Assembly (NCBI GenBank): GCA_905221615.1
Contig: CAJNDT010003046.1
Coordinates: 431,088-495,087 of the forward strand
DNA length: 64,000 bases
Direction: 5' to 3'
DNA from: Symbiodinium sp. CCMP2592
Lineage: Eukaryota > Sar > Dinophyceae > Suessiales > Symbiodiniaceae
The position numbers were made by a program, and so were the translations under genes. Shown piece after piece: positions 1 to 64,000 of the stretch. Within the stretch, counting starts at the first letter, position 1. The number at the start of each line of letters is the position of its first letter. The notes beneath the pieces were generated by a model. That model ran no database searches. It worked only from the letters and a program-made list of their open reading frames with translations, and was not told the origin of the DNA.

Positions 1-140
1 ATTGCTATCCCTACGATGAGTACTGATAGTGATTATCCGTCTGATTTTTGGTGTTGCGATAAGTTGTATAGTTATATTACTGCTATTCGTACTCTATCTG
101 TTGTTGCTACTGCTATCACGATGATAATCACTTTCTGTTA

Positions 141-1060
<920 letters not shown>

Positions 1061-1189
1061 GTCCGAGGGCGCTGAGATGCCATCAGCCCACTCTTTGCAC
1101 TAGAGCTTCCAGCTCTCGATTGAGTCTTGGCGAAAGATTATCGTCAATGAGACGTCGTATTTTCGCGGCATACCTTGGCAGGGTGCAGT

Positions 1190-2150
1190 TTAGGGTTTAG
1201 GGTGTTTAGGTTTAGAAGACTCCGGCTCAAACACTGACTTGGCCCTTTCCGGGATTCGCCGAATGCCCGAGTGTCAACAAGCCAGGATACTCGGGCCCCT
1301 GTACTGGTAGTGGCCGACCCGTCTTCGGGTCATGGAATCCTCGGCTTTCCCGAAATTGCAAGCCGAGATTACTGCATGGTCCTGGTTCTGTTCCCCAAAA
1401 CCCTAAACCCTGACCTGAAGAACCCTAGTAAGAACCAGACGTTTAGGGTGTGAAGCACCCTAGATAACTGAAACAGATTCCTACACGACCCCACACTCCA
1501 GAAGCCATAGACTTAAACCTCAAAGCCCACATGATCCTCTGATTCTCTGCTGGAATGGCCGAGTGTCGAAGAATGTACACAGGAGGAGAACTGCCGTTCA
1601 TGCCGTCGTCGGAAGTTCCGCTCTGACCTGCGACAGACACGCCCGGACTCTCCTTGATGCTGCAGATCAGCGGGTCCGCCACTCAAATTGCCCTCGACCT
1701 CTCATCTTAACCCTCCCAAACCCTAAATTCCAAAAACCGGAATCCTAAAACCAGACAACACAGAGACAGAAACCGTAAACCCTGAAACCCGGAATCCTAA
1801 AGCCGGACAACCCTTTGTCCTCTCGCTGGAAATGCAGGATCTGGAGAGGGAAGTGCAGGTTCTGGAGAGGAAATCCTAGTTCGTGGTTGGGGTAGGAATA
1901 TTTTCTATTCTTTATTCCTTATTGGGTTTAAGTACCCATAAAGATGTAAAATGTTACCCAACTATGACAAAGAATCCGTGGACTGGACACGCGCTCGCAG
2001 GCCAAAGCTTCGCCTTTGCCTGCAGCAAGGGCCGGTAGCACTTCGTTTGGGCCCCAGCACTTAAGCCCTGAACCCTAAACCCTAAACCCCTAAACCCCTA
2101 AACCCTCAACCTCTAAAACCTGACCTCTGCAGCTGCAACATGCGGGCAAG
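1190..2150. other. Non-coding stretch with degenerate telomere-like motifs
   Basis: Scattered TTTAGGG/CCCTAAA motifs occur (for example 1191-1212, 2060-2110) between unique sequence. Short open frames on both strands show no family features. I see no supportable gene. Confidence 0.5.
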
Positions 2151-2227
2151 AGGCGTTTTTGCGGTGGTGGGGACTGAAGGGCAGGCTTTCCAGCCTTTCC
2201 AGCCTTTCCAGCTGAGACTTGTATAGG

Positions 2228-2408
2228 GGCCTTAAAAGATTAGAATAGGGCTTCCTTTACAGGGATCTTTCAAGGGTTCTATAATAGGGTTCTATATATA
2301 GGGGCCTTCATAGTCAGAATAGGATTTTGGGGTATAGTAGTTTATGCTATAAGTATATATAAGGAACCCCCAGAAAAGTACAGCTCATTATCAGGCCCCT
2401 GTATTAAG
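2228..2408. mobile_element. Introner-like element, family I
   Basis: The ends are a diverged inverted pair (aggggcctt... / ...aggcccct). The middle carries the family's gttttgggg / actataa motifs, also seen at 36.26, 39.25 and 31.21 kb. Confidence 0.55.
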
Positions 2409-2547
2409 CACCTCTCAACTCTAAGAATAACTCGAACTTGCTACATTCTATTTTGTCATGTTGTATGAGCTGTCATTGTTTATCTGTGTATATATATACC
2501 ACGTATTATGTCATCTACTATACGTTATGTCGTATGCACTTACCTAG

Positions 2548-2655
2548 AGACCCCAACATCCCTTGATTAAGGAATATTTCTTAAGTTATACTAAGATCCC
2601 GAATATGAATTAAGGTATGTTCCTTAATTAAGGGATATTGGAGTCTCTGGGTACT
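2548..2655. mobile_element. Introner-like element, family E
   Basis: Inverted repeat: agagaccccaacatcccttg / gggatattggagtctctgg, with ttaattaagg-type inner arms. It belongs to the same family as the elements at 45.1, 53.8 and 57.2 kb. Confidence 0.75.
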
Positions 2656-2689
2656 AAGTCCCATGATCCCCCAAGTAGAACCTAAACCC

Positions 2690-2950
2690 TATACCCTATA
2701 GATCCCTTTAAGGAACCCTATAGATCCCCCCTTTAAGGAGCCCGATAGATCCCTTTAAGGAACCCTATAGATCCCTTTTAAGGAACCCTATAGATCCCTT
2801 TTAAGGAACCCTATAGATCCCTTTTAAGGAACCCTATAGATCCCTTTTAAGGAACCCGATAGATCCCTTTAAGGAACCCTATAGATCCCTTTTAAGGAAC
2901 CCTATAGATCCCTTTTAAGGAACCCTATAGATCCCTTTAAGGAGCCCTAG
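2690..2950. repeat. 23-25 bp minisatellite, about 10 copies
   Basis: Tandem units of ccctatagatcccttttaag plus gaa, varying mainly in the length of the T run. Fragments of the same unit recur through the window (4.4, 13.4, 48.4, 63.25 kb), often beside element ends. Confidence 0.9.
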
Positions 2951-3149
2951 TTACTAAGTCCCATGTTCCCCCGCATACTCCGGTTCAGGCCTTGCTTTCG
3001 GGACGACGGAGTTTCGCACTGTGGATCTTGGACTCCTGCGGTGCCACGGTTGATGATATAAATCCTGGGGTCCCCTTAAAGGGATCTTTTATAGGGTGCC
3101 TTTAAGGGGCTTCCGTTACGGGATCTATATAGGGTTTAGGGTTTAGGGT

Positions 3150-3235
3150 TGATGATATAAATCCTGCATGACCTTAAAGACCCCAAACTATGGGAATTAT
3201 GGTATATCCCTTATTATGGGTAATGCAGGATTTAG
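3150..3235. mobile_element. Introner-like element, family D (one end decayed)
   Basis: Begins gttgatgatataaatcctgc and ends aatgcaggattta. Full copies with both ends lie at 18.07 and 23.10 kb. Confidence 0.6.
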
Positions 3236-3289
3236 ATCTTGGATTTAGGGTTCCTGCGTCTGGAGTCAATCTTTGTTTAGGGTTGAAGG

Positions 3290-3426
3290 GTTTAGGGTTT
3301 AGGTTTTAGGTTTTAGGGTTTAGGGTTTAGGGTTTAGGGTTTAGGGCTTAGGGTTTAGGGTTTAGGGTCTAGGGCTTAGGGTTTAGGGTCTAGGTTTTAG
3401 GTTTTAGGGTTTAGGGTTTAGGGTTA
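3290..3426. repeat. Interstitial telomere-like (TTTAGGG)n block
   Basis: About 18 near-tandem TTTAGGG units with GGTTTTA and GGGCTTA variants. TTTAGGG is the plant-type telomere repeat, also reported for dinoflagellates. The block is internal and not a chromosome end, because genes continue on both sides. Confidence 0.9.
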
Positions 3427-3679
3427 TACTGCCGTGCCAGAGTCACAGCGCCTACTACGCGCCTGCCGGGCTTCAGCTTTGGGGCTTTTCTTGGCGTCTG
3501 TTGCTAGATCTTGTATATTGCAATAGGTTACATGTTACATGTTATATGTTATATGTTATATGTAATATGTTATATGTTATATGCTATATATATATATATA
3601 TATTATACGATATATTGCACTAACTGCTGTATATGGGTGTCTATGGGCTGTATTTTGGGGAGCTGTGCGCAGCAAACGC

Positions 3680-4560
3680 CGCAACTTCAAGAATGTCGGC
3701 CTTGAAGTCGTTCGCCATTTCCGTGACCTCTGCTTGGCTTTCTTTCACCTGGCTGGCAGAGCGATCGGTGGCACTCTGCAGAGCAGAAAATGTAACATGA
3801 ATAAATAGAAGCCCATTACAGGTGGGTAGTTCCTCTTCCATAGTACTCCCATAAGACCCCTTTACCTTATAGGAGTGGTATGGGAGGCTTATGGGAAACT
3901 ACCCACCTAATAATTAACTACCCACCTGTAAATGGCTTAGAATAAAGCGGCCTGCGCCTGCAGGTCTTCCACCTTTGACTGCAACGCCTCACGCGCCTTC
4001 AAAGCGAACAGGTCATCTGCGGGTCTAGGGTTTAGGGTTTTGGGAGCAAAGTGTAAGCTTCTGCTAGCTGCTAGCTGCTGGCATCAAGGCCTGCGTCACG
4101 GAAGCAAGCTCGGTTTGCTGCTCCTGCACCTGCAGCAAAAGCCGGCAATCCAATCGGCCCAGCATCACACATGCTATGCGACTGTGTCTGCAACTTTCTG
4201 CAACATCAACCCTAAACCCTAAACCCCGAAACCCTAAACCCCTCAACCCCTGATCCCTGATCCCTAAACCCTAGAAGCCCCTAAACCCTTAAAAAAGCCC
4301 CGAAACTCTAAAGAAGCCCCTAAACCCCTCAACCCCTGATCCCTATAGATCCCTTATACAACCCTTATGGGTCCCTTTAACGGAACTCTAAAACCTTAAA
4401 AAAGCTACAAAAGCCCCTAAACCATATGGATCCTTTAAGGAACCCTTATAGATTCCTTTAAGGAACCCTAATAGATCCCTTTAAGAGCCCTTGCGCGCCT
4501 GCAACCTCGAGGACTGCAGTTTGGACTCGAGCTCGAGGTTCGTGGCCTCGAAGCGACGAA
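3680..4560 (-). CDS. Coiled-coil protein exons, block 2 (partial gene)
   Basis: Four short minus-strand exons are readable, N to C. 4560-4490 contains ATNLELESKLQSSRLQ. 4150-4060 contains QVQEQQTELASVTQALM. 4010-3945 contains KAREALQSKVEDLQAQA. 3770-3680 contains QVKESQAEVTEMANDFKADI. All are Gln/Glu/Leu-rich with heptad spacing typical of coiled coils. The same four exons occur in the same order at 8036-7490, so the block is duplicated within what looks like one long gene. Exon ends are approximate, and introns hold unrelated elements and telomere-like repeats. Function is unknown; an elongated structural or scaffold protein is an inference only. Confidence 0.6.
3820..3937. mobile_element. 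Inverted-repeat element between coiled-coil exons
   Basis: Palindromic arms acaggtgggtagttcc / gggaaactacccacct surround a tatggga-rich stem. A further inverted copy of the arm, aactacccacctgt, ends near 3932. The element lies in the intron between the block-2 exons at 4010-3945 and 3770-3680. Confidence 0.6.
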
Positions 4561-4669
4561 GAGCAACAGCCGAGAAAAAGGCAAAGCACCGGTGCTTTAT
4601 GGGCTCCTTTAAGGGTTCCTTTAAGGGTTCCTTTAAGGGCTCCTTTAAGGGCTCCTTTGAAGGATCTAC

Positions 4670-4985
4670 AGGGGTTTAGGGGGCTTAGTTGTTTAGGGCT
4701 TTAAGGTTTGAGTTCATGGTTTAGGGGTTTAGGGGTTTAGGGTTTAGGGCTTAGGGGTTTAAGTGTTTTAGGGTTTAGGGGTTTAGGGTTTAGGGGTTTA
4801 AGTGTTTTAGGGTTTAGGGGTTTAGGGGTTTAGAGGTTTAAGTGTTTTGGGGTTTAGGGGTTCCTTTACAGGTTCCTTTAAGGGATCTACAGGGGGTTAG
4901 GGGGTTAGGGGTTTAGGGGTTTAGGGATATAGGGCTTTAGGGCTTAGGGGTTTAGGGGTTTAGGTGTTTTAGGGGTTTAGGGGAG
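4670..4985. repeat. Degenerate TTTAGGG / TTTAGGGG array
   Basis: Dozens of gtttaggggtttaggg-type units mixed with gttccttta fragments. No coding potential is evident. Confidence 0.85.
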
Positions 4986-5387
4986 GGGTTCGAGGTTGAG
5001 GGTCTCAGGGAGGCTCCCAAGTAAGGGACCTTGGTAATTCGAGTAGGTGTTGGGGAGTATGTTACACTTGAATCATAGTGACGGAACCCGAAGTTGAGGA
5101 ATGATGTTGTTAAATTGAGAGTTTAGGCTTAGGGTCTATTGAGGGTTTATTTCGGGTTTATTGAGGCTACCACATTAGGCATGCTGTGCGGACATACTCA
5201 CAATGAAAGAAGGCTGCCCTGCCCCGTGAACGCAAACGCAGTTTCGATGCCGCAATATTTGCACACACCCCTCCGGGACGTCCGAAAACAACCTTCTACA
5301 TTTCCGAGCTTGATTCAAGGTTCTATGTACATGTTTGCACATATGCATGCGAGCAGGCAATTGCTGGATGGGCGGATGGATGGATGG

Positions 5388-5470
5388 CTGGCTGGCTGGA
5401 TGCGTGGATGGATGGATGGATGGATGGAGGGAGGGAGGGAGGGAGGGAGGGAGGCAGGGAGAGATGGATG
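5388..5470. repeat. GGAT / GGGA tetranucleotide microsatellite
   Basis: Runs of ggatggatgg followed by gggagggagg. The open frames over it on both strands encode only low-complexity Met-Asp-Gly or Pro-Ser-Ile-His repeats and are not genes. Confidence 0.85.
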
Positions 5471-5604
5471 CATGGTGCATGTATTTTGCGGCAAAACTTC
5501 TTTCGTCCGAAAAGTAGTATCACTCGCAACAAGAATACGAACACTTACAGCGATAATCAATATAACCACAACAAGCATGAAGCTCATACTGCAGTTGTGA
5601 GCAT

Positions 5605-5693
5605 GTGAGAGTGATAACTGCCTCTATCGGCAACCCTCGCTCTCATCTTCTCGATTTCATCTTCCCGAATCCGAACCTGTCTCATCTGTACGT
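5605..5693 (-). CDS. Coiled-coil exon
   Basis: Read on the minus strand the segment contains [20 protein letters not shown], a strongly charged heptad-patterned helix. It lies between the duplicated coiled-coil blocks and probably belongs to the same long gene. Splice sites are not resolved. Confidence 0.45.
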
Positions 5694-5867
5694 CCTAGAG
5701 GTAGGGGGGAGAGGGGTCAGGGACTGCACTTCCTTAAAAGGCCTTTCTAGGTCCTTATTATGGACGTGAAGGCCCCCTACCCCCTCTCCCCCTACCCCCC
5801 TAGGGTCCCTATGAGTACGGGACTGCCGAAAGTTCTGCACTACTGGCACTTGGCCCGTCCCAAACTC

Positions 5868-5957
5868 GCTGGTGCTTAGCAGAGAATGGGGGAATAGGTT
5901 ATGGGGACTATTATAGGGATCCATTCCCCAATTCCCTATTCAGCACCAGGGAGCAAA
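5868..5957. mobile_element. Introner-like element, family L
   Basis: Arms ctggtgcttagcagagaatg and cattccccaattccctattcagcacc are inverted. Relatives lie at 55.18 and 62.42 kb. Confidence 0.65.
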
Positions 5958-6214
5958 AGCTGTCCTTGGTTCGGCTAAGGCTGGAAGACAGCTTACGAAT
6001 CTACATCTATTTTGGCAAGCGTTTGTTTTAATCTGTACATCACTTTCGACTCACGTGTGAGGGAGAGTGGGAGAGGTTGACAGACAGTTGCAAAGCGCAG
6101 CCAGAAAGACAAACACACGGATAGATAGTTTTGTACACCAACAGACAGGTAAAAAGGGTGCCCAGTCATTTCAAGGAACCCCATAAACGATGCGAAAGCC
6201 CCAGAAAATCCCTA

Positions 6215-6345
6215 AGTCCTAAACCCTTAAACAATGGAAGTCCTAAACCCTAAACCCTTAAATAATGGAAGTCCTAAACCCTAAACCCTTAAATAATGGA
6301 AGTCCTAAACCCTAAACCCTTGAATAATGGAAGTCCTAAACCCGG
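6215..6345. repeat. Tandem repeat, about 33 bp unit, four copies
   Basis: Units of cctaaacccttaaataatgg followed by aagtcctaaac. They are nearly identical and embed the telomere-like CCCTAAA. Confidence 0.8.
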
Positions 6346-6430
6346 CTGCAGGCTGTGCCTGCAGTCTCTGCATCGTGGAGGAAAACTCTTGGAGCTCACT
6401 CTCTTTGTCGCTTGCCTGGACCAGTTAGGG
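6345..6430 (-). CDS. Coiled-coil exon
   Basis: The minus strand contains LVQASDKESELQEFSSTMQR followed by LQAQPAA, a heptad-type helix like the neighbouring exons. Boundaries are approximate. Probably part of the 3.7-13.5 kb coiled-coil gene. Confidence 0.5.
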
Positions 6431-6609
6431 GGAGGGGAGAAGGGGGGGGGGTTAGGGGCCACGGTTAGGGTTTAGGGCCTTAATGCCAATAATAAGCACC
6501 TAATAAGGCCGATTTCAGGAAGTATACTCCCCCCTACCCCCCTAAGGGTCCCTATGACTCATTGCTAACCGATGAAGGCAGGTGGGGTATTCCCAACTAA
6601 GAGTTCTTC

Positions 6610-6722
6610 TATAACATACTTCCCCTATAAGCCACGGAAATAGAAGGTTGAACTTTCCGGTTACTACTAAACTATAAGAACCCAAAAAAGTTTAAAGGTT
6701 TGGTATTGGGGAACTAAGATAA
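6610..6722. mobile_element. Introner-like element, family H
   Basis: Starts acttcccctataagccacgg and ends gtttggtattggggaactaa. Internal inverted arms are aggttgaactttccggtt and agtttaaaggtt. Near-identical copies lie at 17.70, 28.34 and 52.93 kb. Confidence 0.8.
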
Positions 6723-7009
6723 GGGATCCTTCATGCTACCTACCTTCATCCCACCGGTTGAGGCCTCCGATGCCCGAACCAGTTTATTGCTAACGGGGGC
6801 GTCATTTTTTTCTGTGTGGTCATTGTTATGAGAAGCTTTACAACTGGCATTACTAGTTTTTCGGTAAGACCTTGTTGTGTGATCTTGATGATGAAGATTG
6901 TAATCCGTCCCACTTCCCCGCGTCCTTCAGCTCTTCAGCACTTGCTGTAGGATGTAGGGTTCTGGGGCTCTGAAGATTAAAGGTTCAGGGGGTTACGGGT
7001 TTAAAGTTG

Positions 7010-7085
7010 TGGCCTTGCTTTGGGCAGCAAGGAGCTTCGATTCGAGGCCATCGATCTGGATCTTGGCCTCCTGCCACGCACATGG
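7010..7085 (-). CDS. Coiled-coil exon
   Basis: The minus strand contains AWQEAKIQIDGLESKLLAAQ followed by SKA, a clear amphipathic coiled-coil segment. Part of the same gene by position and composition. Ends approximate. Confidence 0.5.
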
Positions 7086-7339
7086 ATGTGGATCCTCGAC
7101 TTGTGCTGGTTTGGGGCTTAGGGTTTAAGGTGACCTTGACAAGTGTTATTCCCCACGCTTCTTGGTTTCCAAAACCCTTTTCTAATCATTGAGACAGCGC
7201 ATGCCACACCCACATGGGAAGGCTTCCCAAAACCCTAAACCCTAAACCCTAAACCGTACTAAACCATTGTAGTAACCCCTGTGGCAACTCGAAAAGGAAC
7301 CCTTCAACGAAGCCTACTCAACAGCCTGATTCAGGCCCC

Positions 7340-7463
7340 TACTTGAAGGCTCAGGGGACTTAGTAAGTAAGGTTATAAGTAGGTTATAATTAGGATAACC
7401 CCACTTAGAGGACTTATAACCCCAATTATAACCTACTTACTAAGTCCCATGATCCTCTAAGTA
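7340..7463. mobile_element. Introner-like element, family C
   Basis: Ends are tacttgaaggctcaggggac and atgatcctctaagta, with long inner arms (gtaaggttataagtaggtta / taacctacttac). One of at least six nearly identical copies in the window. Confidence 0.85.
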
Positions 7464-7489
7464 CATCATGGACTTCACAACGTGCAGCT

Positions 7490-8036
7490 GTGAAATCTCA
7501 CCAATCTCAGCCTTGAAGCTGTTCGACACATTCATGAGCTCGTGCTGTTTGTCCTTCACCTGGCACAGCAACCGATTCTGGTAGTTTAGAGTTTAAGGAG
7601 TGAAGCATACCTAGTGATAGTAATCCTTACTATTGTTCCTCGCAATATTTATGATAAGTTATATGGTATACTGAATACTGGTATAACGAGCGCCATGGTA
7701 CCGTGCAGAATGGCCTGCTTCTGTAGATCTTCCACTTTTGACTGCAACGCCTCACGCGTCTTCACTACACAGCGGCAAGGAAATTCGCATGGCAGAAAAT
7801 GTGAAGGCACTCTGTGAGGCATCGTAGAACATGTGGAAACTTCTTTCCGTGAGCTTCTTCCGGCGGCAAGGGCCTGCGTCACGGTCTCAAGCTCCAACTG
7901 TTTCTCCTGCACCTGTTGAAAAGCAGACGATTCCCGCACGATCGAGCAGTGCAAGCAAGGTCCCATTCAAGACCACCTGCAGCTGGAAGGACTGCAGCTT
8001 GCCCTCGAGCTCGTGGTTCGTTGCCTCCTGAACTCC
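7490..8036 (-). CDS. Coiled-coil protein exons, block 1 (partial gene)
   Basis: Four minus-strand exons in the same order as the block at 4560-3680. About 8036-7975 contains ATNHELEGKLQSFQLQ. 7945-7860 contains QVQEKQLELETVTQALAAG. 7775-7710 contains TREALQSKVEDLQKQA. 7565-7490 contains QVKDKQHELMNVSNSFKAEI. Paired exons are clearly homologous (for instance REALQSKVEDLQ is identical), but the intervening introns are unrelated. This shows an internal duplication of an exon block in a long coiled-coil gene. Exon ends are approximate because splice sites were not fully resolved. Confidence 0.6.
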
Positions 8037-8281
8037 AGAATCCAAGCATGAGAATGCAGGGATCACGCGAAACTGCTAAGGTTTTGACAGCAGGGATTGG
8101 AGGGTTCTTCGAAGCTGAGTTCTGCCATTCTCGGAGCTTAAAGACCCTGGAAACCCTATGTTAACCCTAAACCCTAAACGGTAAACCCTAAAACCTAAAC
8201 CCCTTAACCCTTAACCCCTTAGGCCCCTGAACCCTCAAACCCTAAACCGTAATAGGGCAAGGGCAGTGGGCCTAGGGCCCT

Positions 8282-8388
8282 ACCTACAGTCTCCGTTGTA
8301 GTTTCTTTTTTGGTCGACCAAAATCTCTATTATAGGACCCTAGCCATAAAGCTGGTTAACAAAAAAAGGAACTACAATGGAGACTCTG
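8282..8388. mobile_element. Introner-like element, family N
   Basis: Arms cagtctccgttgtagtttc / gaactacaatggagactctg are inverted, with inner tttttggtcgacca / ctggttaacaaaaaaa. A second copy lies at 17.27 kb beside an ankyrin exon. Confidence 0.8.
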
Positions 8389-8483
8389 GGTATAATTCCA
8401 CGTTCAGGGGCTCCTGAAACTTTGACATGCCAGTCCACTCCCCCACACAGCGAGCGCGATACCCAAATGAAGACGTAGATACA

Positions 8484-8588
8484 TGTGGGTGGTTGTCAAG
8501 ATTATGTTCCTTTCTTGGGTACCCCTAAATAATAGGTGCCGTACTACATTAGGGACCCCTAAAAGGGACCATAATTTTGACAACCACC
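8484..8588. mobile_element. Introner-like element, family A
   Basis: Inverted ends gggtggttgtcaagatta / ataattttgacaaccaccta. The same family makes up part of a USP intron at 30.84 kb. Confidence 0.85.
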
Positions 8589-8754
8589 TATAGAGGTGCC
8601 TTATCAATTACCTGTACTGCTTTGGGGCTTCCGTAACATAATAATAGTATAAGGTATAAGTGGCCCTAAACCCTAAACCCTAAACCCTAAACCCAAACCC
8701 TATTCGAATTATTGTGTATATAGACTCTAGGTAGGGCCCTGAGGCTTTCCTGGC

Positions 8755-9320
8755 AAGATCGCTTGGCCCATCCTTGGAAAGACACGTCTTGCGACCTGCT
8801 TTCTGCTATGGGTCTTGCGGGGTCTGGGGTTTAGGTTTTAGGGTCTAGGGCTTTTGGTGTGTGAGGGTTTAGGGGTTGGGGTTTAGGGGTTTAGGGGTTT
8901 AGGGGTTTAGGGTATAGGGTTTAGGGGTTAGGGTTTAGGGGTTAGGGTTTTGGGGTTTCCGATGGCCATGTTTAGAGACAACAGCACGAGCAGCCCTGCG
9001 CCGGAAAAATGGAACGAGCAAAACCTTTCAACATCGCTACCCCAAACCTTAAACACTAAACCCACGGTCCTTGAGGGCCTCTTGGGAAGCCACCAGCTGG
9101 CCGAGCATTTTGGCATTCTCCTCCTCCTTGCTGATCTTGCCCTTCACGGCTCGTTGCGTTTTTCAGCGGCGCATTCAATCTTTCGGGCTCTGATTACCGG
9201 GCTTAAAGCGTGGGACCGTTCAGTGCGGTTGTGCTCTCGCACTGGCACACTGCGGCTGCCTTCAGAAATTTGGCCAGGGCCCTCATCTCCGTCTTCGTGG
9301 CCATCTCGGTGTTTGTCGCC
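8755..9320 (-). CDS. Diverged first copy of a repeated coiled-coil exon module
   Basis: Minus-strand exon-like segments are 9340-9215 (LEATNTEMATKTEMRALAKF) and 9145-9062 (ISKEEENAKMLGQLVASQEA). The piece at 8755-8810 matches the right end of the tandem units downstream. The segment between is replaced by a TTTAGGG-rich block (8820-8955). This is an older, partly degenerated copy of the module repeated at 9321-10998. Function unknown; coiled-coil character is clear. Confidence 0.5.
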
Positions 9321-10158
9321 TCAAGCCGATGGAACTCAGCCTACACTGGGCCGGGAATTAACTACCATAAGCTTCTGCTGACATCGGCAGGCCTGCGTCG
9401 CGGTAGCAAGCTCCTCCTGCAAGCAAAGCATCTAAAGAAGATGGCAAGTTGGCTGCGCTGCTTGCACACTCTGGCTAGTGCCGCCGCGAATTGAAGTTCG
9501 GTCGGCTTGGCTTTGCTGCTTCGACAAGGATCTCTTGTGACAGCAGGAACTTGAAGCTCTGATTCGGAGTGAGGTTCGGGCACTGGTTCTATTTATCACT
9601 GTGGACTTTGGAGACATATGGCGCTAGGTCAGTCCGCAGGTGGTATCCTAACAGCGCATCGGCAATGTCTTGAATGTTTTCTGTACTTGTATCTTTCTCC
9701 TGTTGGATAGCGCTTGGGCCATCCTTGGAAAGACTCTTCTTGCGACTTGCTTTCTTCTATGCGCTTTTGATCGCCAGAATGAGCGGTCCGATCGCCAGTT
9801 TTAAAGACAACAACAGCAGCTGTTCAACAGCAAATCACGCGCACAACCCTGTCCCCAAGCGGCCCCAGGCTAGCAAGACATTCCCGCAAGTCGTCCTTGA
9901 GCGCCTCTTGGGAAGCCACTAGCTGGCTGAACAGCTTGGCATTCTCCTCCTCCTTGCTGATCTTGCCCTTCACGGCTCGTTGCGTTTTTCAGCTGCACAT
10001 TCAATCTTTCGGGCTCTGATTACCGAGGGCTTAGGGGAGTTTAACGTGTGAAACCGTTCAGTGCGGTTGTGCTCTCGAACTGGCACACTGCGGCTGCCTG
10101 CAGAGCTTTGGCCAGTGCCCTCATCTCCGTCTTCGTCGCCATCTCTGTCTCCGTCGCC
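9321..10158. repeat. 838-bp tandem duplication, copy A
   Basis: Bases 9321-10158 recur at 10159-10998 with only a few differences seen by eye (for example attta/gttta near 9590/10428, and a 1-bp indel near 9675). The unit contains several coiled-coil exons read on the minus strand. In copy A the indel (gaatgttttctg against gaataattttct) breaks a frame that is open in copy B. Confidence 0.95.
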
Positions 10159-10312
10159 TCAAGCCGATGGAACTCAGCCTACACTGGGCCGGGAATTAAC
10201 TACCATAAGCTTCTGCTGACATCGGCAGGCCTGCGTCGCGGTAGCAAGCTCCTCCTGCAAGCAAAGCATCTAAAGAAGATGGCAAGTTGGCTGCGCTGCT
10301 TGCACACTCTGG

Positions 10313-10610
10313 CTAGTGCCGCCGCGAATTGAAGTTCGGTCGGCTTGGCTTTGCTGCTTCGACAAGGATCTCTTGTGACAGCAGGAACTTGAAGCTCTGA
10401 TTCGGAGTGAGGTTCGGGCACTGGTTCTGTTTATCACTGTGGACTTTGGAGACATATGGCGCTAGGTCAGTCCGCAGGTGGTATCCTAACAGCGCATCGG
10501 CAATGTCTTGAATAATTTTCTCTACTTGTATCTTTCTCCTGTTGGATAGCGCTTGGGCCATCCTTGGAAAGACTCTTCTTGCGACTTGCTTTCTTCTATG
10601 CGCTTTTGAT
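10313..10610 (-). CDS. Unknown exon inside the tandem unit (copy B, intact)
   Basis: The minus frame runs through KQVARRVFPRMAQALSNRRK, then a helical stretch with IQDIADALLGYHLRTDLAPY, to a stop at 10313 (about 95 codons open). The homologous frame in copy A stops early after a one-base deletion. No family is recognised. An in-frame Met at 10561 could start it, but frames continue upstream, so it is probably an internal exon. The true 3' splice site is unknown. Confidence 0.45.
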
Positions 10611-10679
10611 CGCCAGAATGAGCGGTCCGATCGCCAGTTTTAAAGACAACAACAGCAGCTGTTCAACAGCAAATCACGC

Positions 10680-10990
10680 GCACAACCCTGTCCCCAAGCG
10701 GCCCCAGGCTAGCAAGACATTCCCGCAAGTCGTCCTTGAGCGCCTCTTGGGAAGCCACCAGCTGGCTGAACAGCTTGGCATTCTCCTCCTCCTTGCTGAT
10801 CTTGCCCTTCACGGCTCGTTGCGTTTTTCAGCTGCACATTCAATCTTTCGGGCTCTGATTACCGAGGGCTTAGGGGAGTTTAACGTGTGAAACCGTTCAG
10901 TGCGGTTGTGCTCTCGAACTGGCACACTGCGGCTGCCTGCAGAGCTTTGGCCAGTGCCCTCATCTCCGTCTTCGTCGCCATCTCTGTCTC
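10680..10990 (-). CDS. Coiled-coil exons of tandem copy B
   Basis: Minus-strand segments 10990-10880 (LEATETEMATKTEMRALAKA) and 10805-10680 (ISKEEENAKLFSQLVASQEA, continuing ALKDDLREC) are well-formed coiled-coil sequence. Identical segments occur in copy A at 10152-10042 and 9966-9842. They belong with the long coiled-coil gene. Confidence 0.55.
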
Positions 10991-11079
10991 CGTCGCCTCA
11001 AGTCTAAATGACCGCTGTGGCGAAAGCATCTTCGCGATTTTCGGAAGGGTGAAGAATTCATTCAGCCAGTTCTGGTCGC

Positions 11080-11230
11080 GGTTAGGGGGACATGTGTTGT
11101 TGCGTCATCAAGCATCGCATCATGTGTCGACCGTATTTTGGAGTGTCCGGCAGCTTCAGACGCGCAGCGCGTGGTCGTGCCACTTGCCAAACACTGTGTT
11201 TACCGAGAAGCTCAGGCTCCAAAATCGCTG
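11080..11230 (-). CDS. Possible exon, unknown
   Basis: The minus frame (AILEPELLGKHSVWQVARPR and onward, about 48 codons to a stop) is open, but a plus-strand frame over the same bases is also open. The minus strand is preferred only because all assignable exons lie there. Confidence 0.25.
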
Positions 11231-11421
11231 AACCCTGCGAAAGCCCGGTGCGCTGAATGACAACTTGTGAGTGATACTACCGAAAGGAAGAAGCAGTTCA
11301 GGAACGCAAGATATACACCTGTCGATCTAGCTTTAATGCCTTCGCAATGACTATGAAAGCTCGATGCAACTGCCCCTCCTAAACTCCATAACCCTATACC
11401 CTGAACCCTACACCCCACAGA

Positions 11422-11512
11422 CATGCCCCGCATCTCCTTGATTCTCGTCAAGAGCCTCTCCTCCTTCAAGTTTTGCTCCTGACGCAGATACTTCACTGCT
11501 TGCTTGAGCCAG
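11422..11512 (-). CDS. Coiled-coil exon
   Basis: Contains AVKYLRQEQNLKEERLLTRI followed by KEMRGM on the minus strand, a highly charged heptad pattern. Probably part of the coiled-coil gene. Boundaries approximate. Confidence 0.5.
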
Positions 11513-11633
11513 GGCTTAGGAACTTGGGTTTAGGGTTCTCGATTTGGGGTTGCTGGCCTAGGGTTAAGAATAGCTCCGGCCAAGCAATCCCTGGTCTCAA
11601 GCAGCTTAGAGATAAACAAACCACCCGGTCGCA

Positions 11634-11760
11634 CTTGGAGGATCAGGGAACTTAGTAAGTATGGCTAAAAGTACCCTAGTTAGGGTTTTAAGTAAATATA
11701 TGTCTAGTTACCTTATTTATAACCCTAAGTACTATAACTCCCATGATCCTTGAAGTACCC
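11634..11760. mobile_element. Introner-like element, family C (diverged)
   Basis: Ends cttggaggatcagggaactt and actcccatgatccttgaagt are inverted. Inner arms (ttagggttttaagt / acccta) are weaker than in the recent copies. Confidence 0.6.
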
Positions 11761-11937
11761 TCTCAGACACAGGTTTACACTGATCTACCTTAGGGTTTTG
11801 AATTTTGGATGTTTTCTTTTGGGTTTAGTGTTTAGGGGCTTAGGGTTTAGGGTTCAGGGTTCTGGGGTTTAGGGGTGTGGGGTTTAGGGTTTAGGCCTAA
11901 TTAGGCTATTTGCGTCTATAGTGGTACAGCATACGAC

Positions 11938-12048
11938 ATATGGGTGGTTGTCAAAATTATAGTCCCTTTTTGGATCCCTACTATATTACGGCACCGAATA
12001 TTTGGGGTACCCAAGAAGGGACCCTCATTCTGACAACCACCCATATGC
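11938..12048. mobile_element. Introner-like element, family A
   Basis: Ends atgggtggttgtcaaaatta / attctgacaaccacccatat. It directly abuts a family B element on its right. Confidence 0.85.
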
Positions 12049-12153
12049 GAGTTTCCGAAAATTAGGGGTACCTCATTTTGGGGTCCTTATAATAGGAATC
12101 CTACTATTTAAGGTACTATATTCGGATCCCCTATTTTCGGAAACTCCCATATG
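12049..12153. mobile_element. Introner-like element, family B
   Basis: Ends cgagtttccgaaaattaggg / ccctattttcggaaactccc. It sits back to back with the family A element ending at 12048. Confidence 0.85.
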
Positions 12154-12234
12154 ATTATCCCGAGATCAACCGGATGTAGCTGGGCAAGGCGACTCAGGTC
12201 AGTTCAGCTGCTCGAGACACTTGCTCTGAACAAC

Positions 12235-12475
12235 CCCAACACCCTAAAACCCTAAACCCTAAACCCTAAACCCCCGAAAGCCCAAAAAAAACCCTAAAGC
12301 CCTAAAGCCTAAAACCCTGAACCCTAACCCCTAAAGCCCTAAAGCCCTAAACCCCTAAATCCCTAAAGCCCTAAAGCCCTAAACCCTAAAGCCCTAAAGC
12401 CCTAAACCCCTGAACCCCAAAACCCCTAAAGCCCTAAACCCCGAAAACCCTACATCCCTAGAGCCCCAACACTAA
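12235..12475. repeat. Degenerate CCCTAAA / CCCTAAAG array
   Basis: Continuous accctaaagccctaaacc-type units with G insertions. No gene seen. Confidence 0.85.
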
Positions 12476-12479
12476 AGGA

Positions 12480-12560
12480 CAAATCACGCATAGATACACC
12501 TCCTCGGACCGGGCATGGCAAGCGGCCAGGTGCTGCAGAGTCAATGACACCTTAAAGTCT
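12480..12560 (-). CDS. Possible exon of the coiled-coil gene
   Basis: The minus frame reads ADFKVSLTLQHLAACHARSE followed by EVYL, helical and Leu/Ala-rich, flanked on both sides by telomere-like repeat. No family assigned. Confidence 0.35.
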
Positions 12561-13029
12561 GCGGGTTTTGGGTTTAGGGTCCAGGGTTTTAGGGTTTAGG
12601 GCCAGGGTTTAGGGCTTTAGGGGTTTAGGCGTTTAGGGTTCAGGGTTTTAGGGTTTAGGGCTTCAGGGCTTGGGTTCCTTTTTGGCTTTTTCCTATGGGT
12701 TTAGGGTTCAGGGTTGAGAGGTTAGTTTAAGGTCAGAATTCAGGTTTTGGGGGTCCAAAAGAGTCTGCGTTGTGGTGCGGAAGCTTCAGAGTTACGGGGG
12801 GTTGTGGGGCGAGTTTTGCCTACACCCCAAAGTTCCCAAAGCCTAACTATCTTGAAGTCCTGCTCAATCGTCCCCTGAACCCCAAACCCTGCCTCAGACT
12901 GAACCTGAACATCAAGCGAGTGAAACGCGTGGGGAGCTACAGCGTCTGTATCTGCACGTCCCTACCATAACAAAAATAAGCAACCCCCCAACATAATGTA
13001 GGTAATTATTAAGGCCCCCAGAATAAGTT

Positions 13030-13090
13030 TCCACGACCGCCCACCTCATCGAGCTTGGCAAGGAGCAGCTTCTCCTGCTGTTTGCGCTGA
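13030..13090 (-). CDS. Coiled-coil exon
   Basis: Contains AAQRKQQEKLLLAKLDEVG on the minus strand. Short and strongly coiled-coil. Ends approximate. Confidence 0.45.
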
Positions 13091-13213
13091 GCTGCTTGGG
13101 GTCGGGTTTGTGGGGGTTTTGGATTTAGGGCTTCGAGTTTTGGTTTAGGGTTTATGAGGTTAATGGTTTCTGGTTAGGGCTGGGGTTCGGGGTTTAAGGT
13201 TTTGGATTTTGGG

Positions 13214-13338
13214 TACTTGAAGGCTCATGGGACTTAGTAAGTAAGGTTATAAGTAGGTTATAAATAGGATAACTCCACTTAGGGGACTTATAACCCCAAT
13301 TATAACCTACTTACTAAGTCCCATGATCCTCCAAGTAG
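13214..13338. mobile_element. Introner-like element, family C
   Basis: Nearly identical over its length to the copies at 7.34, 15.47, 25.25, 48.71 and 57.34 kb. Inverted ends tacttgaaggctcatgggac / ccatgatcctccaagta. Confidence 0.9.
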
Positions 13339-13439
13339 TACCCGAAACCCTATAGATCCCTTTAAGGAACCCCCCTATAGATCCCTTAAAGGAACCCCTA
13401 TAGATCCCCTTCATGGATCCTCTAAGTACCCAGGGGAAC

Positions 13440-13545
13440 CCTGCAAGCCGCTCCTTCGCATCTTTGCCATTTGGGTCCTCCTCTTCAGAGAGCTCCCAAA
13501 GACTGGGAGTCTCTGCCTCGATCCGGGTGGTTGTTGCTTTCAAGG
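13440..13545 (-). CDS. Acidic helical exon
   Basis: The minus frame contains ATTTRIEAETPSLWELSEEE followed by DPNGKDAKERLAGF. It resembles the charged coiled-coil exons downstream and is probably in the same gene. Splice sites unresolved. Confidence 0.4.
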
Positions 13546-13549
13546 GATC

Positions 13550-14470
13550 TAAGCCTTGAAGGGCTCCTTAAAGGGACATAAATTTTCCTTAAAGGGATCT
13601 ATAGGGGTTAGGGTCTACTGAAAGGGTCATGGGACTTAGTAACTTTGAAGGGCTCCTTAAAGGGTTCCTTAAAGGGACCTTCCTTAATGGGATCTATAGG
13701 GGTTAGGGTTTGAGTTTAGGTTCTGCTTAAGGGGTCATGGGACTTAGTAACTTTGAAAGGCTCCTTAAAGGGCTCCTTAAAGGGACATAAATTTTCCTTA
13801 AAGGGATCTATAGGGGTTAGGGTTTGCTAAGGGTCATGGGACTTAGTAACTTTGAAGGGCTCCTTAAAGGGTTCCTTAAAAGGATCTATCTATAGGGCTT
13901 AGGGTTTAGGGTCTACTGAAAGGGTCATGGGACTTAGTAACTTTGAAGGGCTCCTTAAAGGGTTCCTTAAGAGGATCTATCTATAGGGGTTAGGGTTTAG
14001 GGTCTACTGAAAGGGTCATGGGACTTAGTAACCTTGAAGGGCTCCTTAAAGGGATTAGGGTTTAGGGTTACCACCGTGGTTGATATGGGTGGTTGTCAAA
14101 ATTGGTTGCTTTAGAGGGATCTAAGGAATCTATAAGGGTTCTATGTAGGGTTTAGGGTTTCAGGGTCCATGTACCCAAATAGGTGGTTGTCAAAATTATG
14201 GTACCATTTTGGGTCCTTATTATAGTACGGTACCTAATATTTAGGGTACCCAAAAAACCATAATTTTCACAACTGCGTCGACATACTTAAAGGGTCATGG
14301 GACTTAGTAACTTTAAAGGGCTCCTTAACGGGCTCCTTAAAGGGACCTTCCTTAAAGGGATCTATAGGGGTTAGGGTTTGAGTTTAGGTTCTGCTTAAGG
14401 GTCATGGAACTTAGTAACTTTGAAGGGCTCCTCAACGGCCTCTCTCAGGGATCTATAGGGGTTTAGGGTA
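13550..14470. repeat. Tandem array of about 90-110 bp composite units
   Basis: The core gggtcatgggacttagtaac, followed by tttgaagggctccttaaagg and a tctataggggttagggttt tail, recurs at about 13625, 13733, 13825, 13920, 14005, 14286 and 14398. Each unit joins a half family-C element to minisatellite and telomere-like sequence. Confidence 0.85.
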
Positions 14471-14789
14471 CTTCAAGGATCATGGGACTTCGTAACTTGG
14501 GGTATAACTAAGCCAGCGTTAGTTATAACTACTCTTAAACTTACTAAGTCCTGTGCTCCTCCAAGTAGGACTCTCCGGATCAGCTGATCCGGCTCTGTCT
14601 CTTGCTTCTTACACATCAGGGGGTTCCTTTTTGTCTGAGGGTTTAGAGCTTTAGGGTTTTAGGGGTTAAGGGGTTAGGGGTTTCGGGCCTTGGTTCGCCA
14701 AAGGGGCAGTTGCCTTGAATATTAGGTGCCGTAGTATAGGGACCCAAAAGGGACCCTAATTTTGACAACCGCCCATATAATGGATCATA

Positions 14790-15130
14790 CGTTTGAAGCT
14801 TCGAATTAGGGCTCCCGGCATCTTCGAGGATGGAGGCAACTTCTTGCTGTACGTTCCTCTCCGCTGTGATCAAAGCTGTGTCGCCAAAGAGGTCCTCAAA
14901 GCAACAGCGATTCGTGGGAGGGGGGGAGGGGGCTTGAAAAGTCGCAAAACTCCCAAACTCAACTCCCCTCGTCCCCAAACCCTACACCTTGAACAACTTG
15001 AAAAACTAACTCGCTTCACCTTGCCCATGCCCCCCGTTCTTTCAGGCCTCCTTTGCGAGGAGCGCCCGTGTGTTGCCGTCCTGCAAACGGCCGTCTACCA
15101 TAGGGACCTTAAGACAACGAACAGCTTTTG
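14790..15130 (-). CDS. Ankyrin-repeat protein, C-terminal exons
   Basis: At 14912-14785 the minus strand gives FGDTALITAERNVQQEVASI followed by LEDAGSPN. This fits an ankyrin repeat (GxTAL-x-A...ILxxAGxxxN). An upstream segment near 15125-15047 contains VDGRLQDGNTRALLAKEA, which could be the preceding repeat. It probably continues the gene whose exons lie at 16.15-20.27 kb. Exon limits are approximate. Confidence 0.5.
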
Positions 15131-15469
15131 GCATACCATAGCAAAATTGTAATAAGGATCCCAAAGGAACCATCTCACTCATTGGTCAGGCCCCTATGTT
15201 ACATCGCATCTGTGGGATTAAGCTTTACAGTGCTTTCTGTACTGACTTTACAGGGTGTTTATCTTTATAGGGTTTACTGTGGGATTTGTAACTCCTGCGC
15301 ATCAACTCGCGCCAAAAAGCTTCGACAGCAATAACCATCGGGAGAGAAACCCTAGACCCGGAAAGCAGAGGTAGCCTTTAAAGTCCTTACATAATTTCAT
15401 CTGATGTTTATAGGGCTTACCGTGGGATCTTTAAACAAAAAAGCCCTCAGGGCCGCATGTCACCAAACG

Positions 15470-15593
15470 TACTTGAAGGCTCATGGGACTTAGTAAGTAA
15501 GGTTATAAGTAGGTTATAATTAGGATAACCCCACTTAGGAGACTTATAACCCCAATTATAACCTACTTACTAAGTCCAATGATCCTCTAAGTA
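15470..15593. mobile_element. Introner-like element, family C
   Basis: Nearly identical to the 13.21 and 57.34 kb copies. Inverted ends tacttgaaggctcatgggac and atgatcctctaagta. Confidence 0.9.
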
Positions 15594-15719
15594 TTCCCAA
15601 GGGAAGCTCCTGGAACGAATGCCGGAGAATGGCTTTGCCTCAGGCCAAGACTCAAGACAACAGTTGAATATACTTGGTTTTCTTATAATCTGTTACATTA
15701 CACTTTGCAAAATTTATAC

Positions 15720-16095
15720 CATACCTTACTATACTAGATTATGCTGTACTTTACTATACAAAACTATACAAAAACAGACTATACTCTACCATACTATACT
15801 ATACTGTACTATCTGCACTATAGTTACTGCACTATACTGTACTATACAATACTATGCTGTACTGTACGATACCGTACTATACAAAACTATACAAACCGTA
15901 CTATACTATACGGTACTTTGCTATGCTATACCAAGTCGTACTATAGTAGAGTATAGCATAGTGTAGTATAGTGTAGTGTAGTATGGTATAGTACAGCAAA
16001 GTATAGCAAAGTGCACTAGAGTATAGTAAAGTATAGTATGGACAAGTATAGTACACTATAGTCCAGGTACCAGTAAAGAATAGTCAGTATCGTAT
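15720..16095. repeat. TATAC/TATAG-rich microsatellite with strand switch
   Basis: Left half (15720-15940) is ctatact-type pentamers; the right half switches to agtatag-type, making the block a large imperfect palindrome. Open frames here are Tyr/Thr-rich low complexity and are not genes. Confidence 0.8.
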
Positions 16096-16149
16096 AGTAC
16101 TAACGGTTTGTACTGATCAGAAGATGAGAAGGTCCCAGAAATCAATGAA

Positions 16150-16680
16150 AACTTGCTCGGTTGCAAATCTTGGCTGCTGCATTCCGCATGCCCTCGCGCT
16201 GCAGCAATATGCCTAGTGCATGCATGGGGTGTTGGGGTGTAGGGTTTGGGGATAGCTAATCCATGGTTCGGATAGTATCAAAAATCTACACTCTTTCTGG
16301 GTCTGGAAACCCAAAAGAGTTGGAAATTGCAAAATGTTTCCCAACGAATGACAAGGATGCAGGGCTGTTCTGCCAAGGATGTCGGTGTTCAAAGGGTCAC
16401 ACCTGGCGCTTTAGTGTGCTTTCACAGCTCTTCCTGTGACACACACCGATGCAAAACGCCGGTTAGGGGTCGATCAAAATTATGCGCTCATTTGGTCCCC
16501 CTAAACTATATTAGGGTTTAGGGTTTAGGGTTTAGGGTATAAACTATAAGGAATCACTATAATACAGACCCCAACAGGGCTTGTAACCTTGGATCAACCC
16601 GAAGTTCCCAGCAGCAGGCACCTGTGTCGCAGCAACATCGCCACAGCCTCCTCAGGACATTCTTAGGGGTACCTTTAAAG
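16150..16680 (-). CDS. Ankyrin-repeat protein, middle exons
   Basis: 16215-16150 read on the minus strand gives RHIAAARGHAECSSQDL, the core ankyrin helix-turn-helix (HIAAxxGHxE). 16680-16610 gives ECPEEAVAMLLRHRCLLL, resembling the second helix of a repeat. Between them are a telomere-like stretch and other intronic sequence. These exons join by position to the ankyrin exon at 17382-17515. Confidence 0.55.
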
Positions 16681-16738
16681 GGATCTATAAGGGTTCCTTT
16701 GAGGGCTCTTTAAAGGGATCTACAGGGTTTAGGGTTTG

Positions 16739-16832
16739 GGAGTTTCCGAGAATTAGGGGTACCTTGTTTTGGCATCCTTGTACTAAGGGTCCTACTACTT
16801 AGGGTACTATATTTTTGGAAACTACCACATGA
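16739..16832. mobile_element. Introner-like element, family B (diverged)
   Basis: Ends gggagtttccgagaattagg / atttttggaaactaccacat. Internal taagggtcctactacttagg matches other copies. Confidence 0.7.
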
Positions 16833-17267
16833 GAGAAGACACAACGGTAGGCCGGAAGGCAGGCAGGCAGGCTGACTGACATACCGACAGCAAGGCAGAC
16901 AGACCGAGCGAGAGAGAGAGAGAGAGAGAGAAACCCTAAAATATGCCCTGAGACCCCAATGAACGCAAAAACACCGATTAAAGCCCTAAAGAACCAATCC
17001 CTGTGATGAGTGGCCCCAAAATGTTGGACTCGGGTGTAGGGGCAATACCATGCTGTAGTTCCTAAGGATTGGTATGGGCAATTATGCAGGCTTCTACATT
17101 ACCTGCTAGAGGTTCGAGGTTCAGGGGTTTCGGTGACAGTGTGGAACCCGTATAGGACCCTTAAAGGAACCCTAGAACACCCGCATGCCTCCAGGCGTCA
17201 TAAACCTTACACCTAAACCCTTGATTCTCAAGGCTACCCCCTAAACCCGAAGCGCCCTAAATCCTAC

Positions 17268-17374
17268 CTAGAGTCTCCATTGCAGCTCCTTTTTTGGTTA
17301 ACCAAAATCTCTCTTATAGGATCCTAGCCATAAAACTGGTTAACCAAAAAAGGAACTCCAATGGAGACTCTAGG
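17268..17374. mobile_element. Introner-like element, family N, abutting an ankyrin exon
   Basis: Ends cctagagtctccattgcagc / aatggagactctagga. It lies at the 3' edge of the ankyrin exon 17515-17382, as expected of an introner acting as the intron. Confidence 0.8.
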
Positions 17375-17381
17375 AACTCTC

Positions 17382-17515
17382 CTGGTGGCCATAGAGCGCC
17401 GCCAGATGCAGGGAGCTTCGTCCAGTAAGCGGGTCACAGAGCCCTGCGCCCTCTGCGAAGCCTCGTTGCTGCTCCATGGTCTTCAAGACCTCCGCTTTTA
17501 GGCTATAGACCCCCG
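17382..17515 (-). CDS. Ankyrin-repeat exon
   Basis: The minus strand reads LKAEVLKTMEQQRGFAEGAG followed by LCDPLTGRSSLHLAALYGHQE. GRSSLHLAALYGHQE is a textbook ankyrin repeat start. The exon ends next to the family N element at 17268-17374, after which the next exon resumes with the second helix of a repeat. Part of one gene with the exon at 19897-20274 (inference from order and domain). Confidence 0.65.
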
Positions 17516-17697
17516 TTAGAACCATTAAAAAATACTAGTTTCATATTCTCTTGGATTTTATATAAACAAAAATAAAACTAATTTCTAAGGAGACTCTATT
17601 TAGGGTTTAGGGTTTAGGGGTTTGGGGTTTCTTCGCCGAGGCTCTTGCGAGGGTTTGACGAGGATTCTTGATGGGTGTTGTTGTAGGGAGGACGTTT

Positions 17698-17802
17698 ACT
17701 TACTTCCCCTATAAGCCACGGAAATAGAAGGTTGAACTTTCCGGTTACTACTAAACTATAAGAACCCAAAAAGTTTAAAGGTTGGGTATTGGGGAACTAA
17801 AT
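17698..17802. mobile_element. Introner-like element, family H
   Basis: acttcccctataagccacgg ... ggttgggtattggggaacta; nearly identical to the copies at 6.61, 28.34 and 52.93 kb. Confidence 0.85.
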
Positions 17803-18070
17803 TGAGATCCCTTAAAGGATCCCTTATAGATCCTCTTAAAGGAACCCTATAGAGCCCCTATAGAACAGGGGGTTTTATGTTTTTTGGCGCGTAGGGAGTT
17901 GGGCGAAGGCAGTCAGGGGCTCGGGGACGGAGGCTGTTGGCTCCAAGAGACCTACAGTACTTGGAGGATCACGGGACTTAGTAAGTGTAGGGTTCCTTTA
18001 AAGGGCTCCTTAAGGGATCTATAGGGGTTTAGGGTTTAGGGTATTATAAACCCCATAAAGGCCAAATACG

Positions 18071-18177
18071 GTTGATGATAAAAATCCTGCATTACCTTAA
18101 GGACCCTAAACTATGGGAATTATGGTAAATTCCTTATTATGGGTAATGCAGGATTTATACCATCAACAGTAGTGCTG
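18071..18177. mobile_element. Introner-like element, family D
   Basis: Inverted ends ggttgatgataaaaatcctg and caggatttataccatcaaca, with inner arms cattaccttaaggacc and tattatgggtaatg. Confidence 0.85.
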
Positions 18178-18239
18178 GGATTCCCTATACATTGCTCTTA
18201 AGGATCGAGGCTATGGGGTTTCCAACATTTGGGCTTCTA

Positions 18240-18362
18240 CTGTATACGGAACTTAGACCCCTAGCCAAACTGTAGTTTTAGCGGTTTCTTAGGGGTAATA
18301 ATAAACAAAGACTAACAGGAAAAAATCTAAGTACCCCTAAGATACTGGAGTTTGGGTTCTAA
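18240..18362. mobile_element. Introner-like element, family G
   Basis: Begins tatacggaacttagaccc and contains cttaggggtaataataa and taagtacccctaag. The same family forms exact introns in the HAD and EH-like genes. Confidence 0.75.
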
Positions 18363-18954
18363 GAGGGTCTTCAGAGGATCCTCCATGGGCGTTGTTGGTC
18401 GGGTTTCAAGGGTTTTTGTGTAAGGTTCTGTTGGGTTTTGCCGGGCTTTCGTAGGATCTTCGTATGGAGTTCGTAGGGTTTGGATAGGATCTTCTGGGGA
18501 TTTATAGGGCGTGATGGGGCTTTGCAGGACTTGTACGAGCCTTATACAGAAACAACATCAGAAGCAAAGGAGAGTTTCACAAAGTAAGGGCGCCTAACTG
18601 ACCTTGTAGACGGGTCGAAACAAACTTTCGCATGGTGTATAATTATGGCTATATGCAATGTACCCAAGAACCATAGTCAATATCAATCCCGAAAGAGCAG
18701 GATTCGCGTGAAAGGACCCCTAGGCACGGCAGCACGGCATCCCTCATTTGCCAGTGAGCCCCAAATCGAAAGCTTGGATGGCCTCTTGCGGCTTCGGCTG
18801 GCTCAACACCTGTTTAGAGTTTAGGGCTCTAGGGTTTAGGACAAGGCTTCGGGCTTTGGGCTTTAGGGCTTGTTTTTAAAGTGCACTGATTTGGTTTAGG
18901 CTTGGGGCCTTAGGGCTTTATGCAAGCAGTGAGCGGCTTTAGGGCATTCGGCCT

Positions 18955-19020
18955 CGGGCATGTCCAAGCAGCGGAAGACACGTGCTAACAGTAGCATCGA
19001 CTTGTCCATGGTTGGGACAC
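18955..19020 (-). CDS. Possible exon of the ankyrin gene
   Basis: The minus frame MDKSMLLLARVFRCLDMPEA followed by ECPKAA is helical and lies between ankyrin exons. No motif is diagnostic. Confidence 0.35.
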
Positions 19021-19244
19021 TATTCCAAACTCAAACATCTGTTCCTTCTTGACAAAAAAGTCTGCACTTTCTGATTTTCTTCATATCTGAATATCTGCAT
19101 TTCTGAGTTTCTGCAGTTCTGTGCGTTTTGAATGTGCGAGTGTTGTGAATTTCGGATTTTCTGCTTACTGTATCTGATTTAATGAATATGTGTATTTCTG
19201 CACCGGATGTGTTCTTGAATATCTCAATTTCTACATGGTGTTAT

Positions 19245-19450
19245 TTCCGAGCCACATTGGCTTGGTTTCCAGAGTAGGCACTTGTGCAGCCTTTGGATTC
19301 GCCCAACACAACAGATACCCAAGGGTGACAAAGACGCTGCCTCATGAATGCTTGTGCGAAGAGCACTTCTTCCTGAAGGTCATGACTGCACTCATCCCTA
19401 AACCGCTTCTTGGCAACTCCGACGTACTGTTGTTCTTGGCTTTCTTTGTT
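19245..19450 (-). CDS. Probable exon of the ankyrin gene
   Basis: About 68 codons open on the minus strand, including KESQEQQYVGVAKKRFRDEC and QEEVLFAQAFMRQRLCHPW. Compositionally coding-like and placed between the ankyrin exons at 17.4 and 19.9 kb. No recognised domain. Plus-strand frames over it are less protein-like. Confidence 0.45.
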
Positions 19451-19896
19451 GCTTCTAGTACATTCTAGTAAGTTGTGAAAACTATAGTATGCTATAGCAT
19501 TCCGAAGTATATCATAATACATTATCGCATAGTATTGTATATTAGAGAATCTCATAGTTTATTACAGTATAGTGTAATTTTTCTGGTGATAGAATATGAC
19601 ACTGATGCGGCACGTTGCTAGTTTTTGCTCGCGTCCTTCCTTGCCGAGCTGCCTCGTGGAGGAGTCGAACCACATCGCAAGGTTTGCTGGTTCTCCACCT
19701 GGGTTCTCCTAGTTTATATAATAAGATAATGACTAAAAGAGGGCTCGTTGAGGGTTCCTTTGGGGGATCTAAAATGAGGGCTTAGGGAATATAGGGTTTA
19801 GTTCAGCGTTTAAGTTACCATCACTACTGGGGACCCATAACGAATAATATCGTTTCCTTATTCTGACAACTTAAATTGAAATTCTTGAGCAAGAGC

Positions 19897-20274
19897 CAGC
19901 CACAGAGCAGCCACCTCTTCCGGTGCCTTCGCGGAGGGCAGCACACTATCGTGCATAGCGTCCAGGGGGAGGAAATGCTTGGGGATGTTGAAGCGGTGCT
20001 TGTCCACGGAATCCAGTAGCTGCTGGAGGTGCTTCCGAATGTCAAAGCCGTCCGCGTCCACCCAATCACATCGGCATCCGGACTTCAGGAGGATGTCGAT
20101 GCAACGCAGGGAATCATCAAGAGAGGGACCATCGGCCAGGGTTCGTGCATTCAAGACTGCTGCAAAGAGAGCCGTCCGACCAAATTTGTCGAGCTGTGTG
20201 GGATCAGCCCGGGACCGAATTAAGGTGTTCACCACGTCGGGCTTTCCGTGGCTGACTGCCTTGTAGAGGTCAGC
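19897..20274 (-). CDS. Ankyrin-repeat exon (N-terminal part seen)
   Basis: The exon probably starts after a CACAG|G acceptor at 20274 and ends before a GC donor at 19896, where a degraded family J element begins. It encodes about 126 residues. The first ankyrin repeats are recognisable in DLYKAVSHGKPDVVNTLIRS and in KFGRTALFAAVLNA, followed by CIDILLKSGCRCDWVDADGF. The remainder (KHFLPLDAMHDSVLPSAKAP) is not repeat-like. Ankyrin proteins act as binding scaffolds; the partner is unknown. A Met at 20334 is in frame but lies beyond the likely acceptor. Confidence 0.75.
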
Positions 20275-20379
20275 CTGTGTAGGTGAAGTACATGGGTCCT
20301 GGGCCGCGATCCACTCAGTCGACCCTGGATGCATATAAATACAGATATACGCATATATTTATGCACATACATAGTCACA

Positions 20380-20381
20380 AC

Positions 20382-20413
<32 letters not shown>

Positions 20414-20416
20414 TAT

Positions 20417-20448
<32 letters not shown>

Positions 20449-20475
20449 GTACATGTATATGTTATATATATACAT
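20380..20475. repeat. TA-rich microsatellite
   Basis: Runs of tatatatata with acatatg interruptions. Overlapping Tyr/Ile open frames are artefacts. Confidence 0.9.
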
Positions 20476-20619
20476 ATGTCCACTTGCTGGCATCCGATGG
20501 TTCTAAGGACCCGGCAACTGTCATCCGTAAGCTGCTCGGGGGAGAGCAGACTGTCTCGTCAGCCATGCATGCTGCAGGCTTTTCATGTCTTTTGGGCCAA
20601 ACGTGGCAGAAGATGCTCC

Positions 20620-20830
20620 GGTTTAGGGTTTTCGGGTTTAGGGATTGAGGGTTTAGGGTTTTGGGGTTTAGGGCTTTAGGGTTTCAGGGTTCAGGGTTTT
20701 AGGGTTTAGGGCTTTCGGGGTTTAGGGTTTAGGGTTTAATGGTTTAGGGTTTTAGGGTCTAGGGTTTTAGAGTCTAGGGTTTTAGGGTTTAGGGTTTCAG
20801 GGTTTTAGGGTTTAGGGTTTAGAGCACCCG
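20620..20830. repeat. TTTAGGG-type array
   Basis: Degenerate ggtttagggttttagggtct units. No gene seen. Confidence 0.85.
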
Positions 20831-21109
20831 TAGGGAAGTAAACCCGAAGCCAGACTCGACAACAAAAAGATAGCTTCCTGCCCTCACCCACTGCAATGCA
20901 AAAAAGGAAGCTCATGTCAGCTCAGAAAAAGTGCCCTAAACCCGAAACCCCTGGACCCACTCCCACTTGCCCATCCCACTCCCATTTTCCAATCCCACTC
21001 CCACCTTCCGATCCCACTACGGGCACCCCCTAAACCCTAAACTCTAAACCCTAAACCCCCTAAACCCTAAACTCTAAACCCGATACCCCCCAAAACCCTA
21101 AACCCTAAA

Positions 21110-21212
21110 CCCCCGTAAACGCCGCTCCTCCAATCGCGCCTTTTCACCCAGGTAGACTTCAACTTCCCTCCTGCACTTCACCAGCTCGCCTTCCAGGCGG
21201 GCCAGCCTGGCT
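21110..21212 (-). CDS. Coiled-coil exon
   Basis: The minus frame gives AARLARLEGELVKCRREVEV followed by YLGEKARLEERRL, an unambiguous coiled-coil heptad sequence. It lies between telomere-like arrays. Whether it belongs to the ankyrin gene or a separate gene is unknown. Confidence 0.5.
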
Positions 21213-21512
21213 GCAGGGCTTAGGGGGACTTCGAAGTTTAGGGTTTAGGCTTTAGGGGTTTAGAAGTTTAGGGTTTAGGGGTTTGGAAGTTTACGGTTTA
21301 GAGCTGTGATTATTGCTGTTGTTAGTCTTCTTAGTACGCTTATCATTCTTATCAGTATAAGGATTAATACCACTGTTTTTTTGTGAATGATATGGTGATT
21401 TATGGTAGTAGTCGAGCAGCAGTGGCAGTGGCCGTGGCAGCGACGGTAGCAGTAGATGAACCCTAGTTTCTACGTTCCAAGATCCTTCACGTATTATGTA
21501 TAGCCTGTGTTG

Positions 21513-22019
21513 CTATCGCCACTGCGGGTTTGATTGCAGGATATCACAGATGGCTTCACTACGATTTCTAGCTTCAGATCCTCCAAGAAGCAGCAATGTC
21601 CCGCCTGGCCTGGGGTCGGAAGGATGCGCGCCACCTGCCAAAGCTGCAAAAACTGTGTCTGCCTGGGCAAGATCTGCGTAACTCTGCCGAGCCACTAAGG
21701 ATCGCTTCCATGGCAGCAGAGCTTCCGGCAAACCTGCCGCTGGACTCGCTTCTCCGATGAGGTTTACCATCGCTGCATGCATCTCCGGTACCAAGCCTCT
21801 GAGAGAAAGTGTCGTTTGAGCCACGAGACGACTCGTGGTGTGCCTCGGTACCTCCAGATTACCATCTCCAGCAACTCTCAAATCATGTACGTCTGCAAAC
21901 ATGCATGCGATGCATACGGCAAGGACTGCCGCAGCGCGATACGGCCTCCTACCGGCGCGTCCACCTCCAGCACTCCTGTCGGAATGCTTGTCGGCTCTGC
22001 TGCACCTGAAGGGACTCAT
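21513..22019 (-). CDS. Unknown protein with one N-terminal hydrophobic segment
   Basis: The frame opens at an ATG (22019) and runs 168 codons to a stop at 21513, unusually long for this window. Residues about 25-45 (RPYRAAAVLAVCIACMFADV) form a hydrophobic segment after an Arg-rich stretch, consistent with a signal anchor or the first part of a targeting leader. The rest is Ala/Leu/Gly-rich and includes PGGTLLLLGGSEARNRSEAI. No family is recognised. The last few residues may be intron read-through. It follows the EH-like gene (stop at 22087) by under 70 bp, on the same strand. Confidence 0.5.
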   Translation of the reverse strand: MSPFRCSRADKHSDRSAGGGRAGRRPYRAAAVLAVCIACMFADVHDLRVAGDGNLEVPRHTTSRLVAQTTLSLRGLVPEMHAAMVNLIGEASPAAGLPEALLPWKRSLVARQSYADLAQADTVFAALAGGAHPSDPRPGGTLLLLGGSEARNRSEAICDILQSNPQWR

Positions 22020-22086
22020 GGGGTCCAAGCGACTCTGTAAATGGCACTAACCTAGTATAGTCATGCTATTCTATTCTTCAGGTTCC

Positions 22087-23012
22087 CTACCCAAACAAAA
22101 AACCGTCTAATGTATTTGAAACCCACTTGTACCATGTTGTACCTGTGTTGATGCCCAAAGCCACCCCCTCGAAGTCAAACTCGCCAGTCGGGGTCTCCGC
22201 TGCCTCTGCTGCATCCTCGAAGTAAGGCGGCTTGCCGGGGACGTCTGCGACGGAAGCAAAGGTGCCGAGTTCTTGCATCTGCGAAACCAGGCGGCAGGCC
22301 ACACAGAAGCTTTCGAAATCCACCTCCTCCCCAGTCTCGCCATTCTCCCCCGTGGCCGTGTAGAGGATGCTCTCCACAACTTCTTGGTCCAGCCTATACG
22401 GAACTTAGACCCCTAGCGAAAATTACAACTTCAGCTGTCTCTTAGGGATTGTAATAACTAAAGATTAGAAATTACTTCTAAGTTTCTAAGCACCCCAAAG
22501 TACTGGTTACAGACGGAACCCTAAACCCTAAACCCTTTAAGTACCCCTAAGCAGCCTGCTTCTCAGCAGAAGCTCTTTCACCGCAGCCTTTGCCACACAT
22601 CGGCGACGACGGCCTCCGAGTTTCCTCTGTTGCGCCGCGAGCCCCCCAACAGCTTTCGTTTACGAAGATAGCCTATATGGGAGTTTCCGAATATTAGGGT
22701 TATTTTGGGTCCTTAGAATAAGGATCCTACCATTAAGGCTACTATATTAGGATCCCCTACTTTCGGAAAGCCCCATATACTTCTAAAGCCGTAAGACCAT
22801 GAGGGAGGTTACCTAAAAGACCTAAACGACTTTCCCGCAGACCCAAACAGAACACGATCCCCTACACCATCCTCCACCACAAACCCTAAAAATATCCAAA
22901 TGTTGCCACCTGGAGTCTTGTACAATTTCCAGCAGCAGGCGCGCTCTTCATCCGGCAGACTGCGCAGCCGTTCCAGCGAGATTTCCGGTGGACCTTTGTC
23001 GCCGTGGCCCAT
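22087..23012 (-). CDS. EH-domain-like (EPS15 homology) protein
   Basis: Likely start ATG at 23012 (MGHGDKGPPEISLERLRSLP, then DEERACCWKLYKTPGG). After an intron region, a second exon ends at 22553 with VKELLLRSRLL. A family G element (22552-22394, GC...AG) is then removed exactly, and exon 22393-22087 continues DQEVVESILYTATG, then VDFESFCVACRLVSQMQEL. The helix-loop-helix ending in FESFCVACRLVSQ resembles the second EF-hand-like unit of EH domains, which bind NPF-type peptides in endocytic proteins. The loop lacks a canonical DxDxD calcium site, as many EH domains do. Exon 1's 3' end and the 5' limit of exon 2 are unresolved; a TAA at about 22663 must lie in the intron. A diverged EF-hand protein is the alternative. 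Confidence 0.55.
22394..22552 (-). mobile_element. Introner (family G) forming an exact GC-AG intron in the EH-like gene
   Basis: On the minus strand the intron starts GCTTAGGGGTAC and ends CCGTATAG|G. Removal joins LLLRSRLL to DQEVVES in frame. The same family forms the second intron of the HAD gene with the same terminal bases. Confidence 0.75.
22677..22780. mobile_element. Introner-like element, family B
   Basis: Ends gggagtttccgaatattagg / ctttcggaaagccccatat. It falls within the predicted first intron of the EH-like gene. Confidence 0.75.
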
Positions 23013-23100
23013 TGCTGCGCATAGTGACGAGTGCTAGAATGCTGGAAGTGGTTGACTCGGCTGCAAAGGTTCATTGTTTTGTGGAGGGTATTGACTCCTA

Positions 23101-23205
23101 CGGTTGATGATATAAATCCTGCATGACACATAGTAAGGAATACACCATAATTCCCATAGTTTTGGGTCATTAAGGTAATGCAGGATTTATATCATCAACC
23201 GTAGA
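23101..23205. mobile_element. Introner-like element, family D
   Basis: Perfect-looking ends ggttgatgatataaatcctg / caggatttatatcatcaacc, with inner catgacacatagtaaggaa / taaggtaatg. Confidence 0.9.
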
Positions 23206-23339
23206 ACCTTAACCCTGGTGTAGAGTTTGGCGGGTTTAGGGCTGACGACTTTTGAGGAAAGTCTCCTCCTGCAGAGAAGGCACAGCTCTGCCCGGAAACT
23301 CCGGCTGACTACTTGGAGGGTCGGGGGGGACCTCTCGAG

Positions 23340-23455
23340 TTTGTAGAGTTGTGGTTTAGGGGTTTAGGGTTTAGGGGTTTAGGGTTTAGGGGTTTAGGGT
23401 TTAGGGGTTTAGGGTTTAGGGGTTTAGGGTTTAGGGTTTAGGGTTTGTAAGCACC
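23340..23455. repeat. TTTAGGG / TTTAGGGG tandem array
   Basis: Alternating gtttagggtttagggg units, quite regular. Confidence 0.9.
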
Positions 23456-23494
23456 CCTAAACGGATCCTAATCGGGGTTATGGGACTTATCAGT

Positions 23495-23748
23495 GTATAC
23501 AATACCCCGCCAAGAAGGCCCTGACGTGCCACAAGCGGCAGATGCAGACGCCGCGAATCGAAATCTCGCTCGCCCGCCTTTTTCGAGACACGGTCGCTGT
23601 TCCCAGTGCGAGTTTGTTTAGGTCTTGCTGCACTCGTGACGAGTACATGACACAAGATTCTGGCAAGAACACCTCTGCCAGATGCCTCTCTTGCGAGGGG
23701 GAAAATCCGACCGCTGAAGCTAGCTCGCAAGCTAAGGCTTGCCACTTT
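23495..23748 (-). CDS. Unknown exon
   Basis: One minus frame stays open for about 84 codons after a TGA: ALKWQALACELASAVGFSPS, then QERHLAEVFLPESC, RVQQDLNKLALGTATVSRKR and onward. Helical, coding-like composition, but no family recognised. Other frames here (one on each strand) are also open, so the frame is uncertain. Confidence 0.35.
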
Positions 23749-23959
23749 AGCGCCTGTCAGTGTGTCATATCTTTGCGTTCTCTCCAACATTGCTGGTTCC
23801 GACTACATTCAACCTAAGCCATGAACCCTACACCCTACGTTTGGCACGGGGCATTCACCCACTTTCCAGTACTGCCTGCTCGCGACCAGGCAGTGTGCAA
23901 TGCTTTGGCATCTGGTGCCCTTCGGGCACGGAAGATTCTCGCCAAAGCCGGGACCCCGA

Positions 23960-24128
23960 GAGCCCAATACCCCTCAATTCAGGAATATTTTTCCGCTCAG
24001 AATATTTCGCCCCCTACTTAGGGAATATACGACACATCATACTGTTAAGCCGATTCATTGCGTAAAATACACAAGCCTGTTGGAATCTACGGCATATTCC
24101 TTATCTGAGGGATGTTGGGCTCTCCGGG
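23960..24128. mobile_element. Introner-like element, family E (diverged, enlarged)
   Basis: Ends gagagcccaatacccctcaa / gagggatgttgggctctccg, with inner tcaggaatattt / ggcatattcctta. Confidence 0.65.
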
Positions 24129-24229
24129 GAAGGCTTGGAGTAGCTTCCCCGTATCGTCTAGATACAAGTGCTACATAAAATTACACCATATCCACAAGAC
24201 CAGGCTCAGGGGATAAGGTTTGTAGGGTT

Positions 24230-24366
24230 TACTTGAAGGATCATGGGAGTTAGTAATTAGGGTTATAAAGAAGGGAACTCTATATATGTATATATATATA
24301 TTAGTACTTATAACCCCAACTAGGGTACTTATAACCTTACTTGCTAAGTCCAATGATCCTCCAAGC
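24230..24366. mobile_element. Introner-like element, family C with TA insertion
   Basis: Ends acttgaaggatcatggga / tccaatgatcctccaag. A tatatatgta microsatellite expands the loop. Confidence 0.75.
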
Positions 24367-24647
24367 GGGGTTTCGCGTCTTCGGGCATTCGGGCTTGAGG
24401 GTCGCGGACCATCGGTTTCGGGTTGGGGGTTGACGGTTCGTCAGGAGCAGGGTCTTGCTATGCTAAGTTGTGACACGCAAAGTAGCTGCCCACATTGCAG
24501 GGGCCTTGGTACTCTGCCGCAACAGCTCGGCCCCATAAACCCGAACCTTCCTCCGCCTTAAACCTCCAAACATTTACGGGAAAGGGCTTAGGCTCTTTTT
24601 TGAGGACCTTTCTCCAGCTGCCGAACAGAAGGGTTTCGGTTTAGGGT

Positions 24648-24872
24648 TCCGAGTTCCTAAACCCTAAACCCTAAACCCTAAACCCCTAAACCCCTAAACC
24701 CTAAACCCTAAACCCCTAAACCCTAAACCCTAAACCCCTAAACCCTAAACCCTAAACCCTAAACCCCTAAACCCTAAACCCTAAACCCTAAACCCCTAAA
24801 CCCTAAACCCTAAACCCCTAAACCCTAAACCCCTAAACCCTAAACCCTAAACCCCTAAACCCTGAACCCTTG
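24648..24872. repeat. Interstitial telomere-like CCCTAAA / CCCCTAAA array
   Basis: About 30 consecutive units, one of the longest and most regular telomere-type blocks in the window. It is followed directly by a family J element at 24903. Confidence 0.95.
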
Positions 24873-24902
24873 ACCCGAAACCCGAACACCCCGTTTTGCT
24901 GG

Positions 24903-25013
24903 GTTCTTGTTAAGGAACTTAATTTAAGTTACCATAATAAGGAAACCCTATTATTTACGATAGATCCCTATTATGGTAACTTAAATTAAATTCCTTAACA
25001 AGAACCCCGGTTT
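24903..25013. mobile_element. Introner-like element, family J
   Basis: Long inverted ends gttcttgttaaggaacttaa / ttccttaacaagaacccc, with inner ttaagttaccataataagg / ccctattatggtaacttaa. Confidence 0.9.
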
Positions 25014-25019
25014 TGTCAA

Positions 25020-25104
25020 ACGTGAGATCTGAGGCCACCGCCGCCTCTGCTGCCGTGTCTGTCAGACAAATCCGGCTCCCCCGGCGGTCCTGGCTCCTTT
25101 GCTC
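25020..25104 (-). CDS. Possible short exon
   Basis: The minus frame FEQRSQDRRGSRICLTDTAA followed by EAAVASDL sits exactly between a family J and a family M element, as expected for an exon between two introners. Other frames are also open. Confidence 0.25.
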
Positions 25105-25105
25105 A

Positions 25106-25224
25106 AAGGGGAAAAGGAGGGACCCTTAATAAGGACCCCTAGGTATATACCCTTAATATAGCTATTATATACCCATTATATAGCCCATTATAGGGTAGGG
25201 GTCCCTCCTTTCCCCCTTTGATTT
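25106..25224. mobile_element. Introner-like element, family M
   Basis: Ends aaaggggaaaaggagggacc / ggtccctcctttccccctt. A close copy lies at 45.31 kb. Confidence 0.85.
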
Positions 25225-25246
25225 GCAGAACTCTGATCGCTCTCAC

Positions 25247-25374
25247 TACTTGGAGGCTTATGGGACTTAGTAAGTATGGTTATAAGTAGGTTATAATTAG
25301 GATAACCCCACTTAGGGGACTTATAACCCCAATTATAACCTACTTAACCTACTAAGTCCCATGATCCTCTAAGT
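25247..25374. mobile_element. Introner-like element, family C
   Basis: A recent-looking copy: tacttggaggcttatgggac ... cccatgatcctctaagta. Confidence 0.9.
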
Positions 25375-26224
25375 AAACTGAACCCCAAATCCTAAACTGA
25401 AACCACCCTGAACCCTAAACCCCTAAACCCTGAACCCCTAAACCCCCAAACCCCAAACCTCTACACCCCTGAACCCCTAAGCCCCCCAAAATCCCTAAAC
25501 CCTAAACCCTAAAACCTAAACCCCAAACACAAGCCTCGTTGGGTTGCTCTGGAAGCACCACAGCGGGCGCCTGGATGAAATTCGGCTTTCAGGCGGCTTT
25601 CCGTCGCTTCTGGTATAAGGTTTAGGGCTTAAGTAAGTTTAGGGTCCAGGGCTTAGGGTTCAGTATTAGACATGTAGACATTCTATTATTCCTTCTTGGG
25701 TTTAAGTACAGAGGAACATGAATGTTATCCAACTATCACAAAAGGAAAATGCAACAAGTGTAAGTCATGCTACTAACAAGAGCAAAGACAATGATGTATG
25801 GTACCGGGAATAACGGCAATAACAGAGCTACTAACAATAGTAAGAGTAATAGTTCTATGGTAATCGAAGGGCAATACTCGAGTTTCAAGACAGAAGAAAA
25901 CCGGAGTAGCTGGCACTGCCAAAATGACAATGACAATGACGATACCACTAATGACAATGACAGTGACAAAGACAATGGCACTGATAATAGCACTAACTGA
26001 CTGACAAGACTAGTCGTACTCCTAATGCTCAGAATCAAGCCCTGCAAGAGCAACATCAATGTGCGGTGCCAAGTGCAGAAGCTCGCAAACAGCGTGCAGT
26101 GGATTGCTGAAGGGGTTTGGGTTGAAGCTCAACCATCAACCCTGAACCCCTAAACCCTTAAGCCCTAAACCCTAAACCCTAAACCCTCATCCCTAAAACC
26201 CTAAACCCCTAAATTCTAAACCCT

Positions 26225-26330
26225 TGAATTCTTAACCCGAAGCTTGGGCGAAGGCCGGAGCATGTGGAGCTGGCTGTTGTGGCTTTCGGCCGACTGCTTC
26301 CCAGATCTTGGCGACAGCAAGCAATGACCA
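26225..26330 (-). CDS. Possible exon, unknown
   Basis: The minus frame contains LWSLLAVAKIWEAVGRKPQQ followed by PAPHAPAFAQA. Coding-like but with no recognised family. It is followed by a decayed family B element (about 26336-26432). Confidence 0.3.
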
Positions 26331-26439
26331 AAGCTTCCGAAAATACGGAACCGTAGTATAACACCCTAAATAGTGGGATCCTTAATATAAGGACCCCAAA
26401 ATGAAGTACCCATAATTTGGCGAATCTCCCATATGTGGG

Positions 26440-27240
26440 GTCGCCAGAAAGCTAGGAATGTCTTTGGCGGGGTCGTTGCAATGCTGATGCAGCAAACTTT
26501 TTGTCTATACTAGGGCCTGTTATTTTTGAAATGTGCAACGACAACCGATCAGGCTGCCATGAGTTCGTGCAACTGATCACGTCATGCGACAGTTGTCTGG
26601 ATTGGATCCCCTCTCTGGATCCTGAATGCGGCAAACGCCGAGTTGAACAAACAGCTGCAAGGAGCGACAGTTCGTGAAACCGTGATAAAGACAAGAACAA
26701 AACCCGACAGCCCTTCAAGTTAAAGGCGAAATCTAGGCCAACCCCAGCATGCTTGATATTACAATGCAGCATGAACGGTCGTAGTAGGCAGCAAAAAGCA
26801 TCATCACCCGTCCTCGACGTCAGCATCAACTGTCAGCAACAGTGCGGTCAATCCAGACACCATCACGTCAATGACGCAATTCCTGCCCCTCCCCCCGCGC
26901 CGCGCATGGCAACTCAACATCAGTGCCAACCTCAACATCATCATCGTCGCACGCCATGTGCTAGGTGCAGGACCGCGGGCATCATTGCCGAGTTCTGACG
27001 TGAGACATAGTGCGGCCACGCCTGGACAAGACTCGGAGAAGCTGGGCCTTCCGGTGTCGTCGGGGCAACAGTTTAGGGTTTAGAGTTGGACTGTCGCAAA
27101 ATACCTAATACTCATATCTAGATTCATCATGAAAGTTGTCTGGCGGATTGATAGCATCAGGTGCAAGGGCGCTACATGTTCTTGCCCTCATTACTCAGTT
27201 CAGTATAGAGTAATCATTACTCTATACTAAACTTGCACCC
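26440..27240. other. Unique sequence, coding status undecided
   Basis: Open frames exist on both strands (minus 26829-26452, about 125 codons; plus 26753-26998, His/Gln/Pro-rich). Neither shows a family motif or recognisable exon boundaries, so I assign none. Confidence 0.3.
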
Positions 27241-27489
27241 CTGGCAACAATCATAATTTTAGCTGTTTCTTCGGGATTATAATAACCAAAGATTAGAAAT
27301 TATTTCTAAGCATCCCCCAAATACTAGGGTTCATGTAAGGAACCGTCAACCCTAACCCTACATTACTGGTTCCGTTGCAGCTCTCAAATTCATGCCTTGC
27401 GGCTTGGACTGGGTGGGAGCAGGGGAATCCTCCGTGAAAAGCTGCAATCAAATCTATCCTTATAGGCACCAGCCCTCCGCTGATACATG

Positions 27490-27563
27490 TATGTATATGT
27501 ATGTGTGTATATATATATGCATATGTACGATATAAATAAATAAATATATATATATATATATAT

Positions 27564-27608
<45 letters not shown>

Positions 27609-27815
27609 GTATGGCTGGATATATGTATACACATATACACACATATTCCTCTGCATATCTGTACCTATATCTATACCTGCATACATATGCATGTGCATGT
27701 GATGGAACAATATAAACCTGGACACATACATTATATATATACACATCTATGAAAAAAACTATATATATATATATATGTACACAAATATATGTGTATTAAT
27801 ATAGATATCTACATA
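27490..27815. repeat. TATA and GA microsatellite cluster
   Basis: atatatat runs, then gagagagaga at 27567-27605, then further tata/acata repeats. Tyr/Ile and Ser/Leu open frames here are low-complexity artefacts. Confidence 0.9.
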
Positions 27816-27929
27816 TGAAGCACTGCCATGCTCGCCGGACCCTAGTGGACACCCCATCGTGTTCCCGATCTCTCGCGTTCGCGGCTCCTTCTGCTTTTGG
27901 AAGCCCTGATATTTGGGATTACCCTGAGC

Positions 27930-28260
27930 CCTAATTTGTAAACCCTAAGAGCCTTAACTCTCAGCCCTAAACCCTAAACCACACCTACATTTACACCCTT
28001 TCGGGCGTAAGCTCAACAAAATGAGTTTAGGGGTTGAGGTATAGGGCTTAGGGTTTATGGCAACACGTGCCCCAAACCCTAAGCACCCAAACCCCAAAAA
28101 AGTCCCTAAACACTAAATCGTAGGCCTGCGCAACCCTGCACCACAAAACCTACAGCAACCCTAAACTCCAAAACCCAAAGCCCTGAACCCTAAACCCCTA
28201 AACGCTGAGGCCCTCAGACTCAAAGCCGTGAACCCTAAACCCTACGACTTGTCCTCTGGG
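27930..28260. other. Degenerate CCCTAAA-rich stretch, no gene seen
   Basis: Telomere-like units with frequent substitutions. No coding-like frame was found. Confidence 0.6.
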
Positions 28261-28343
28261 CGCGAAATGGATTGAGCTTCCTGGGCCACAAGGACTCGTC
28301 GTTTGGAGTTTAAGGTTTGAGATTTAGGGAGGTCAGGTATTTC

Positions 28344-28445
28344 TTACTTCCCCTATAAGCCACGGAAATAGAAGGTTAAACTTTCCGGTTACTACTAAAC
28401 TATAAGAACCCAAAAAGTTTAAAGGTTGGGTATTGGGGCACTAAG
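28344..28445. mobile_element. Introner-like element, family H
   Basis: acttcccctataagccacgg ... gttgggtattggggcacta; close to the copies at 6.61, 17.70 and 52.93 kb. Confidence 0.85.
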
Positions 28446-28859
28446 ATTAAAATGCGCAGTGGCTCTTTGTCATGTTGCGCAGGTCTGGGAGTTCGGGTTT
28501 GGGGTTTAGGGTTTAGCTAGGCCGTACCCTGAATCCAAGAGGGTAGGGTTAGGGCTCCTCACAGTCAGGGCTGAAGGTCTTGGGGTACGGGCTTAGGGAA
28601 CTCACAGCTACTGTAGGAACCTGATTAAGAAACCCTGGCCATATAACCCCCCCAAATAGTAGGATTCATATAACGAACATTAACACTGATAAAGACCCAG
28701 GGTTTCTTAATCAGGTTTGCACATTACCTTGCGACCGGGGCGCCCAATCCGAAATATCGCGTCTCATCAGAAACAGCAAATAGGCCTGTTGATGTCGGCG
28801 AAAGAGAAACGAAGCTTGGAATTCCAGGCATAAGTCGTATAAGCCTTGCACGGTTCATT

Positions 28860-29345
28860 GGGTTCAGGGCTTCAGGCGTTAAATAAGGAAGCCCTAAACC
28901 TTAAACCCTCAAGCCCCTAAACCCTAAAAACCCTAAACCCTAGACCCTAAAACCCCCAAACCCGTATAGATCCCTTTAAAGGACCCCATATACATTCCCG
29001 TATGGATCCCTGTATACAACCCCAAAACCCCGAAACCCTAAACCCACAAAGGCTTCGGGCTTCCTTATAAGACCCCAAAACCCTAAACCCTATAGATCCC
29101 TTATAAACTCTTATGGGTCCCTTTGAAGGAACCCTAAAACCCTAAACTTTGGAGTTTTTAAGTTGATGTGCACCATTTCTCCAAAGCAGCGCTGGCATTT
29201 ACCTTAGTGAAGCGAAAAACCCCAAGAGTTGTAGTCCAAAGTTTATTATGGTTTCGGGCCTACACCCTATAGATCCCTTATAAAACCCTTTATGGGCCCC
29301 TTTGAAGGAGCCCTAAAAGCCCTAAGCTTTGGAGTTTATGGATTC
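28860..29345. other. Non-coding: telomere-like and minisatellite remnants
   Basis: Repeated atagatccctttaaaggacc and ccctaaaccctaa units lie downstream of the USP stop codon. No gene seen. Confidence 0.6.
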
Positions 29346-29353
29346 GGGCTTCC

Positions 29354-32300
29354 TCAGCGTCTGAACCAACCCTCAGCCTCTCGGGTAATGACCTCGTTGT
29401 CATCCGCTCTCACCTTTTCCGGGAGGGCTTAGGGTGGGGTCTAGGGTGGAGGGTTTAGGGTGGAGGGTGGAGGGCTTAGGGTGGAGGGTGTAGGGTTTAG
29501 CGCTTCGGGTTTAGGGCTTAGGGTGTGGGTTTAGGGATCAGAGCCTTGAGGGTTTGGGGTTAAGGGTGCAATCTGCGCATTTGTCGCCACAGCCTCGTGA
29601 ACGTCTGTGTCATTGAAGTGGTAGAAACGATTGTGCAAGTGATGCCTGACATGCCAGCTTCATGCGGAGAACTCACTGACCCCCCCCCCGGTTCCGGCTT
29701 TTCGGGAGCCTGCAGATGGCTGTGTAGTGACCACGGCCTGCATGCCCTATGTGGTTGGCCACCTCAAGTGCTCCATGTGATCTCAAGAGAACGATTCCCC
29801 GAGATTTGAGCGTAGGATCCCGGCTGCAATCACATCGTAGACGAGCGACCCCTTAGATCACAGAGATCCTTCCCAACACACATACACGCACACAGAGAGA
29901 GAGACACACCCTAAATCCTAAACCCCAAACCCTAAACCAAAGACCCCAAACCCTAAACCCCAAACCCTAAACCGTCTCAGGTTCGCACCTTCTGCTGCGA
30001 GCTCACATAGCTCGATAGGTCGATGCTTAGGGGCGTCCTGTGAGGCGGGCGGCGCCACTGAGGAAGAGGCCAAGATGCTCGTAGGGGGAGCTCCGGGGCT
30101 GCTGCAACAAGGCGACTTTGGTCTACATCCCCAAACCTAAACCCCCAAAAGTTGGTAAAATAATGGCCCAAAACCTATAAATGGCTATTATTCTACATAC
30201 TTTTGGGGTCCAGGAAATGCTAGGGTTTAGGATTTAGGGCTATCGTCTTCCAATTGCGTAGGAGAGTGGGGGGAAGGAATAAAAGCGCGACTAGACGGGA
30301 TTCTATGGGGACTATGACAGGGTCCACTCTCCCACTCCCCCCCTAAGCGCCAGTAATAGCATGCTCTTTTTGCAGTGCCTCAGCCTGACGTTGATCTTCT
30401 TAAAGCGGCACCTCGGCAAGGCAGATGCTTCAGATCCCAGAAGCTGCACAAATGGGTTTAGGACTTGGGGTGTCGGGTTTGGGGTTTGGGGCTGAAGCTT
30501 AGCAGATGGGGCCTAGGGAAAGTTTCAGGGTTAGGCCACAAGTTGCAGCGTGGCAGAGGCCGGAACGTCGACGTGTCGAACTCGAAGCGTTTTAAGTGGA
30601 CAAGAAGGACCTCGGCTGCCAGCCCATGAACCGGGATATCCAGTAGCAATGGATAAGAACTGTATTATAGTGATCACCAGAAAGTTGGAACATAGGTTTA
30701 GGATGAATTGTGCTGGGATCCCCTGTGCTTTGCCTTAAGGGCATGAGGATACTGATGTTCCAACTTTCTGGCTTCTACTGTAATTACTCCCTTTTTGGTG
30801 ATTATAAACTACTCCCTTTTTGGTAATTACTGGGTACCTTTATGGGTGGTTGTCAAAATTAGGGTTCCTTCTTGGGTACCCTAAATAATAAGTGCCGTAT
30901 AATAATAAGGAAACAGAAGGGACCCTAATGTTGACAACCACCCATACCAGGAAGCTGAGACAACAGAAAGGGAAAAAGTGGCCCAGTAAGAGCCTGGTAA
31001 ACCTGACACTCTCTACATGCAAAACCCCAACAGGTCTTGCTGCTCCTTATAAGGATTGAAGTAATAGGGGTTAGGGTTTAGGTTTAGGGTTCACAAATTC
31101 AATTAAAGAAGTAACCCTCAGTCTTGCCAAAACACTGGTGGAAGCTTCCACAGGTCGATCTTCTTCACGGAATCGACTCTCTTTTTGCATTTGGGACACC
31201 TGCGAGGCGCAATATAGCGGCCTTAACAATTAGACTAGGGTTCCTGTAAAGGGTTCCTATAAGGGATACATAGGGTTCTGTATAGGGCCCTTGATACTTA
31301 GAATGGTGTTTTGGTGCCCATAATACTATAGCTGTAAGCAGGAGCCCCCAAACTAGTATTGGTAATTATTTAAGCCAGTAGGGCGTAGGGTTTGGAGTTG
31401 AGTTTTGGGGGTTCGGCAACGGGGGCCCTAGGCAAGTCAACGTAGAGCGAGGCTTAGGACAAGAGCACCCTTGAAACCGTAATGTTGAACTAGGTTGTCA
31501 GTTTGGGGCCCGCCCCCAACAGCATTCATTATAGCTACCTCTATAAAACCCTAGACCCTAAAACCCTACAAGCCTAATGCCCTAAACACGAAACACTAGA
31601 ACCCTGCAACCCTAAACCTCTATAAGACCCTGAAGGCAATTTGCAAAGCTTCCGATAAGTTCGGAGCCACCTCCATCTCTCGTCCCCGGTTAGATGCTCT
31701 TCCTTCAGGAAGTGCAAAAGTGCATCCTGGCGCCAAAAAGGGGAAATTAAGCTCAAGGTTGAGGGCTCCTTCTTGGAGGATCAGGGGACTTAGTAGGGGT
31801 TCTTAAAGGGCTCCTTAAAGGGATCTATAAGGGATCTATAGGGTTTAGGGTTTAGGGTACTACTTGGAGGATCAGGAGACTTAGTAAGTACGGTTATAAG
31901 TACCCTAATTGGGGCTACAAGTAATTATAGGTATAGTTACCTTATGTAGAACCCTAATTACTAGGTTGGCCCTTCAAAGCCTCTGAAACATATTCGTAAG
32001 TAGGGTCCTACTAAGCCCAAAACGGGAAAATAGAAAATATCCCAAAGGCCTACCTAGACTACTACTAACTCCCATGATCCTGCAAGTCGGGGCTTCAGGG
32101 ATTTTAGGATTCAGGGTTTTCAGGTTTAGGGTCTGATGCTCTTTAGGGCTCTGGGGTTAAGGGTGTTCGGGTTCAGGGTTGTAGGATTTGGATCTTAGGG
32201 TTTGGGGGTTTAGGGATTAGGGTTTTAGGGCGTAAGGTTTAGGAACGAGCTATGTCTCATCAAGTCTTGCCTGCAGGCTGTTCATGCCATAGTGCACGGG

Positions 32301-35300
32301 CAAGGCAATGTACAGGTACCTTCCAAGATTTGTCCCAGAACCCTGAAACCCTAAGCCCTAATTAAGCCCTAAACCCCCAAACCCTAAACCCTAAGCCCTA
32401 AGCCCTAAACCCTAAACCCCCAAACTCTGAAACCTAAACCACCCCCCCTACATCGACAAGTCTGAGGGCCATCATGCCCATAAGAAGGACTTAGTAAGGC
32501 CTATTTTATAAAGTACAGTCCCCTACCCCCCTCCCCCTAAGGCCCCCCTAGGGCCCCCCTAAGGGTCCCTAAATCAACACGTCTGAGGCGAGGAGCGGGT
32601 CGAAGGTCTTCGACTGGTGGCCACAGGTGTTGCAAGTGAGACGTGAACGGAGCTGACCCTGGAGGCAAGGGGAGACATGGGGGTTTAAAGGGAACTCCAT
32701 AAAGGGTTTAGGATAATCATTTTCCAACTTTCTGGCTTTTACTTTAGGATTGAAGGGTCGTTGGGTTTAGGATTTAGGGCTCAGGGATGTTTAGGGTTTA
32801 GTAGGGGTCGTTGGGTTTAGGGTTTAGGGATGTTTAGGGTTTAGGGGTCTTTGGGGATTTAGGGTTTAGGATACATGGCTCTCTCTGTGGTCTGGCAGCC
32901 CTGCCTGGAAAAGATCCACAAGAACAGACTTATGCCGCATCAAATGCTTCATCCAAGTCCTTGGCAAGTACAGGGAACGCCAGAAAGTTGGAATATGGTT
33001 TCAGGGTAGGATACCCTATAATTTACCATAAAGGGTTTAGGATAATCATATTCCAACTTTCTGGCTTTTGCTGCAGCTGCGCATCGATGGAACGGCCAGG
33101 AAAACGGGTAGCACTCAACCCTCAACCCCAAACCGTACTAAGGCGGCAGCAGGGCAGCGACGTACTCTTCGCCCTTCTCTCGCTCGAGCTGTCAGGGGGT
33201 GACGCTGCCGCAGCCCGTCTAGAAACTTACCAGACTGATCGGTGTATGTTATGATTATGGCCATTAAGGTATATTCAAATTAATATGCTATGCTAGAGTA
33301 TATATGGCTAGTATGGTATATTCAAACTAATTTGCTATGTTCGTGTATATTACAGGACTTATGTTCTACTACAATACATGGTAGTATATCAGAAGGATAA
33401 GTAACAAAGCGCAAGACTTGTCCCTGGTCCACTCGGCACCCAAAGCTTTTTGAATAGCCCTCCACGAATCCTCGAAGGTACCCTCTTTCCACTCTGGAAA
33501 CCTCTTTGCCTTACTCGCAACCCCTCCCCACTGCAGCAATGGAGGTGAAGATGGAGTGAGGAAGGTGGGTTGCTTTACGGCCCCACTTCGAAGCCGAACT
33601 CTAATTCTGGATATAGATCCCTTGAAGGAGCCCTAAATAGATCCCTCTAAGGAGACCTTTAAGAACCACTTTTCTAGACCCTAAACCCGAACCCTAGGGG
33701 GTGGAGGGGGGGCCGGAGTCTTCCACATTCGTCTCTGAACACTTCAGCCTTTCAGTTGTGGTGACACGGCACCGCAAGAACCCCTCGACGCTCCTTGCAG
33801 ACAGGCCGAGGCGGGCGGCCCCTAAACTTACCTTTGGTTAGTAGGGAATGGAGGAATGGGGTACAACTATAACTGCTATTACTGACATTCTTCCATTCCC
33901 TACTAACCAAAGGTAAGTAGAAATGCATGTGCCTTACGAACAGTCCGTTAGACAGTCAGGAGTCATCTCGAATGGAACCTCAGCACAAACCCCCTGGGCC
34001 CTAAGCCTCTAAAGCCTCAACCCTGAACCCCTCAACCCCAAATACCCAAAATTACCCAAACCCCCAACACCTAAACCCACAAGCTTGGTGCACCAAACGG
34101 GAGCCTGAGCCATCCGCTCGTCTTCTTCATCTGAATCCACTTTGGGTTCCGACTCCTTCTTGCGATGGTCCTCAGGCCAGACCCGAAAATTAAGGGCAAT
34201 TTTGGGGTCCTTAAATAAGGATCCTACTATTTACTCTCTTCTTCAACAACCGGGCCCCAAAAAGCTCAAACTTTCTAAGATATACAAGGCCAAAAAGTTT
34301 AAAGTTCCCCGCTCACTGTCTAAGTTTAGGGTACGATCTTAGGCCCCCACCCCCTATTTTCTGAAACTCCCATGTGGGAAAAACCACGCTCCTAAGAATA
34401 CTCAAAGGACCATCTGGGTTCTTGTTAAGGGGTTTAAATTAAACTACCATAGTAGGGAAATCATATTTACAACATGATATATTATTTACTATAGATCCCT
34501 ATTATGGTAGCTTAAACTAAATGCTTTAACAAGAACCCAGTCATGGGGGATTAGAAATTAGGGTAGAGAATCCCAATTAAGGTACCTGGAATCCTCGGTT
34601 ACTACATAAAGGATCATGAACCTTAGTAACTAGGGTGATAATAATCAGGTAACTATACACTTCTATTCACTTATAACCCCAATTAGGGTACTTATAGCCT
34701 TACTTACTAAGTCCCGTGATCCTCCAAGTAGAGTCCCCTGATCCTCCAAGTAGCCCAGAGAACGCTACACAACTCGTCACGTTAAACCCTGGCGGATCCT
34801 TGCGCTCTACCTGGACGAGATTGAGATCTTCATGCAACCCGTCCAGCAGGTATGCAAGAAGCTCCTCAAACGGATGTAGGGTTGGGGGTTTAGGACGTTC
34901 TGGAAGTTGGCGGTATCTTATTACCGGGTCTTTATACAAGGATCCTAATAGCCTTCTATATATTGGGATGCCATGTCATCTGAAACTGCCAAGTACCCAA
35001 GCGAAGCAGACTATTGGCAAGCAATCCTCAATGCACTAAGACCAAGAACATCCAGAGACCTTCAATGCTTCCGCCGCCTTTCACTAGCGGCTCAGATGTC
35101 AACGCAGACTTGGTATCGAAATTACAACGTGGCAACAGCTTCTATCCAGACTGCGCAGAAGGTAATAGAATGTACTCCACTTTGCAGTTTCCGACAATAG
35201 GGACCCTAGTAAAGCACCCTAACTAGCGGGATCCTCATTTTTAGGACCCCGAAGTAAAGTACCTCTAATTTTCGGGTACTCCACGTCACAAGCGGTCCAG

Positions 35301-36502
35301 GCACAGCTTTCTACTCCCAGCTAGCCATGGCGACTGATTGACTCAGAGTCGAATGAACCCTGAACCCCTGAACCCTAATATAGGGGACCCAATGCTAATT
35401 AGAACAAGGTTTTGGGGGATAGTATACTATAACTATGTAATAAGGAATCACCAAAAAAGTATGTGTAATGATTTATTCAGGCCCCTCTACTAAACCCCTG
35501 AACCCTAAACCTCTCCTGTGCATCTTGTTGGTCTGAGTCGCGAAACAAATGTCTTGCAAACCTTGGTCCACAAGGGTTTGAGGTTTGGGGGTTCGCCGTC
35601 TCTCACTAGCTCTGAAATATCAGGGTCCTAGTTACAGGATCATGGGACTTAGCAACTAGGGTTATAAACAAGATAACTATACTATATAAGTACTTATAAC
35701 CACGAATAATTAGGGCCCTTATAACCTTACTTACTAAGTCCCCTGATCCTCCAAGTAGACTCGGATTGCAGGAACTTCCAAGTGCCGGACTTAGACAGCG
35801 TACCATAGAGTTGAGAGGGCGAGTGAGTTCGGCTGCGCTTCTGCCACAGCATCTCCTGCAAGCGGAACGGCGACTACACCACATGGGCAGTTCTCTGAAA
35901 TAGGGTAGCATCCTTTTTATGAGAGTGCCGTACTATATTTGGGATCTAAAGGGACCATAATTTAGAGAACTACTCACATGCTAACTCCAAGACACTCTTC
36001 TGCTGGTCCTGTCGACCTAAACCCTATACCCTAAACTGGCTTTAAAGTAACCAGGGCGACAAAGTATAAACTCATATTTCATAACGGTTCCTTTAAGAAA
36101 ATAAAGTATTAAAGTATGGTACTCCAAAGCCCAGTAATTCTGTGCTGGTCCTGTCGACCTAAACCCTAAACCTCTGCTGGTCCTGTAGCTTCGCAAATCC
36201 TTTGGCCAAATGCCTGGCAACGGCAGGTTCTTCAGAGTCCAAGAGCCTCGCGAGCCTACTACAGGGGCCTTCATTAATTAGAATAGGGTTCCTTTGAAGG
36301 GATACTATAATAGGGTTATTAGGGGCCCTGAATAGTTAGAATAGGGTTTGGGGCCCATTATACTATAAGTAAGTATAATACGGAAGCCCCAGTTGGTATA
36401 GGTAAATATTAAGGCCCCTATATTACCTCATCCAAAGACGACACAAAAACCTTTTTGCTAGGCGCAAGCGCGAGAGCGCGCAAGGTCTCCACTAGCTGGT
36501 AC
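29354..36502 (-). CDS. Ubiquitin-specific protease (USP/UCH, peptidase C19), many micro-exons
   Basis: USPs are cysteine proteases that remove ubiquitin from proteins. Joined exons, N to C: 36502-~36440 and ~36255-36165 (helical, RHLAKGFAKLQ), 36008-35982, 35855-35779 (SPSQLYGTLSK), 35561-35516 (RDSDQQDAQ), 34864-34811 (ELLAYLLDGLHEDLNLVQ), 34170-34111 (acidic), two unresolved exons near 33.8 and 33.5 kb, 32658-32597 (GQLRSRLTCNTCGHQSKTF), 32319-32271, 31726-31671 (FLKEEHLTGDERW), 31012-30948, 30615-30561 (VLLVHLKRFEFD), 30411-30379, 30037-29989 (PLSIDLSSYV), 29762-29710 (HIGHAGRGHYTAI), 29645-29594 (RFYHFNDTDV), 29413-29354 (stop). Phases agree across all junctions from 32658 to the stop, and from 36008 to 34111. 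The catalytic His box (GHYTA), the following Asn/Asp and one zinc CxxC are present. I could not find the N-terminal Cys box, so the start is missing or the enzyme is inactive. Resolved exons are 27-77 nt. Donors are mostly GC, also GT and GA; acceptors are mostly AG|G. Confidence 0.88.
30670..30778. mobile_element. Introner-like element, family F, inside a USP intron
   Basis: Ends accagaaagttggaacatag / gatgttccaactttctggct. It shares its intron with the family A element, so introns can hold stacked elements. Confidence 0.8.
30838..30947 (-). mobile_element. Introner, family A, at the donor side of a USP intron
   Basis: On the minus strand the exon ends CTTCCTG and the element begins GTATGGGTGGTTGTC at 30947. 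The element's inverted end lies at 30838. The intron also contains a family F hairpin (30670-30778) and ends at about 30616, joining LLSQLP to AEVLLVHLKRF. Confidence 0.75.
31210..31376. mobile_element. Introner-like element, family I, in a USP intron
   Basis: gcggccttaacaattagact ... gtattggtaattatttaagc, with the characteristic ttttggtgcccataatacta segment. Confidence 0.6.
32980..33068. mobile_element. Introner-like element, family F
   Basis: Ends gccagaaagttggaatatgg / ataatcatattccaactttc; near-perfect hairpin arms. Confidence 0.85.
33836..33918. mobile_element. Introner-like element, family K
   Basis: Ends acctttggttagtagggaat / attccctactaaccaaaggt, inverted over more than 25 bp. It lies next to the USP exon near 33.8 kb. 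Confidence 0.9.
34418..34543. mobile_element. Introner-like element, family J, in a USP intron
   Basis: Ends gggttcttgttaaggggttt / gctttaacaagaaccc, with inner taaactaccatagtaggg / tattatggtagcttaaac. Confidence 0.85.
34603..34730. mobile_element. Introner-like element, family C, in a USP intron
   Basis: Ends tacataaaggatcatgaacc / gtcccgtgatcctccaagta. The intron 34810-34171 also holds family J and remnants of families H and B. Confidence 0.75.
35628..35760. mobile_element. Introner-like element, family C, in a USP intron
   Basis: gttacaggatcatgggactt ... gtcccctgatcctccaagta, lying in the intron between the exons 35855-35779 and 35561-35516. Confidence 0.8.
36256..36426 (-). mobile_element. 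Introner-like element, family I, in a USP intron
   Basis: On the minus strand it begins GTAATATAGGGGCC right after GATGAG and ends GGCCCCTGTAGTAG|G, so the element itself has GT and AG ends. The frame across this junction works only with an alternative donor about 13 nt upstream, so the exact exon edge is open. Confidence 0.65.
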
Positions 36503-36510
36503 CTATGAGG

Positions 36511-36592
36511 GAGTTTCCGCAAACTTTAGGGTTCCTTATGATACGGATCCTACTATTTAGGGTCTCCCATTTTCGGAAACTCCCATGTGGGC
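36511..36592. mobile_element. Introner-like element, family B
   Basis: gggagtttccgcaaacttta / ttcggaaactcccatgtg. Its right edge on the plus strand abuts a coding-like segment upstream of the first recognised USP exon. Confidence 0.8.
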
Positions 36593-36651
36593 AGGCTGGC
36601 GAAGACTTTGCACCGTTGCCACATACACAGCCCCAGCAAAGCAAAAGTCTA

Positions 36652-36742
36652 CTTGGAGGATCAGGGGACTTAGTAAGTAAGGTTATAAGTACCCGAATTG
36701 GGGCTATAATTAATTACTAAGTCCCCTGATCCTTTAAGTAGG
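36652..36742. mobile_element. Introner-like element, family C (short), between HAD and USP genes
   Basis: Ends acttggaggatcaggggact / gtcccctgatcctttaagta. It starts about 8 bp past the HAD stop codon and sits in the short gap to the USP gene. Confidence 0.8.
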
Positions 36743-36749
36743 TTTCGGT

Positions 36750-37848
36750 CTAGCTGGCAGGCTTCAACAAGTTGGTCAGCTCTGCTACAGACTCAATGAT
36801 AAAGTCGGGCCCAGCTGCCTCCAGCTTCTCGCGAGGTTGCGTGCCGGTGAGCACCGAAACTGTCCAGGCCTTGGCATTCTTGCCCTCCTCGACGTCAACT
36901 TTCGTGTCGCCAATCTTCACCACCCTCTCCGGGCTCTCCACTCCACAGCTCTTCCTATACTGAACTTAGATCCCCAGAAAAATGACAATATTTAGCTGCT
37001 TCTTGGGGATTATAGTGACCAAAGATAAAAAAAAAAACTTCTAAGTACCCCTAAGCTTCATGGCTGCGTGGATCATGATGGGGTCGGGCCTGCCAGCCCC
37101 CAGATTGGCCGAGGAGAAGAAGCCGTCCACAGACCAGCCCAAGTTCTTCACAATGCTTTCCACAACATGCCTCGGCTTACTTAAAGGAACTCAGGGGACT
37201 TAGTAATTAGGGTTATAAATAGGGTAGCTATACTTCTAACTCCTTATCACCCTAAATAACCTGACTTACTAAGTCCCCTGATCCACCAAGTCAGGTTTAG
37301 GGTTTCGGGCTTGGCCTTGGGGTCTAGGGGTTTCTTCCAGTATCCCCTTAACAATAAGGGCGACCCTTGTTCCGACTCTTCGTTTTAATAAAATAAGGAG
37401 ACTCTAGCCATGAAAAAAGCAAAAGCCGTACTACCGGGAGACCTAGATGCTCGGGGAATCCTGAACCCACACAAACCTTGATGCCCCGTCCTCTCAGCTC
37501 CTGGAAAAGAGAGGAGGTTCCCTCAATCTCGCTGTTGATACGACAGCTGAGCTTCTCCAGCTCTGCTTCGAAGGTCTTATAGACCAGGTCAACCTCAGCT
37601 TGGTCGATCGCTTCACTTTCCACACCTCTTGTGGAGCTCATGAGCAGCTTTAAGGCTTCCTTCTTCTCGTAGCCACGTACTTCGTTAGCTTTCGCGAACT
37701 CGACCTCCGTTCCGTCGTAGGCCTTCAAGGTGGCCCGGAAGGCCGCGATGACCAGTGGCTCACCATCAACAAGGTCGTTCACGGTGGTGCCGGCCATATC
37801 GAAGACCACCAGTTCCACGTCGGGCGGCAAGGCCCGCGATTCTGCCAT
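36750..37848 (-). CDS. Phosphonatase-like HAD hydrolase, three exons, 238 aa
   Basis: Exons 37848-37451, 37170-37057 and 36954-36750 join in frame to 717 nt (238 residues plus stop), the size expected of the family. HAD motif I is VVFDMAGTTV near the N-terminus; Asp-Met-Ala-Gly-Thr-Thr is the signature of phosphonatase-like HADs. Motif II is VCVGSGFP, the motif III region is LGAGRPDP, and motif IV is VVKIGDTKVDVEEG with its GDTxxD acidic pair. The fold cleaves phospho- or phosphono-substrates using the motif I Asp and Mg2+. The exact substrate is unknown, and true phosphonoacetaldehyde hydrolase activity is not shown. Both introns are GC-AG: 37450-37171 and 37056-36955. The ATG at 37848 is preceded by an in-frame stop. 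No targeting leader is seen. The USP gene follows on the same strand. Confidence 0.93.
36955..37056 (-). mobile_element. Introner (family G) that is exactly intron 2 of the HAD gene
   Basis: The intron starts GCTTAGGGGTACTTAG and ends GTTCAGTATAG|G. Its arms (cttagaag... / ...ctaagttcag; ggggat / atcccc) form a hairpin. Splicing joins HAAMK to KSCGVESPERV. Confidence 0.9.
37171..37450 (-). mobile_element. HAD intron 1 with embedded family C element
   Basis: GC...AG|G intron of 280 nt. A family C hairpin occupies about 37181-37293; the rest is TTTAGGG-like and unique sequence. GAGCAT at the donor and GAGGCAT at the acceptor form a short flanking direct repeat. Splicing gives SGFPEHVVESIVKNLGW. 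Confidence 0.88.
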
Positions 37849-37859
37849 CGCTCCGAATC

Positions 37860-38190
37860 TTCTTGTCTCAGCCCTAAGTACACCTGCGAGAGGTAGTGGA
37901 ATCTACCGGAAGCATCCGGGCGACTAGTTGCAAGTCTGACGCTAGCTTCTAGAGTGAATGGCTCACCGCTGCTTGATCCTGGACAGACATGCTCGGCTGG
38001 CGATGAAACAAACTCACGAAATTTCGACGCGATCCGAGGTAGGCGCCCGCCGGTCCCGAAGGGGTTGCTGGTATTGAGCTCCTGCCAAAGCCGTTTTTTC
38101 GAAGGCTCCGATGCCCACCAACATGACCTCCTAAGCCGTCTGAGATCCTCAGAACACTCAGACCCCCAAACCACCTGGTGCACCCCAAAG
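37860..38190 (-). other. Region upstream of the HAD gene, coding status undecided
   Basis: Two minus frames are open, one of about 134 codons overlapping the HAD start in another frame and one of about 79 codons. Both are Ser/Arg-rich and unassigned. It may be a leader plus the end of an upstream gene. Confidence 0.35.
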
Positions 38191-38546
38191 CCCTAAAACC
38201 CTCTGAGACCAGGCCGCGTCCTCAGCATATTTCCCCGTCAGAAAGTACGCGCTGATGGGTTCGATGTGGCTGGCATGTCAAGTTTTGCTCAGGATTTAGG
38301 GGCTTTGTTGAAAAGGGTTTAGGGGTTGGGGTTTGGGGTTTGGGGTTGGGTTGAAAGGGATTTCGAGCTCGTCGTTTAAAGGCTTTGGGTATAGAGTTTA
38401 TGGTAACGTATCAATCATGGTTTGAGGAAGAGGTTCATTGTTTGCGCTGTAGGGTATCGAATGTCTCTCTACTACCCATCTATGCACAATGAGCAAACAG
38501 TCGTGCTTCCTGTGCTCACGAGAATGCGTAAAAATCCTCCACCTGC

Positions 38547-38744
38547 TCCTCAACTTGGGATCGGATAGTAGATGGGTAGTTCTCTAAATCAGAGTCCCCT
38601 TTCAGGTCCCGTCCCGAAAATAGGCTGCACAGCGGGATCCTAATTTTTAGAACAAGCCTTGTAGATAGTACCCTCATAGAAACCCCTGTAGGTCCCGTTA
38701 AGGAACCCGAAGAAGGGGTCCTAACTTAGAGAACTACCCAGATG
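38547..38744. mobile_element. Inverted-repeat element, AACTACCCATCT type
   Basis: gatgggtagttctctaaatc / gtcctaacttagagaactacccagatggg. A related hairpin lies at 42490-42590 and a degraded one at 35890-35962. A further arm, ctactacccatctatg, is at 38469. Confidence 0.7.
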
Positions 38745-38852
38745 GGAGTTTCCGATCATGGGGGACCCTAATGTAGTTCCCCAAATAGTAGGACCGTTAA
38801 TATAAGCACCCCAAAATAAGGTACCTCTAATTTTCGAAAACTCCCAGATGTT
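38745..38852. mobile_element. Introner-like element, family B
   Basis: Ends gggagtttccgatcatgggg / aattttcgaaaactccca. It directly follows the element ending at 38744. Confidence 0.8.
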
Positions 38853-38939
38853 GTTGTTGGGGCCGCTCCGATCCCGCACCAGGAAGGTCCGATCCAAGCT
38901 TCTCAGTCCGACCCGACGATGTCCCTGAACCCTCACCTC

Positions 38940-39175
38940 GCAACCTAAAGCCGGCTAAGGGTTGAGGGTTGAGGGTTCGGGGCTTCGGGTTGAGGGCTTA
39001 GCGTTCAGGGCTTCGGGTTGAGGGCTCAGGGTTTCGGGTTGAGGGTCTAGGGTTCAACCTTGAGGGTCTAGGGTTTCGGGTTGAGGGTTTAGGGTTTCGG
39101 GTTGAGGGTTTAGGGTCTGGGGCTGAGGGTTTAGGGTTGAGTGTTCTGGGTTGAGGGTTTTCCTTGGTTTAGCGA
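38940..39175. repeat. GGGTTGAGGGTTTAGGGTTTC variant array
   Basis: Telomere-like units with GA and TC substitutions in a roughly 21-bp higher-order pattern. Confidence 0.8.
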
Positions 39176-39247
39176 GCACTTGAACCCCTTGCGCAAACCG
39201 CGCCATGCGCGCCCAAACTCTTGACCGCAAGATCGAAGTCCGAAGGC

Positions 39248-39425
39248 TCTAATATAGGGGCCTTAATAAGTAGAATAGAGGTTCCTTTAAAGGGATCCTT
39301 AAAGGGTTACTATAAGGGATCTATAAGGGTACTATAGTATAGGGGCCTTAATAAGTAGAATAGGGTTTTGGGGCCCATTATACTATAATTATAGTAAGGA
39401 GTAATTCTTTAAACCCCTATATTAA
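39248..39425. mobile_element. Introner-like element, family I
   Basis: ctaatataggggccttaata ... taaacccctatattaa, with an internal duplication of ataggggccttaataagtag at about 39340. Confidence 0.75.
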
Positions 39426-40199
39426 GCCCAACACCCCGAAACCGCCTTAACCCTTGAGACTTAACCCTCAGATCATACACAGGTACAAGCACAGATCCAA
39501 ATGCTTATTACAAACATATAGATATCTTCACATGCACCTACAGCTACGTTTAGGGTTTAGGGTTAAGGGTTTAGGGTTTAGGGTTCAGGGTTCAGGGTTT
39601 AGGGTTTAGGGTTTAGGGTTTAGGCTGCTTTGAACCGGGGCACCTCAAGCACTGAAGCCCGGCGTTCATGAAGCAGGTGTTGCCCATGTTCACCAAGCCC
39701 ACCAAGCCACCTTCGCAGAGAGCATGTAGGCTTAGTAGGATCTGATGTCGGCGCCTTAGATATTACCTATACGATTTTGGGGTTCCTTACTTTAATTATA
39801 GTATAGGTATACCCCGAAACCCTATTCTAATTATTAAGGCCCCTATATTCGTTTAGGGCTTACGGTTTAGGGCTTAGGCAATGCATGGGCACATTCCACC
39901 GGCACCTCTGGATTTGGAGATGTGAACTTGGTTCTTGCCCAGCCTGTCAGGAAACAGCACGCACCAATCCCAGAAGCTACACTACTTTTCTAGTATGGTA
40001 TCTTATAACTTCTTATCTTCTCGTATCTAATACTGTAACAATGACGATGGTATAGCCGTATACATATTGTATATGGTACTATGTTATGTTCCGTTTCGAT
40101 TTATTGTGGCTTTCGGCATCGAGGGCCGGACGATCGCTTCCACTGCTCCGCAGGTGTCCATGGCACCTGGGAAAAAAGAGAAACCGCTCTTTACCCATA

Positions 40200-40395
40200 G
40201 GCCCCAAAGTAGTTCCTTTTTGGGATTACCTTCTAGGATTCTATATATGAACCCCAAAAAGGAACTACTTTGGGGCCTTAGGGTAGCCATTGCCCAAAGG
40301 CTCCGAAGTATATAGTTTCTTTTTGTGGTTCATACTTGGGATCCCATAAGGTAATCCCCAAACAGGGAGGATTATGGAGCCTCTGGGGAAAGACC
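40200..40395. mobile_element. Two nested inverted-repeat elements
   Basis: gccccaaagtagttcctttt / aaaaaggaactactttgggg (40200-40276) is followed by ggctccgaagtatatagttt ... ggaggattatggagcctctg (about 40299-40386), a weaker second hairpin. No coding sequence seen. Confidence 0.7.
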
Positions 40396-40959
40396 GCTAC
40401 GGATCATATCTTGAAGTGTAATGTGTGATAATGTGCTGTATTTTGGCCATGAAGGACCCCTACTGAAATAGAATGTACTTTAAAATACGATTATATGCCA
40501 TGCAATTTAATATGATATATAACTAACTAGTATGTACTATAGTACAATATAACTAATGTATTATACTTATTACAGTACCATAATGTAATGTAGCGTAGGA
40601 AGTATCGGAGGCCTCGCAAGGTGGGATGACGGTAGGTGGGATTAGGGATCCCTTAAATAAGGACTCTTATTTGGGGCTATCCCACCTACCTTCATCCTAC
40701 CTTTTGAGGCCCCCGAAAGTAGTGAATGCAAACGCTGGGACGCCCCGTTTTCTAGACCTAAGAGTAAAGTAGGAATAAAAAGGGTGCCCTTTTTGGTTTA
40801 AAGGGGCTTATAAGGGAACCGAAACCCTCAAAAAGGGAATAAGGCCCTACTCTGGGTCCTAGTTTTCGGTGCTAAAGAGGCCCTTGCCAGATCCTGTGGC
40901 GCTGCGCCACAAGTGAAAATCCTCGGTACCTGCACCGAAGTTCAGGGAATTTCGGGTTT

Positions 40960-41190
40960 AGGAGTTCAGGTTCAGGGTTTGGTGTTTGGGGTTGAGGGCT
41001 CAGGGTTTCGGGTTTAGGATTTAAAGTTTAGGGTATGGTGCTTGGGGTTTGGGGTTGAGGGCTCAGGGTTTCGGGTTTAGGATTTAAAGTTTAGGGTATG
41101 GTGCTTGGGGTTTGGGGTTGAGGGTTCAGGGTTTCGGGTCCTGGGTTTAGGGGTTGTCGGTTCAGGGTTTGGGGTTTAGGGGCTTCGATG
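40960..41190. repeat. Tandem repeat, about 60-65 bp, telomere-derived
   Basis: The unit gtttaggatttaaagtttag, ggtatggtgcttggggtttg, gggttgagggctcaggg occurs about three times. Confidence 0.85.
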
Positions 41191-41289
41191 AGGGTTCCTA
41201 GACGGGTTCCATAAATCGGGGCCTTAATAAAAAAATGAATCAGGAGTCGCAGTCCGTGGATGTCGGATGTCGAGGTGACCCCCCCCCCG

Positions 41290-41375
41290 CCCCCCGCCCC
41301 AACAAACACAACAGAGCCTGCCATCCGCTCCGTGAGCTGGAGCTCTGCCTGTGTCATCTTTTCGAGACTGGAATG
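41290..41375 (-). CDS. Possible coiled-coil exon
   Basis: The minus frame SLEKMTQAELQLTERMAGSV is heptad-like and abuts a family A element (41372-41478). Gene membership unknown. Confidence 0.4.
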
Positions 41376-41478
41376 GGTAGTTGTCAAAATTAAGGTCCCT
41401 TTTTGGGCAATTACCCTAAATAACAGGTGCCGTATTAGAAGAGGGACCCAGGGCGGGACCATAATTTTGACAACCACT
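41372..41478. mobile_element. Introner-like element, family A
   Basis: Ends tgggtagttgtcaaaattaa / ataattttgacaaccactgg. Confidence 0.85.
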
Positions 41479-41547
41479 GGAAGGAGGCTCAAAGAGGAAC
41501 CGACTTCTGCCACAGTGTGCGCTTGCGGCAGCCGCTAGGACAGTTCT

Positions 41548-41670
41548 GCTTAAAGGATCAGGGGACTTAGTAAGTCGGGATACAAATAGGGTAACTATAC
41601 TTATAATTACTTAAAACCCCAATTGGGGTACTTATAACCTTACTTACTAAGTCCCCTGATCCTCCAAGCG
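41548..41670. mobile_element. Introner-like element, family C
   Basis: gcttaaaggatcaggggact / gtcccctgatcctccaagc, with inner taacc arms. Confidence 0.85.
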
Positions 41671-41767
41671 GGCTAGGGCGCAGGCTGCTGATTTGTTTGA
41701 GGCCTTGGAGAGCACAGCGTGTGAAGAGTAGCGTCCCAGACATCTTGCTCATCCTGACGGTGTTGCC

Positions 41768-41878
41768 TAAAGAGCCCAATGTCCCTCACTTAAGGCATAG
41801 AGCTTAAATCATAATATGAAGCCCCGAATGATTCAAGGTATATTCCTTAATTAAGAAGTATTGGGCTATCTGGGTGGT
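41768..41878. mobile_element. Introner-like element, family E
   Basis: cctaaagagcccaatgtccc / gaagtattgggctatctggg, with inner taaggcatagag / attccttaattaa. Confidence 0.75.
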
Positions 41879-42177
41879 CCAAGGACCGGACGCTTCTGCT
41901 GATGCGGCATGACCCATACGTTGAGGGCCTGAGACCGACACCGGCAACAGTTCGAGAAAAGGGCTTTTAGGGTTTAGGGTTGAGAGAGAAAAGGGCTGCT
42001 CCCTTCCCAAAGCTTCCAAGATTCCTTAATTGAGGAATATACCTGAAAATAGAGCAGGAGCCCTAGTATGGTTTAAGGCAAATTCCTCAATTGACGGATT
42101 TTGGAAGGTCTGGCTTGTCACCGAGAACGCCACTTGGCGGGTGAAGCCTGAAGCAATAGCTCACATTTGCTTCATTT

Positions 42178-42432
42178 TCACATACTCGCTACCACCTCAA
42201 AGTTTTGAGCCACATCCCAATTGAGACACGCGCGGCTCTGCTCCGCACACAGCCAGACAAGAGAGGAGTGCAGCAACCGAACACACAACTGGCAACCGTC
42301 ATTTTCAGCAGAATATAGAATGAGCTTTGTCAGGCTAAACAGCAGGTCGTACACCAGCATGCTGGTGCAGCAGAGTCCTGCTAGTTCTCCATGTAAACTG
42401 TCTGTGTCTTTTATGGAGCTGTCGTGGTTTTA
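42178..42432 (-). CDS. Unknown helical exon
   Basis: The minus frame is open for about 84 codons after a TAA: DTDSLHGELAGLCCTSMLVY, DLLFSLTKLILYSAENDGCQ, RLLHSSLVWLCAEQSRACL, then NWDVAQNFEVVASM and a stop. Leu/Cys-rich and helical, strongly coding-like, but no family is recognised. It could be the C-terminal exon of a gene continuing from higher coordinates. Confidence 0.45.
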
Positions 42433-42679
42433 ATCATTAGACTTAGGCTTGTCTGTAAATTGTAGTTGCTACACTAGACTACTGCTAAACCTATGGGTTG
42501 TTCTCTAACTTAGGGTCCCTTCTAGGGTCCGAAAAGGCTGACATACTATCCTGGGGACTTAGAAAGGTGAGCCTAAGTTAGAGAACTACTAACCCCTCTG
42601 TCTGTGTGTCAATGGAACTGTCGACCGGAGGTGCAGCTCACACAGCCGGAACCTGGCGAGACACAGTAGTTGAGCTATA

Positions 42680-42784
42680 TGGGTGGTTGCCAAAATTAGG
42701 GTCCCTTTTTGGGTACCCTAAATATTAGGTGCCGTATTATATTAGGGACCCAAAAAGGGACCATAATTTTGAAAACCACCCATG
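42680..42784. mobile_element. Introner-like element, family A
   Basis: tatgggtggttgccaaaatt / ccataattttgaaaaccacc; internal taaatattaggtgccgtatt matches other copies. Confidence 0.9.
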
Positions 42785-43256
42785 TGTGTTTAGGGCTTTA
42801 AGGCTCTAGGGGTTGAGGGGCTTGCGGGTTTTTTGAAGCCTCCTTGTCCTGAGCGGCTTCCTATTCATTCGAGGTCCATACTGAGGTCCACTGTTCTCCC
42901 AAACTTCCCTAAACCCAAACCTTAAACCCCAAACCCCTACACCCTAAAACCTAAACCTCAAGTCGCTACTAAGCACTAAACCCTAAACCCCTGAACCACA
43001 AACCGCAAACCCCTCAATCCAAAACCTCCAACTAAACCCTAAACCCTATGACCAAGTAGCATCGAAACACGCCGGAAGTGCGAGCGGATCCTTCTCCAAT
43101 GCTAAGACTGGCGAGGGGCACCGCAGTTCCTGGTTTGGGGTTTCGGGTTTATGGGTTGGGGTTCGGGGGTTTAGGGTCTCGGGCTTAGGGGTTTGCAGGG
43201 TTTAGGGGTTTAGATTTCAGGGGTTTAGGGACTTAGGGTTTCGGATTTAGGGTCGG

Positions 43257-43420
43257 CATTCAGGGGTCAAGGAAGACGGATGCGCCTGCAATCCCGGTTT
43301 CGGGCAAACTGATGGTCTCCGCACGCGCCGCATCTCCAGTCCCCTTCCCAGTAGTCCTCTCACAGCACGGAACTGCACGAAAAGGCTCCCTCTTCGCAAC
43401 ATCCCAGATCCCAAGCAGAC
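43257..43420 (-). CDS. Possible exon, unknown
   Basis: The minus frame LGIWDVAKREPFRAVPCCER, TTGKGTGDAARAETISLPET, then GIAGASVFLDP and a stop is coding-like and is bounded upstream by a family B element at 43422. Other minus frames are also partly open. Confidence 0.35.
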
Positions 43421-43421
43421 A

Positions 43422-43531
43422 TGGGGGTTTCCGAAAATAGGGGACCCCAATATAGTATCCTAAACAGTAGGATCCTTATTATAAGGGCTCCAAAATATGG
43501 TACCCCTTATTTTCGGAAACTTCCACATAGG
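43422..43531. mobile_element. Introner-like element, family B
   Basis: gggggtttccgaaaataggg / ccccttattttcggaaactt; internal acagtaggatccttattata. Confidence 0.85.
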
Positions 43532-43689
43532 AACAGTCCTGGCTTTTGGCAGCAGCAACAGCAGCAGGTTTTCTTTCTTGCTGCAACGAGTGGCCCTGCT
43601 GATACAAAGACATCAGCGAGGCCATTTGCCGCCTTGGCCACGAGACTACTGACGGGCACAGTCTCCAACGCATGCGCACGCAGAGATAG

Positions 43690-44215
43690 AGAAACATAGA
43701 GAGAGAGAGAGAGAACGAGAGTACGATACCTACACACAAAGATAAAGATTCGATTATGTATATGTATACAAACATATGTATATATATATATATACACATA
43801 TGTGTGTGTACGTGCATACTGCATCTGTACGTGTACATCAACATTTGCGTTTTCTAAACCCAAACCCCTTTCTTGAAAAACAAAGGCGCTGCTGATACGG
43901 AAGCACCAGGAAAGCTATTTGCTGCCAGCGATCGGACTACCGCCACGAATGAATGAACACACACACACACACACACGCTCACGTACATACATGAATATAT
44001 GGATAAATGTATATACACATATATAGGTGTGTTGGTGTGTTTTAGAAAGGAATAAAATACATGCGCATATGCAACACATGAATACATCTACATAAGTGCA
44101 TGTATATATATATATATACATATGTGTGTGTTTGTTATTATTTTGCATAAACTACACATACCTGTGCGAGTATGTATACGCACACAGATACACACATACA
44201 TATGTGGGTGTTTAG
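43690..44215. repeat. Microsatellite cluster (GAGA, TATA, ACAC, TGTG)
   Basis: agagagagag at 43698-43714, tatatata and acacacac runs around 43780, 43960 and 44105. Between them, 43875-43950 is a diverged copy of 43565-43665. Confidence 0.85.
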
Positions 44216-44224
44216 ATCTGATAT

Positions 44225-44575
44225 GATGCTCGCATGTGTTATACTGTAGTATGCTATGATATACTGCGGTATGCTATGGCATTATAGTGCAGAATTCTAT
44301 TTTGAAATATAGGGCACATTGTAGCATGGTCTGGTACTGTGTGGTATGGCACATGGTGTAGCATACCATGGTACAGTATCGTGTAGTGTAATGAAACGGA
44401 ATCTAGTAGTATAATCCAGCCTAGTCTTGTCTATGCTTTACAAGACTAGACTATACTGCACTATACTAGACTATCTTATGCCGCATTGTTTTGTACTATC
44501 TGTACTGTACTGCAATATAGCGTAATATACTCTACTATGTATACTTTGCTATACCATGCTATGCTGTACCATGCG
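44225..44575. repeat. TATAG/TATAC-rich degenerate microsatellite
   Basis: agtatgctatgatatactg-type sequence on the left switches to ctatactgcactatactaga on the right, similar to 15.7-16.1 kb. Confidence 0.75.
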
Positions 44576-44639
44576 ACATGCAAAGGGATACATGTCTACT
44601 TTACACCTTTCCACCTGTATTCACAAATCTATCTCACAC

Positions 44640-47600
44640 AAGAACCGACCATACCCAGGTGACAGCAAACTGTTGCCGAGTCGCTGGACCCAGAAATTCT
44701 GGTACGCTGTTTCTGCCGCAGCAGCCTCTAGAGCCACTAAGTGCCATGCAAGCTTCGACTAGGGGACTAGGGTTCTACTGCATAGGGTATGGCCCTAAAC
44801 CCTTATCCGAAACTCCAGGAACGTCTCTTCACTGATGCACGATCTGCATCTACAGATCGATCGATCAAGCAAGAACCGCAGGCTTTGGGAAGGAAATCAG
44901 CTTGTTTCTAAGCACATATACGACGGTTCACCATGGTATGCTAGAACAGATTCATAATATGCGACAATCGTGTACGATATTCCCTGCCTGCTCTGCAGCT
45001 CGTGCCTCTTCGGGCGAGAGCGCCTTGACAAGCCATGGCAGAATAGCCCGCGAAAGACTGCGCAACATCACGTCACCCACTAGCACCCAGAGATCCCAAT
45101 ACCCCTTAATTGAAGAATATACCTTAAATCAGAAGAGGAATCTATAAATTAAGGTATATTCCCTAATTAAGGGGTATTGGGTTCTCTGGGCAAGCGATTA
45201 AGGTCCCTGCAACGGGAGGAGCAGGAGCACTCGCTGGCTGCGAGGGCTGCGAGGGCTGCGCAGGCTGCGAAGGCTCTGCCGGAGACGGAGCCGCCTCCTT
45301 TCCCAGAATCCAAGGGTAAAAGGAGGGACCCTTAATGAGGACCCTTAGGTCTATACCCTTAATATAGCCATTACATACCCATTATATTGCCCATTATAGG
45401 GTAGGGGTCCCCATTAAGGGTCCCTCCTTTTCCCCTTTCCCAGAAGGCCAGGAACTTTAAAAGTCGCATGTTCTATAGAATAGTGTAAAATAATCGACGA
45501 TATGAACATCTGTACTTTAACATGCCATAGTATACTATACGGTACTAGACTATACTGCACTATACTAGACTATAGTAAGTAGAGTATACTCTCGCATAGT
45601 ATGATACTATACTGTATTTGACCGTACTCCTTCCAAGACAGTCTTCACTAGGCATTTAGTTCAAGTAACCAGGGAGCAACAAGTATACATTTTTATTTCA
45701 CAATGAATCCTTTAAGTAAAAGTATTACAGTATGGTTCTCCAAAGCCCAATGCAAGGTGCCTCTGCCGGCTCTGCTTTCACGTCCTCCTTGGGGCCGAAG
45801 AGACCAGCCGCCTGAAATCAAAAGGCGCTTTTGACAGGGCTTCTTTGTTTTAACTGCAATAGCCCCGTTTCTCCAAAGACAGCTTTCTCAATCTGAGCGT
45901 GCACTCTGTGGTGCTCCACTCCTGCCCTCTACTCGGGTTTGGGCTTTAGGGTTTAGGGTTTGGGGTTTCGGGTTCAGGGTTCAGGGATTAGGGTTTAGGG
46001 CTTTAAGGTTTGAGGTTTAGGGACCAAGCTCCCGAAGCCCGGGCCTCTTTGCCGAGCAAGGAAGCTGCCTCGGTAAGGTAAGGGCCAGTACTCAGAGATA
46101 TAGTATAAGACAGTATAGGATAGGCATAGTAATACGATACAGTATAATATAGTTGTAGTAATATAAAGTACAGTAACCCTAGCACAGTATAGTGTAGAAT
46201 TATACCGCAGTACAGTAAAGCAAAGCACCGTATCGCATGGTATGGTGCAGCACAGTATAGTATACAGTACAGTATACTGCAGTCGAACCCTAATCCCTAA
46301 ACCCAAAACTAGTATAGCATAGTACAGTTATCGAGGCTCAGACCAGGTTGGCCAGGGATGACTGGACGTTGCTGCGTTTGCCTGAGTTGAAGCAACCGGC
46401 AAGCTGAGGAGCATACAAAAGCATATTATAGTATATGGCAGTATATCATGGTATACTATAGTATGCTATAGATAGAATACTATAGTATACTATAGTACAA
46501 TAAAAAAATATTCTCGTATCTTCTAGTATATTATGGTGTATATTCACCTATAGTATAGTACAGTAGAGTATGCTGTGCCCTAGGGTTCAGGGTGCTCTGC
46601 CCCCCTCTGCTCTTGCCAAGACACTTTCAAGTTCGGGGGAGATGGGAAAAGCCTTGGCGGCCTCTGGACCTCAGCACGGTTTAGGGGTTCAGGGTTTAGG
46701 TTCAGTGTTTAGGGTTCAGGGTTTCGGGTTTAGGGTTCACGGTGTAAAGTTTAGGGTTTAGGGTTTAGAGTGTAGGGCTTAGGGTTTAGGGTTTAGCGTT
46801 CAGGGTTTAGGGTTTAGGGAAGTCGCAGGCTTAGGGTTTGGGGTTTTTGGTTTAGGGGTGCTCACGTTCCCGGACCTTCCAAAATCCCTTCATCAAGGAA
46901 TATACCTTAAATCAAAATAGGAGTTCTGCTTTAGCTTAATTAAGGTATAGAAAAGTTCCTTCATTAAGGGATTTTGGAAGGTCTGGGTTCACTGAGTGCT
47001 CCGAGCGCCGTGCTTATTGAACTTACTGGGGACGGGGTCGGTTGGGTGGGCGCTGGCGGGGGTGGCGCTGGAGCGGCAGATCCTGCGCTGCTTCGTTCAA
47101 GCCAGGTAACCCAAACCCGATATTATATACTAGGGTATACGATGATAAGCTGTAATATGATATAATACACTATAAAATAACATACTATAGTCTACTATAA
47201 AAAATATAGCACTTTCATGTGCTGTAGAAAAGTATCAGCACACTTTCTGCCTGGAGCAGTCGGCGCACTGGGCATCGACGCTCCTCGAGTATGGTTGCCA
47301 CATGGAGGAACAGACAGAGCATCACAGCATTCAGAAGCTTACCTTTGGTTAGTAGGGAATGGAGGAATGGGGTACAACTATAACTACTTTTACTACCATA
47401 TTACTGCCATATTACTTTCATATTACTACCATATAACTACTCTTACTACCATTCTTCCATTCCCTAACCAAAGGTCAGGAAGAAGCCTGGAGCTGCGAGG
47501 GACAAGGATGGCAAAGGCGACAGGCTTGGCATCGGTGGCAAACCTCGCAGAGGTCAAGGATTCGTGACTTTCCTTCGCCATGGCAGTAAGGACCCTCACG

Positions 47601-50600
47601 CATCAGCCTCCCCAGCCCTAAGCGGAATCCTAAACCCTCCTACAGTAGAAGCCAGAAAGTTGGAATATGATTATCCTACCCCTTCTATGGTAAATTATAG
47701 GGTATCCTACCATGAAACCATATTCCAACTTTCTGGAATTCCCTGTAAACCCTCCTAAACCCTCAACCCTAATCTGCAACTCACCTGGTAGGGGTGGTGG
47801 TGGCTTCGTCTTTGCGACGCTGGCCAGTCCTGCGCTTGCCCCAGGCCCGACCCTCACGCAAGGCAAACGCTCTAATATGCTATAATAGACCACAACTTAC
47901 GATAATGTACTGTAGTATACTAGAACATACTATAGTATACCGGAATATACTAATAAAATACTAGAATAGCTATGAGTTAACATAACATTGTACTACACTA
48001 TACCTTAAAAACCTATAACACTACACTAAACGCTGCTATGATATAATGAAAACCTAAGACCCGAAGCCCTGAACCCTTACGCATGCCCAGGTGGGAGTTT
48101 CCGCAAATTAGGCGTACCTTCTTTTGGGGGACCTTATAATAAGGATCCTACTATTTTGGGTGCTATATTAGAGTCCCCTATTTTCGGAAACTCCCATATG
48201 GACCCCTAAACCCCCTAAACCCTTTTAGAACCCTTATAGATCCCTTAAAAAAGCCCTAAACCCTAAGACCCGAAGCCCTGAACCCTACTTAAAGGATCAT
48301 GGGACTTAGTAACTAGGCTTGTAATTAAGGTAACTATACTTATAACTCCAATTAGGGGACTTATACCCCCACTTACTAAGTCCCCTGATCCTCCAAGTAG
48401 TACCCTAAACCCTAAACCCTATAGATCCCTTTAAGGAACCCTATAGATCCCTTTAAGGAGCCCCTTAAGAACCCTTACTAAGTCCCCTGATCCTCCAAGT
48501 ACGCAAGCCCAGGTCCTGAAGCCGGCGGTGGTGGCTTTGCACCGCCAAGGGGCGGTAAGGGCGCCGCTGGGGGAAAGGCAGGGGGCGCCTCAGGGGTGCA
48601 GGATTCCTTTACAGGGTCCTTTAAAGGGTCCTCATAAAAGGCTTTAAAGGTATCTATAGGGTTCAGGGTTTGAGGTTTTAGTTGTTTTAGGGTTTAGGGT
48701 TCAGGGGCTTTACTTGAAGGCTCATGGGACTTAGTAAGTAAGGTTATAAGTAGGTTATAAGTAGGATAACCCCACTTAAGGGACTTATAACCCCAACTAT
48801 AACCTACTTACTAAGTCCCATGATCCTCTAAGCAGGATTCCTTTACAGGGTCCTTTAAAGGGTCCTCACAAAAGGTCCTGTAAGGGGCCCTTTAAAGGGA
48901 TCTATAGGGTTCAGGGTTTGAGGTTTTAGTTTTTGCTAGGGTTTGGGGTTTAGGGTTCCAGGTGATGTAATGAGAAGCAGACAGATCTCTATACTCAATA
49001 GCATACCAGAGCAGATTGTAATATCGTAAGATTATACTAGAAGTCTGGAACTTGCTATAGGATACTCGAATATACAATATATACTCGGATATACCGTAAG
49101 AAAAAGCGATGAGACTTTCAAGCATCGGACCGCCGGCGCCACTGGCGCTGGAGGCGGGACGAGGGGACTCGGTGCTGGTGGTACCTCGGATGCTTCGCGG
49201 CTTTAGGGTTTAGGGTTTAGGGCTTCTGGGCTCTTGCAAAGGCATGATTTTTTAAGGCTGCCATAATAATATGGATCTGGAGCTGATACTAAGGCTTCCT
49301 TGCTATGGCAACTTGCAAGAAAGCCTTTCACAAGAATCCAGTCTTTGGCCCTGACTTCTCTTTGCGGATTCTGGGCCGCGGACCCTGGAGAAACCGTTCG
49401 GCGGGGCGGGCATGGGAGCCAGCAGCGGCGGTGGAAGCTGGGAGGGCTCCTGCAGAACCCGATCGACGCAGAGGCCTCAATAATTGGGCTTTGGGTATTA
49501 TGGTATATTATGGAATATTACAGTATATTATAGTATATTACAGTATATTATGTGTATTATGGTAATAATTGGGCTTTGGGGGTTATATTTTAGGTACGGC
49601 CCCATACAGTAAGAGTCTATAATAGGCTATTATTAAGGTCCTACTATATCTATATTATGAATATTATTCAACCATTGCTGAGTGGGGGCCGTACCCAAGG
49701 TATATTGCAACTGTGATCAACTACAAAGGGACAACTACTACAATAAACTTTGCTATACTCTACTACACTATGTTATGTTCTGAAAGACTACAATACACAA
49801 AAATAGACTACAAAACACTATACTATACGATGATATGCTACAATATACGAGAATATACTGCAATATACTTTAATACACGATAATATACTGTAATATACTA
49901 TCATACACGAAAATATACTGTAACATACTGTATTATATTATAATATGCTGTAATATTCCATAATATACCATAATACACTATACTAGATCCGTCAGTTGCA
50001 CCCTGACCCCCCGGCGGGCCTGTGCCGGCGCGCCCAAGGGCCCCGACAGCGGCGCACTCGGTGGAGCCAAGCCTGGGCTCTTGTTAAGGAGTTTAGGGTT
50101 TGGAGTTTAGGGTTTAGGGTTTAGGGGTTTAGGGTTTAGGGTTTAGGGTTTAGGGTTTAGGGTATAGGGTTTAGGGTTTAGGGTTTGGAGTTTAGGGTTT
50201 AGGGTTAAGGAGTTTAGGGTGTATGAAGGGCTTAGGGTAGTAAAGTAACCAGAAAACTAGAAAAAACAACAATAACCATGCTACTAAGAAGGGCACCATG
50301 GTCTTGACTATAGACCCCTATTCTGGAAGTTATCATTATAATGTTGTCATAATAACAACAAGAACAGTATTAAGGATAATGATACTAGCAGTACTAGCCA
50401 TAACGATTGTGACAACAACAATAATAACTAGTAAGGAGAATACAGGGCACCATAACCTTTACCATAGATCCCTATTGCAAATATAAGATGGTAACTTAGA
50501 CCCGAAACATTAACCCCTAACTTATCCTAACCTACCCGAAACCCCATGGTAACTAACCACTGCTTTAGATCCTTATCCAATAGGAATAATCATCATCCCT

Positions 50601-53360
50601 GGCTCCTGAGCTCCTCCGGTATCAACGGTTAGGTAACTTCAAAAAAGTGAGACCCTTAACAAGAACCTAGAAGCGCTAACCCCAAGCCCTAAGCCCTAAG
50701 CTCTAAACCCTAAACCGTAAACCCTAAGCCCTATACCCCAAACCCTAAGCCCTACACCCTAAACCGTAAACCCTAAGCCCTACAACCTAAACCGTAAACC
50801 CTAAGCCCTACAACCTAAACCGTAAACCCTAAGCCCTACACCCCAAACCCTAAGCCCTACACCCTATACCCCAAACCCTAAGCCCTACACCCTAAACCCT
50901 AAACCCTAAGCCCTACAACCTAAACCGTAAACCCTAAGCCCTACACCCCAAACCCTAAGCCCTACACCCTATACCCCAAACCCTAAGCCCTACACCCTAA
51001 ACCCTAAACCCAAAGCCCTACAACCTAAACCGTAAACCCTAAGCCCTACACCCCAAACCCTAAGCCCTACACCCTATACCCCAAACCCTAAGCCCTACAA
51101 CCTAAACCCTAAATAAGAGCCCAGAAACCCGGAAGCCCCGGAGGGCCCGGAGACAAAGCGCCCGGAAGCGAGCCGGGCACTTCTTCTCCAGGCTGCGGCC
51201 GTGCCTCAAAAGCTCTAAAGTTCTTGGCTTCGTGGTTTCGGGGATTTTAGGGAATTTTAGGGGGGCTTATAAGGGCTTATAGGGTTTTTTTTATAGTGGT
51301 TTGTAGGGGTTTGTAGGGGTGTATGCGGGTTTCGATGCTTACAGGAGTCTCGAGATTTTGGGGTTTGGGGTGTAGGAGTTGCGGGCTCCTTTAAAGGCTC
51401 CCGCTAGAGGGTACTATGGGGTTCAATAATAGGGTCCCCTTGAATGGTACTCCGAAGTCCTTCAAGGGTTCCCTTTTCGGGCTCCTTTAACTAGGATACC
51501 CAGTAACCTAAGAATAAAAAGGCCTCTCTTTTTGGTATTGGGTAACTTTATAAGGAACCTAGGACTACAAAAAGGGAATAAGGGTACTACTGGGCATCCT
51601 AGTTTAAGGATTTCAGGGTTTTCGGATTTCGTCTCCAAGAGCTCTGTGTCTGGCAACTGGGGATGGCACTCTCCTCCAATCCGAAAGAACTGGCTTCCTT
51701 GCAGCGTTCGAGACGCTTTGGGATTTGGGGGTTTGGGGTTTCGGGGTTTTGGGGGTTTAGGGTTTAGGATGGGTTGGGATTTGGGGTTTCGGCTTCAGGA
51801 TTTAGCGTCTGGGTGTAGGGTCTGGGGTTTGGGGATTCAGGTTTAGTATTTTGTTCTGTGCTTCGGAGAGGAACGAAAAACGTCTGGGAGTCGGGCGGCA
51901 CAGCCTTCGCTGTGGAGTTGGTAAGTGCCTGTGCAGCATCCGAACACGAGCCAGAAAGCGTAGAAGAAAACTCCAAACCCTCGATCTTAAACCCTAAACC
52001 CGCAACCCTAAACTGTAATCATCAAAGAGGGTTGCAAAGTGCCTTCTGCATCCTGGCGCTTTGCATCAGCTCTCCTATGGACAGGTCAACAGTATCGTGG
52101 AGGCTAAAGCAGAGTCGAGTGGCGTAGGGTATGGCATAGCATCGTATGGCATAGCATGTTCTCGTTTGGTATCGGGCCACACTGCTTTCAGCTGCTGTGA
52201 TCAAGGGCCCCTCTGTCCTTCTGCAAGAGCTGTTAGGGCGTCGTACTCGCCATCGTCTCGGTCCTCGCAGTCTCGCGACCAAGGGGCGTGACAAGCGAGC
52301 ACGGCTCTGCTTGGAGGGTCAGCGGACTTGCAGATTATAAGTACCCTAATTGGGGTTATAAGTATAGCTACCTTATTTATAGCCCTAGTTACTAAGTCCC
52401 ATGGTCCTTTAAAGTACCCCATTCCCCGAGGGTCTCTCTTGGACTCTTCACGCTCTTGCGAATAGGTACTTTTCAATCCTATGCTCTGCTATGCGTACGC
52501 TATGCTATGCTCTGCCATACCATGTAATACCATACTCTGTTCTACACTGATTCTGATCCTAATCCTACCGCTAGTGCTATACATAAACCCATTCTGATTC
52601 GAATACTAATACCTTAGCCTAGTACTCTTACTAGCGCACATACTTTTACTAATACTAATCCTGAGGCCAATGCTAATACTAACCCTAATCCTGATCCCAA
52701 TGCTAATGCATCAGGCTAATGATAAGACTAAGAGTAAGATTAGGACTAAGACTATGCTTCACTTTACTGCACTTTGCTTCAGTCTGCTCTGTCTTCCCAG
52801 TACTATACTGTACCATGCCATACTATTCTGGACTATGCTAAACTATACTGTACCACATTTCATTCCACTCTACTATACTCGACACTACTTTAACAAACCC
52901 GAAACCCTAAACCCTCTACCCTACCTTACCTCCCCTATAAGCCACAGAACCAAAAAAAGGTTATATAAACTTTCCGGTTACTACTAAACTATAAGAACCC
53001 AAAAAGCTTAAAGGTTGGGTATTGGGGAACTGAGCTACTACACCCTACCGCAACGCAGCGGCAAGAGAAGCCTTCATCCGCGCTGGGTTGTAGTTTGGGG
53101 GCCCCAGAAGTGTTTCGTAAGGGAAATAGTAGAGTTTCCCACCTAAACCCTAAGCCCTAAACCCCAACTGCTAAATCCAAACCCTAGACACCTAAACCCT
53201 GAACCCTAAACCCCCAAACCCCAACCCAAAAACCCCAAACCCCAAGCCCCTAAACCCCTAGAGTCTAAAAGAAAATTTCATCCTTGGGTGGGCAGACCTT
53301 TACAGCTGCCGGTGGTTTCGGCTCAGGTGCGACCTTCGCCACCTGGCAGATCCGACTCCT
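44640..53360 (-). CDS. Large proline-rich protein gene (inferred from scattered exons)
   Basis: Spaced minus-strand segments, N to C: 53356-53285 (VAKVAPEPKPPAAVKVCPP), 52290-52200 (acidic, CEDRDDGEYDALTALAEGQ), 51195-51120, 50075-50005 (APPSAPLSGPLGAPAQ), 49460-49370 (QLPPPLLAPMPAPP), 49190-49110 (VPPAPSPLVPPPAPVAPAV), 48600-48520 (TPEAPPAFPPAAPLPPLGG), 47580-47480, 47105-47015 (SAAPAPPPPAPTQPTPSPVS), 45810-45760 (GLFGPKEDVKAEPAEAP), 45310-45200 (PAEPSQPAQPSQPSQP), 45085-44955 (LRSLSRAILPWLVKALSPEE) and 44765-44640 (AWHLVALEAAAAETAYQNFW). Proline-rich frames are always on the minus strand and lie between introner elements. A long Pro/Ala-rich region followed by a helical C-terminal part is the likely protein, perhaps a scaffold or actin/SH3-type ligand. 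Function is not assignable, and splitting into two genes is possible. Confidence 0.5.
45090..45192. mobile_element. Introner-like element, family E
   Basis: cccagagatcccaatacccc / aaggggtattgggttctctg, with inner ttaattgaagaatatacctt / aaggtatattccctaattaa. It sits between two exon-like segments of the proline-rich gene. Confidence 0.9.
45312..45440. mobile_element. Introner-like element, family M
   Basis: gggtaaaaggagggaccctt / aagggtccctccttttcccc; copy of the 25.11 kb element. It abuts the Pro-rich exon ending at 45310. Confidence 0.9.
46876..46986. mobile_element. Introner-like element, family E (variant ends)
   Basis: accttccaaaatcccttcat / cattaagggattttggaagg; a sub-family also seen at 42020-42110. 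Confidence 0.8.
47340..47476. mobile_element. Introner-like element, family K
   Basis: acctttggttagtagggaat / attccctaaccaaaggt, with the loop expanded by attactaccat repeats compared with 33.84 kb. Confidence 0.9.
47650..47740. mobile_element. Introner-like element, family F
   Basis: gccagaaagttggaatatga / catattccaactttctgg; nearly the same as 32.98 kb. Confidence 0.9.
48092..48200. mobile_element. Introner-like element, family B
   Basis: gggagtttccgcaaattagg / ccctattttcggaaactccc. Confidence 0.9.
48292..48398. mobile_element. Introner-like element, family C (diverged)
   Basis: acttaaaggatcatgggact / gtcccctgatcctccaagta. Confidence 0.8.
48711..48834. mobile_element. Introner-like element, family C
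   Basis: tacttgaaggctcatgggac ... cccatgatcctctaag. It is flanked on both sides by a ggattcctttacagggtcct segment, so the element appears inserted in or duplicated with its surroundings. Confidence 0.9.
49490..49990. repeat. TATTA / CTATAA-type microsatellite with embedded hairpin
   Basis: gtatattatagtatattaca on the left and aatatactgtaatatacta on the right. A hairpin with ggtacggcccc / ggggccgtacc ends lies at 49594-49697. Confidence 0.75.
50085..50665. mobile_element. Enlarged family J-like element holding telomere repeat and unique DNA
   Basis: Left end gggctcttgttaaggagttt at about 50090; right end cttaacaagaacct at about 50655-50668. In between are a TTTAGGG array (50095-50215) and about 400 bp of unique AT-rich DNA. 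This could be a larger relative of the roughly 110-bp family J, or chance pairing of two solo ends. Confidence 0.45.
50680..51115. repeat. Higher-order array of telomere-like units
   Basis: Blocks of ccctaagccctacaccctat, accccaaa and aacctaaaccgtaaaccc repeat in a 60-120 bp super-period. Fully intergenic or intronic. Confidence 0.9.
52930..53036. mobile_element. Introner-like element, family H
   Basis: cctcccctataagccacaga ... ggttgggtattggggaactg. Confidence 0.85.
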
Positions 53361-53837
53361 TCAAGGGTTCCCTTACAGGGTTCCTTGTGGGTCCTTTCAT
53401 CGGTCCCTTGAAAGGTTTAGGGTTTATAGGGTTTATAGGATTTATGGGGTTTATAGGGTTTACAGGGTTCAGGGTAGCTTCTTGAAGGGCTCCTGTCAAG
53501 GAGTCCTTTAAAGGGCTCCGGGAACGGATTCCGATAAAGGGTTCCTTTAAGAGCACTGTGAGGGGGCTATGATTTAGGGTTTCGGGTTTTGTAGGGGCCT
53601 TAGCAAGTAGATTCCGGCTTTGCAGGGGCCTAAACCCTTAAAGTGCCCTCAGAGCCCCTTTACACTAGTTCAGGGTTTAGGGTTTAGGGGTTCTTGGAAT
53701 ACCGGTTCCTTTAAGGGTTCCTCTAACCTTTAAAGGCTTTCATAAGGGTTATTCGAGCTATGTCCCTTTTAGCAGAGGCCTGAACAGTTCGCCGCGGCCC
53801 CGGCCGAAACCTTTCCTTAAAACGAGGTTTATAGGGG

Positions 53838-53950
53838 TTGCCCAGAGAGCCCAATACCCCTTAATTAAGGAATGTAGCTTAAATCATAATATGAATCCCC
53901 TGATAATTCAAGTCATACTCCTTAATTAAGGGGTATTGGGCTCTCTGGGT
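53838..53950. mobile_element. Introner-like element, family E
   Basis: gcccagagagcccaataccc / ggggtattgggctctctggg, a nearly perfect 30-bp terminal inverted repeat with inner ttaattaagg. Confidence 0.92.
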
Positions 53951-53954
53951 GGGT

Positions 53955-54225
53955 TGTGTGAACTTTGCCCTTTTGAAGTCGCAGCCACAAGAGATGCAAA
54001 CAAGGCAGCCACCATCGTTTGCTGCGCTGCCACCCTTGGCACAAATAGAACAATGCAAACAGCCGCTTGGGAATGCTGGATCTTCAGCCAAGTTGCTGCG
54101 ATTGCGTTGGAAACGGCTGCATACCAGGTGTGTGAGGCACCCAAGTGGTGTTGAAGGGATCGACCTGTCGTATCCTGTCAGGACGGCACCGCAGCTCAGG
54201 GAGCCCGCAGAAGTGTTTAAACCCT
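53955..54225 (-). CDS. Candidate Cys-rich exon
   Basis: One minus frame is open across the interval and contains CLTHLVC, CLHCSICAKGG and CLVCISCGCDFKRAK, a zinc-finger-like spacing of cysteines. Another minus frame and two plus frames are also open, so assignment rests only on the cysteine pattern and strand. It lies between a family E and a family F element. Confidence 0.35.
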
Positions 54226-54267
54226 GAACGCTAAACCACCTAAACCCGAAACCCCTATAGTCGAATC

Positions 54268-54363
54268 CAAAAAGTTGGACCATCATTATCCTCATGCCCT
54301 TAAGGTAAGGTATAGGGAATGCCAGCACTAATCCTCCTTGAACCATGTTCCAACTTTCTGGGG
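54268..54363. mobile_element. Introner-like element, family F
   Basis: tccaaaaagttggaccatca / catgttccaactttctgggg. Confidence 0.75.
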
Positions 54364-54399
54364 TTCACTGTAACCTCTTTGGGGGCACATGGTTTCAAC

Positions 54400-54680
54400 C
54401 TTGAAAAAACCCTAAACCCTAAACCCTAAACCCTAAACCCCCCAAACCCTAAACCCTAAACCCTAAACCCCCCAGAACCCCGGAGCGAAGCTGCGCGTCT
54501 CCTCCCCAGCAACATTGCCGTGGGATCACGGGCACTGCCCAGGCCACCACGCATGAGGACCTCTGACTTAGGGCGTTTAGGGAAAAGGGCTTTAGGGTTT
54601 AGGGTTTAGGGTTTGGGGTTTAGGGTTTACGGCTTTAGGGTTTAGGGTTTAGGGCTTTAGGGTTTAGGGTTTTTGAGGAA
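54400..54680. repeat. Telomere-like arrays in both orientations
   Basis: CCCTAAA array at 54405-54475 and TTTAGGG array at 54575-54680, separated by about 100 bp of unique DNA; together an inverted pair. Confidence 0.85.
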
Positions 54681-55039
54681 AAGGGAGTTCTGGCTTAAGG
54701 CCTAGTTGCTACTTATTATGATGACAAGTATCATCATTCTTGTTCTTGTTACATTCTCATTTCTACTAAAACGGCTTAGGGTTTACCACGATGGCTATGA
54801 TTATCATCAACTGTTGTTTGTGTGCTTTTCATTTCTACTACGGTAGTTAGGGTTTAGTGTTCAGGAGTCGCCCTGTCTGGAGCACGAGTGTCGCGCTGCC
54901 GGTTTAGGATTTAGGGCTTAGAGTTGAGGGGTTTGGGGTTTAGAGTTCGGGGTGTAGGGTTTAGAGTTTGGGGTTTAGGGTTTTTTAAACGTGTAATGCA
55001 CCACTCCTTTGACTCCGGAGTTTAGGGTTTAGGTTGCAG

Positions 55040-55500
55040 GCAAACGGGTTTGCGCTGTCTGAGGCGTCGGCATTTGTCTGGGCCTCTTTGGGCAGGGCTC
55101 GTAGCCGAGCGGCAGCATGTGCCTTGCGAGAGCGGCGGGAAAAGAGCCCTAAAGCCTAAACCCTGAACCAGAAGGTTCTTACTGGTGCTTAAGGAAGAGT
55201 GGAGTTAGGAGTTAAAGGACTACTGTAACGCACTGTATGGGGACTATTACCCGGTCCACTCTCTCACTCCCCCTTCAGCACCAGTAAGCGTTGCAAAGAT
55301 CCACCAAGTGCACCTGGATCTGAGGATACCTCGGCAAGCACCATCTTCAAGGTAAAGGTCAGCAGGTTTTGCATTGCCAATGCAGCTGAAAGGCTGGGCC
55401 AAGAAAGTTTCCACCTCAGGATTCGCTGGCTGCTGGTTCTTCGTCTGCTCGAGATGCAACGCCACGGCCTCAAAGATGTGCGCAGAGCAGCAATGATCTT
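55040..55500 (-). CDS. Two exons of an unknown protein
   Basis: Exon 55500-~55288 reads DHCCSAHIFEAVALHLEQTK, NQQPANPEVETFLAQPFSCI, then LYLEDGACRGILRSRCTWWI. A family L element (55176-55287) follows. A second exon, about 55150-55040, reads LFSRRSRKAHAAARLRALPK then EAQTNADASDSANPF. Both are clearly coding-like; no family is recognised. Confidence 0.55.
55176..55287. mobile_element. Introner-like element, family L, between two exons
   Basis: cttactggtgcttaaggaag / cttcagcaccagtaag. Its ends abut the coding segments on both sides. Confidence 0.85.
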
Positions 55501-55551
55501 GAGGCTTTAGGGCTTAGGGTTTACGGTTTAGGGTTTACGCTTTAGGGTTTC

Positions 55552-55663
55552 TTTACTGAACTTAGACCCTTAGCAAAATTATTTTTAAAATTCTAATTTT
55601 CGCTGTTTCTTAAGGATTATCATAAACCAAAGACTAAGAATCACTTCTAAGTACACCTAAGGT
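55552..55663. mobile_element. Introner-like element, family G
   Basis: tactgaacttagacccttag ... cttctaagtacacctaag; same terminal sequences as HAD intron 2. Confidence 0.8.
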
Positions 55664-55804
55664 TTAGGCTTTAAGGCTTCTTTCAAGACCGCCCCTAATT
55701 GGGGTTATAAGTAACTATAAGTATAGTTACCTTGTTTTACAACCCTTTTTGCTAAGTAGGCTTTACGTTTTAGGGCTTCAGTTTTAAGGTTTCTTTCAAG
55801 ACCG

Positions 55805-55900
55805 CGTCCACAGGCCTGCGCAACCGACTTGTTCTGGTTGTACTGCCTTGGCACACCAGGGACTTCTCGAACCCCGATCTCGGAGAGGCTTTTGGGACAA
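55805..55900 (-). CDS. Possible exon, unknown
   Basis: The minus frame LSEIGVREVPGVPRQYNQNK followed by SVAQACG is coding-like. No domain assigned. Confidence 0.35.
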
Positions 55901-56485
55901 AAATTAAGGGTTCTTAAAGGGCTCCTTAAAGGGATCCCTAGGACTCCTTAAAGGGATCTATAGGGTTTAGGGTTTAGGGTACCTTTTACGGGGTCTATAA
56001 GGATTACGAGAAGGGCCATTATAGGGATATGGGGTCTACCTGGAGGATCAGGGAACTGAGTAAGGGTTCTTAAAGGGCTCCTTTAAGGGATCTATAGGCT
56101 CCTTAGAGGGATCTATGGGGTTTAGGGTTTAGGGTCTACTTGGAGGGGCACTGGACTTAGCAAGTAGGGTGTAGGGTTTAATTGGGCTAACTCCTTTTCG
56201 GGTATTGATAACTCTACTTATTGCCTACTTACTAAGTCCCGTGCCCCTCCAAGTATACAGTCTGGTTCTCAGTAGGGACTGGGGACTATTATACCCTAAA
56301 CCCTGAAACCCTAAACCCTATACCCTATATAGGGACTACTCTAGGGATCCGTTTCCCTAAACCCTAGCCCCTAAACTCAAAGTAGGGATTACTTTAGGGA
56401 GACCATTCCTCCATTCCCTACTTAGCACAAGACATTATAGGAATCCCTTTGGCCGACAAAACCCCTAAACCCTACAGCGAATCCC

Positions 56486-56584
56486 AGAAAGTTGGAACAT
56501 GGGTTTAGGAGGATTCGTGCTAGGATCCCTGACACTTTACCTTAAGGGCATTAGGATACTCATGTTCTAACTTTCTGGCTTCTG
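56486..56584. mobile_element. Introner-like element, family F
   Basis: cccagaaagttggaacatgg / catgttctaactttctggct. Confidence 0.85.
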
Positions 56585-56799
56585 CTATAAACCATACATC
56601 CTAGACCTGAAAAACCCTCAACCCCAAACCCCAAACCTCCCAAATCAAAAACCTTCTAAGAAACCATCTAAGGAACCCTTTGAGGAACCGTTTTCAGAAA
56701 CCCTTTTCAGAAACCCTTCTTAGGAACCCCTTTTAAGGAACCCTTTAAGGATTCCGATAAAGGAACCCCTTTAAGGAACACCCAGAAAAACTCCCTTGG

Positions 56800-56890
56800 G
56801 CCCCGCCTGGCCAGCGCCTGCACTCGCTCGAGATCCTCTGGCATGACCTTCACATCGAAGCCACTGCCTCCACCGCCTCCACCACCTTAG
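56800..56890 (-). CDS. Possible Gly-rich exon
   Basis: The minus frame GGGGGGGSGFDVKVMPEDLE followed by RVQALARRGPREFF. The Gly run followed by a charged helix looks coding. Gene unknown. Confidence 0.4.
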
Positions 56891-57224
56891 GAAATAGGAT
56901 TTAGGGTGTAGGGTTTTTAGGAAATAGGGTTTCAGGATTAAGGCTTTAGGAAGTAGGGTTTAGGGTTTAGGGCGTTTAGGAAATAGGGTTTAAGGTTTAG
57001 GGTTGTTAGGAAATGGGATTTAGGGTTTAGGGATCTTGGGAAATAAGGTTTAGGGTTCAGCGGTCCTGCGACTAGATTGGGGTTTTTGTCGGGCCTTACT
57101 TTCCGCAAGGATCAGAGGCTCAGCTTACATGTACTCAGATAGGGGGGGTAGGGTTTAGGGTCTAGGCTTCTGGGAAGGGCAGAAAAAGCAGAGAAAGAGC
57201 GCAATAGGAAGTCACCATAAGCCC

Positions 57225-57333
57225 CAAGAACCCAATACCCCTTAATTAAGGAATATACCTTAATTTCTATAGAGGCCTTCATATTATGATTTAAGGTATA
57301 TTCCTTAATGCATGGGTATTGGGATCTCTGGGA
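57225..57333. mobile_element. Introner-like element, family E
   Basis: agaacccaataccccttaat / atgggtattgggatctctgg. It ends just 3 bp before a family C copy begins. Confidence 0.85.
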
Positions 57334-57336
57334 CCC

Positions 57337-57460
57337 TACTTGAAGGCTCATGGGACTTAGTAAGTAAGGTTATAAGTAGGTTATAATTAGGATAACCCCA
57401 CTTAGGGGACTTATAACCCCAATTATAACCTACTTACTAAGTCCCATGATCCTCTAAGTA
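57337..57460. mobile_element. Introner-like element, family C
   Basis: tacttgaaggctcatgggac ... cccatgatcctctaagta; nearly identical to 13.21 and 15.47 kb. Confidence 0.92.
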
Positions 57461-57536
57461 AGCCGTCTTGTTCTGAGGTCCTCGCCAGACTTTTTCTTGG
57501 CAGGACTCCTGAGTCATCTTCGACACACAGACAGAT

Positions 57537-57650
57537 GTGGGAGTTTCCGAAAATAGGGGGACCCTAATATAGTACCCTAAATCGTAGGATCCGGAATTAC
57601 AAGGACCCCATAAGAAGGGTACCCCCCAATTTCGTAAGCTCCCATGCTTC
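57537..57650. mobile_element. Introner-like element, family B
   Basis: tgggagtttccgaaaatagg / ccaatttcgtaagctcccat. Confidence 0.8.
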
Positions 57651-58129
57651 TTTCTCATGTCTACGCAAAGAGAGAGGCCCTTCGGAGTTCACATAATATT
57701 CTCTGAAAACATATTATAGTATAATAATGTGTGGTCTAGTCGAGCTAGAGAATGTCATACCATATCATATCGTAATCTATTCTATTGCTTGATGAATGAT
57801 ATGCTATTCTACTCCATTCCGTTCTAACAGTCCCCAACATTATGTACAATTACGGCTCTTTTTTGAACAATAAGGGAGATTAGGAAACGTCCCAGATCCA
57901 TACCTCGTATTCTGTTCTATGACTCGAGGGATGAAGCCCCTGAACCCTACACCCCAAACCCCTAAAGCCCAAACCCTAAATCCGAAACCCCAAATCACGA
58001 AGTCCCATGATCCTTCAAGTAAACCCTAAAGCCTAAACCTTATAGATCCCTTTAAGGAACGCCTACGGATTCCCTTTAAGGACCCCTTTAAGGAACCCTA
58101 GCTACTACGTCCCATGATCCTTTAAGTGA

Positions 58130-58230
58130 ACCCTGAGCCGCTCCTGCTCTTGGAGACGGGCGTGCGACTCTTTCGTCGCCTCGTCCTCTCAGGCGGCCTC
58201 TCCACCCTTTCGACAGGTTTCCTGCACCAG
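58130..58230 (-). CDS. Possible coiled-coil exon
   Basis: The minus frame EDEATKESHARLQEQERLRV is a charged helix; a stop just upstream means the exon would begin near 58195. Confidence 0.35.
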
Positions 58231-58667
58231 GGTTCTTGGCTTAGGGTTTGGGGTTTAGGGTTTAGGGAAGAGGGGGGCTTTAGGTTTCGGGGTTCGGTTT
58301 GGGGGTTTGGGGTTTAGGGTTTGGGATGCAGGGATGAGGGCTTTGGGTTTAGATGGCATTGGAAGTCTGCAGAATGTAGGCTCCGTAAACGAAGGTTCTG
58401 CAACTACTACAGCGAGGGTTGCAAAGAAAACTTGAATACAGTGGCCTCAATAAATTAGAAGAGGCTTTTGCATATTGTAGAGTTATCAACCTGTAAATTA
58501 GTCAGGCTCCCACATTACACGGTGGCGGGACTATGGCGGCTCTCTAACACAAACAAGCAAGACGTCTTGCACCTACTACAAGGGCCTGAATAATTTGAAT
58601 AGGGTTTTGGGGCCCATTGTACCTTAATCATTAGGAACCCTCCCCACACAATAGTATAAGCAATTGT

Positions 58668-58770
58668 ATGGGTGGTTGACAAAATTAGGGTCCCTTCTTG
58701 GCTCCTTAATATAATACGGCACCTAGGGTACCCAAAAAGGGACCCTAATTTTTGGCGACCAACCATATGG
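58668..58770. mobile_element. Introner-like element, family A
   Basis: atgggtggttgacaaaatta / cctaatttttggcgaccaac. It lies 3' of the RS-rich exon. Confidence 0.8.
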
Positions 58771-58799
58771 GTCCCTACATTATAGGCCAATACAATGAT

Positions 58800-59160
58800 C
58801 TGTTCCTGCGCGCCTCCTGGATCGGGAGTTAGATCTCCGCCGTGGTCTTTCTCTATCTCTGGACCGCGACCGCAGCCGTAGCGACATGACCTGAAATCAT
58901 CGAGGTCTAAACCGACACCCAAGACCCCAAATACTTAAACCCCTCCGTCACCTGAGTGTCAGCTCACTACAAGCCGAACCCTTCTCGAAACTTTGTTGCC
59001 ACTTCTAGATTTCTTTCTGAAAGGGGCGCCATAATAATCACCTCCAAACCTCCTTGCTGGGCGCCCAGCGACGCTACGGGCTGGCGCAAGCCGGGCCCCC
59101 AGTGGCCCAAAGACGCGGGTTTCTAAGTCATAACTGCGCTCTCGAAGATAGCAACGGGAG
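58800..59160 (-). CDS. RS-rich exon(s), SR-type RNA-binding or splicing protein
   Basis: Exon 58889-~58800 follows a TTTCAG|G acceptor and reads MSLRLRSRSRDRERPRRR then SNSRSRRRAG, a bona fide Arg-Ser domain. The upstream segment 59160-~58985 reads FGGDYYGAPFRKKSRSGNK after an Arg/Ala stretch, consistent with a Gly/Arg linker. SR proteins drive spliceosome assembly at unusual splice sites, which fits this intron-rich genome, but no RRM domain is visible here. A segment at 59690-59590 (MMGRLNYQKDSESSSRILSG) could be an upstream exon. Gene limits unresolved. Confidence 0.5.
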
Positions 59161-59164
59161 AAAT

Positions 59165-59565
59165 AAGAACAACAGCAACAAAACATAATAGTGCAGAATA
59201 GTGACAACATCATCTTCTTCATCATAATCACCACCATCACCACCATCATAAGCGTAATAACAAGAAGAATGAAAACAACAATAAAAATGATAGTGACAGC
59301 GATACCAAGAACAATAATAGTAATGAGTAGTATCAAAAGAAACAATGACAACATTAAAACAAGAACACTAAGAATAAGAACATTAAATCAAATATTGCTA
59401 TGATAATAAGAGCAAGACGACGAAGAACAAGAACAACAACAGCAGTACGTAGTAGTAATAATAACGAGTGTACAAGAAATAAACCTAGTTATCATCATCA
59501 TGAACCCAATCACAAAACGAAGCTAATCAGCTGATCTTTATATTCACAATAGCGACAACCATAAT
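59165..59565. repeat. AAC/ATA/GAA trinucleotide-rich low-complexity DNA
   Basis: Runs such as aacaataataataatga and aagaacaacaacagcag. Open frames on both strands are low complexity. Confidence 0.75.
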
Positions 59566-60173
59566 CATGTCGCAAGTACACCTTCCTGCAGGATGAGCGA
59601 CTTGTCGTCTTGTGTTCCGGACAAAATGCGGCTGGAAGATTCGGAGTCTTTTTGGTAATTGAGCCGCCCCATCATAAGAGGGCACGATGTAGCGGCTACA
59701 GTAACATGCGTATTTAGCTTTTTGTCTGAAACCCTTGTCCTACAACCGACACGTCAAATCCCGTTCCAAGCAACTCCTTATCCACAGGTTGTCAAAACCT
59801 AAACCTGGTTCACCTTCAGGTGTGCTTCAGGACTGCTCTCCTGCGTATGATCGTGAGGATGCACGACCACGCTCCAAACCCTGAGCCCTATATCCGATCC
59901 CAGGCCACCCATGATCTTCTTCCCGCAAACAACGGCAACAACTTCTCAAAAAAACCTATTTCGCCTAGACCATGGCTTGAGGAGGACTGTTTTCTTCGCT
60001 TTGGGGTTTCCACAGTGTCGTGACCCGATATTCCGACCCTGCAACGCCTCGAAATAGAGACAACCGTGCGAGTCACCCTAATGATCCTAATGACCACGCA
60101 GGCCTTCATCTAGGTCTAAAGGAAGTCTCAGCCACTCCTCGGAACACAGCCTGCCGATTTTTGCGCGTCTGCC

Positions 60174-61851
60174 TCACAGACGCTGCAGGAAGGCCACTCT
60201 GGTCAGAACTCGAGGCAAAGCAGCTTTCAGAACGCGGAGGGCAGTACGACCTGCGCCTGCTACGATACGGTCGGAGACTGCCAGAAGGGCTCCCCAGAGT
60301 TGTACCGCGCGATAGAGAAGCACAAGAGCAAGCGTGACCCGCGCGCTCTTCGCGACCACGGAAGCCACGTCTGCGACTGAAGCGCATAGAGTAGCAAAGT
60401 CAATCCGACTCTCTGTATCCCCACGTCCGACAACTTCCAGATTGGCGGAGGTGCTCGAAGCAGACGACCTTAAGTCCTGTCTATCAGAGTGTGCCCTTGT
60501 ATCGCTCCAAGACCTGTTCCAATCAGCTCTCCCTCGCCAGGTCCTCCAACTCTTTCCCTGGAAGCCTCCACGCCTCCACTCCTTCGCTGCACTTGGCCTG
60601 GAAGTTGATTCTGATTCCTCCTTGTGAGCTTCCCACTCGAAGCCTCGCTTTTTTCCCAGCCAAGGCTGGGTGAAGTCTCGGAAGCCAGTGGGGACCGGGT
60701 TCTCTGCCCGAATCTCCTGGCAACGCTCCCGGACGACGGAAGGAAGTTGAAGGAAGAGGGAGTCGGGGAGACATCGACGGTCCTTCGAAGGACGATTCCA
60801 ATGCCATCTCTTTTCTTCAGACTTCTCGAAGACGAAGGATGCATACTTGGCAGAGAACACCTCCACACTTGGCAAGAAACACGTCTCTTCACTCACATTT
60901 GATGTGCCCCCATGCCACAGTCTGAGGTCACGGAGAATGGCGGCTCCCGCCGGCAAAGGAAAAAGCTTAGATTGCTTGTACCGGTCTGGCTCATGTCGAA
61001 AGTTCGGTGGAACGTCTTGCTGTCCGTGAATAACCTTCTTGCCTGGTACGACTCTCATGGGTCCGTTCTTTTCCGTCATCGCTTGCAGCGTGAAATTTAT
61101 GGCGATCTGGGGAGGAGCATCATCAGCACGATACCTGGGTTCTTGTCAAGGGATTTAACCTACGTGACCATGATAGGGACCTATGGTAAATAACATGGTT
61201 TCCTTCTTATGGTAACTTAAGTTAAATCCCTTAACCCCAAAACCCTTATAGAACCCTTAAAGGAACCCTTATAGACTTATAGATCCCTTAGAGACCCAGC
61301 TACTCTGGCGGCACTTGTCCAGGTCCCACATCCGCGTGCAGGGTTTGGTACTTCTCCGTCCCTGCAAGGACGAAATCGCCTCCGATCCGCCGCAACACAC
61401 AAGCGGGAGTTTGGGGGGGGGTCCTTATTACAATAAGGATTCTACTTTTTAGGGTACCTTTTCAGGGTCCCCTATTTTCGGAAACTCCCAAATCGCCTCC
61501 GCCGCCGCAAAACACAAATCCGTCCGGCAAGATCGCGTGCAGCGCGCTGAACGTGGCTTCGCATGCCAGCAGCAAAGACCATGCTTCGTGATGCAACATG
61601 TGGCCAGACAGGCTGGCAGCGCAAAAGCTATAGTGGCCAGGATCGTGGCACCACCCGATCCTTTCTGGATCTAACTCCAAGATCTGGCGCTCTGCCTGCT
61701 GGCAGCCCTTCAGCACCTCAGATGCCCTTTCATCGCTCAAAGCATTGAGAATTATGCAGAACCCTGTCTGCCGAAAGATCCTGACTGCTTCATCCAGCCA
61801 ACCATCTGCCCCGGCTACGATCGAAAAGTCTGCAATCTCCAGGGAGCTCAT
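60174..61851 (-). CDS. Phytanoyl-CoA dioxygenase-like (PhyH) protein, three exons
   Basis: PhyH proteins are Fe(II)/2-oxoglutarate oxygenases. Exons 61851-61497, 61379-61304 and 61134-60174 join in frame to 463 codons. Exon 1 has the N-terminal PhyH helix (FRQTGFCIILNALSDERASE) and ends CGGGGD. Exon 2 gives FVLAGTEKYQTLHADVGPGQ; HAD is the iron-binding HxD. Exon 3 starts YRADDAPPQIAINFTLQAM and continues IHGQQDVPP and ILRDLRLWHGGTSNVSEE, where the His of RLWHGGTSN is the likely third iron ligand and the basic residues nearby would bind 2-oxoglutarate. Intron 1 is GC-AG, intron 2 GT-AG. The ATG at 61851 is chosen; the frame stays open upstream to a TAG. About 180 residues follow the catalytic domain, including a hydrophobic stretch (VTLALVLLYRAVQLWGALLA). 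This tail may be a membrane anchor or read-through of an unrecognised intron. Substrate unknown. Confidence 0.85.
61135..61303 (-). mobile_element. PhyH intron 2, containing a family J introner
   Basis: GT...AG|G intron of 169 nt. The family J hairpin (gggttcttgtcaagggattt / aaatcccttaac, 61137-61228) ends 2 bp from the acceptor; the donor side adds atagatccc minisatellite. Splicing joins VPPE to YRADD in frame. Confidence 0.9.
61380..61496 (-). mobile_element. PhyH intron 1, a family B introner
   Basis: GC...AG|G intron of 117 nt that is essentially the family B hairpin (gggagtttccgaaaataggg on the minus strand). Both ends are flanked by ggaggcgattt, an 11-bp direct repeat, consistent with a target-site duplication. 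Confidence 0.92.
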
Positions 61852-61927
61852 CTGAGCAAGAGTTGGGCACTCTCGTGCCACAGCTTGAGCCACACTCCAT
61901 TGCTATGACAGCCGGATGTCCTCCCCT

Positions 61928-62028
61928 GCGAGCCCAGTACCCCTTAATTGGGCAGTGTAACCTTCATTATATCATGAAGCCCCTTGGTTTAAGGATGTTC
62001 CTCAACTGAGTGGTACTGGGCTGTGTAT
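61928..62028. mobile_element. Introner-like element, family E (diverged)
   Basis: cgagcccagtaccccttaat / gagtggtactgggctgtgt. It lies just upstream of the PhyH start codon, so it may be an intron in the 5' leader. Confidence 0.7.
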
Positions 62029-62414
62029 CTTCTCAGTATCTTGTGCTGTCAAACTTGCAGAGACTCTTAGATATGCTTCTCATCTTGCGACGCTGGCTCT
62101 TTCGTCTGGAAAAGTGGTGAAATCTAGGGTGCTCCAACAAGGGATCGCACCGCACTGCACTACTGTCTCAAGGTGAAACGGGGAAGACAGATGGACTTGG
62201 ATAGCCCAGACATCTTTACCAGGATCACTGTCGCAAGATCAGATGCCTACCCTAAACCATACACCCACACCCTACACCCGAAACCCTAACCCCTAAACTT
62301 AACTGTACCCCCTTCACCCTAAACCCCTAGACCCCTAAACCCTATAAACCCTAAACCCGAAACTCCTGGGTGATGAAAGACCATAGAGAGCTTGCAACGA
62401 GCAGCGACTCTCCT

Positions 62415-62553
62415 TACTGGTGCTTCACAGGGAGTGAGAGAATAACAAGGTTCAGGGTTGGGTTTTCAGGGAGAGTGAGCGCGTGGACCGTGTAATGCTC
62501 CCCATAGAACTTCTCGTAGTAGTCCTTCTATTCCTCTTCCTCTAGCACCAGTA
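62415..62553. mobile_element. Introner-like element, family L
   Basis: cttactggtgcttcacaggg ... ctcttcctctagcaccagtaag. Confidence 0.8.
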
Positions 62554-62564
62554 AGTCTCTCAAG

Positions 62565-62650
62565 CCAAGGATGACAATCGCGATGGGCTCGAAAATGCCA
62601 CGGCGAAGGCTTTAAACGGATCGTCCATTCCGCTCGCCTGCCAGGGGTTC
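62565..62650 (-). CDS. Possible short exon
   Basis: The minus frame WQASGMDDPFKAFAVAFSSP sits between a family L and a family C element. Another minus frame is also open. No domain. Confidence 0.25.
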
Positions 62651-62664
62651 CTAAATATGGACCT

Positions 62665-62789
62665 TACTTAAAGGATCATGGGACTTAGTAACTAAGGTTA
62701 TAATTAAGGTAACTATACTTATAACTACTTATAACCCCAGTTAGGGGACTTATAACCTTACTTACTAAGTCCCCTGATCCTCCAAGTAC
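62665..62789. mobile_element. Introner-like element, family C
   Basis: ttacttaaaggatcatggga / agtcccctgatcctccaagta. Confidence 0.85.
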
Positions 62790-62934
62790 CATTTAGGGTC
62801 TGGGCTTAGGGTTTAGGGTTTATGAAGCTGAAGGATGAAGCCAGAGTATGCACTCTGCTCTGCCGCACCTTGAAAGCCTCCGAGGTGCGTCCATGCCTCA
62901 CAATGCGAGCATGCAGCCTAAACCCCAAACCCTG

Positions 62935-63225
62935 AAGCCCCACTGCAAGGGGCGGTGGGGCTAAGTAAGTAGGTTATAAGTAGAGCTATAAATACGCTAC
63001 ATGGAGTTACAGCAACTATAACCCTACTTATGACGTACTCACTAAGTCCCCTGCCCCTCCAAGTAAGCCCCAAACTTCAAACACCGAACCCTACTTGGAG
63101 GGCCAGGGGACTTAGCAAGTAGGTTCTACTTAGAGTTATAAGTACCCTAAATGGAGTTGCCGCAATGATAACCCAAATTATAAACGACTTACTCAGTCCC
63201 CTAAGCTGGCCCTCCAAGTAGACCC
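62935..63225. mobile_element. Two family C-like elements side by side
   Basis: 62940-63065 (gcaaggggcggtggggctaa / gtcccctgcccctccaagta) and 63092-63223 (acttggagggccaggggact / ctggccctccaagta). Their ends differ from each other but each matches its own partner, so arm pairing is conserved while the sequence drifts. Confidence 0.75.
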
Positions 63226-63394
63226 TAAACCCTAAACCCCATAGATCCCTTTAAGGAGCCCCATAGATCCCTTTAAGGAGCCCTATAGATCCCTTTAAGG
63301 AGCCCTTTAAGAAGCCTACTCCAAGCATACCTGAACCGTGAAGCCCAATGGGCCTTGAACCCGAAACCTGGAGCTGTACCCTATACGTACTGTT

Positions 63395-63585
63395 GATTGA
63401 TGGTATAAATCCTGGGGTTCCTTTAAAGGGCTCTATTAAGGGTACCTTTATGGGGCTCCTTTAAGGGATCTATAGGGTTTAGGGTTTATATAAATCCTGC
63501 ATTACCCCATAATAAGGAATATACCATAATTCCCAGAGTTTAGGGTCCTTAAGGTCATGCAGGATTTATATCATCAACCATACTT
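63395..63585. mobile_element. Introner-like element, family D, with inserted repeat
   Basis: gttgattgatggtataaatc at the left and aggatttatatcatcaacc at the right. A minisatellite/TTTAGGG segment (63418-63488) interrupts the left arm. Confidence 0.75.
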
Positions 63586-63846
63586 GTCAGGTATCATGGG
63601 GAACTAAAAGGTTAACCTTGTTGGTTATTTGGGGGTTTAAGGTTTAAGGTTTTAGGGTTTTAGGGTTTAGGGTTTAGGGTATCATGGGGAGCTAGAGGTT
63701 AACCTTTTTGGTGATTGGGGATTATGTAGGGACTATACTACCCCAAAAAAAGTTAAAGGTTACCTCAGGTACAGCGAAAGTTGGACCGAGAGCCTCCGCC
63801 CCAAAAGCCCTTCCAGAGCCCAGCCCTTATAGAACCCTTCGGTAGG

Positions 63847-63915
63847 TTTTTTTTTTTTTTTTTTTTTTGGGGGGGGGGGGGTTTAGGGGTTTAGGGGTTT
63901 AGGGGTTTAGGGGCC
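63847..63915. repeat. Poly-T then poly-G tract leading into TTTAGGGG repeats
   Basis: A T run of about 22 bases is followed at once by a G run of about 13 and then four gtttaggg units. The homopolymers may be partly a sequencing or assembly artefact. Confidence 0.8.
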
Positions 63916-64000
63916 TCAAGGTCCCTTTAAAGGGAACCCTAGAGATCCCTTCAACGTGAGCCCTAAAAAGGTGCCTTTAAAGGGAAGCCTAGAGATCCCT

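What the first reader, a model, noticed from the sequence alone, without database searches (positions are those of the whole stretch)
36955..61496. Hairpin mobile elements serve directly as spliceosomal introns (introners)
Seen: in the HAD gene (37056-36955), PhyH (61496-61380; 61303-61135) and the EH-like gene (22552-22394), the intron needed to restore frame and conserved motifs is wholly or mostly one of the repeated hairpin elements. Its ends supply the GC or GT donor and the AG acceptor. Known: introner elements cause mass intron gain in some protists, including dinoflagellates. Inferred: most of the other roughly 70 hairpins here are also introns or recent insertions of the same type.
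Basis: partly seen in the sequence, partly recalled or inferred. Interest (0 to 1): 0.92.

Follow-up and report, generated by a model that had tools for sequence, protein, structure and literature searches.

The report
Transposon insertions acting as introns
In this coral-symbiont alga, short mobile DNA elements that landed inside genes appear to be cut out of the message as introns, one splice site coming from the element and the other from the few bases copied at the landing site; this fits a known kind of element, but most of the other repeated hairpins here do not look like introns.

Summary
The window lies in a 1.1-Gb dinoflagellate genome, Symbiodinium tridacnidorum CCMP2592 by its deposited PhyH protein. 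The claim holds for some elements and fails as a rule. The HAD and EH introns are copies of one dispersed ~100-bp element (family A, CTTAGGGG...GTATAG) that leaves exact 4-bp target duplications (53 of 81 copies; 52 of 76 in a second sample). The element supplies the AG acceptor. Two exonic copies elsewhere have gap-free empty-site paralogues. PhyH intron 2, and perhaps an ankyrin-gene intron, are family C, a true hairpin with copies 95-99% identical. PhyH intron 1 differs: a family B element lies between two copies of a 28-bp exon stretch that carries both splice sites, and the deposited protein disagrees with that boundary. Families B and F have 2-bp duplications, D none; their ends are not AG and no window copy had convincing coding flanks. 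New member of a known kind (introners). No RNA data were available.

The parts
36955..37059 (-). HAD (phosphonatase-like) intron 2, GA-AG, 105 nt: left target copy GAAG 37059-37056 plus family A element 37055-36955; right target copy GAAG 36954-36951
36750..37848 (-). HAD phosphonatase-like gene: exons 37848-37451, 37170-37060, 36954-36750; intron 1 is 37450-37171
22394..22555 (-). EH-domain gene intron, GC-AG: left target copy GCTG 22555-22552 plus family A element with an internal insertion 22551-22394; right copy GCTG 22393-22390
61135..61303 (-). PhyH intron 2, GT-AG: GTAG 61303-61300 plus diverged family C element; followed by GTAT 61134-61131 (3 of 4 target bases agree)
61380..61496 (-). 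PhyH intron 1 by homology, GC-AG: contains a family B element; both splice sites lie in the duplicated exon stretch. The deposited protein implies donor 61520 instead
61490..61515 (-). left copy of the duplicated exon stretch
   Evidence: score 40 v shuffled maximum 24 in 2000
61373..61400 (-). right copy of the duplicated exon stretch
19699..19903 (-). candidate GT-AG intron in an ankyrin-repeat gene: target GTGG 19903-19900, family C-like element 19899-19699, GTGG 19698-19695.
24899..25009 (+). family C element, near-perfect hairpin, GTTTTG at 24893-24898 and 25010-25015; no exon context found
18243..18341 (-). family A copy with no coding flanks; others at 27222-27316 and 55552-55661

Best explanation
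Families A and C are non-autonomous DNA transposons with ends CT...AG that insert with a short target duplication (4 bp for A, 4 to 6 bp for C). The element's last two bases, AG, serve as the 3' splice site. When the copied target begins with GA, GC or GT, its first two bases serve as the 5' splice site. Splicing removes the element plus one target copy, so the message regains its pre-insertion sequence. Shown here from sequence: dispersed copies, exact duplications, element ends at the splice sites, protein length as in homologues, and two empty-site paralogues. Inferred: transposition by an unidentified transposase, and splicing itself. Most copies examined lie outside recognisable exons and are plain insertions. 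PhyH intron 1 is a separate case in which a duplicated exon stretch around a family B element supplies both splice sites.
For: Exact 4-bp duplications: 24 of 42 copies v 0.5 expected, 53 of 81, 52 of 76. HAD: the earlier donor removes a residue absent from the homologues. EH: 3 of 3 homologues agree and Pfam EH rises from 18.1 to 23.0 bits. L044 ankyrin 20.1 v 18.3 bits. Pfam domains run through the junction in L004, L044 and L131. Empty-site paralogues: L197 aligns to spliced L135 without a gap from 76 nt before to 18 nt after the junction; L198 to L078 from 64 before to 73 after; no family A end was found in them. G-first targets among strongly coding copies: stratified one-sided p 0.017. 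Family C: 11 of 23 copies match over 4 bases v 1.2 expected. PhyH intron 2: the spliced product matches the homologues, including a 94%-identical protein from a 1487-bp contig.
Against: No RNA evidence. The excess of G-first targets is modest: rank tests show nothing (p 0.73, 0.26), sample 2 alone gives p 0.23, and cut-offs were set after seeing the scores. Antisense coding scores are nearly as frequent as sense ones at low cut-offs, so no orientation preference is shown. L079 (target AGGA) and L020 (GG donor) score as coding but do not fit the donor rule; L161, with mismatched target copies, lies beside an IFT46-like exon. L004 and L044 domain scores are below Pfam's cut-off. Joined-flank search gave a junction-crossing paralogue for 2 of 8 loci only. 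PhyH intron 2 target copies differ at one of four bases. The deposited PhyH protein disagrees at intron 1.
Confidence: 0.85

Rival explanations
1. One reading: the G before the element and the element's first C form a GC donor (HAD 37056, EH 22552), so splicing adds one codon.
For: GC donors are accepted in dinoflagellates (PMC11453091, passages). Insertion of codons by introners is on record in other algae (PMC9860276, section 7).
Against: One residue too many against 19 HAD and 3 EH homologues; lower Pfam scores in HAD (3 of 4 families), EH and L044. It needs a target ending in G: only 10 of 100 listed G-first targets do, and L004, L131 and L135 (GAGC, GAAA, GAGA) do not.
Confidence: 0.06
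2. The copies spread as RNA by reverse splicing of an intron into new messages.
For: Proposed for fungal introners (PMC9860276, passages).
Against: Exact 4-bp target copies and many copies without coding flanks point to DNA insertion.
Confidence: 0.03
3. For PhyH intron 1, the true donor is GA at 61520, as the deposited protein implies, and eight residues were lost.
For: P0121 equals that splice through this junction. Gene prediction for this strain used full-length transcripts and allowed GA donors (PMC8045281, passages). Pfam PhyH does not discriminate, 38.0 bits both ways.
Against: All 12 other homologues aligned keep residues there, including a 94%-identical protein and S. necroappetens.
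Confidence: 0.25
4. Most of the ~70 hairpins are introns.
For: Several lie inside larger introns, such as the family D element in HAD intron 1.
Against: No convincing coding flanks in 64 window entries of families B-H; other target duplications and ends.
Confidence: 0.05

Closest known systems
Introners of Symbiodinium microadriaticum (Gozashti et al. 2022, PMC9860276; section 7 with the Fig. 2 legend read, other passages seen)
   Same: 4-bp target duplications, element carries the 3' splice site, 5' splice site taken from the target copy, same genus
Dinoflagellate introners of Roy et al. 2023 (not held; seen only as summarised in PMC11453091, passages)
   Same: Intron gain by transposable elements in dinoflagellates, many families per genome
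   Different: Families could not be compared
Amoebophrya introner elements (Farhat et al. 2021, PMC7789003, passages)
   Same: Inverted repeats, 3-5 nt direct repeats at the exon-intron borders, hairpins
   Different: There the splice motifs are highly variable; here the sites are GN-AG
Intron gain by duplication of an exon stretch containing AG|GN (recalled, no call)
   Same: PhyH intron 1: both splice sites at the same point of two exon copies
   Different: A transposon-like element lies between the copies

Membership tests
Introner (family A) | Many dispersed similar copies in one genome | tested here: met
   40 scored of 1262 and of 729 candidates; 2745 perfect 17-base starts
Introner (family A) | Element ends coincide with intron ends (give or take the target copy) | tested here: met
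   HAD and EH by homology; L004, L044, L131 by domains
Introner (family A) | Target-site duplication | tested here: met
   4 bp: 53 of 81 and 52 of 76 exact
Introner (family A) | Terminal inverted repeats | tested here: inconclusive
   By eye the two ends share 11 of 17 bases, ACTTAGAA being identical (ends); RNA fold of the HAD copy not significant
Introner (family A) | Empty sites without the element | tested here: met
   Paralogues for 2 of 8 loci searched; none for HAD
Introner (family A) | Spliced from transcripts | not testable with these tools
   No RNA reads held
S. microadriaticum introner family 1 | Sequence identity | not testable with these tools
   Sequence not held
Introner (family C) | Whole intron with AG end and target copy | tested here: inconclusive
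   PhyH intron 2 fits the homologues, target copies agree at 3 of 4 bases; ankyrin case has exact GTGG but weak coding downstream
Introner (families B, D-H) | Splice sites at the element ends between coding exons | tested here: not met
   64 window entries, none convincing (the test missed the incomplete PhyH copies, so its power is limited)

The most novel reading that the evidence does not exclude
The odd GA and GC donors of dinoflagellate introns are largely fossils of transposon target sites. Elements with CT...AG ends offer an acceptor on either strand and any target beginning with G offers a donor, so a spliceosome tolerant of GA and GC donors and transposons with AG ends expanded together. 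Donor identity would record where an element landed rather than selection for splicing strength.
Probability: 0.35. Interest if true: 0.68.

Novelty: new member of a known kind. Interest (0 to 1): 0.48.

Why it matters
It gives a base-exact account of how a transposon can become an intron without changing the protein, with empty-site paralogues in the same genome, and it makes a testable prediction about the origin of non-canonical GA and GC donors in a group with unusually intron-rich genes.

Tried and rejected
Hairpin equals intron as a rule: rejected. Families B and F show 2-bp duplications (9 of 10 and 8 of 9 copies with common ends), D none clearly (best 5 of 21 v 1.65 expected), E and G had 3 and 2 usable copies, H gave 7 of 11 v 5.0 expected. 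The ends of B, D, E and F are not AG.

HAD intron 1 as another introner: GCAT at the donor and after the acceptor and CT...AG ends, but its 5' part is not a repeat family (3 matches including itself). Left open.

HAD paralogue as an empty site: the 3 matches in the own genome are the gene's own exons.

Coding score alone: too weak, since antisense counts are close to sense ones at low cut-offs. The script's frame for L018 was one base off because its element start is shifted; read with target GTGC/GTGA the frame is open across the junction (my reading of letters). Its AAA match lies to the right of the junction only. The first PhyH splice was one base off, so the codon table trained there holds a short out-of-frame stretch; corrected but the table was not rebuilt.
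Full report
Where this is. The window is bases 431088-495087 of contig C3046 (770,560 bp) in an assembly of 1,098,105,373 bases. A protein deposited for Symbiodinium sp. CCMP2592 lies on a contig of 770,560 bp and matches the window's PhyH gene (97% identity; 100% over aligned residues). The genome paper names the strain S. tridacnidorum CCMP2592 and says gene prediction was adapted to GA donors (PMC8045281, passages). That the two contigs are the same is inferred from length and protein.

The HAD intron. The element begins CTTAGGGG and ends GTATAG. In 42 copies from the loci have the same four bases on both sides v 0.5 expected from mismatched pairs, and none has five. A profile found 84 unique full copies in the window and loci L001-L081; after dropping two window rows and an internal start in the EH copy, 53 of 81 are exact. 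In a second sample, the first 40 listed places each for G-first and T-first targets, 76 of 80 had a recognisable 3' end and 52 of 76 are exact (27 of 37 and 25 of 39). Genome-wide the perfect 17-base start occurs 2745 times, with G 667, T 1227, A 650 and C 201 as first target base and no match to the reversed control.

Which donor. At HAD the sequence is ATGAAG|CTTAGG...TATAG|GAAGAGC. None of the 20 homologues has the extra residue; 19 of them align properly there. EH gives RSRLLDQ or RSRLDQ; 3 of 3 homologues have no extra residue. Pfam scores favour the earlier donor in HAD (74.6 v 69.7, 55.4 v 51.7, 45.9 v 43.1; but 21.4 v 22.1 for PF12710), EH (23.0 v 18.1, cut-off 22) and L044 ankyrin (20.1 v 18.3, both below cut-off). 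NCBIfam PhnX-like gives 161.3 v 157.0, both below its cut-off. A retained HAD element reads HAAMKLRGT and then stops.

Other genes. Where coding lies on both sides, Pfam domains run through the junction in L004 (TSP1_spondin 85-140, junction near 126, below cut-off), L044 (Ank_2 4-40, junction 16, below cut-off) and L131 (LRR_6 46-65, junction 53, above cut-off). L135 has no Pfam match and L078 none below E 0.01, but a joined-flank search with eight loci found paralogues crossing the junction for these two and for none of L004, L018, L020, L044, L079 or L131. L197 aligns to spliced L135 without a gap from 76 nt before to 18 nt after the junction; L198 to L078 from 64 before to 73 after. No family A end was found in them. 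They are empty sites with one target copy.

Selection for G. Of copies scoring 8 or more for coding on both sides (HAD excluded), 4 of 5 in sample 1 and 2 of 2 in sample 2 are G-first, against 26 of 75 and 34 of 74 of the rest: stratified one-sided p 0.017 (0.016 and 0.024 at cut-offs 5 and 7). Rank tests show nothing (p 0.73; p 0.26) and sample 2 alone gives p 0.23 at cut-off 8. One of the strong copies, L018, was scored in a frame one base off. Donors read from exonic copies: GA in HAD, L004, L044, L131 and L135; GC in EH and L078; GT in L018. L020 (GG) and L079 (AGGA) do not fit and have no domain support; L161, with mismatched target copies, lies beside an IFT46-like exon. Sense and antisense coding scores are similar at low cut-offs, so no orientation preference is claimed.

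Family C and PhyH intron 2. The copy at 24899-25009 has non-self hits of 95-99% identity among the 40 scored candidates of 2796, and its 19-base end occurs 616 times (both ends of one copy can count). Of 23 copies read, 11 match over four bases at the ends v 1.2 expected; some extend to six (CTTTTG, CTTAAG, AAATTC, CCTAGA, GTTTTG). It folds at -58.8 kcal/mol, z -13.8. PhyH intron 2 aligns to it over 99 columns in its 3' part, starts GTAG and is followed by GTAT. The spliced protein matches the homologues there. An ankyrin gene has a related element (local score 66 v shuffled maximum 29) between exact GTGG copies at 19903-19699; the coding evidence downstream is weak.

PhyH intron 1. Its flanks share GTGTTTTGCGGCGG--CGGAGGCGATTT (score 40 v shuffled maximum 24 in 2000). 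Family B copies show a 2-bp duplication in 9 of 10, so the long repeat is not their usual target copy. By homology splicing uses the same AG|GC point in both repeats. The strain's deposited protein implies a donor at 61520 and lacks eight residues where all 12 other homologues aligned have residues. I hold the homology reading more likely, not proven.

The other hairpins. Families B-H give 64 near-full entries in the window, with some double counting. None has convincing coding flanks; the best, F at 45086-45190, scores 9.9 and 9.5 on the two strands and was not checked by homology. The test missed the incomplete PhyH copies, so it cannot exclude introns between short or unusual exons. Three of five family A copies in the window score zero.

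Known or new. Introners with 4-bp target copies, inverted repeats, an element-borne acceptor and a target-borne donor are described for S. microadriaticum (PMC9860276, section 7 read). A review gives GC and GA donors as 25-74% in Symbiodiniaceae and summarises Roy et al. 2023 (PMC11453091, passages). Amoebophrya, Prorocentrum and other Suessiales introners are on record (PMC7789003, PMC10666404, PMC11114475, PMC10522408, passages). Introner papers were searched; Roy et al. did not appear there, and I make no claim that families A or C are absent from print.

Noticed in passing
window 9064-10999 (minus strand): Exon-like stretches repeated two to three times in tandem (AEFHRLEAT.../AVKGKISKEEEN...), about 840 bp apart.
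   Followed up: no
window 7463-7464 (minus strand): A coiled-coil-like exon stretch ends exactly where a family D element begins (ATGAT|GTACTTAG), so the element could contribute most of a GT donor; the downstream exon was not established.
   Followed up: partly
window 37450-37171: HAD intron 1 (GC-AG) has GCAT at the donor and after the acceptor, and a family D element nested near its 3' end; not a repeat family.
   Followed up: partly
HAD, EH and PhyH genes: Homologues of these neighbours share contig lengths in other assemblies (363358: P0001, P0147; 337892: P0002, P0130; 830553: P0003, P0125, P0149), suggesting conserved linkage.
   Followed up: no
P0121 (deposited PhyH protein): The CCMP2592 PhyH protein is named OLA1 and lacks eight residues kept in its relatives; the gene model may be wrong at intron 1.
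   Followed up: partly
window 72-1200 and scattered: Long low-complexity Leu/Tyr/Thr-coding repeat, and CCCTAAA-like repeats at many places in the window.
   Followed up: no
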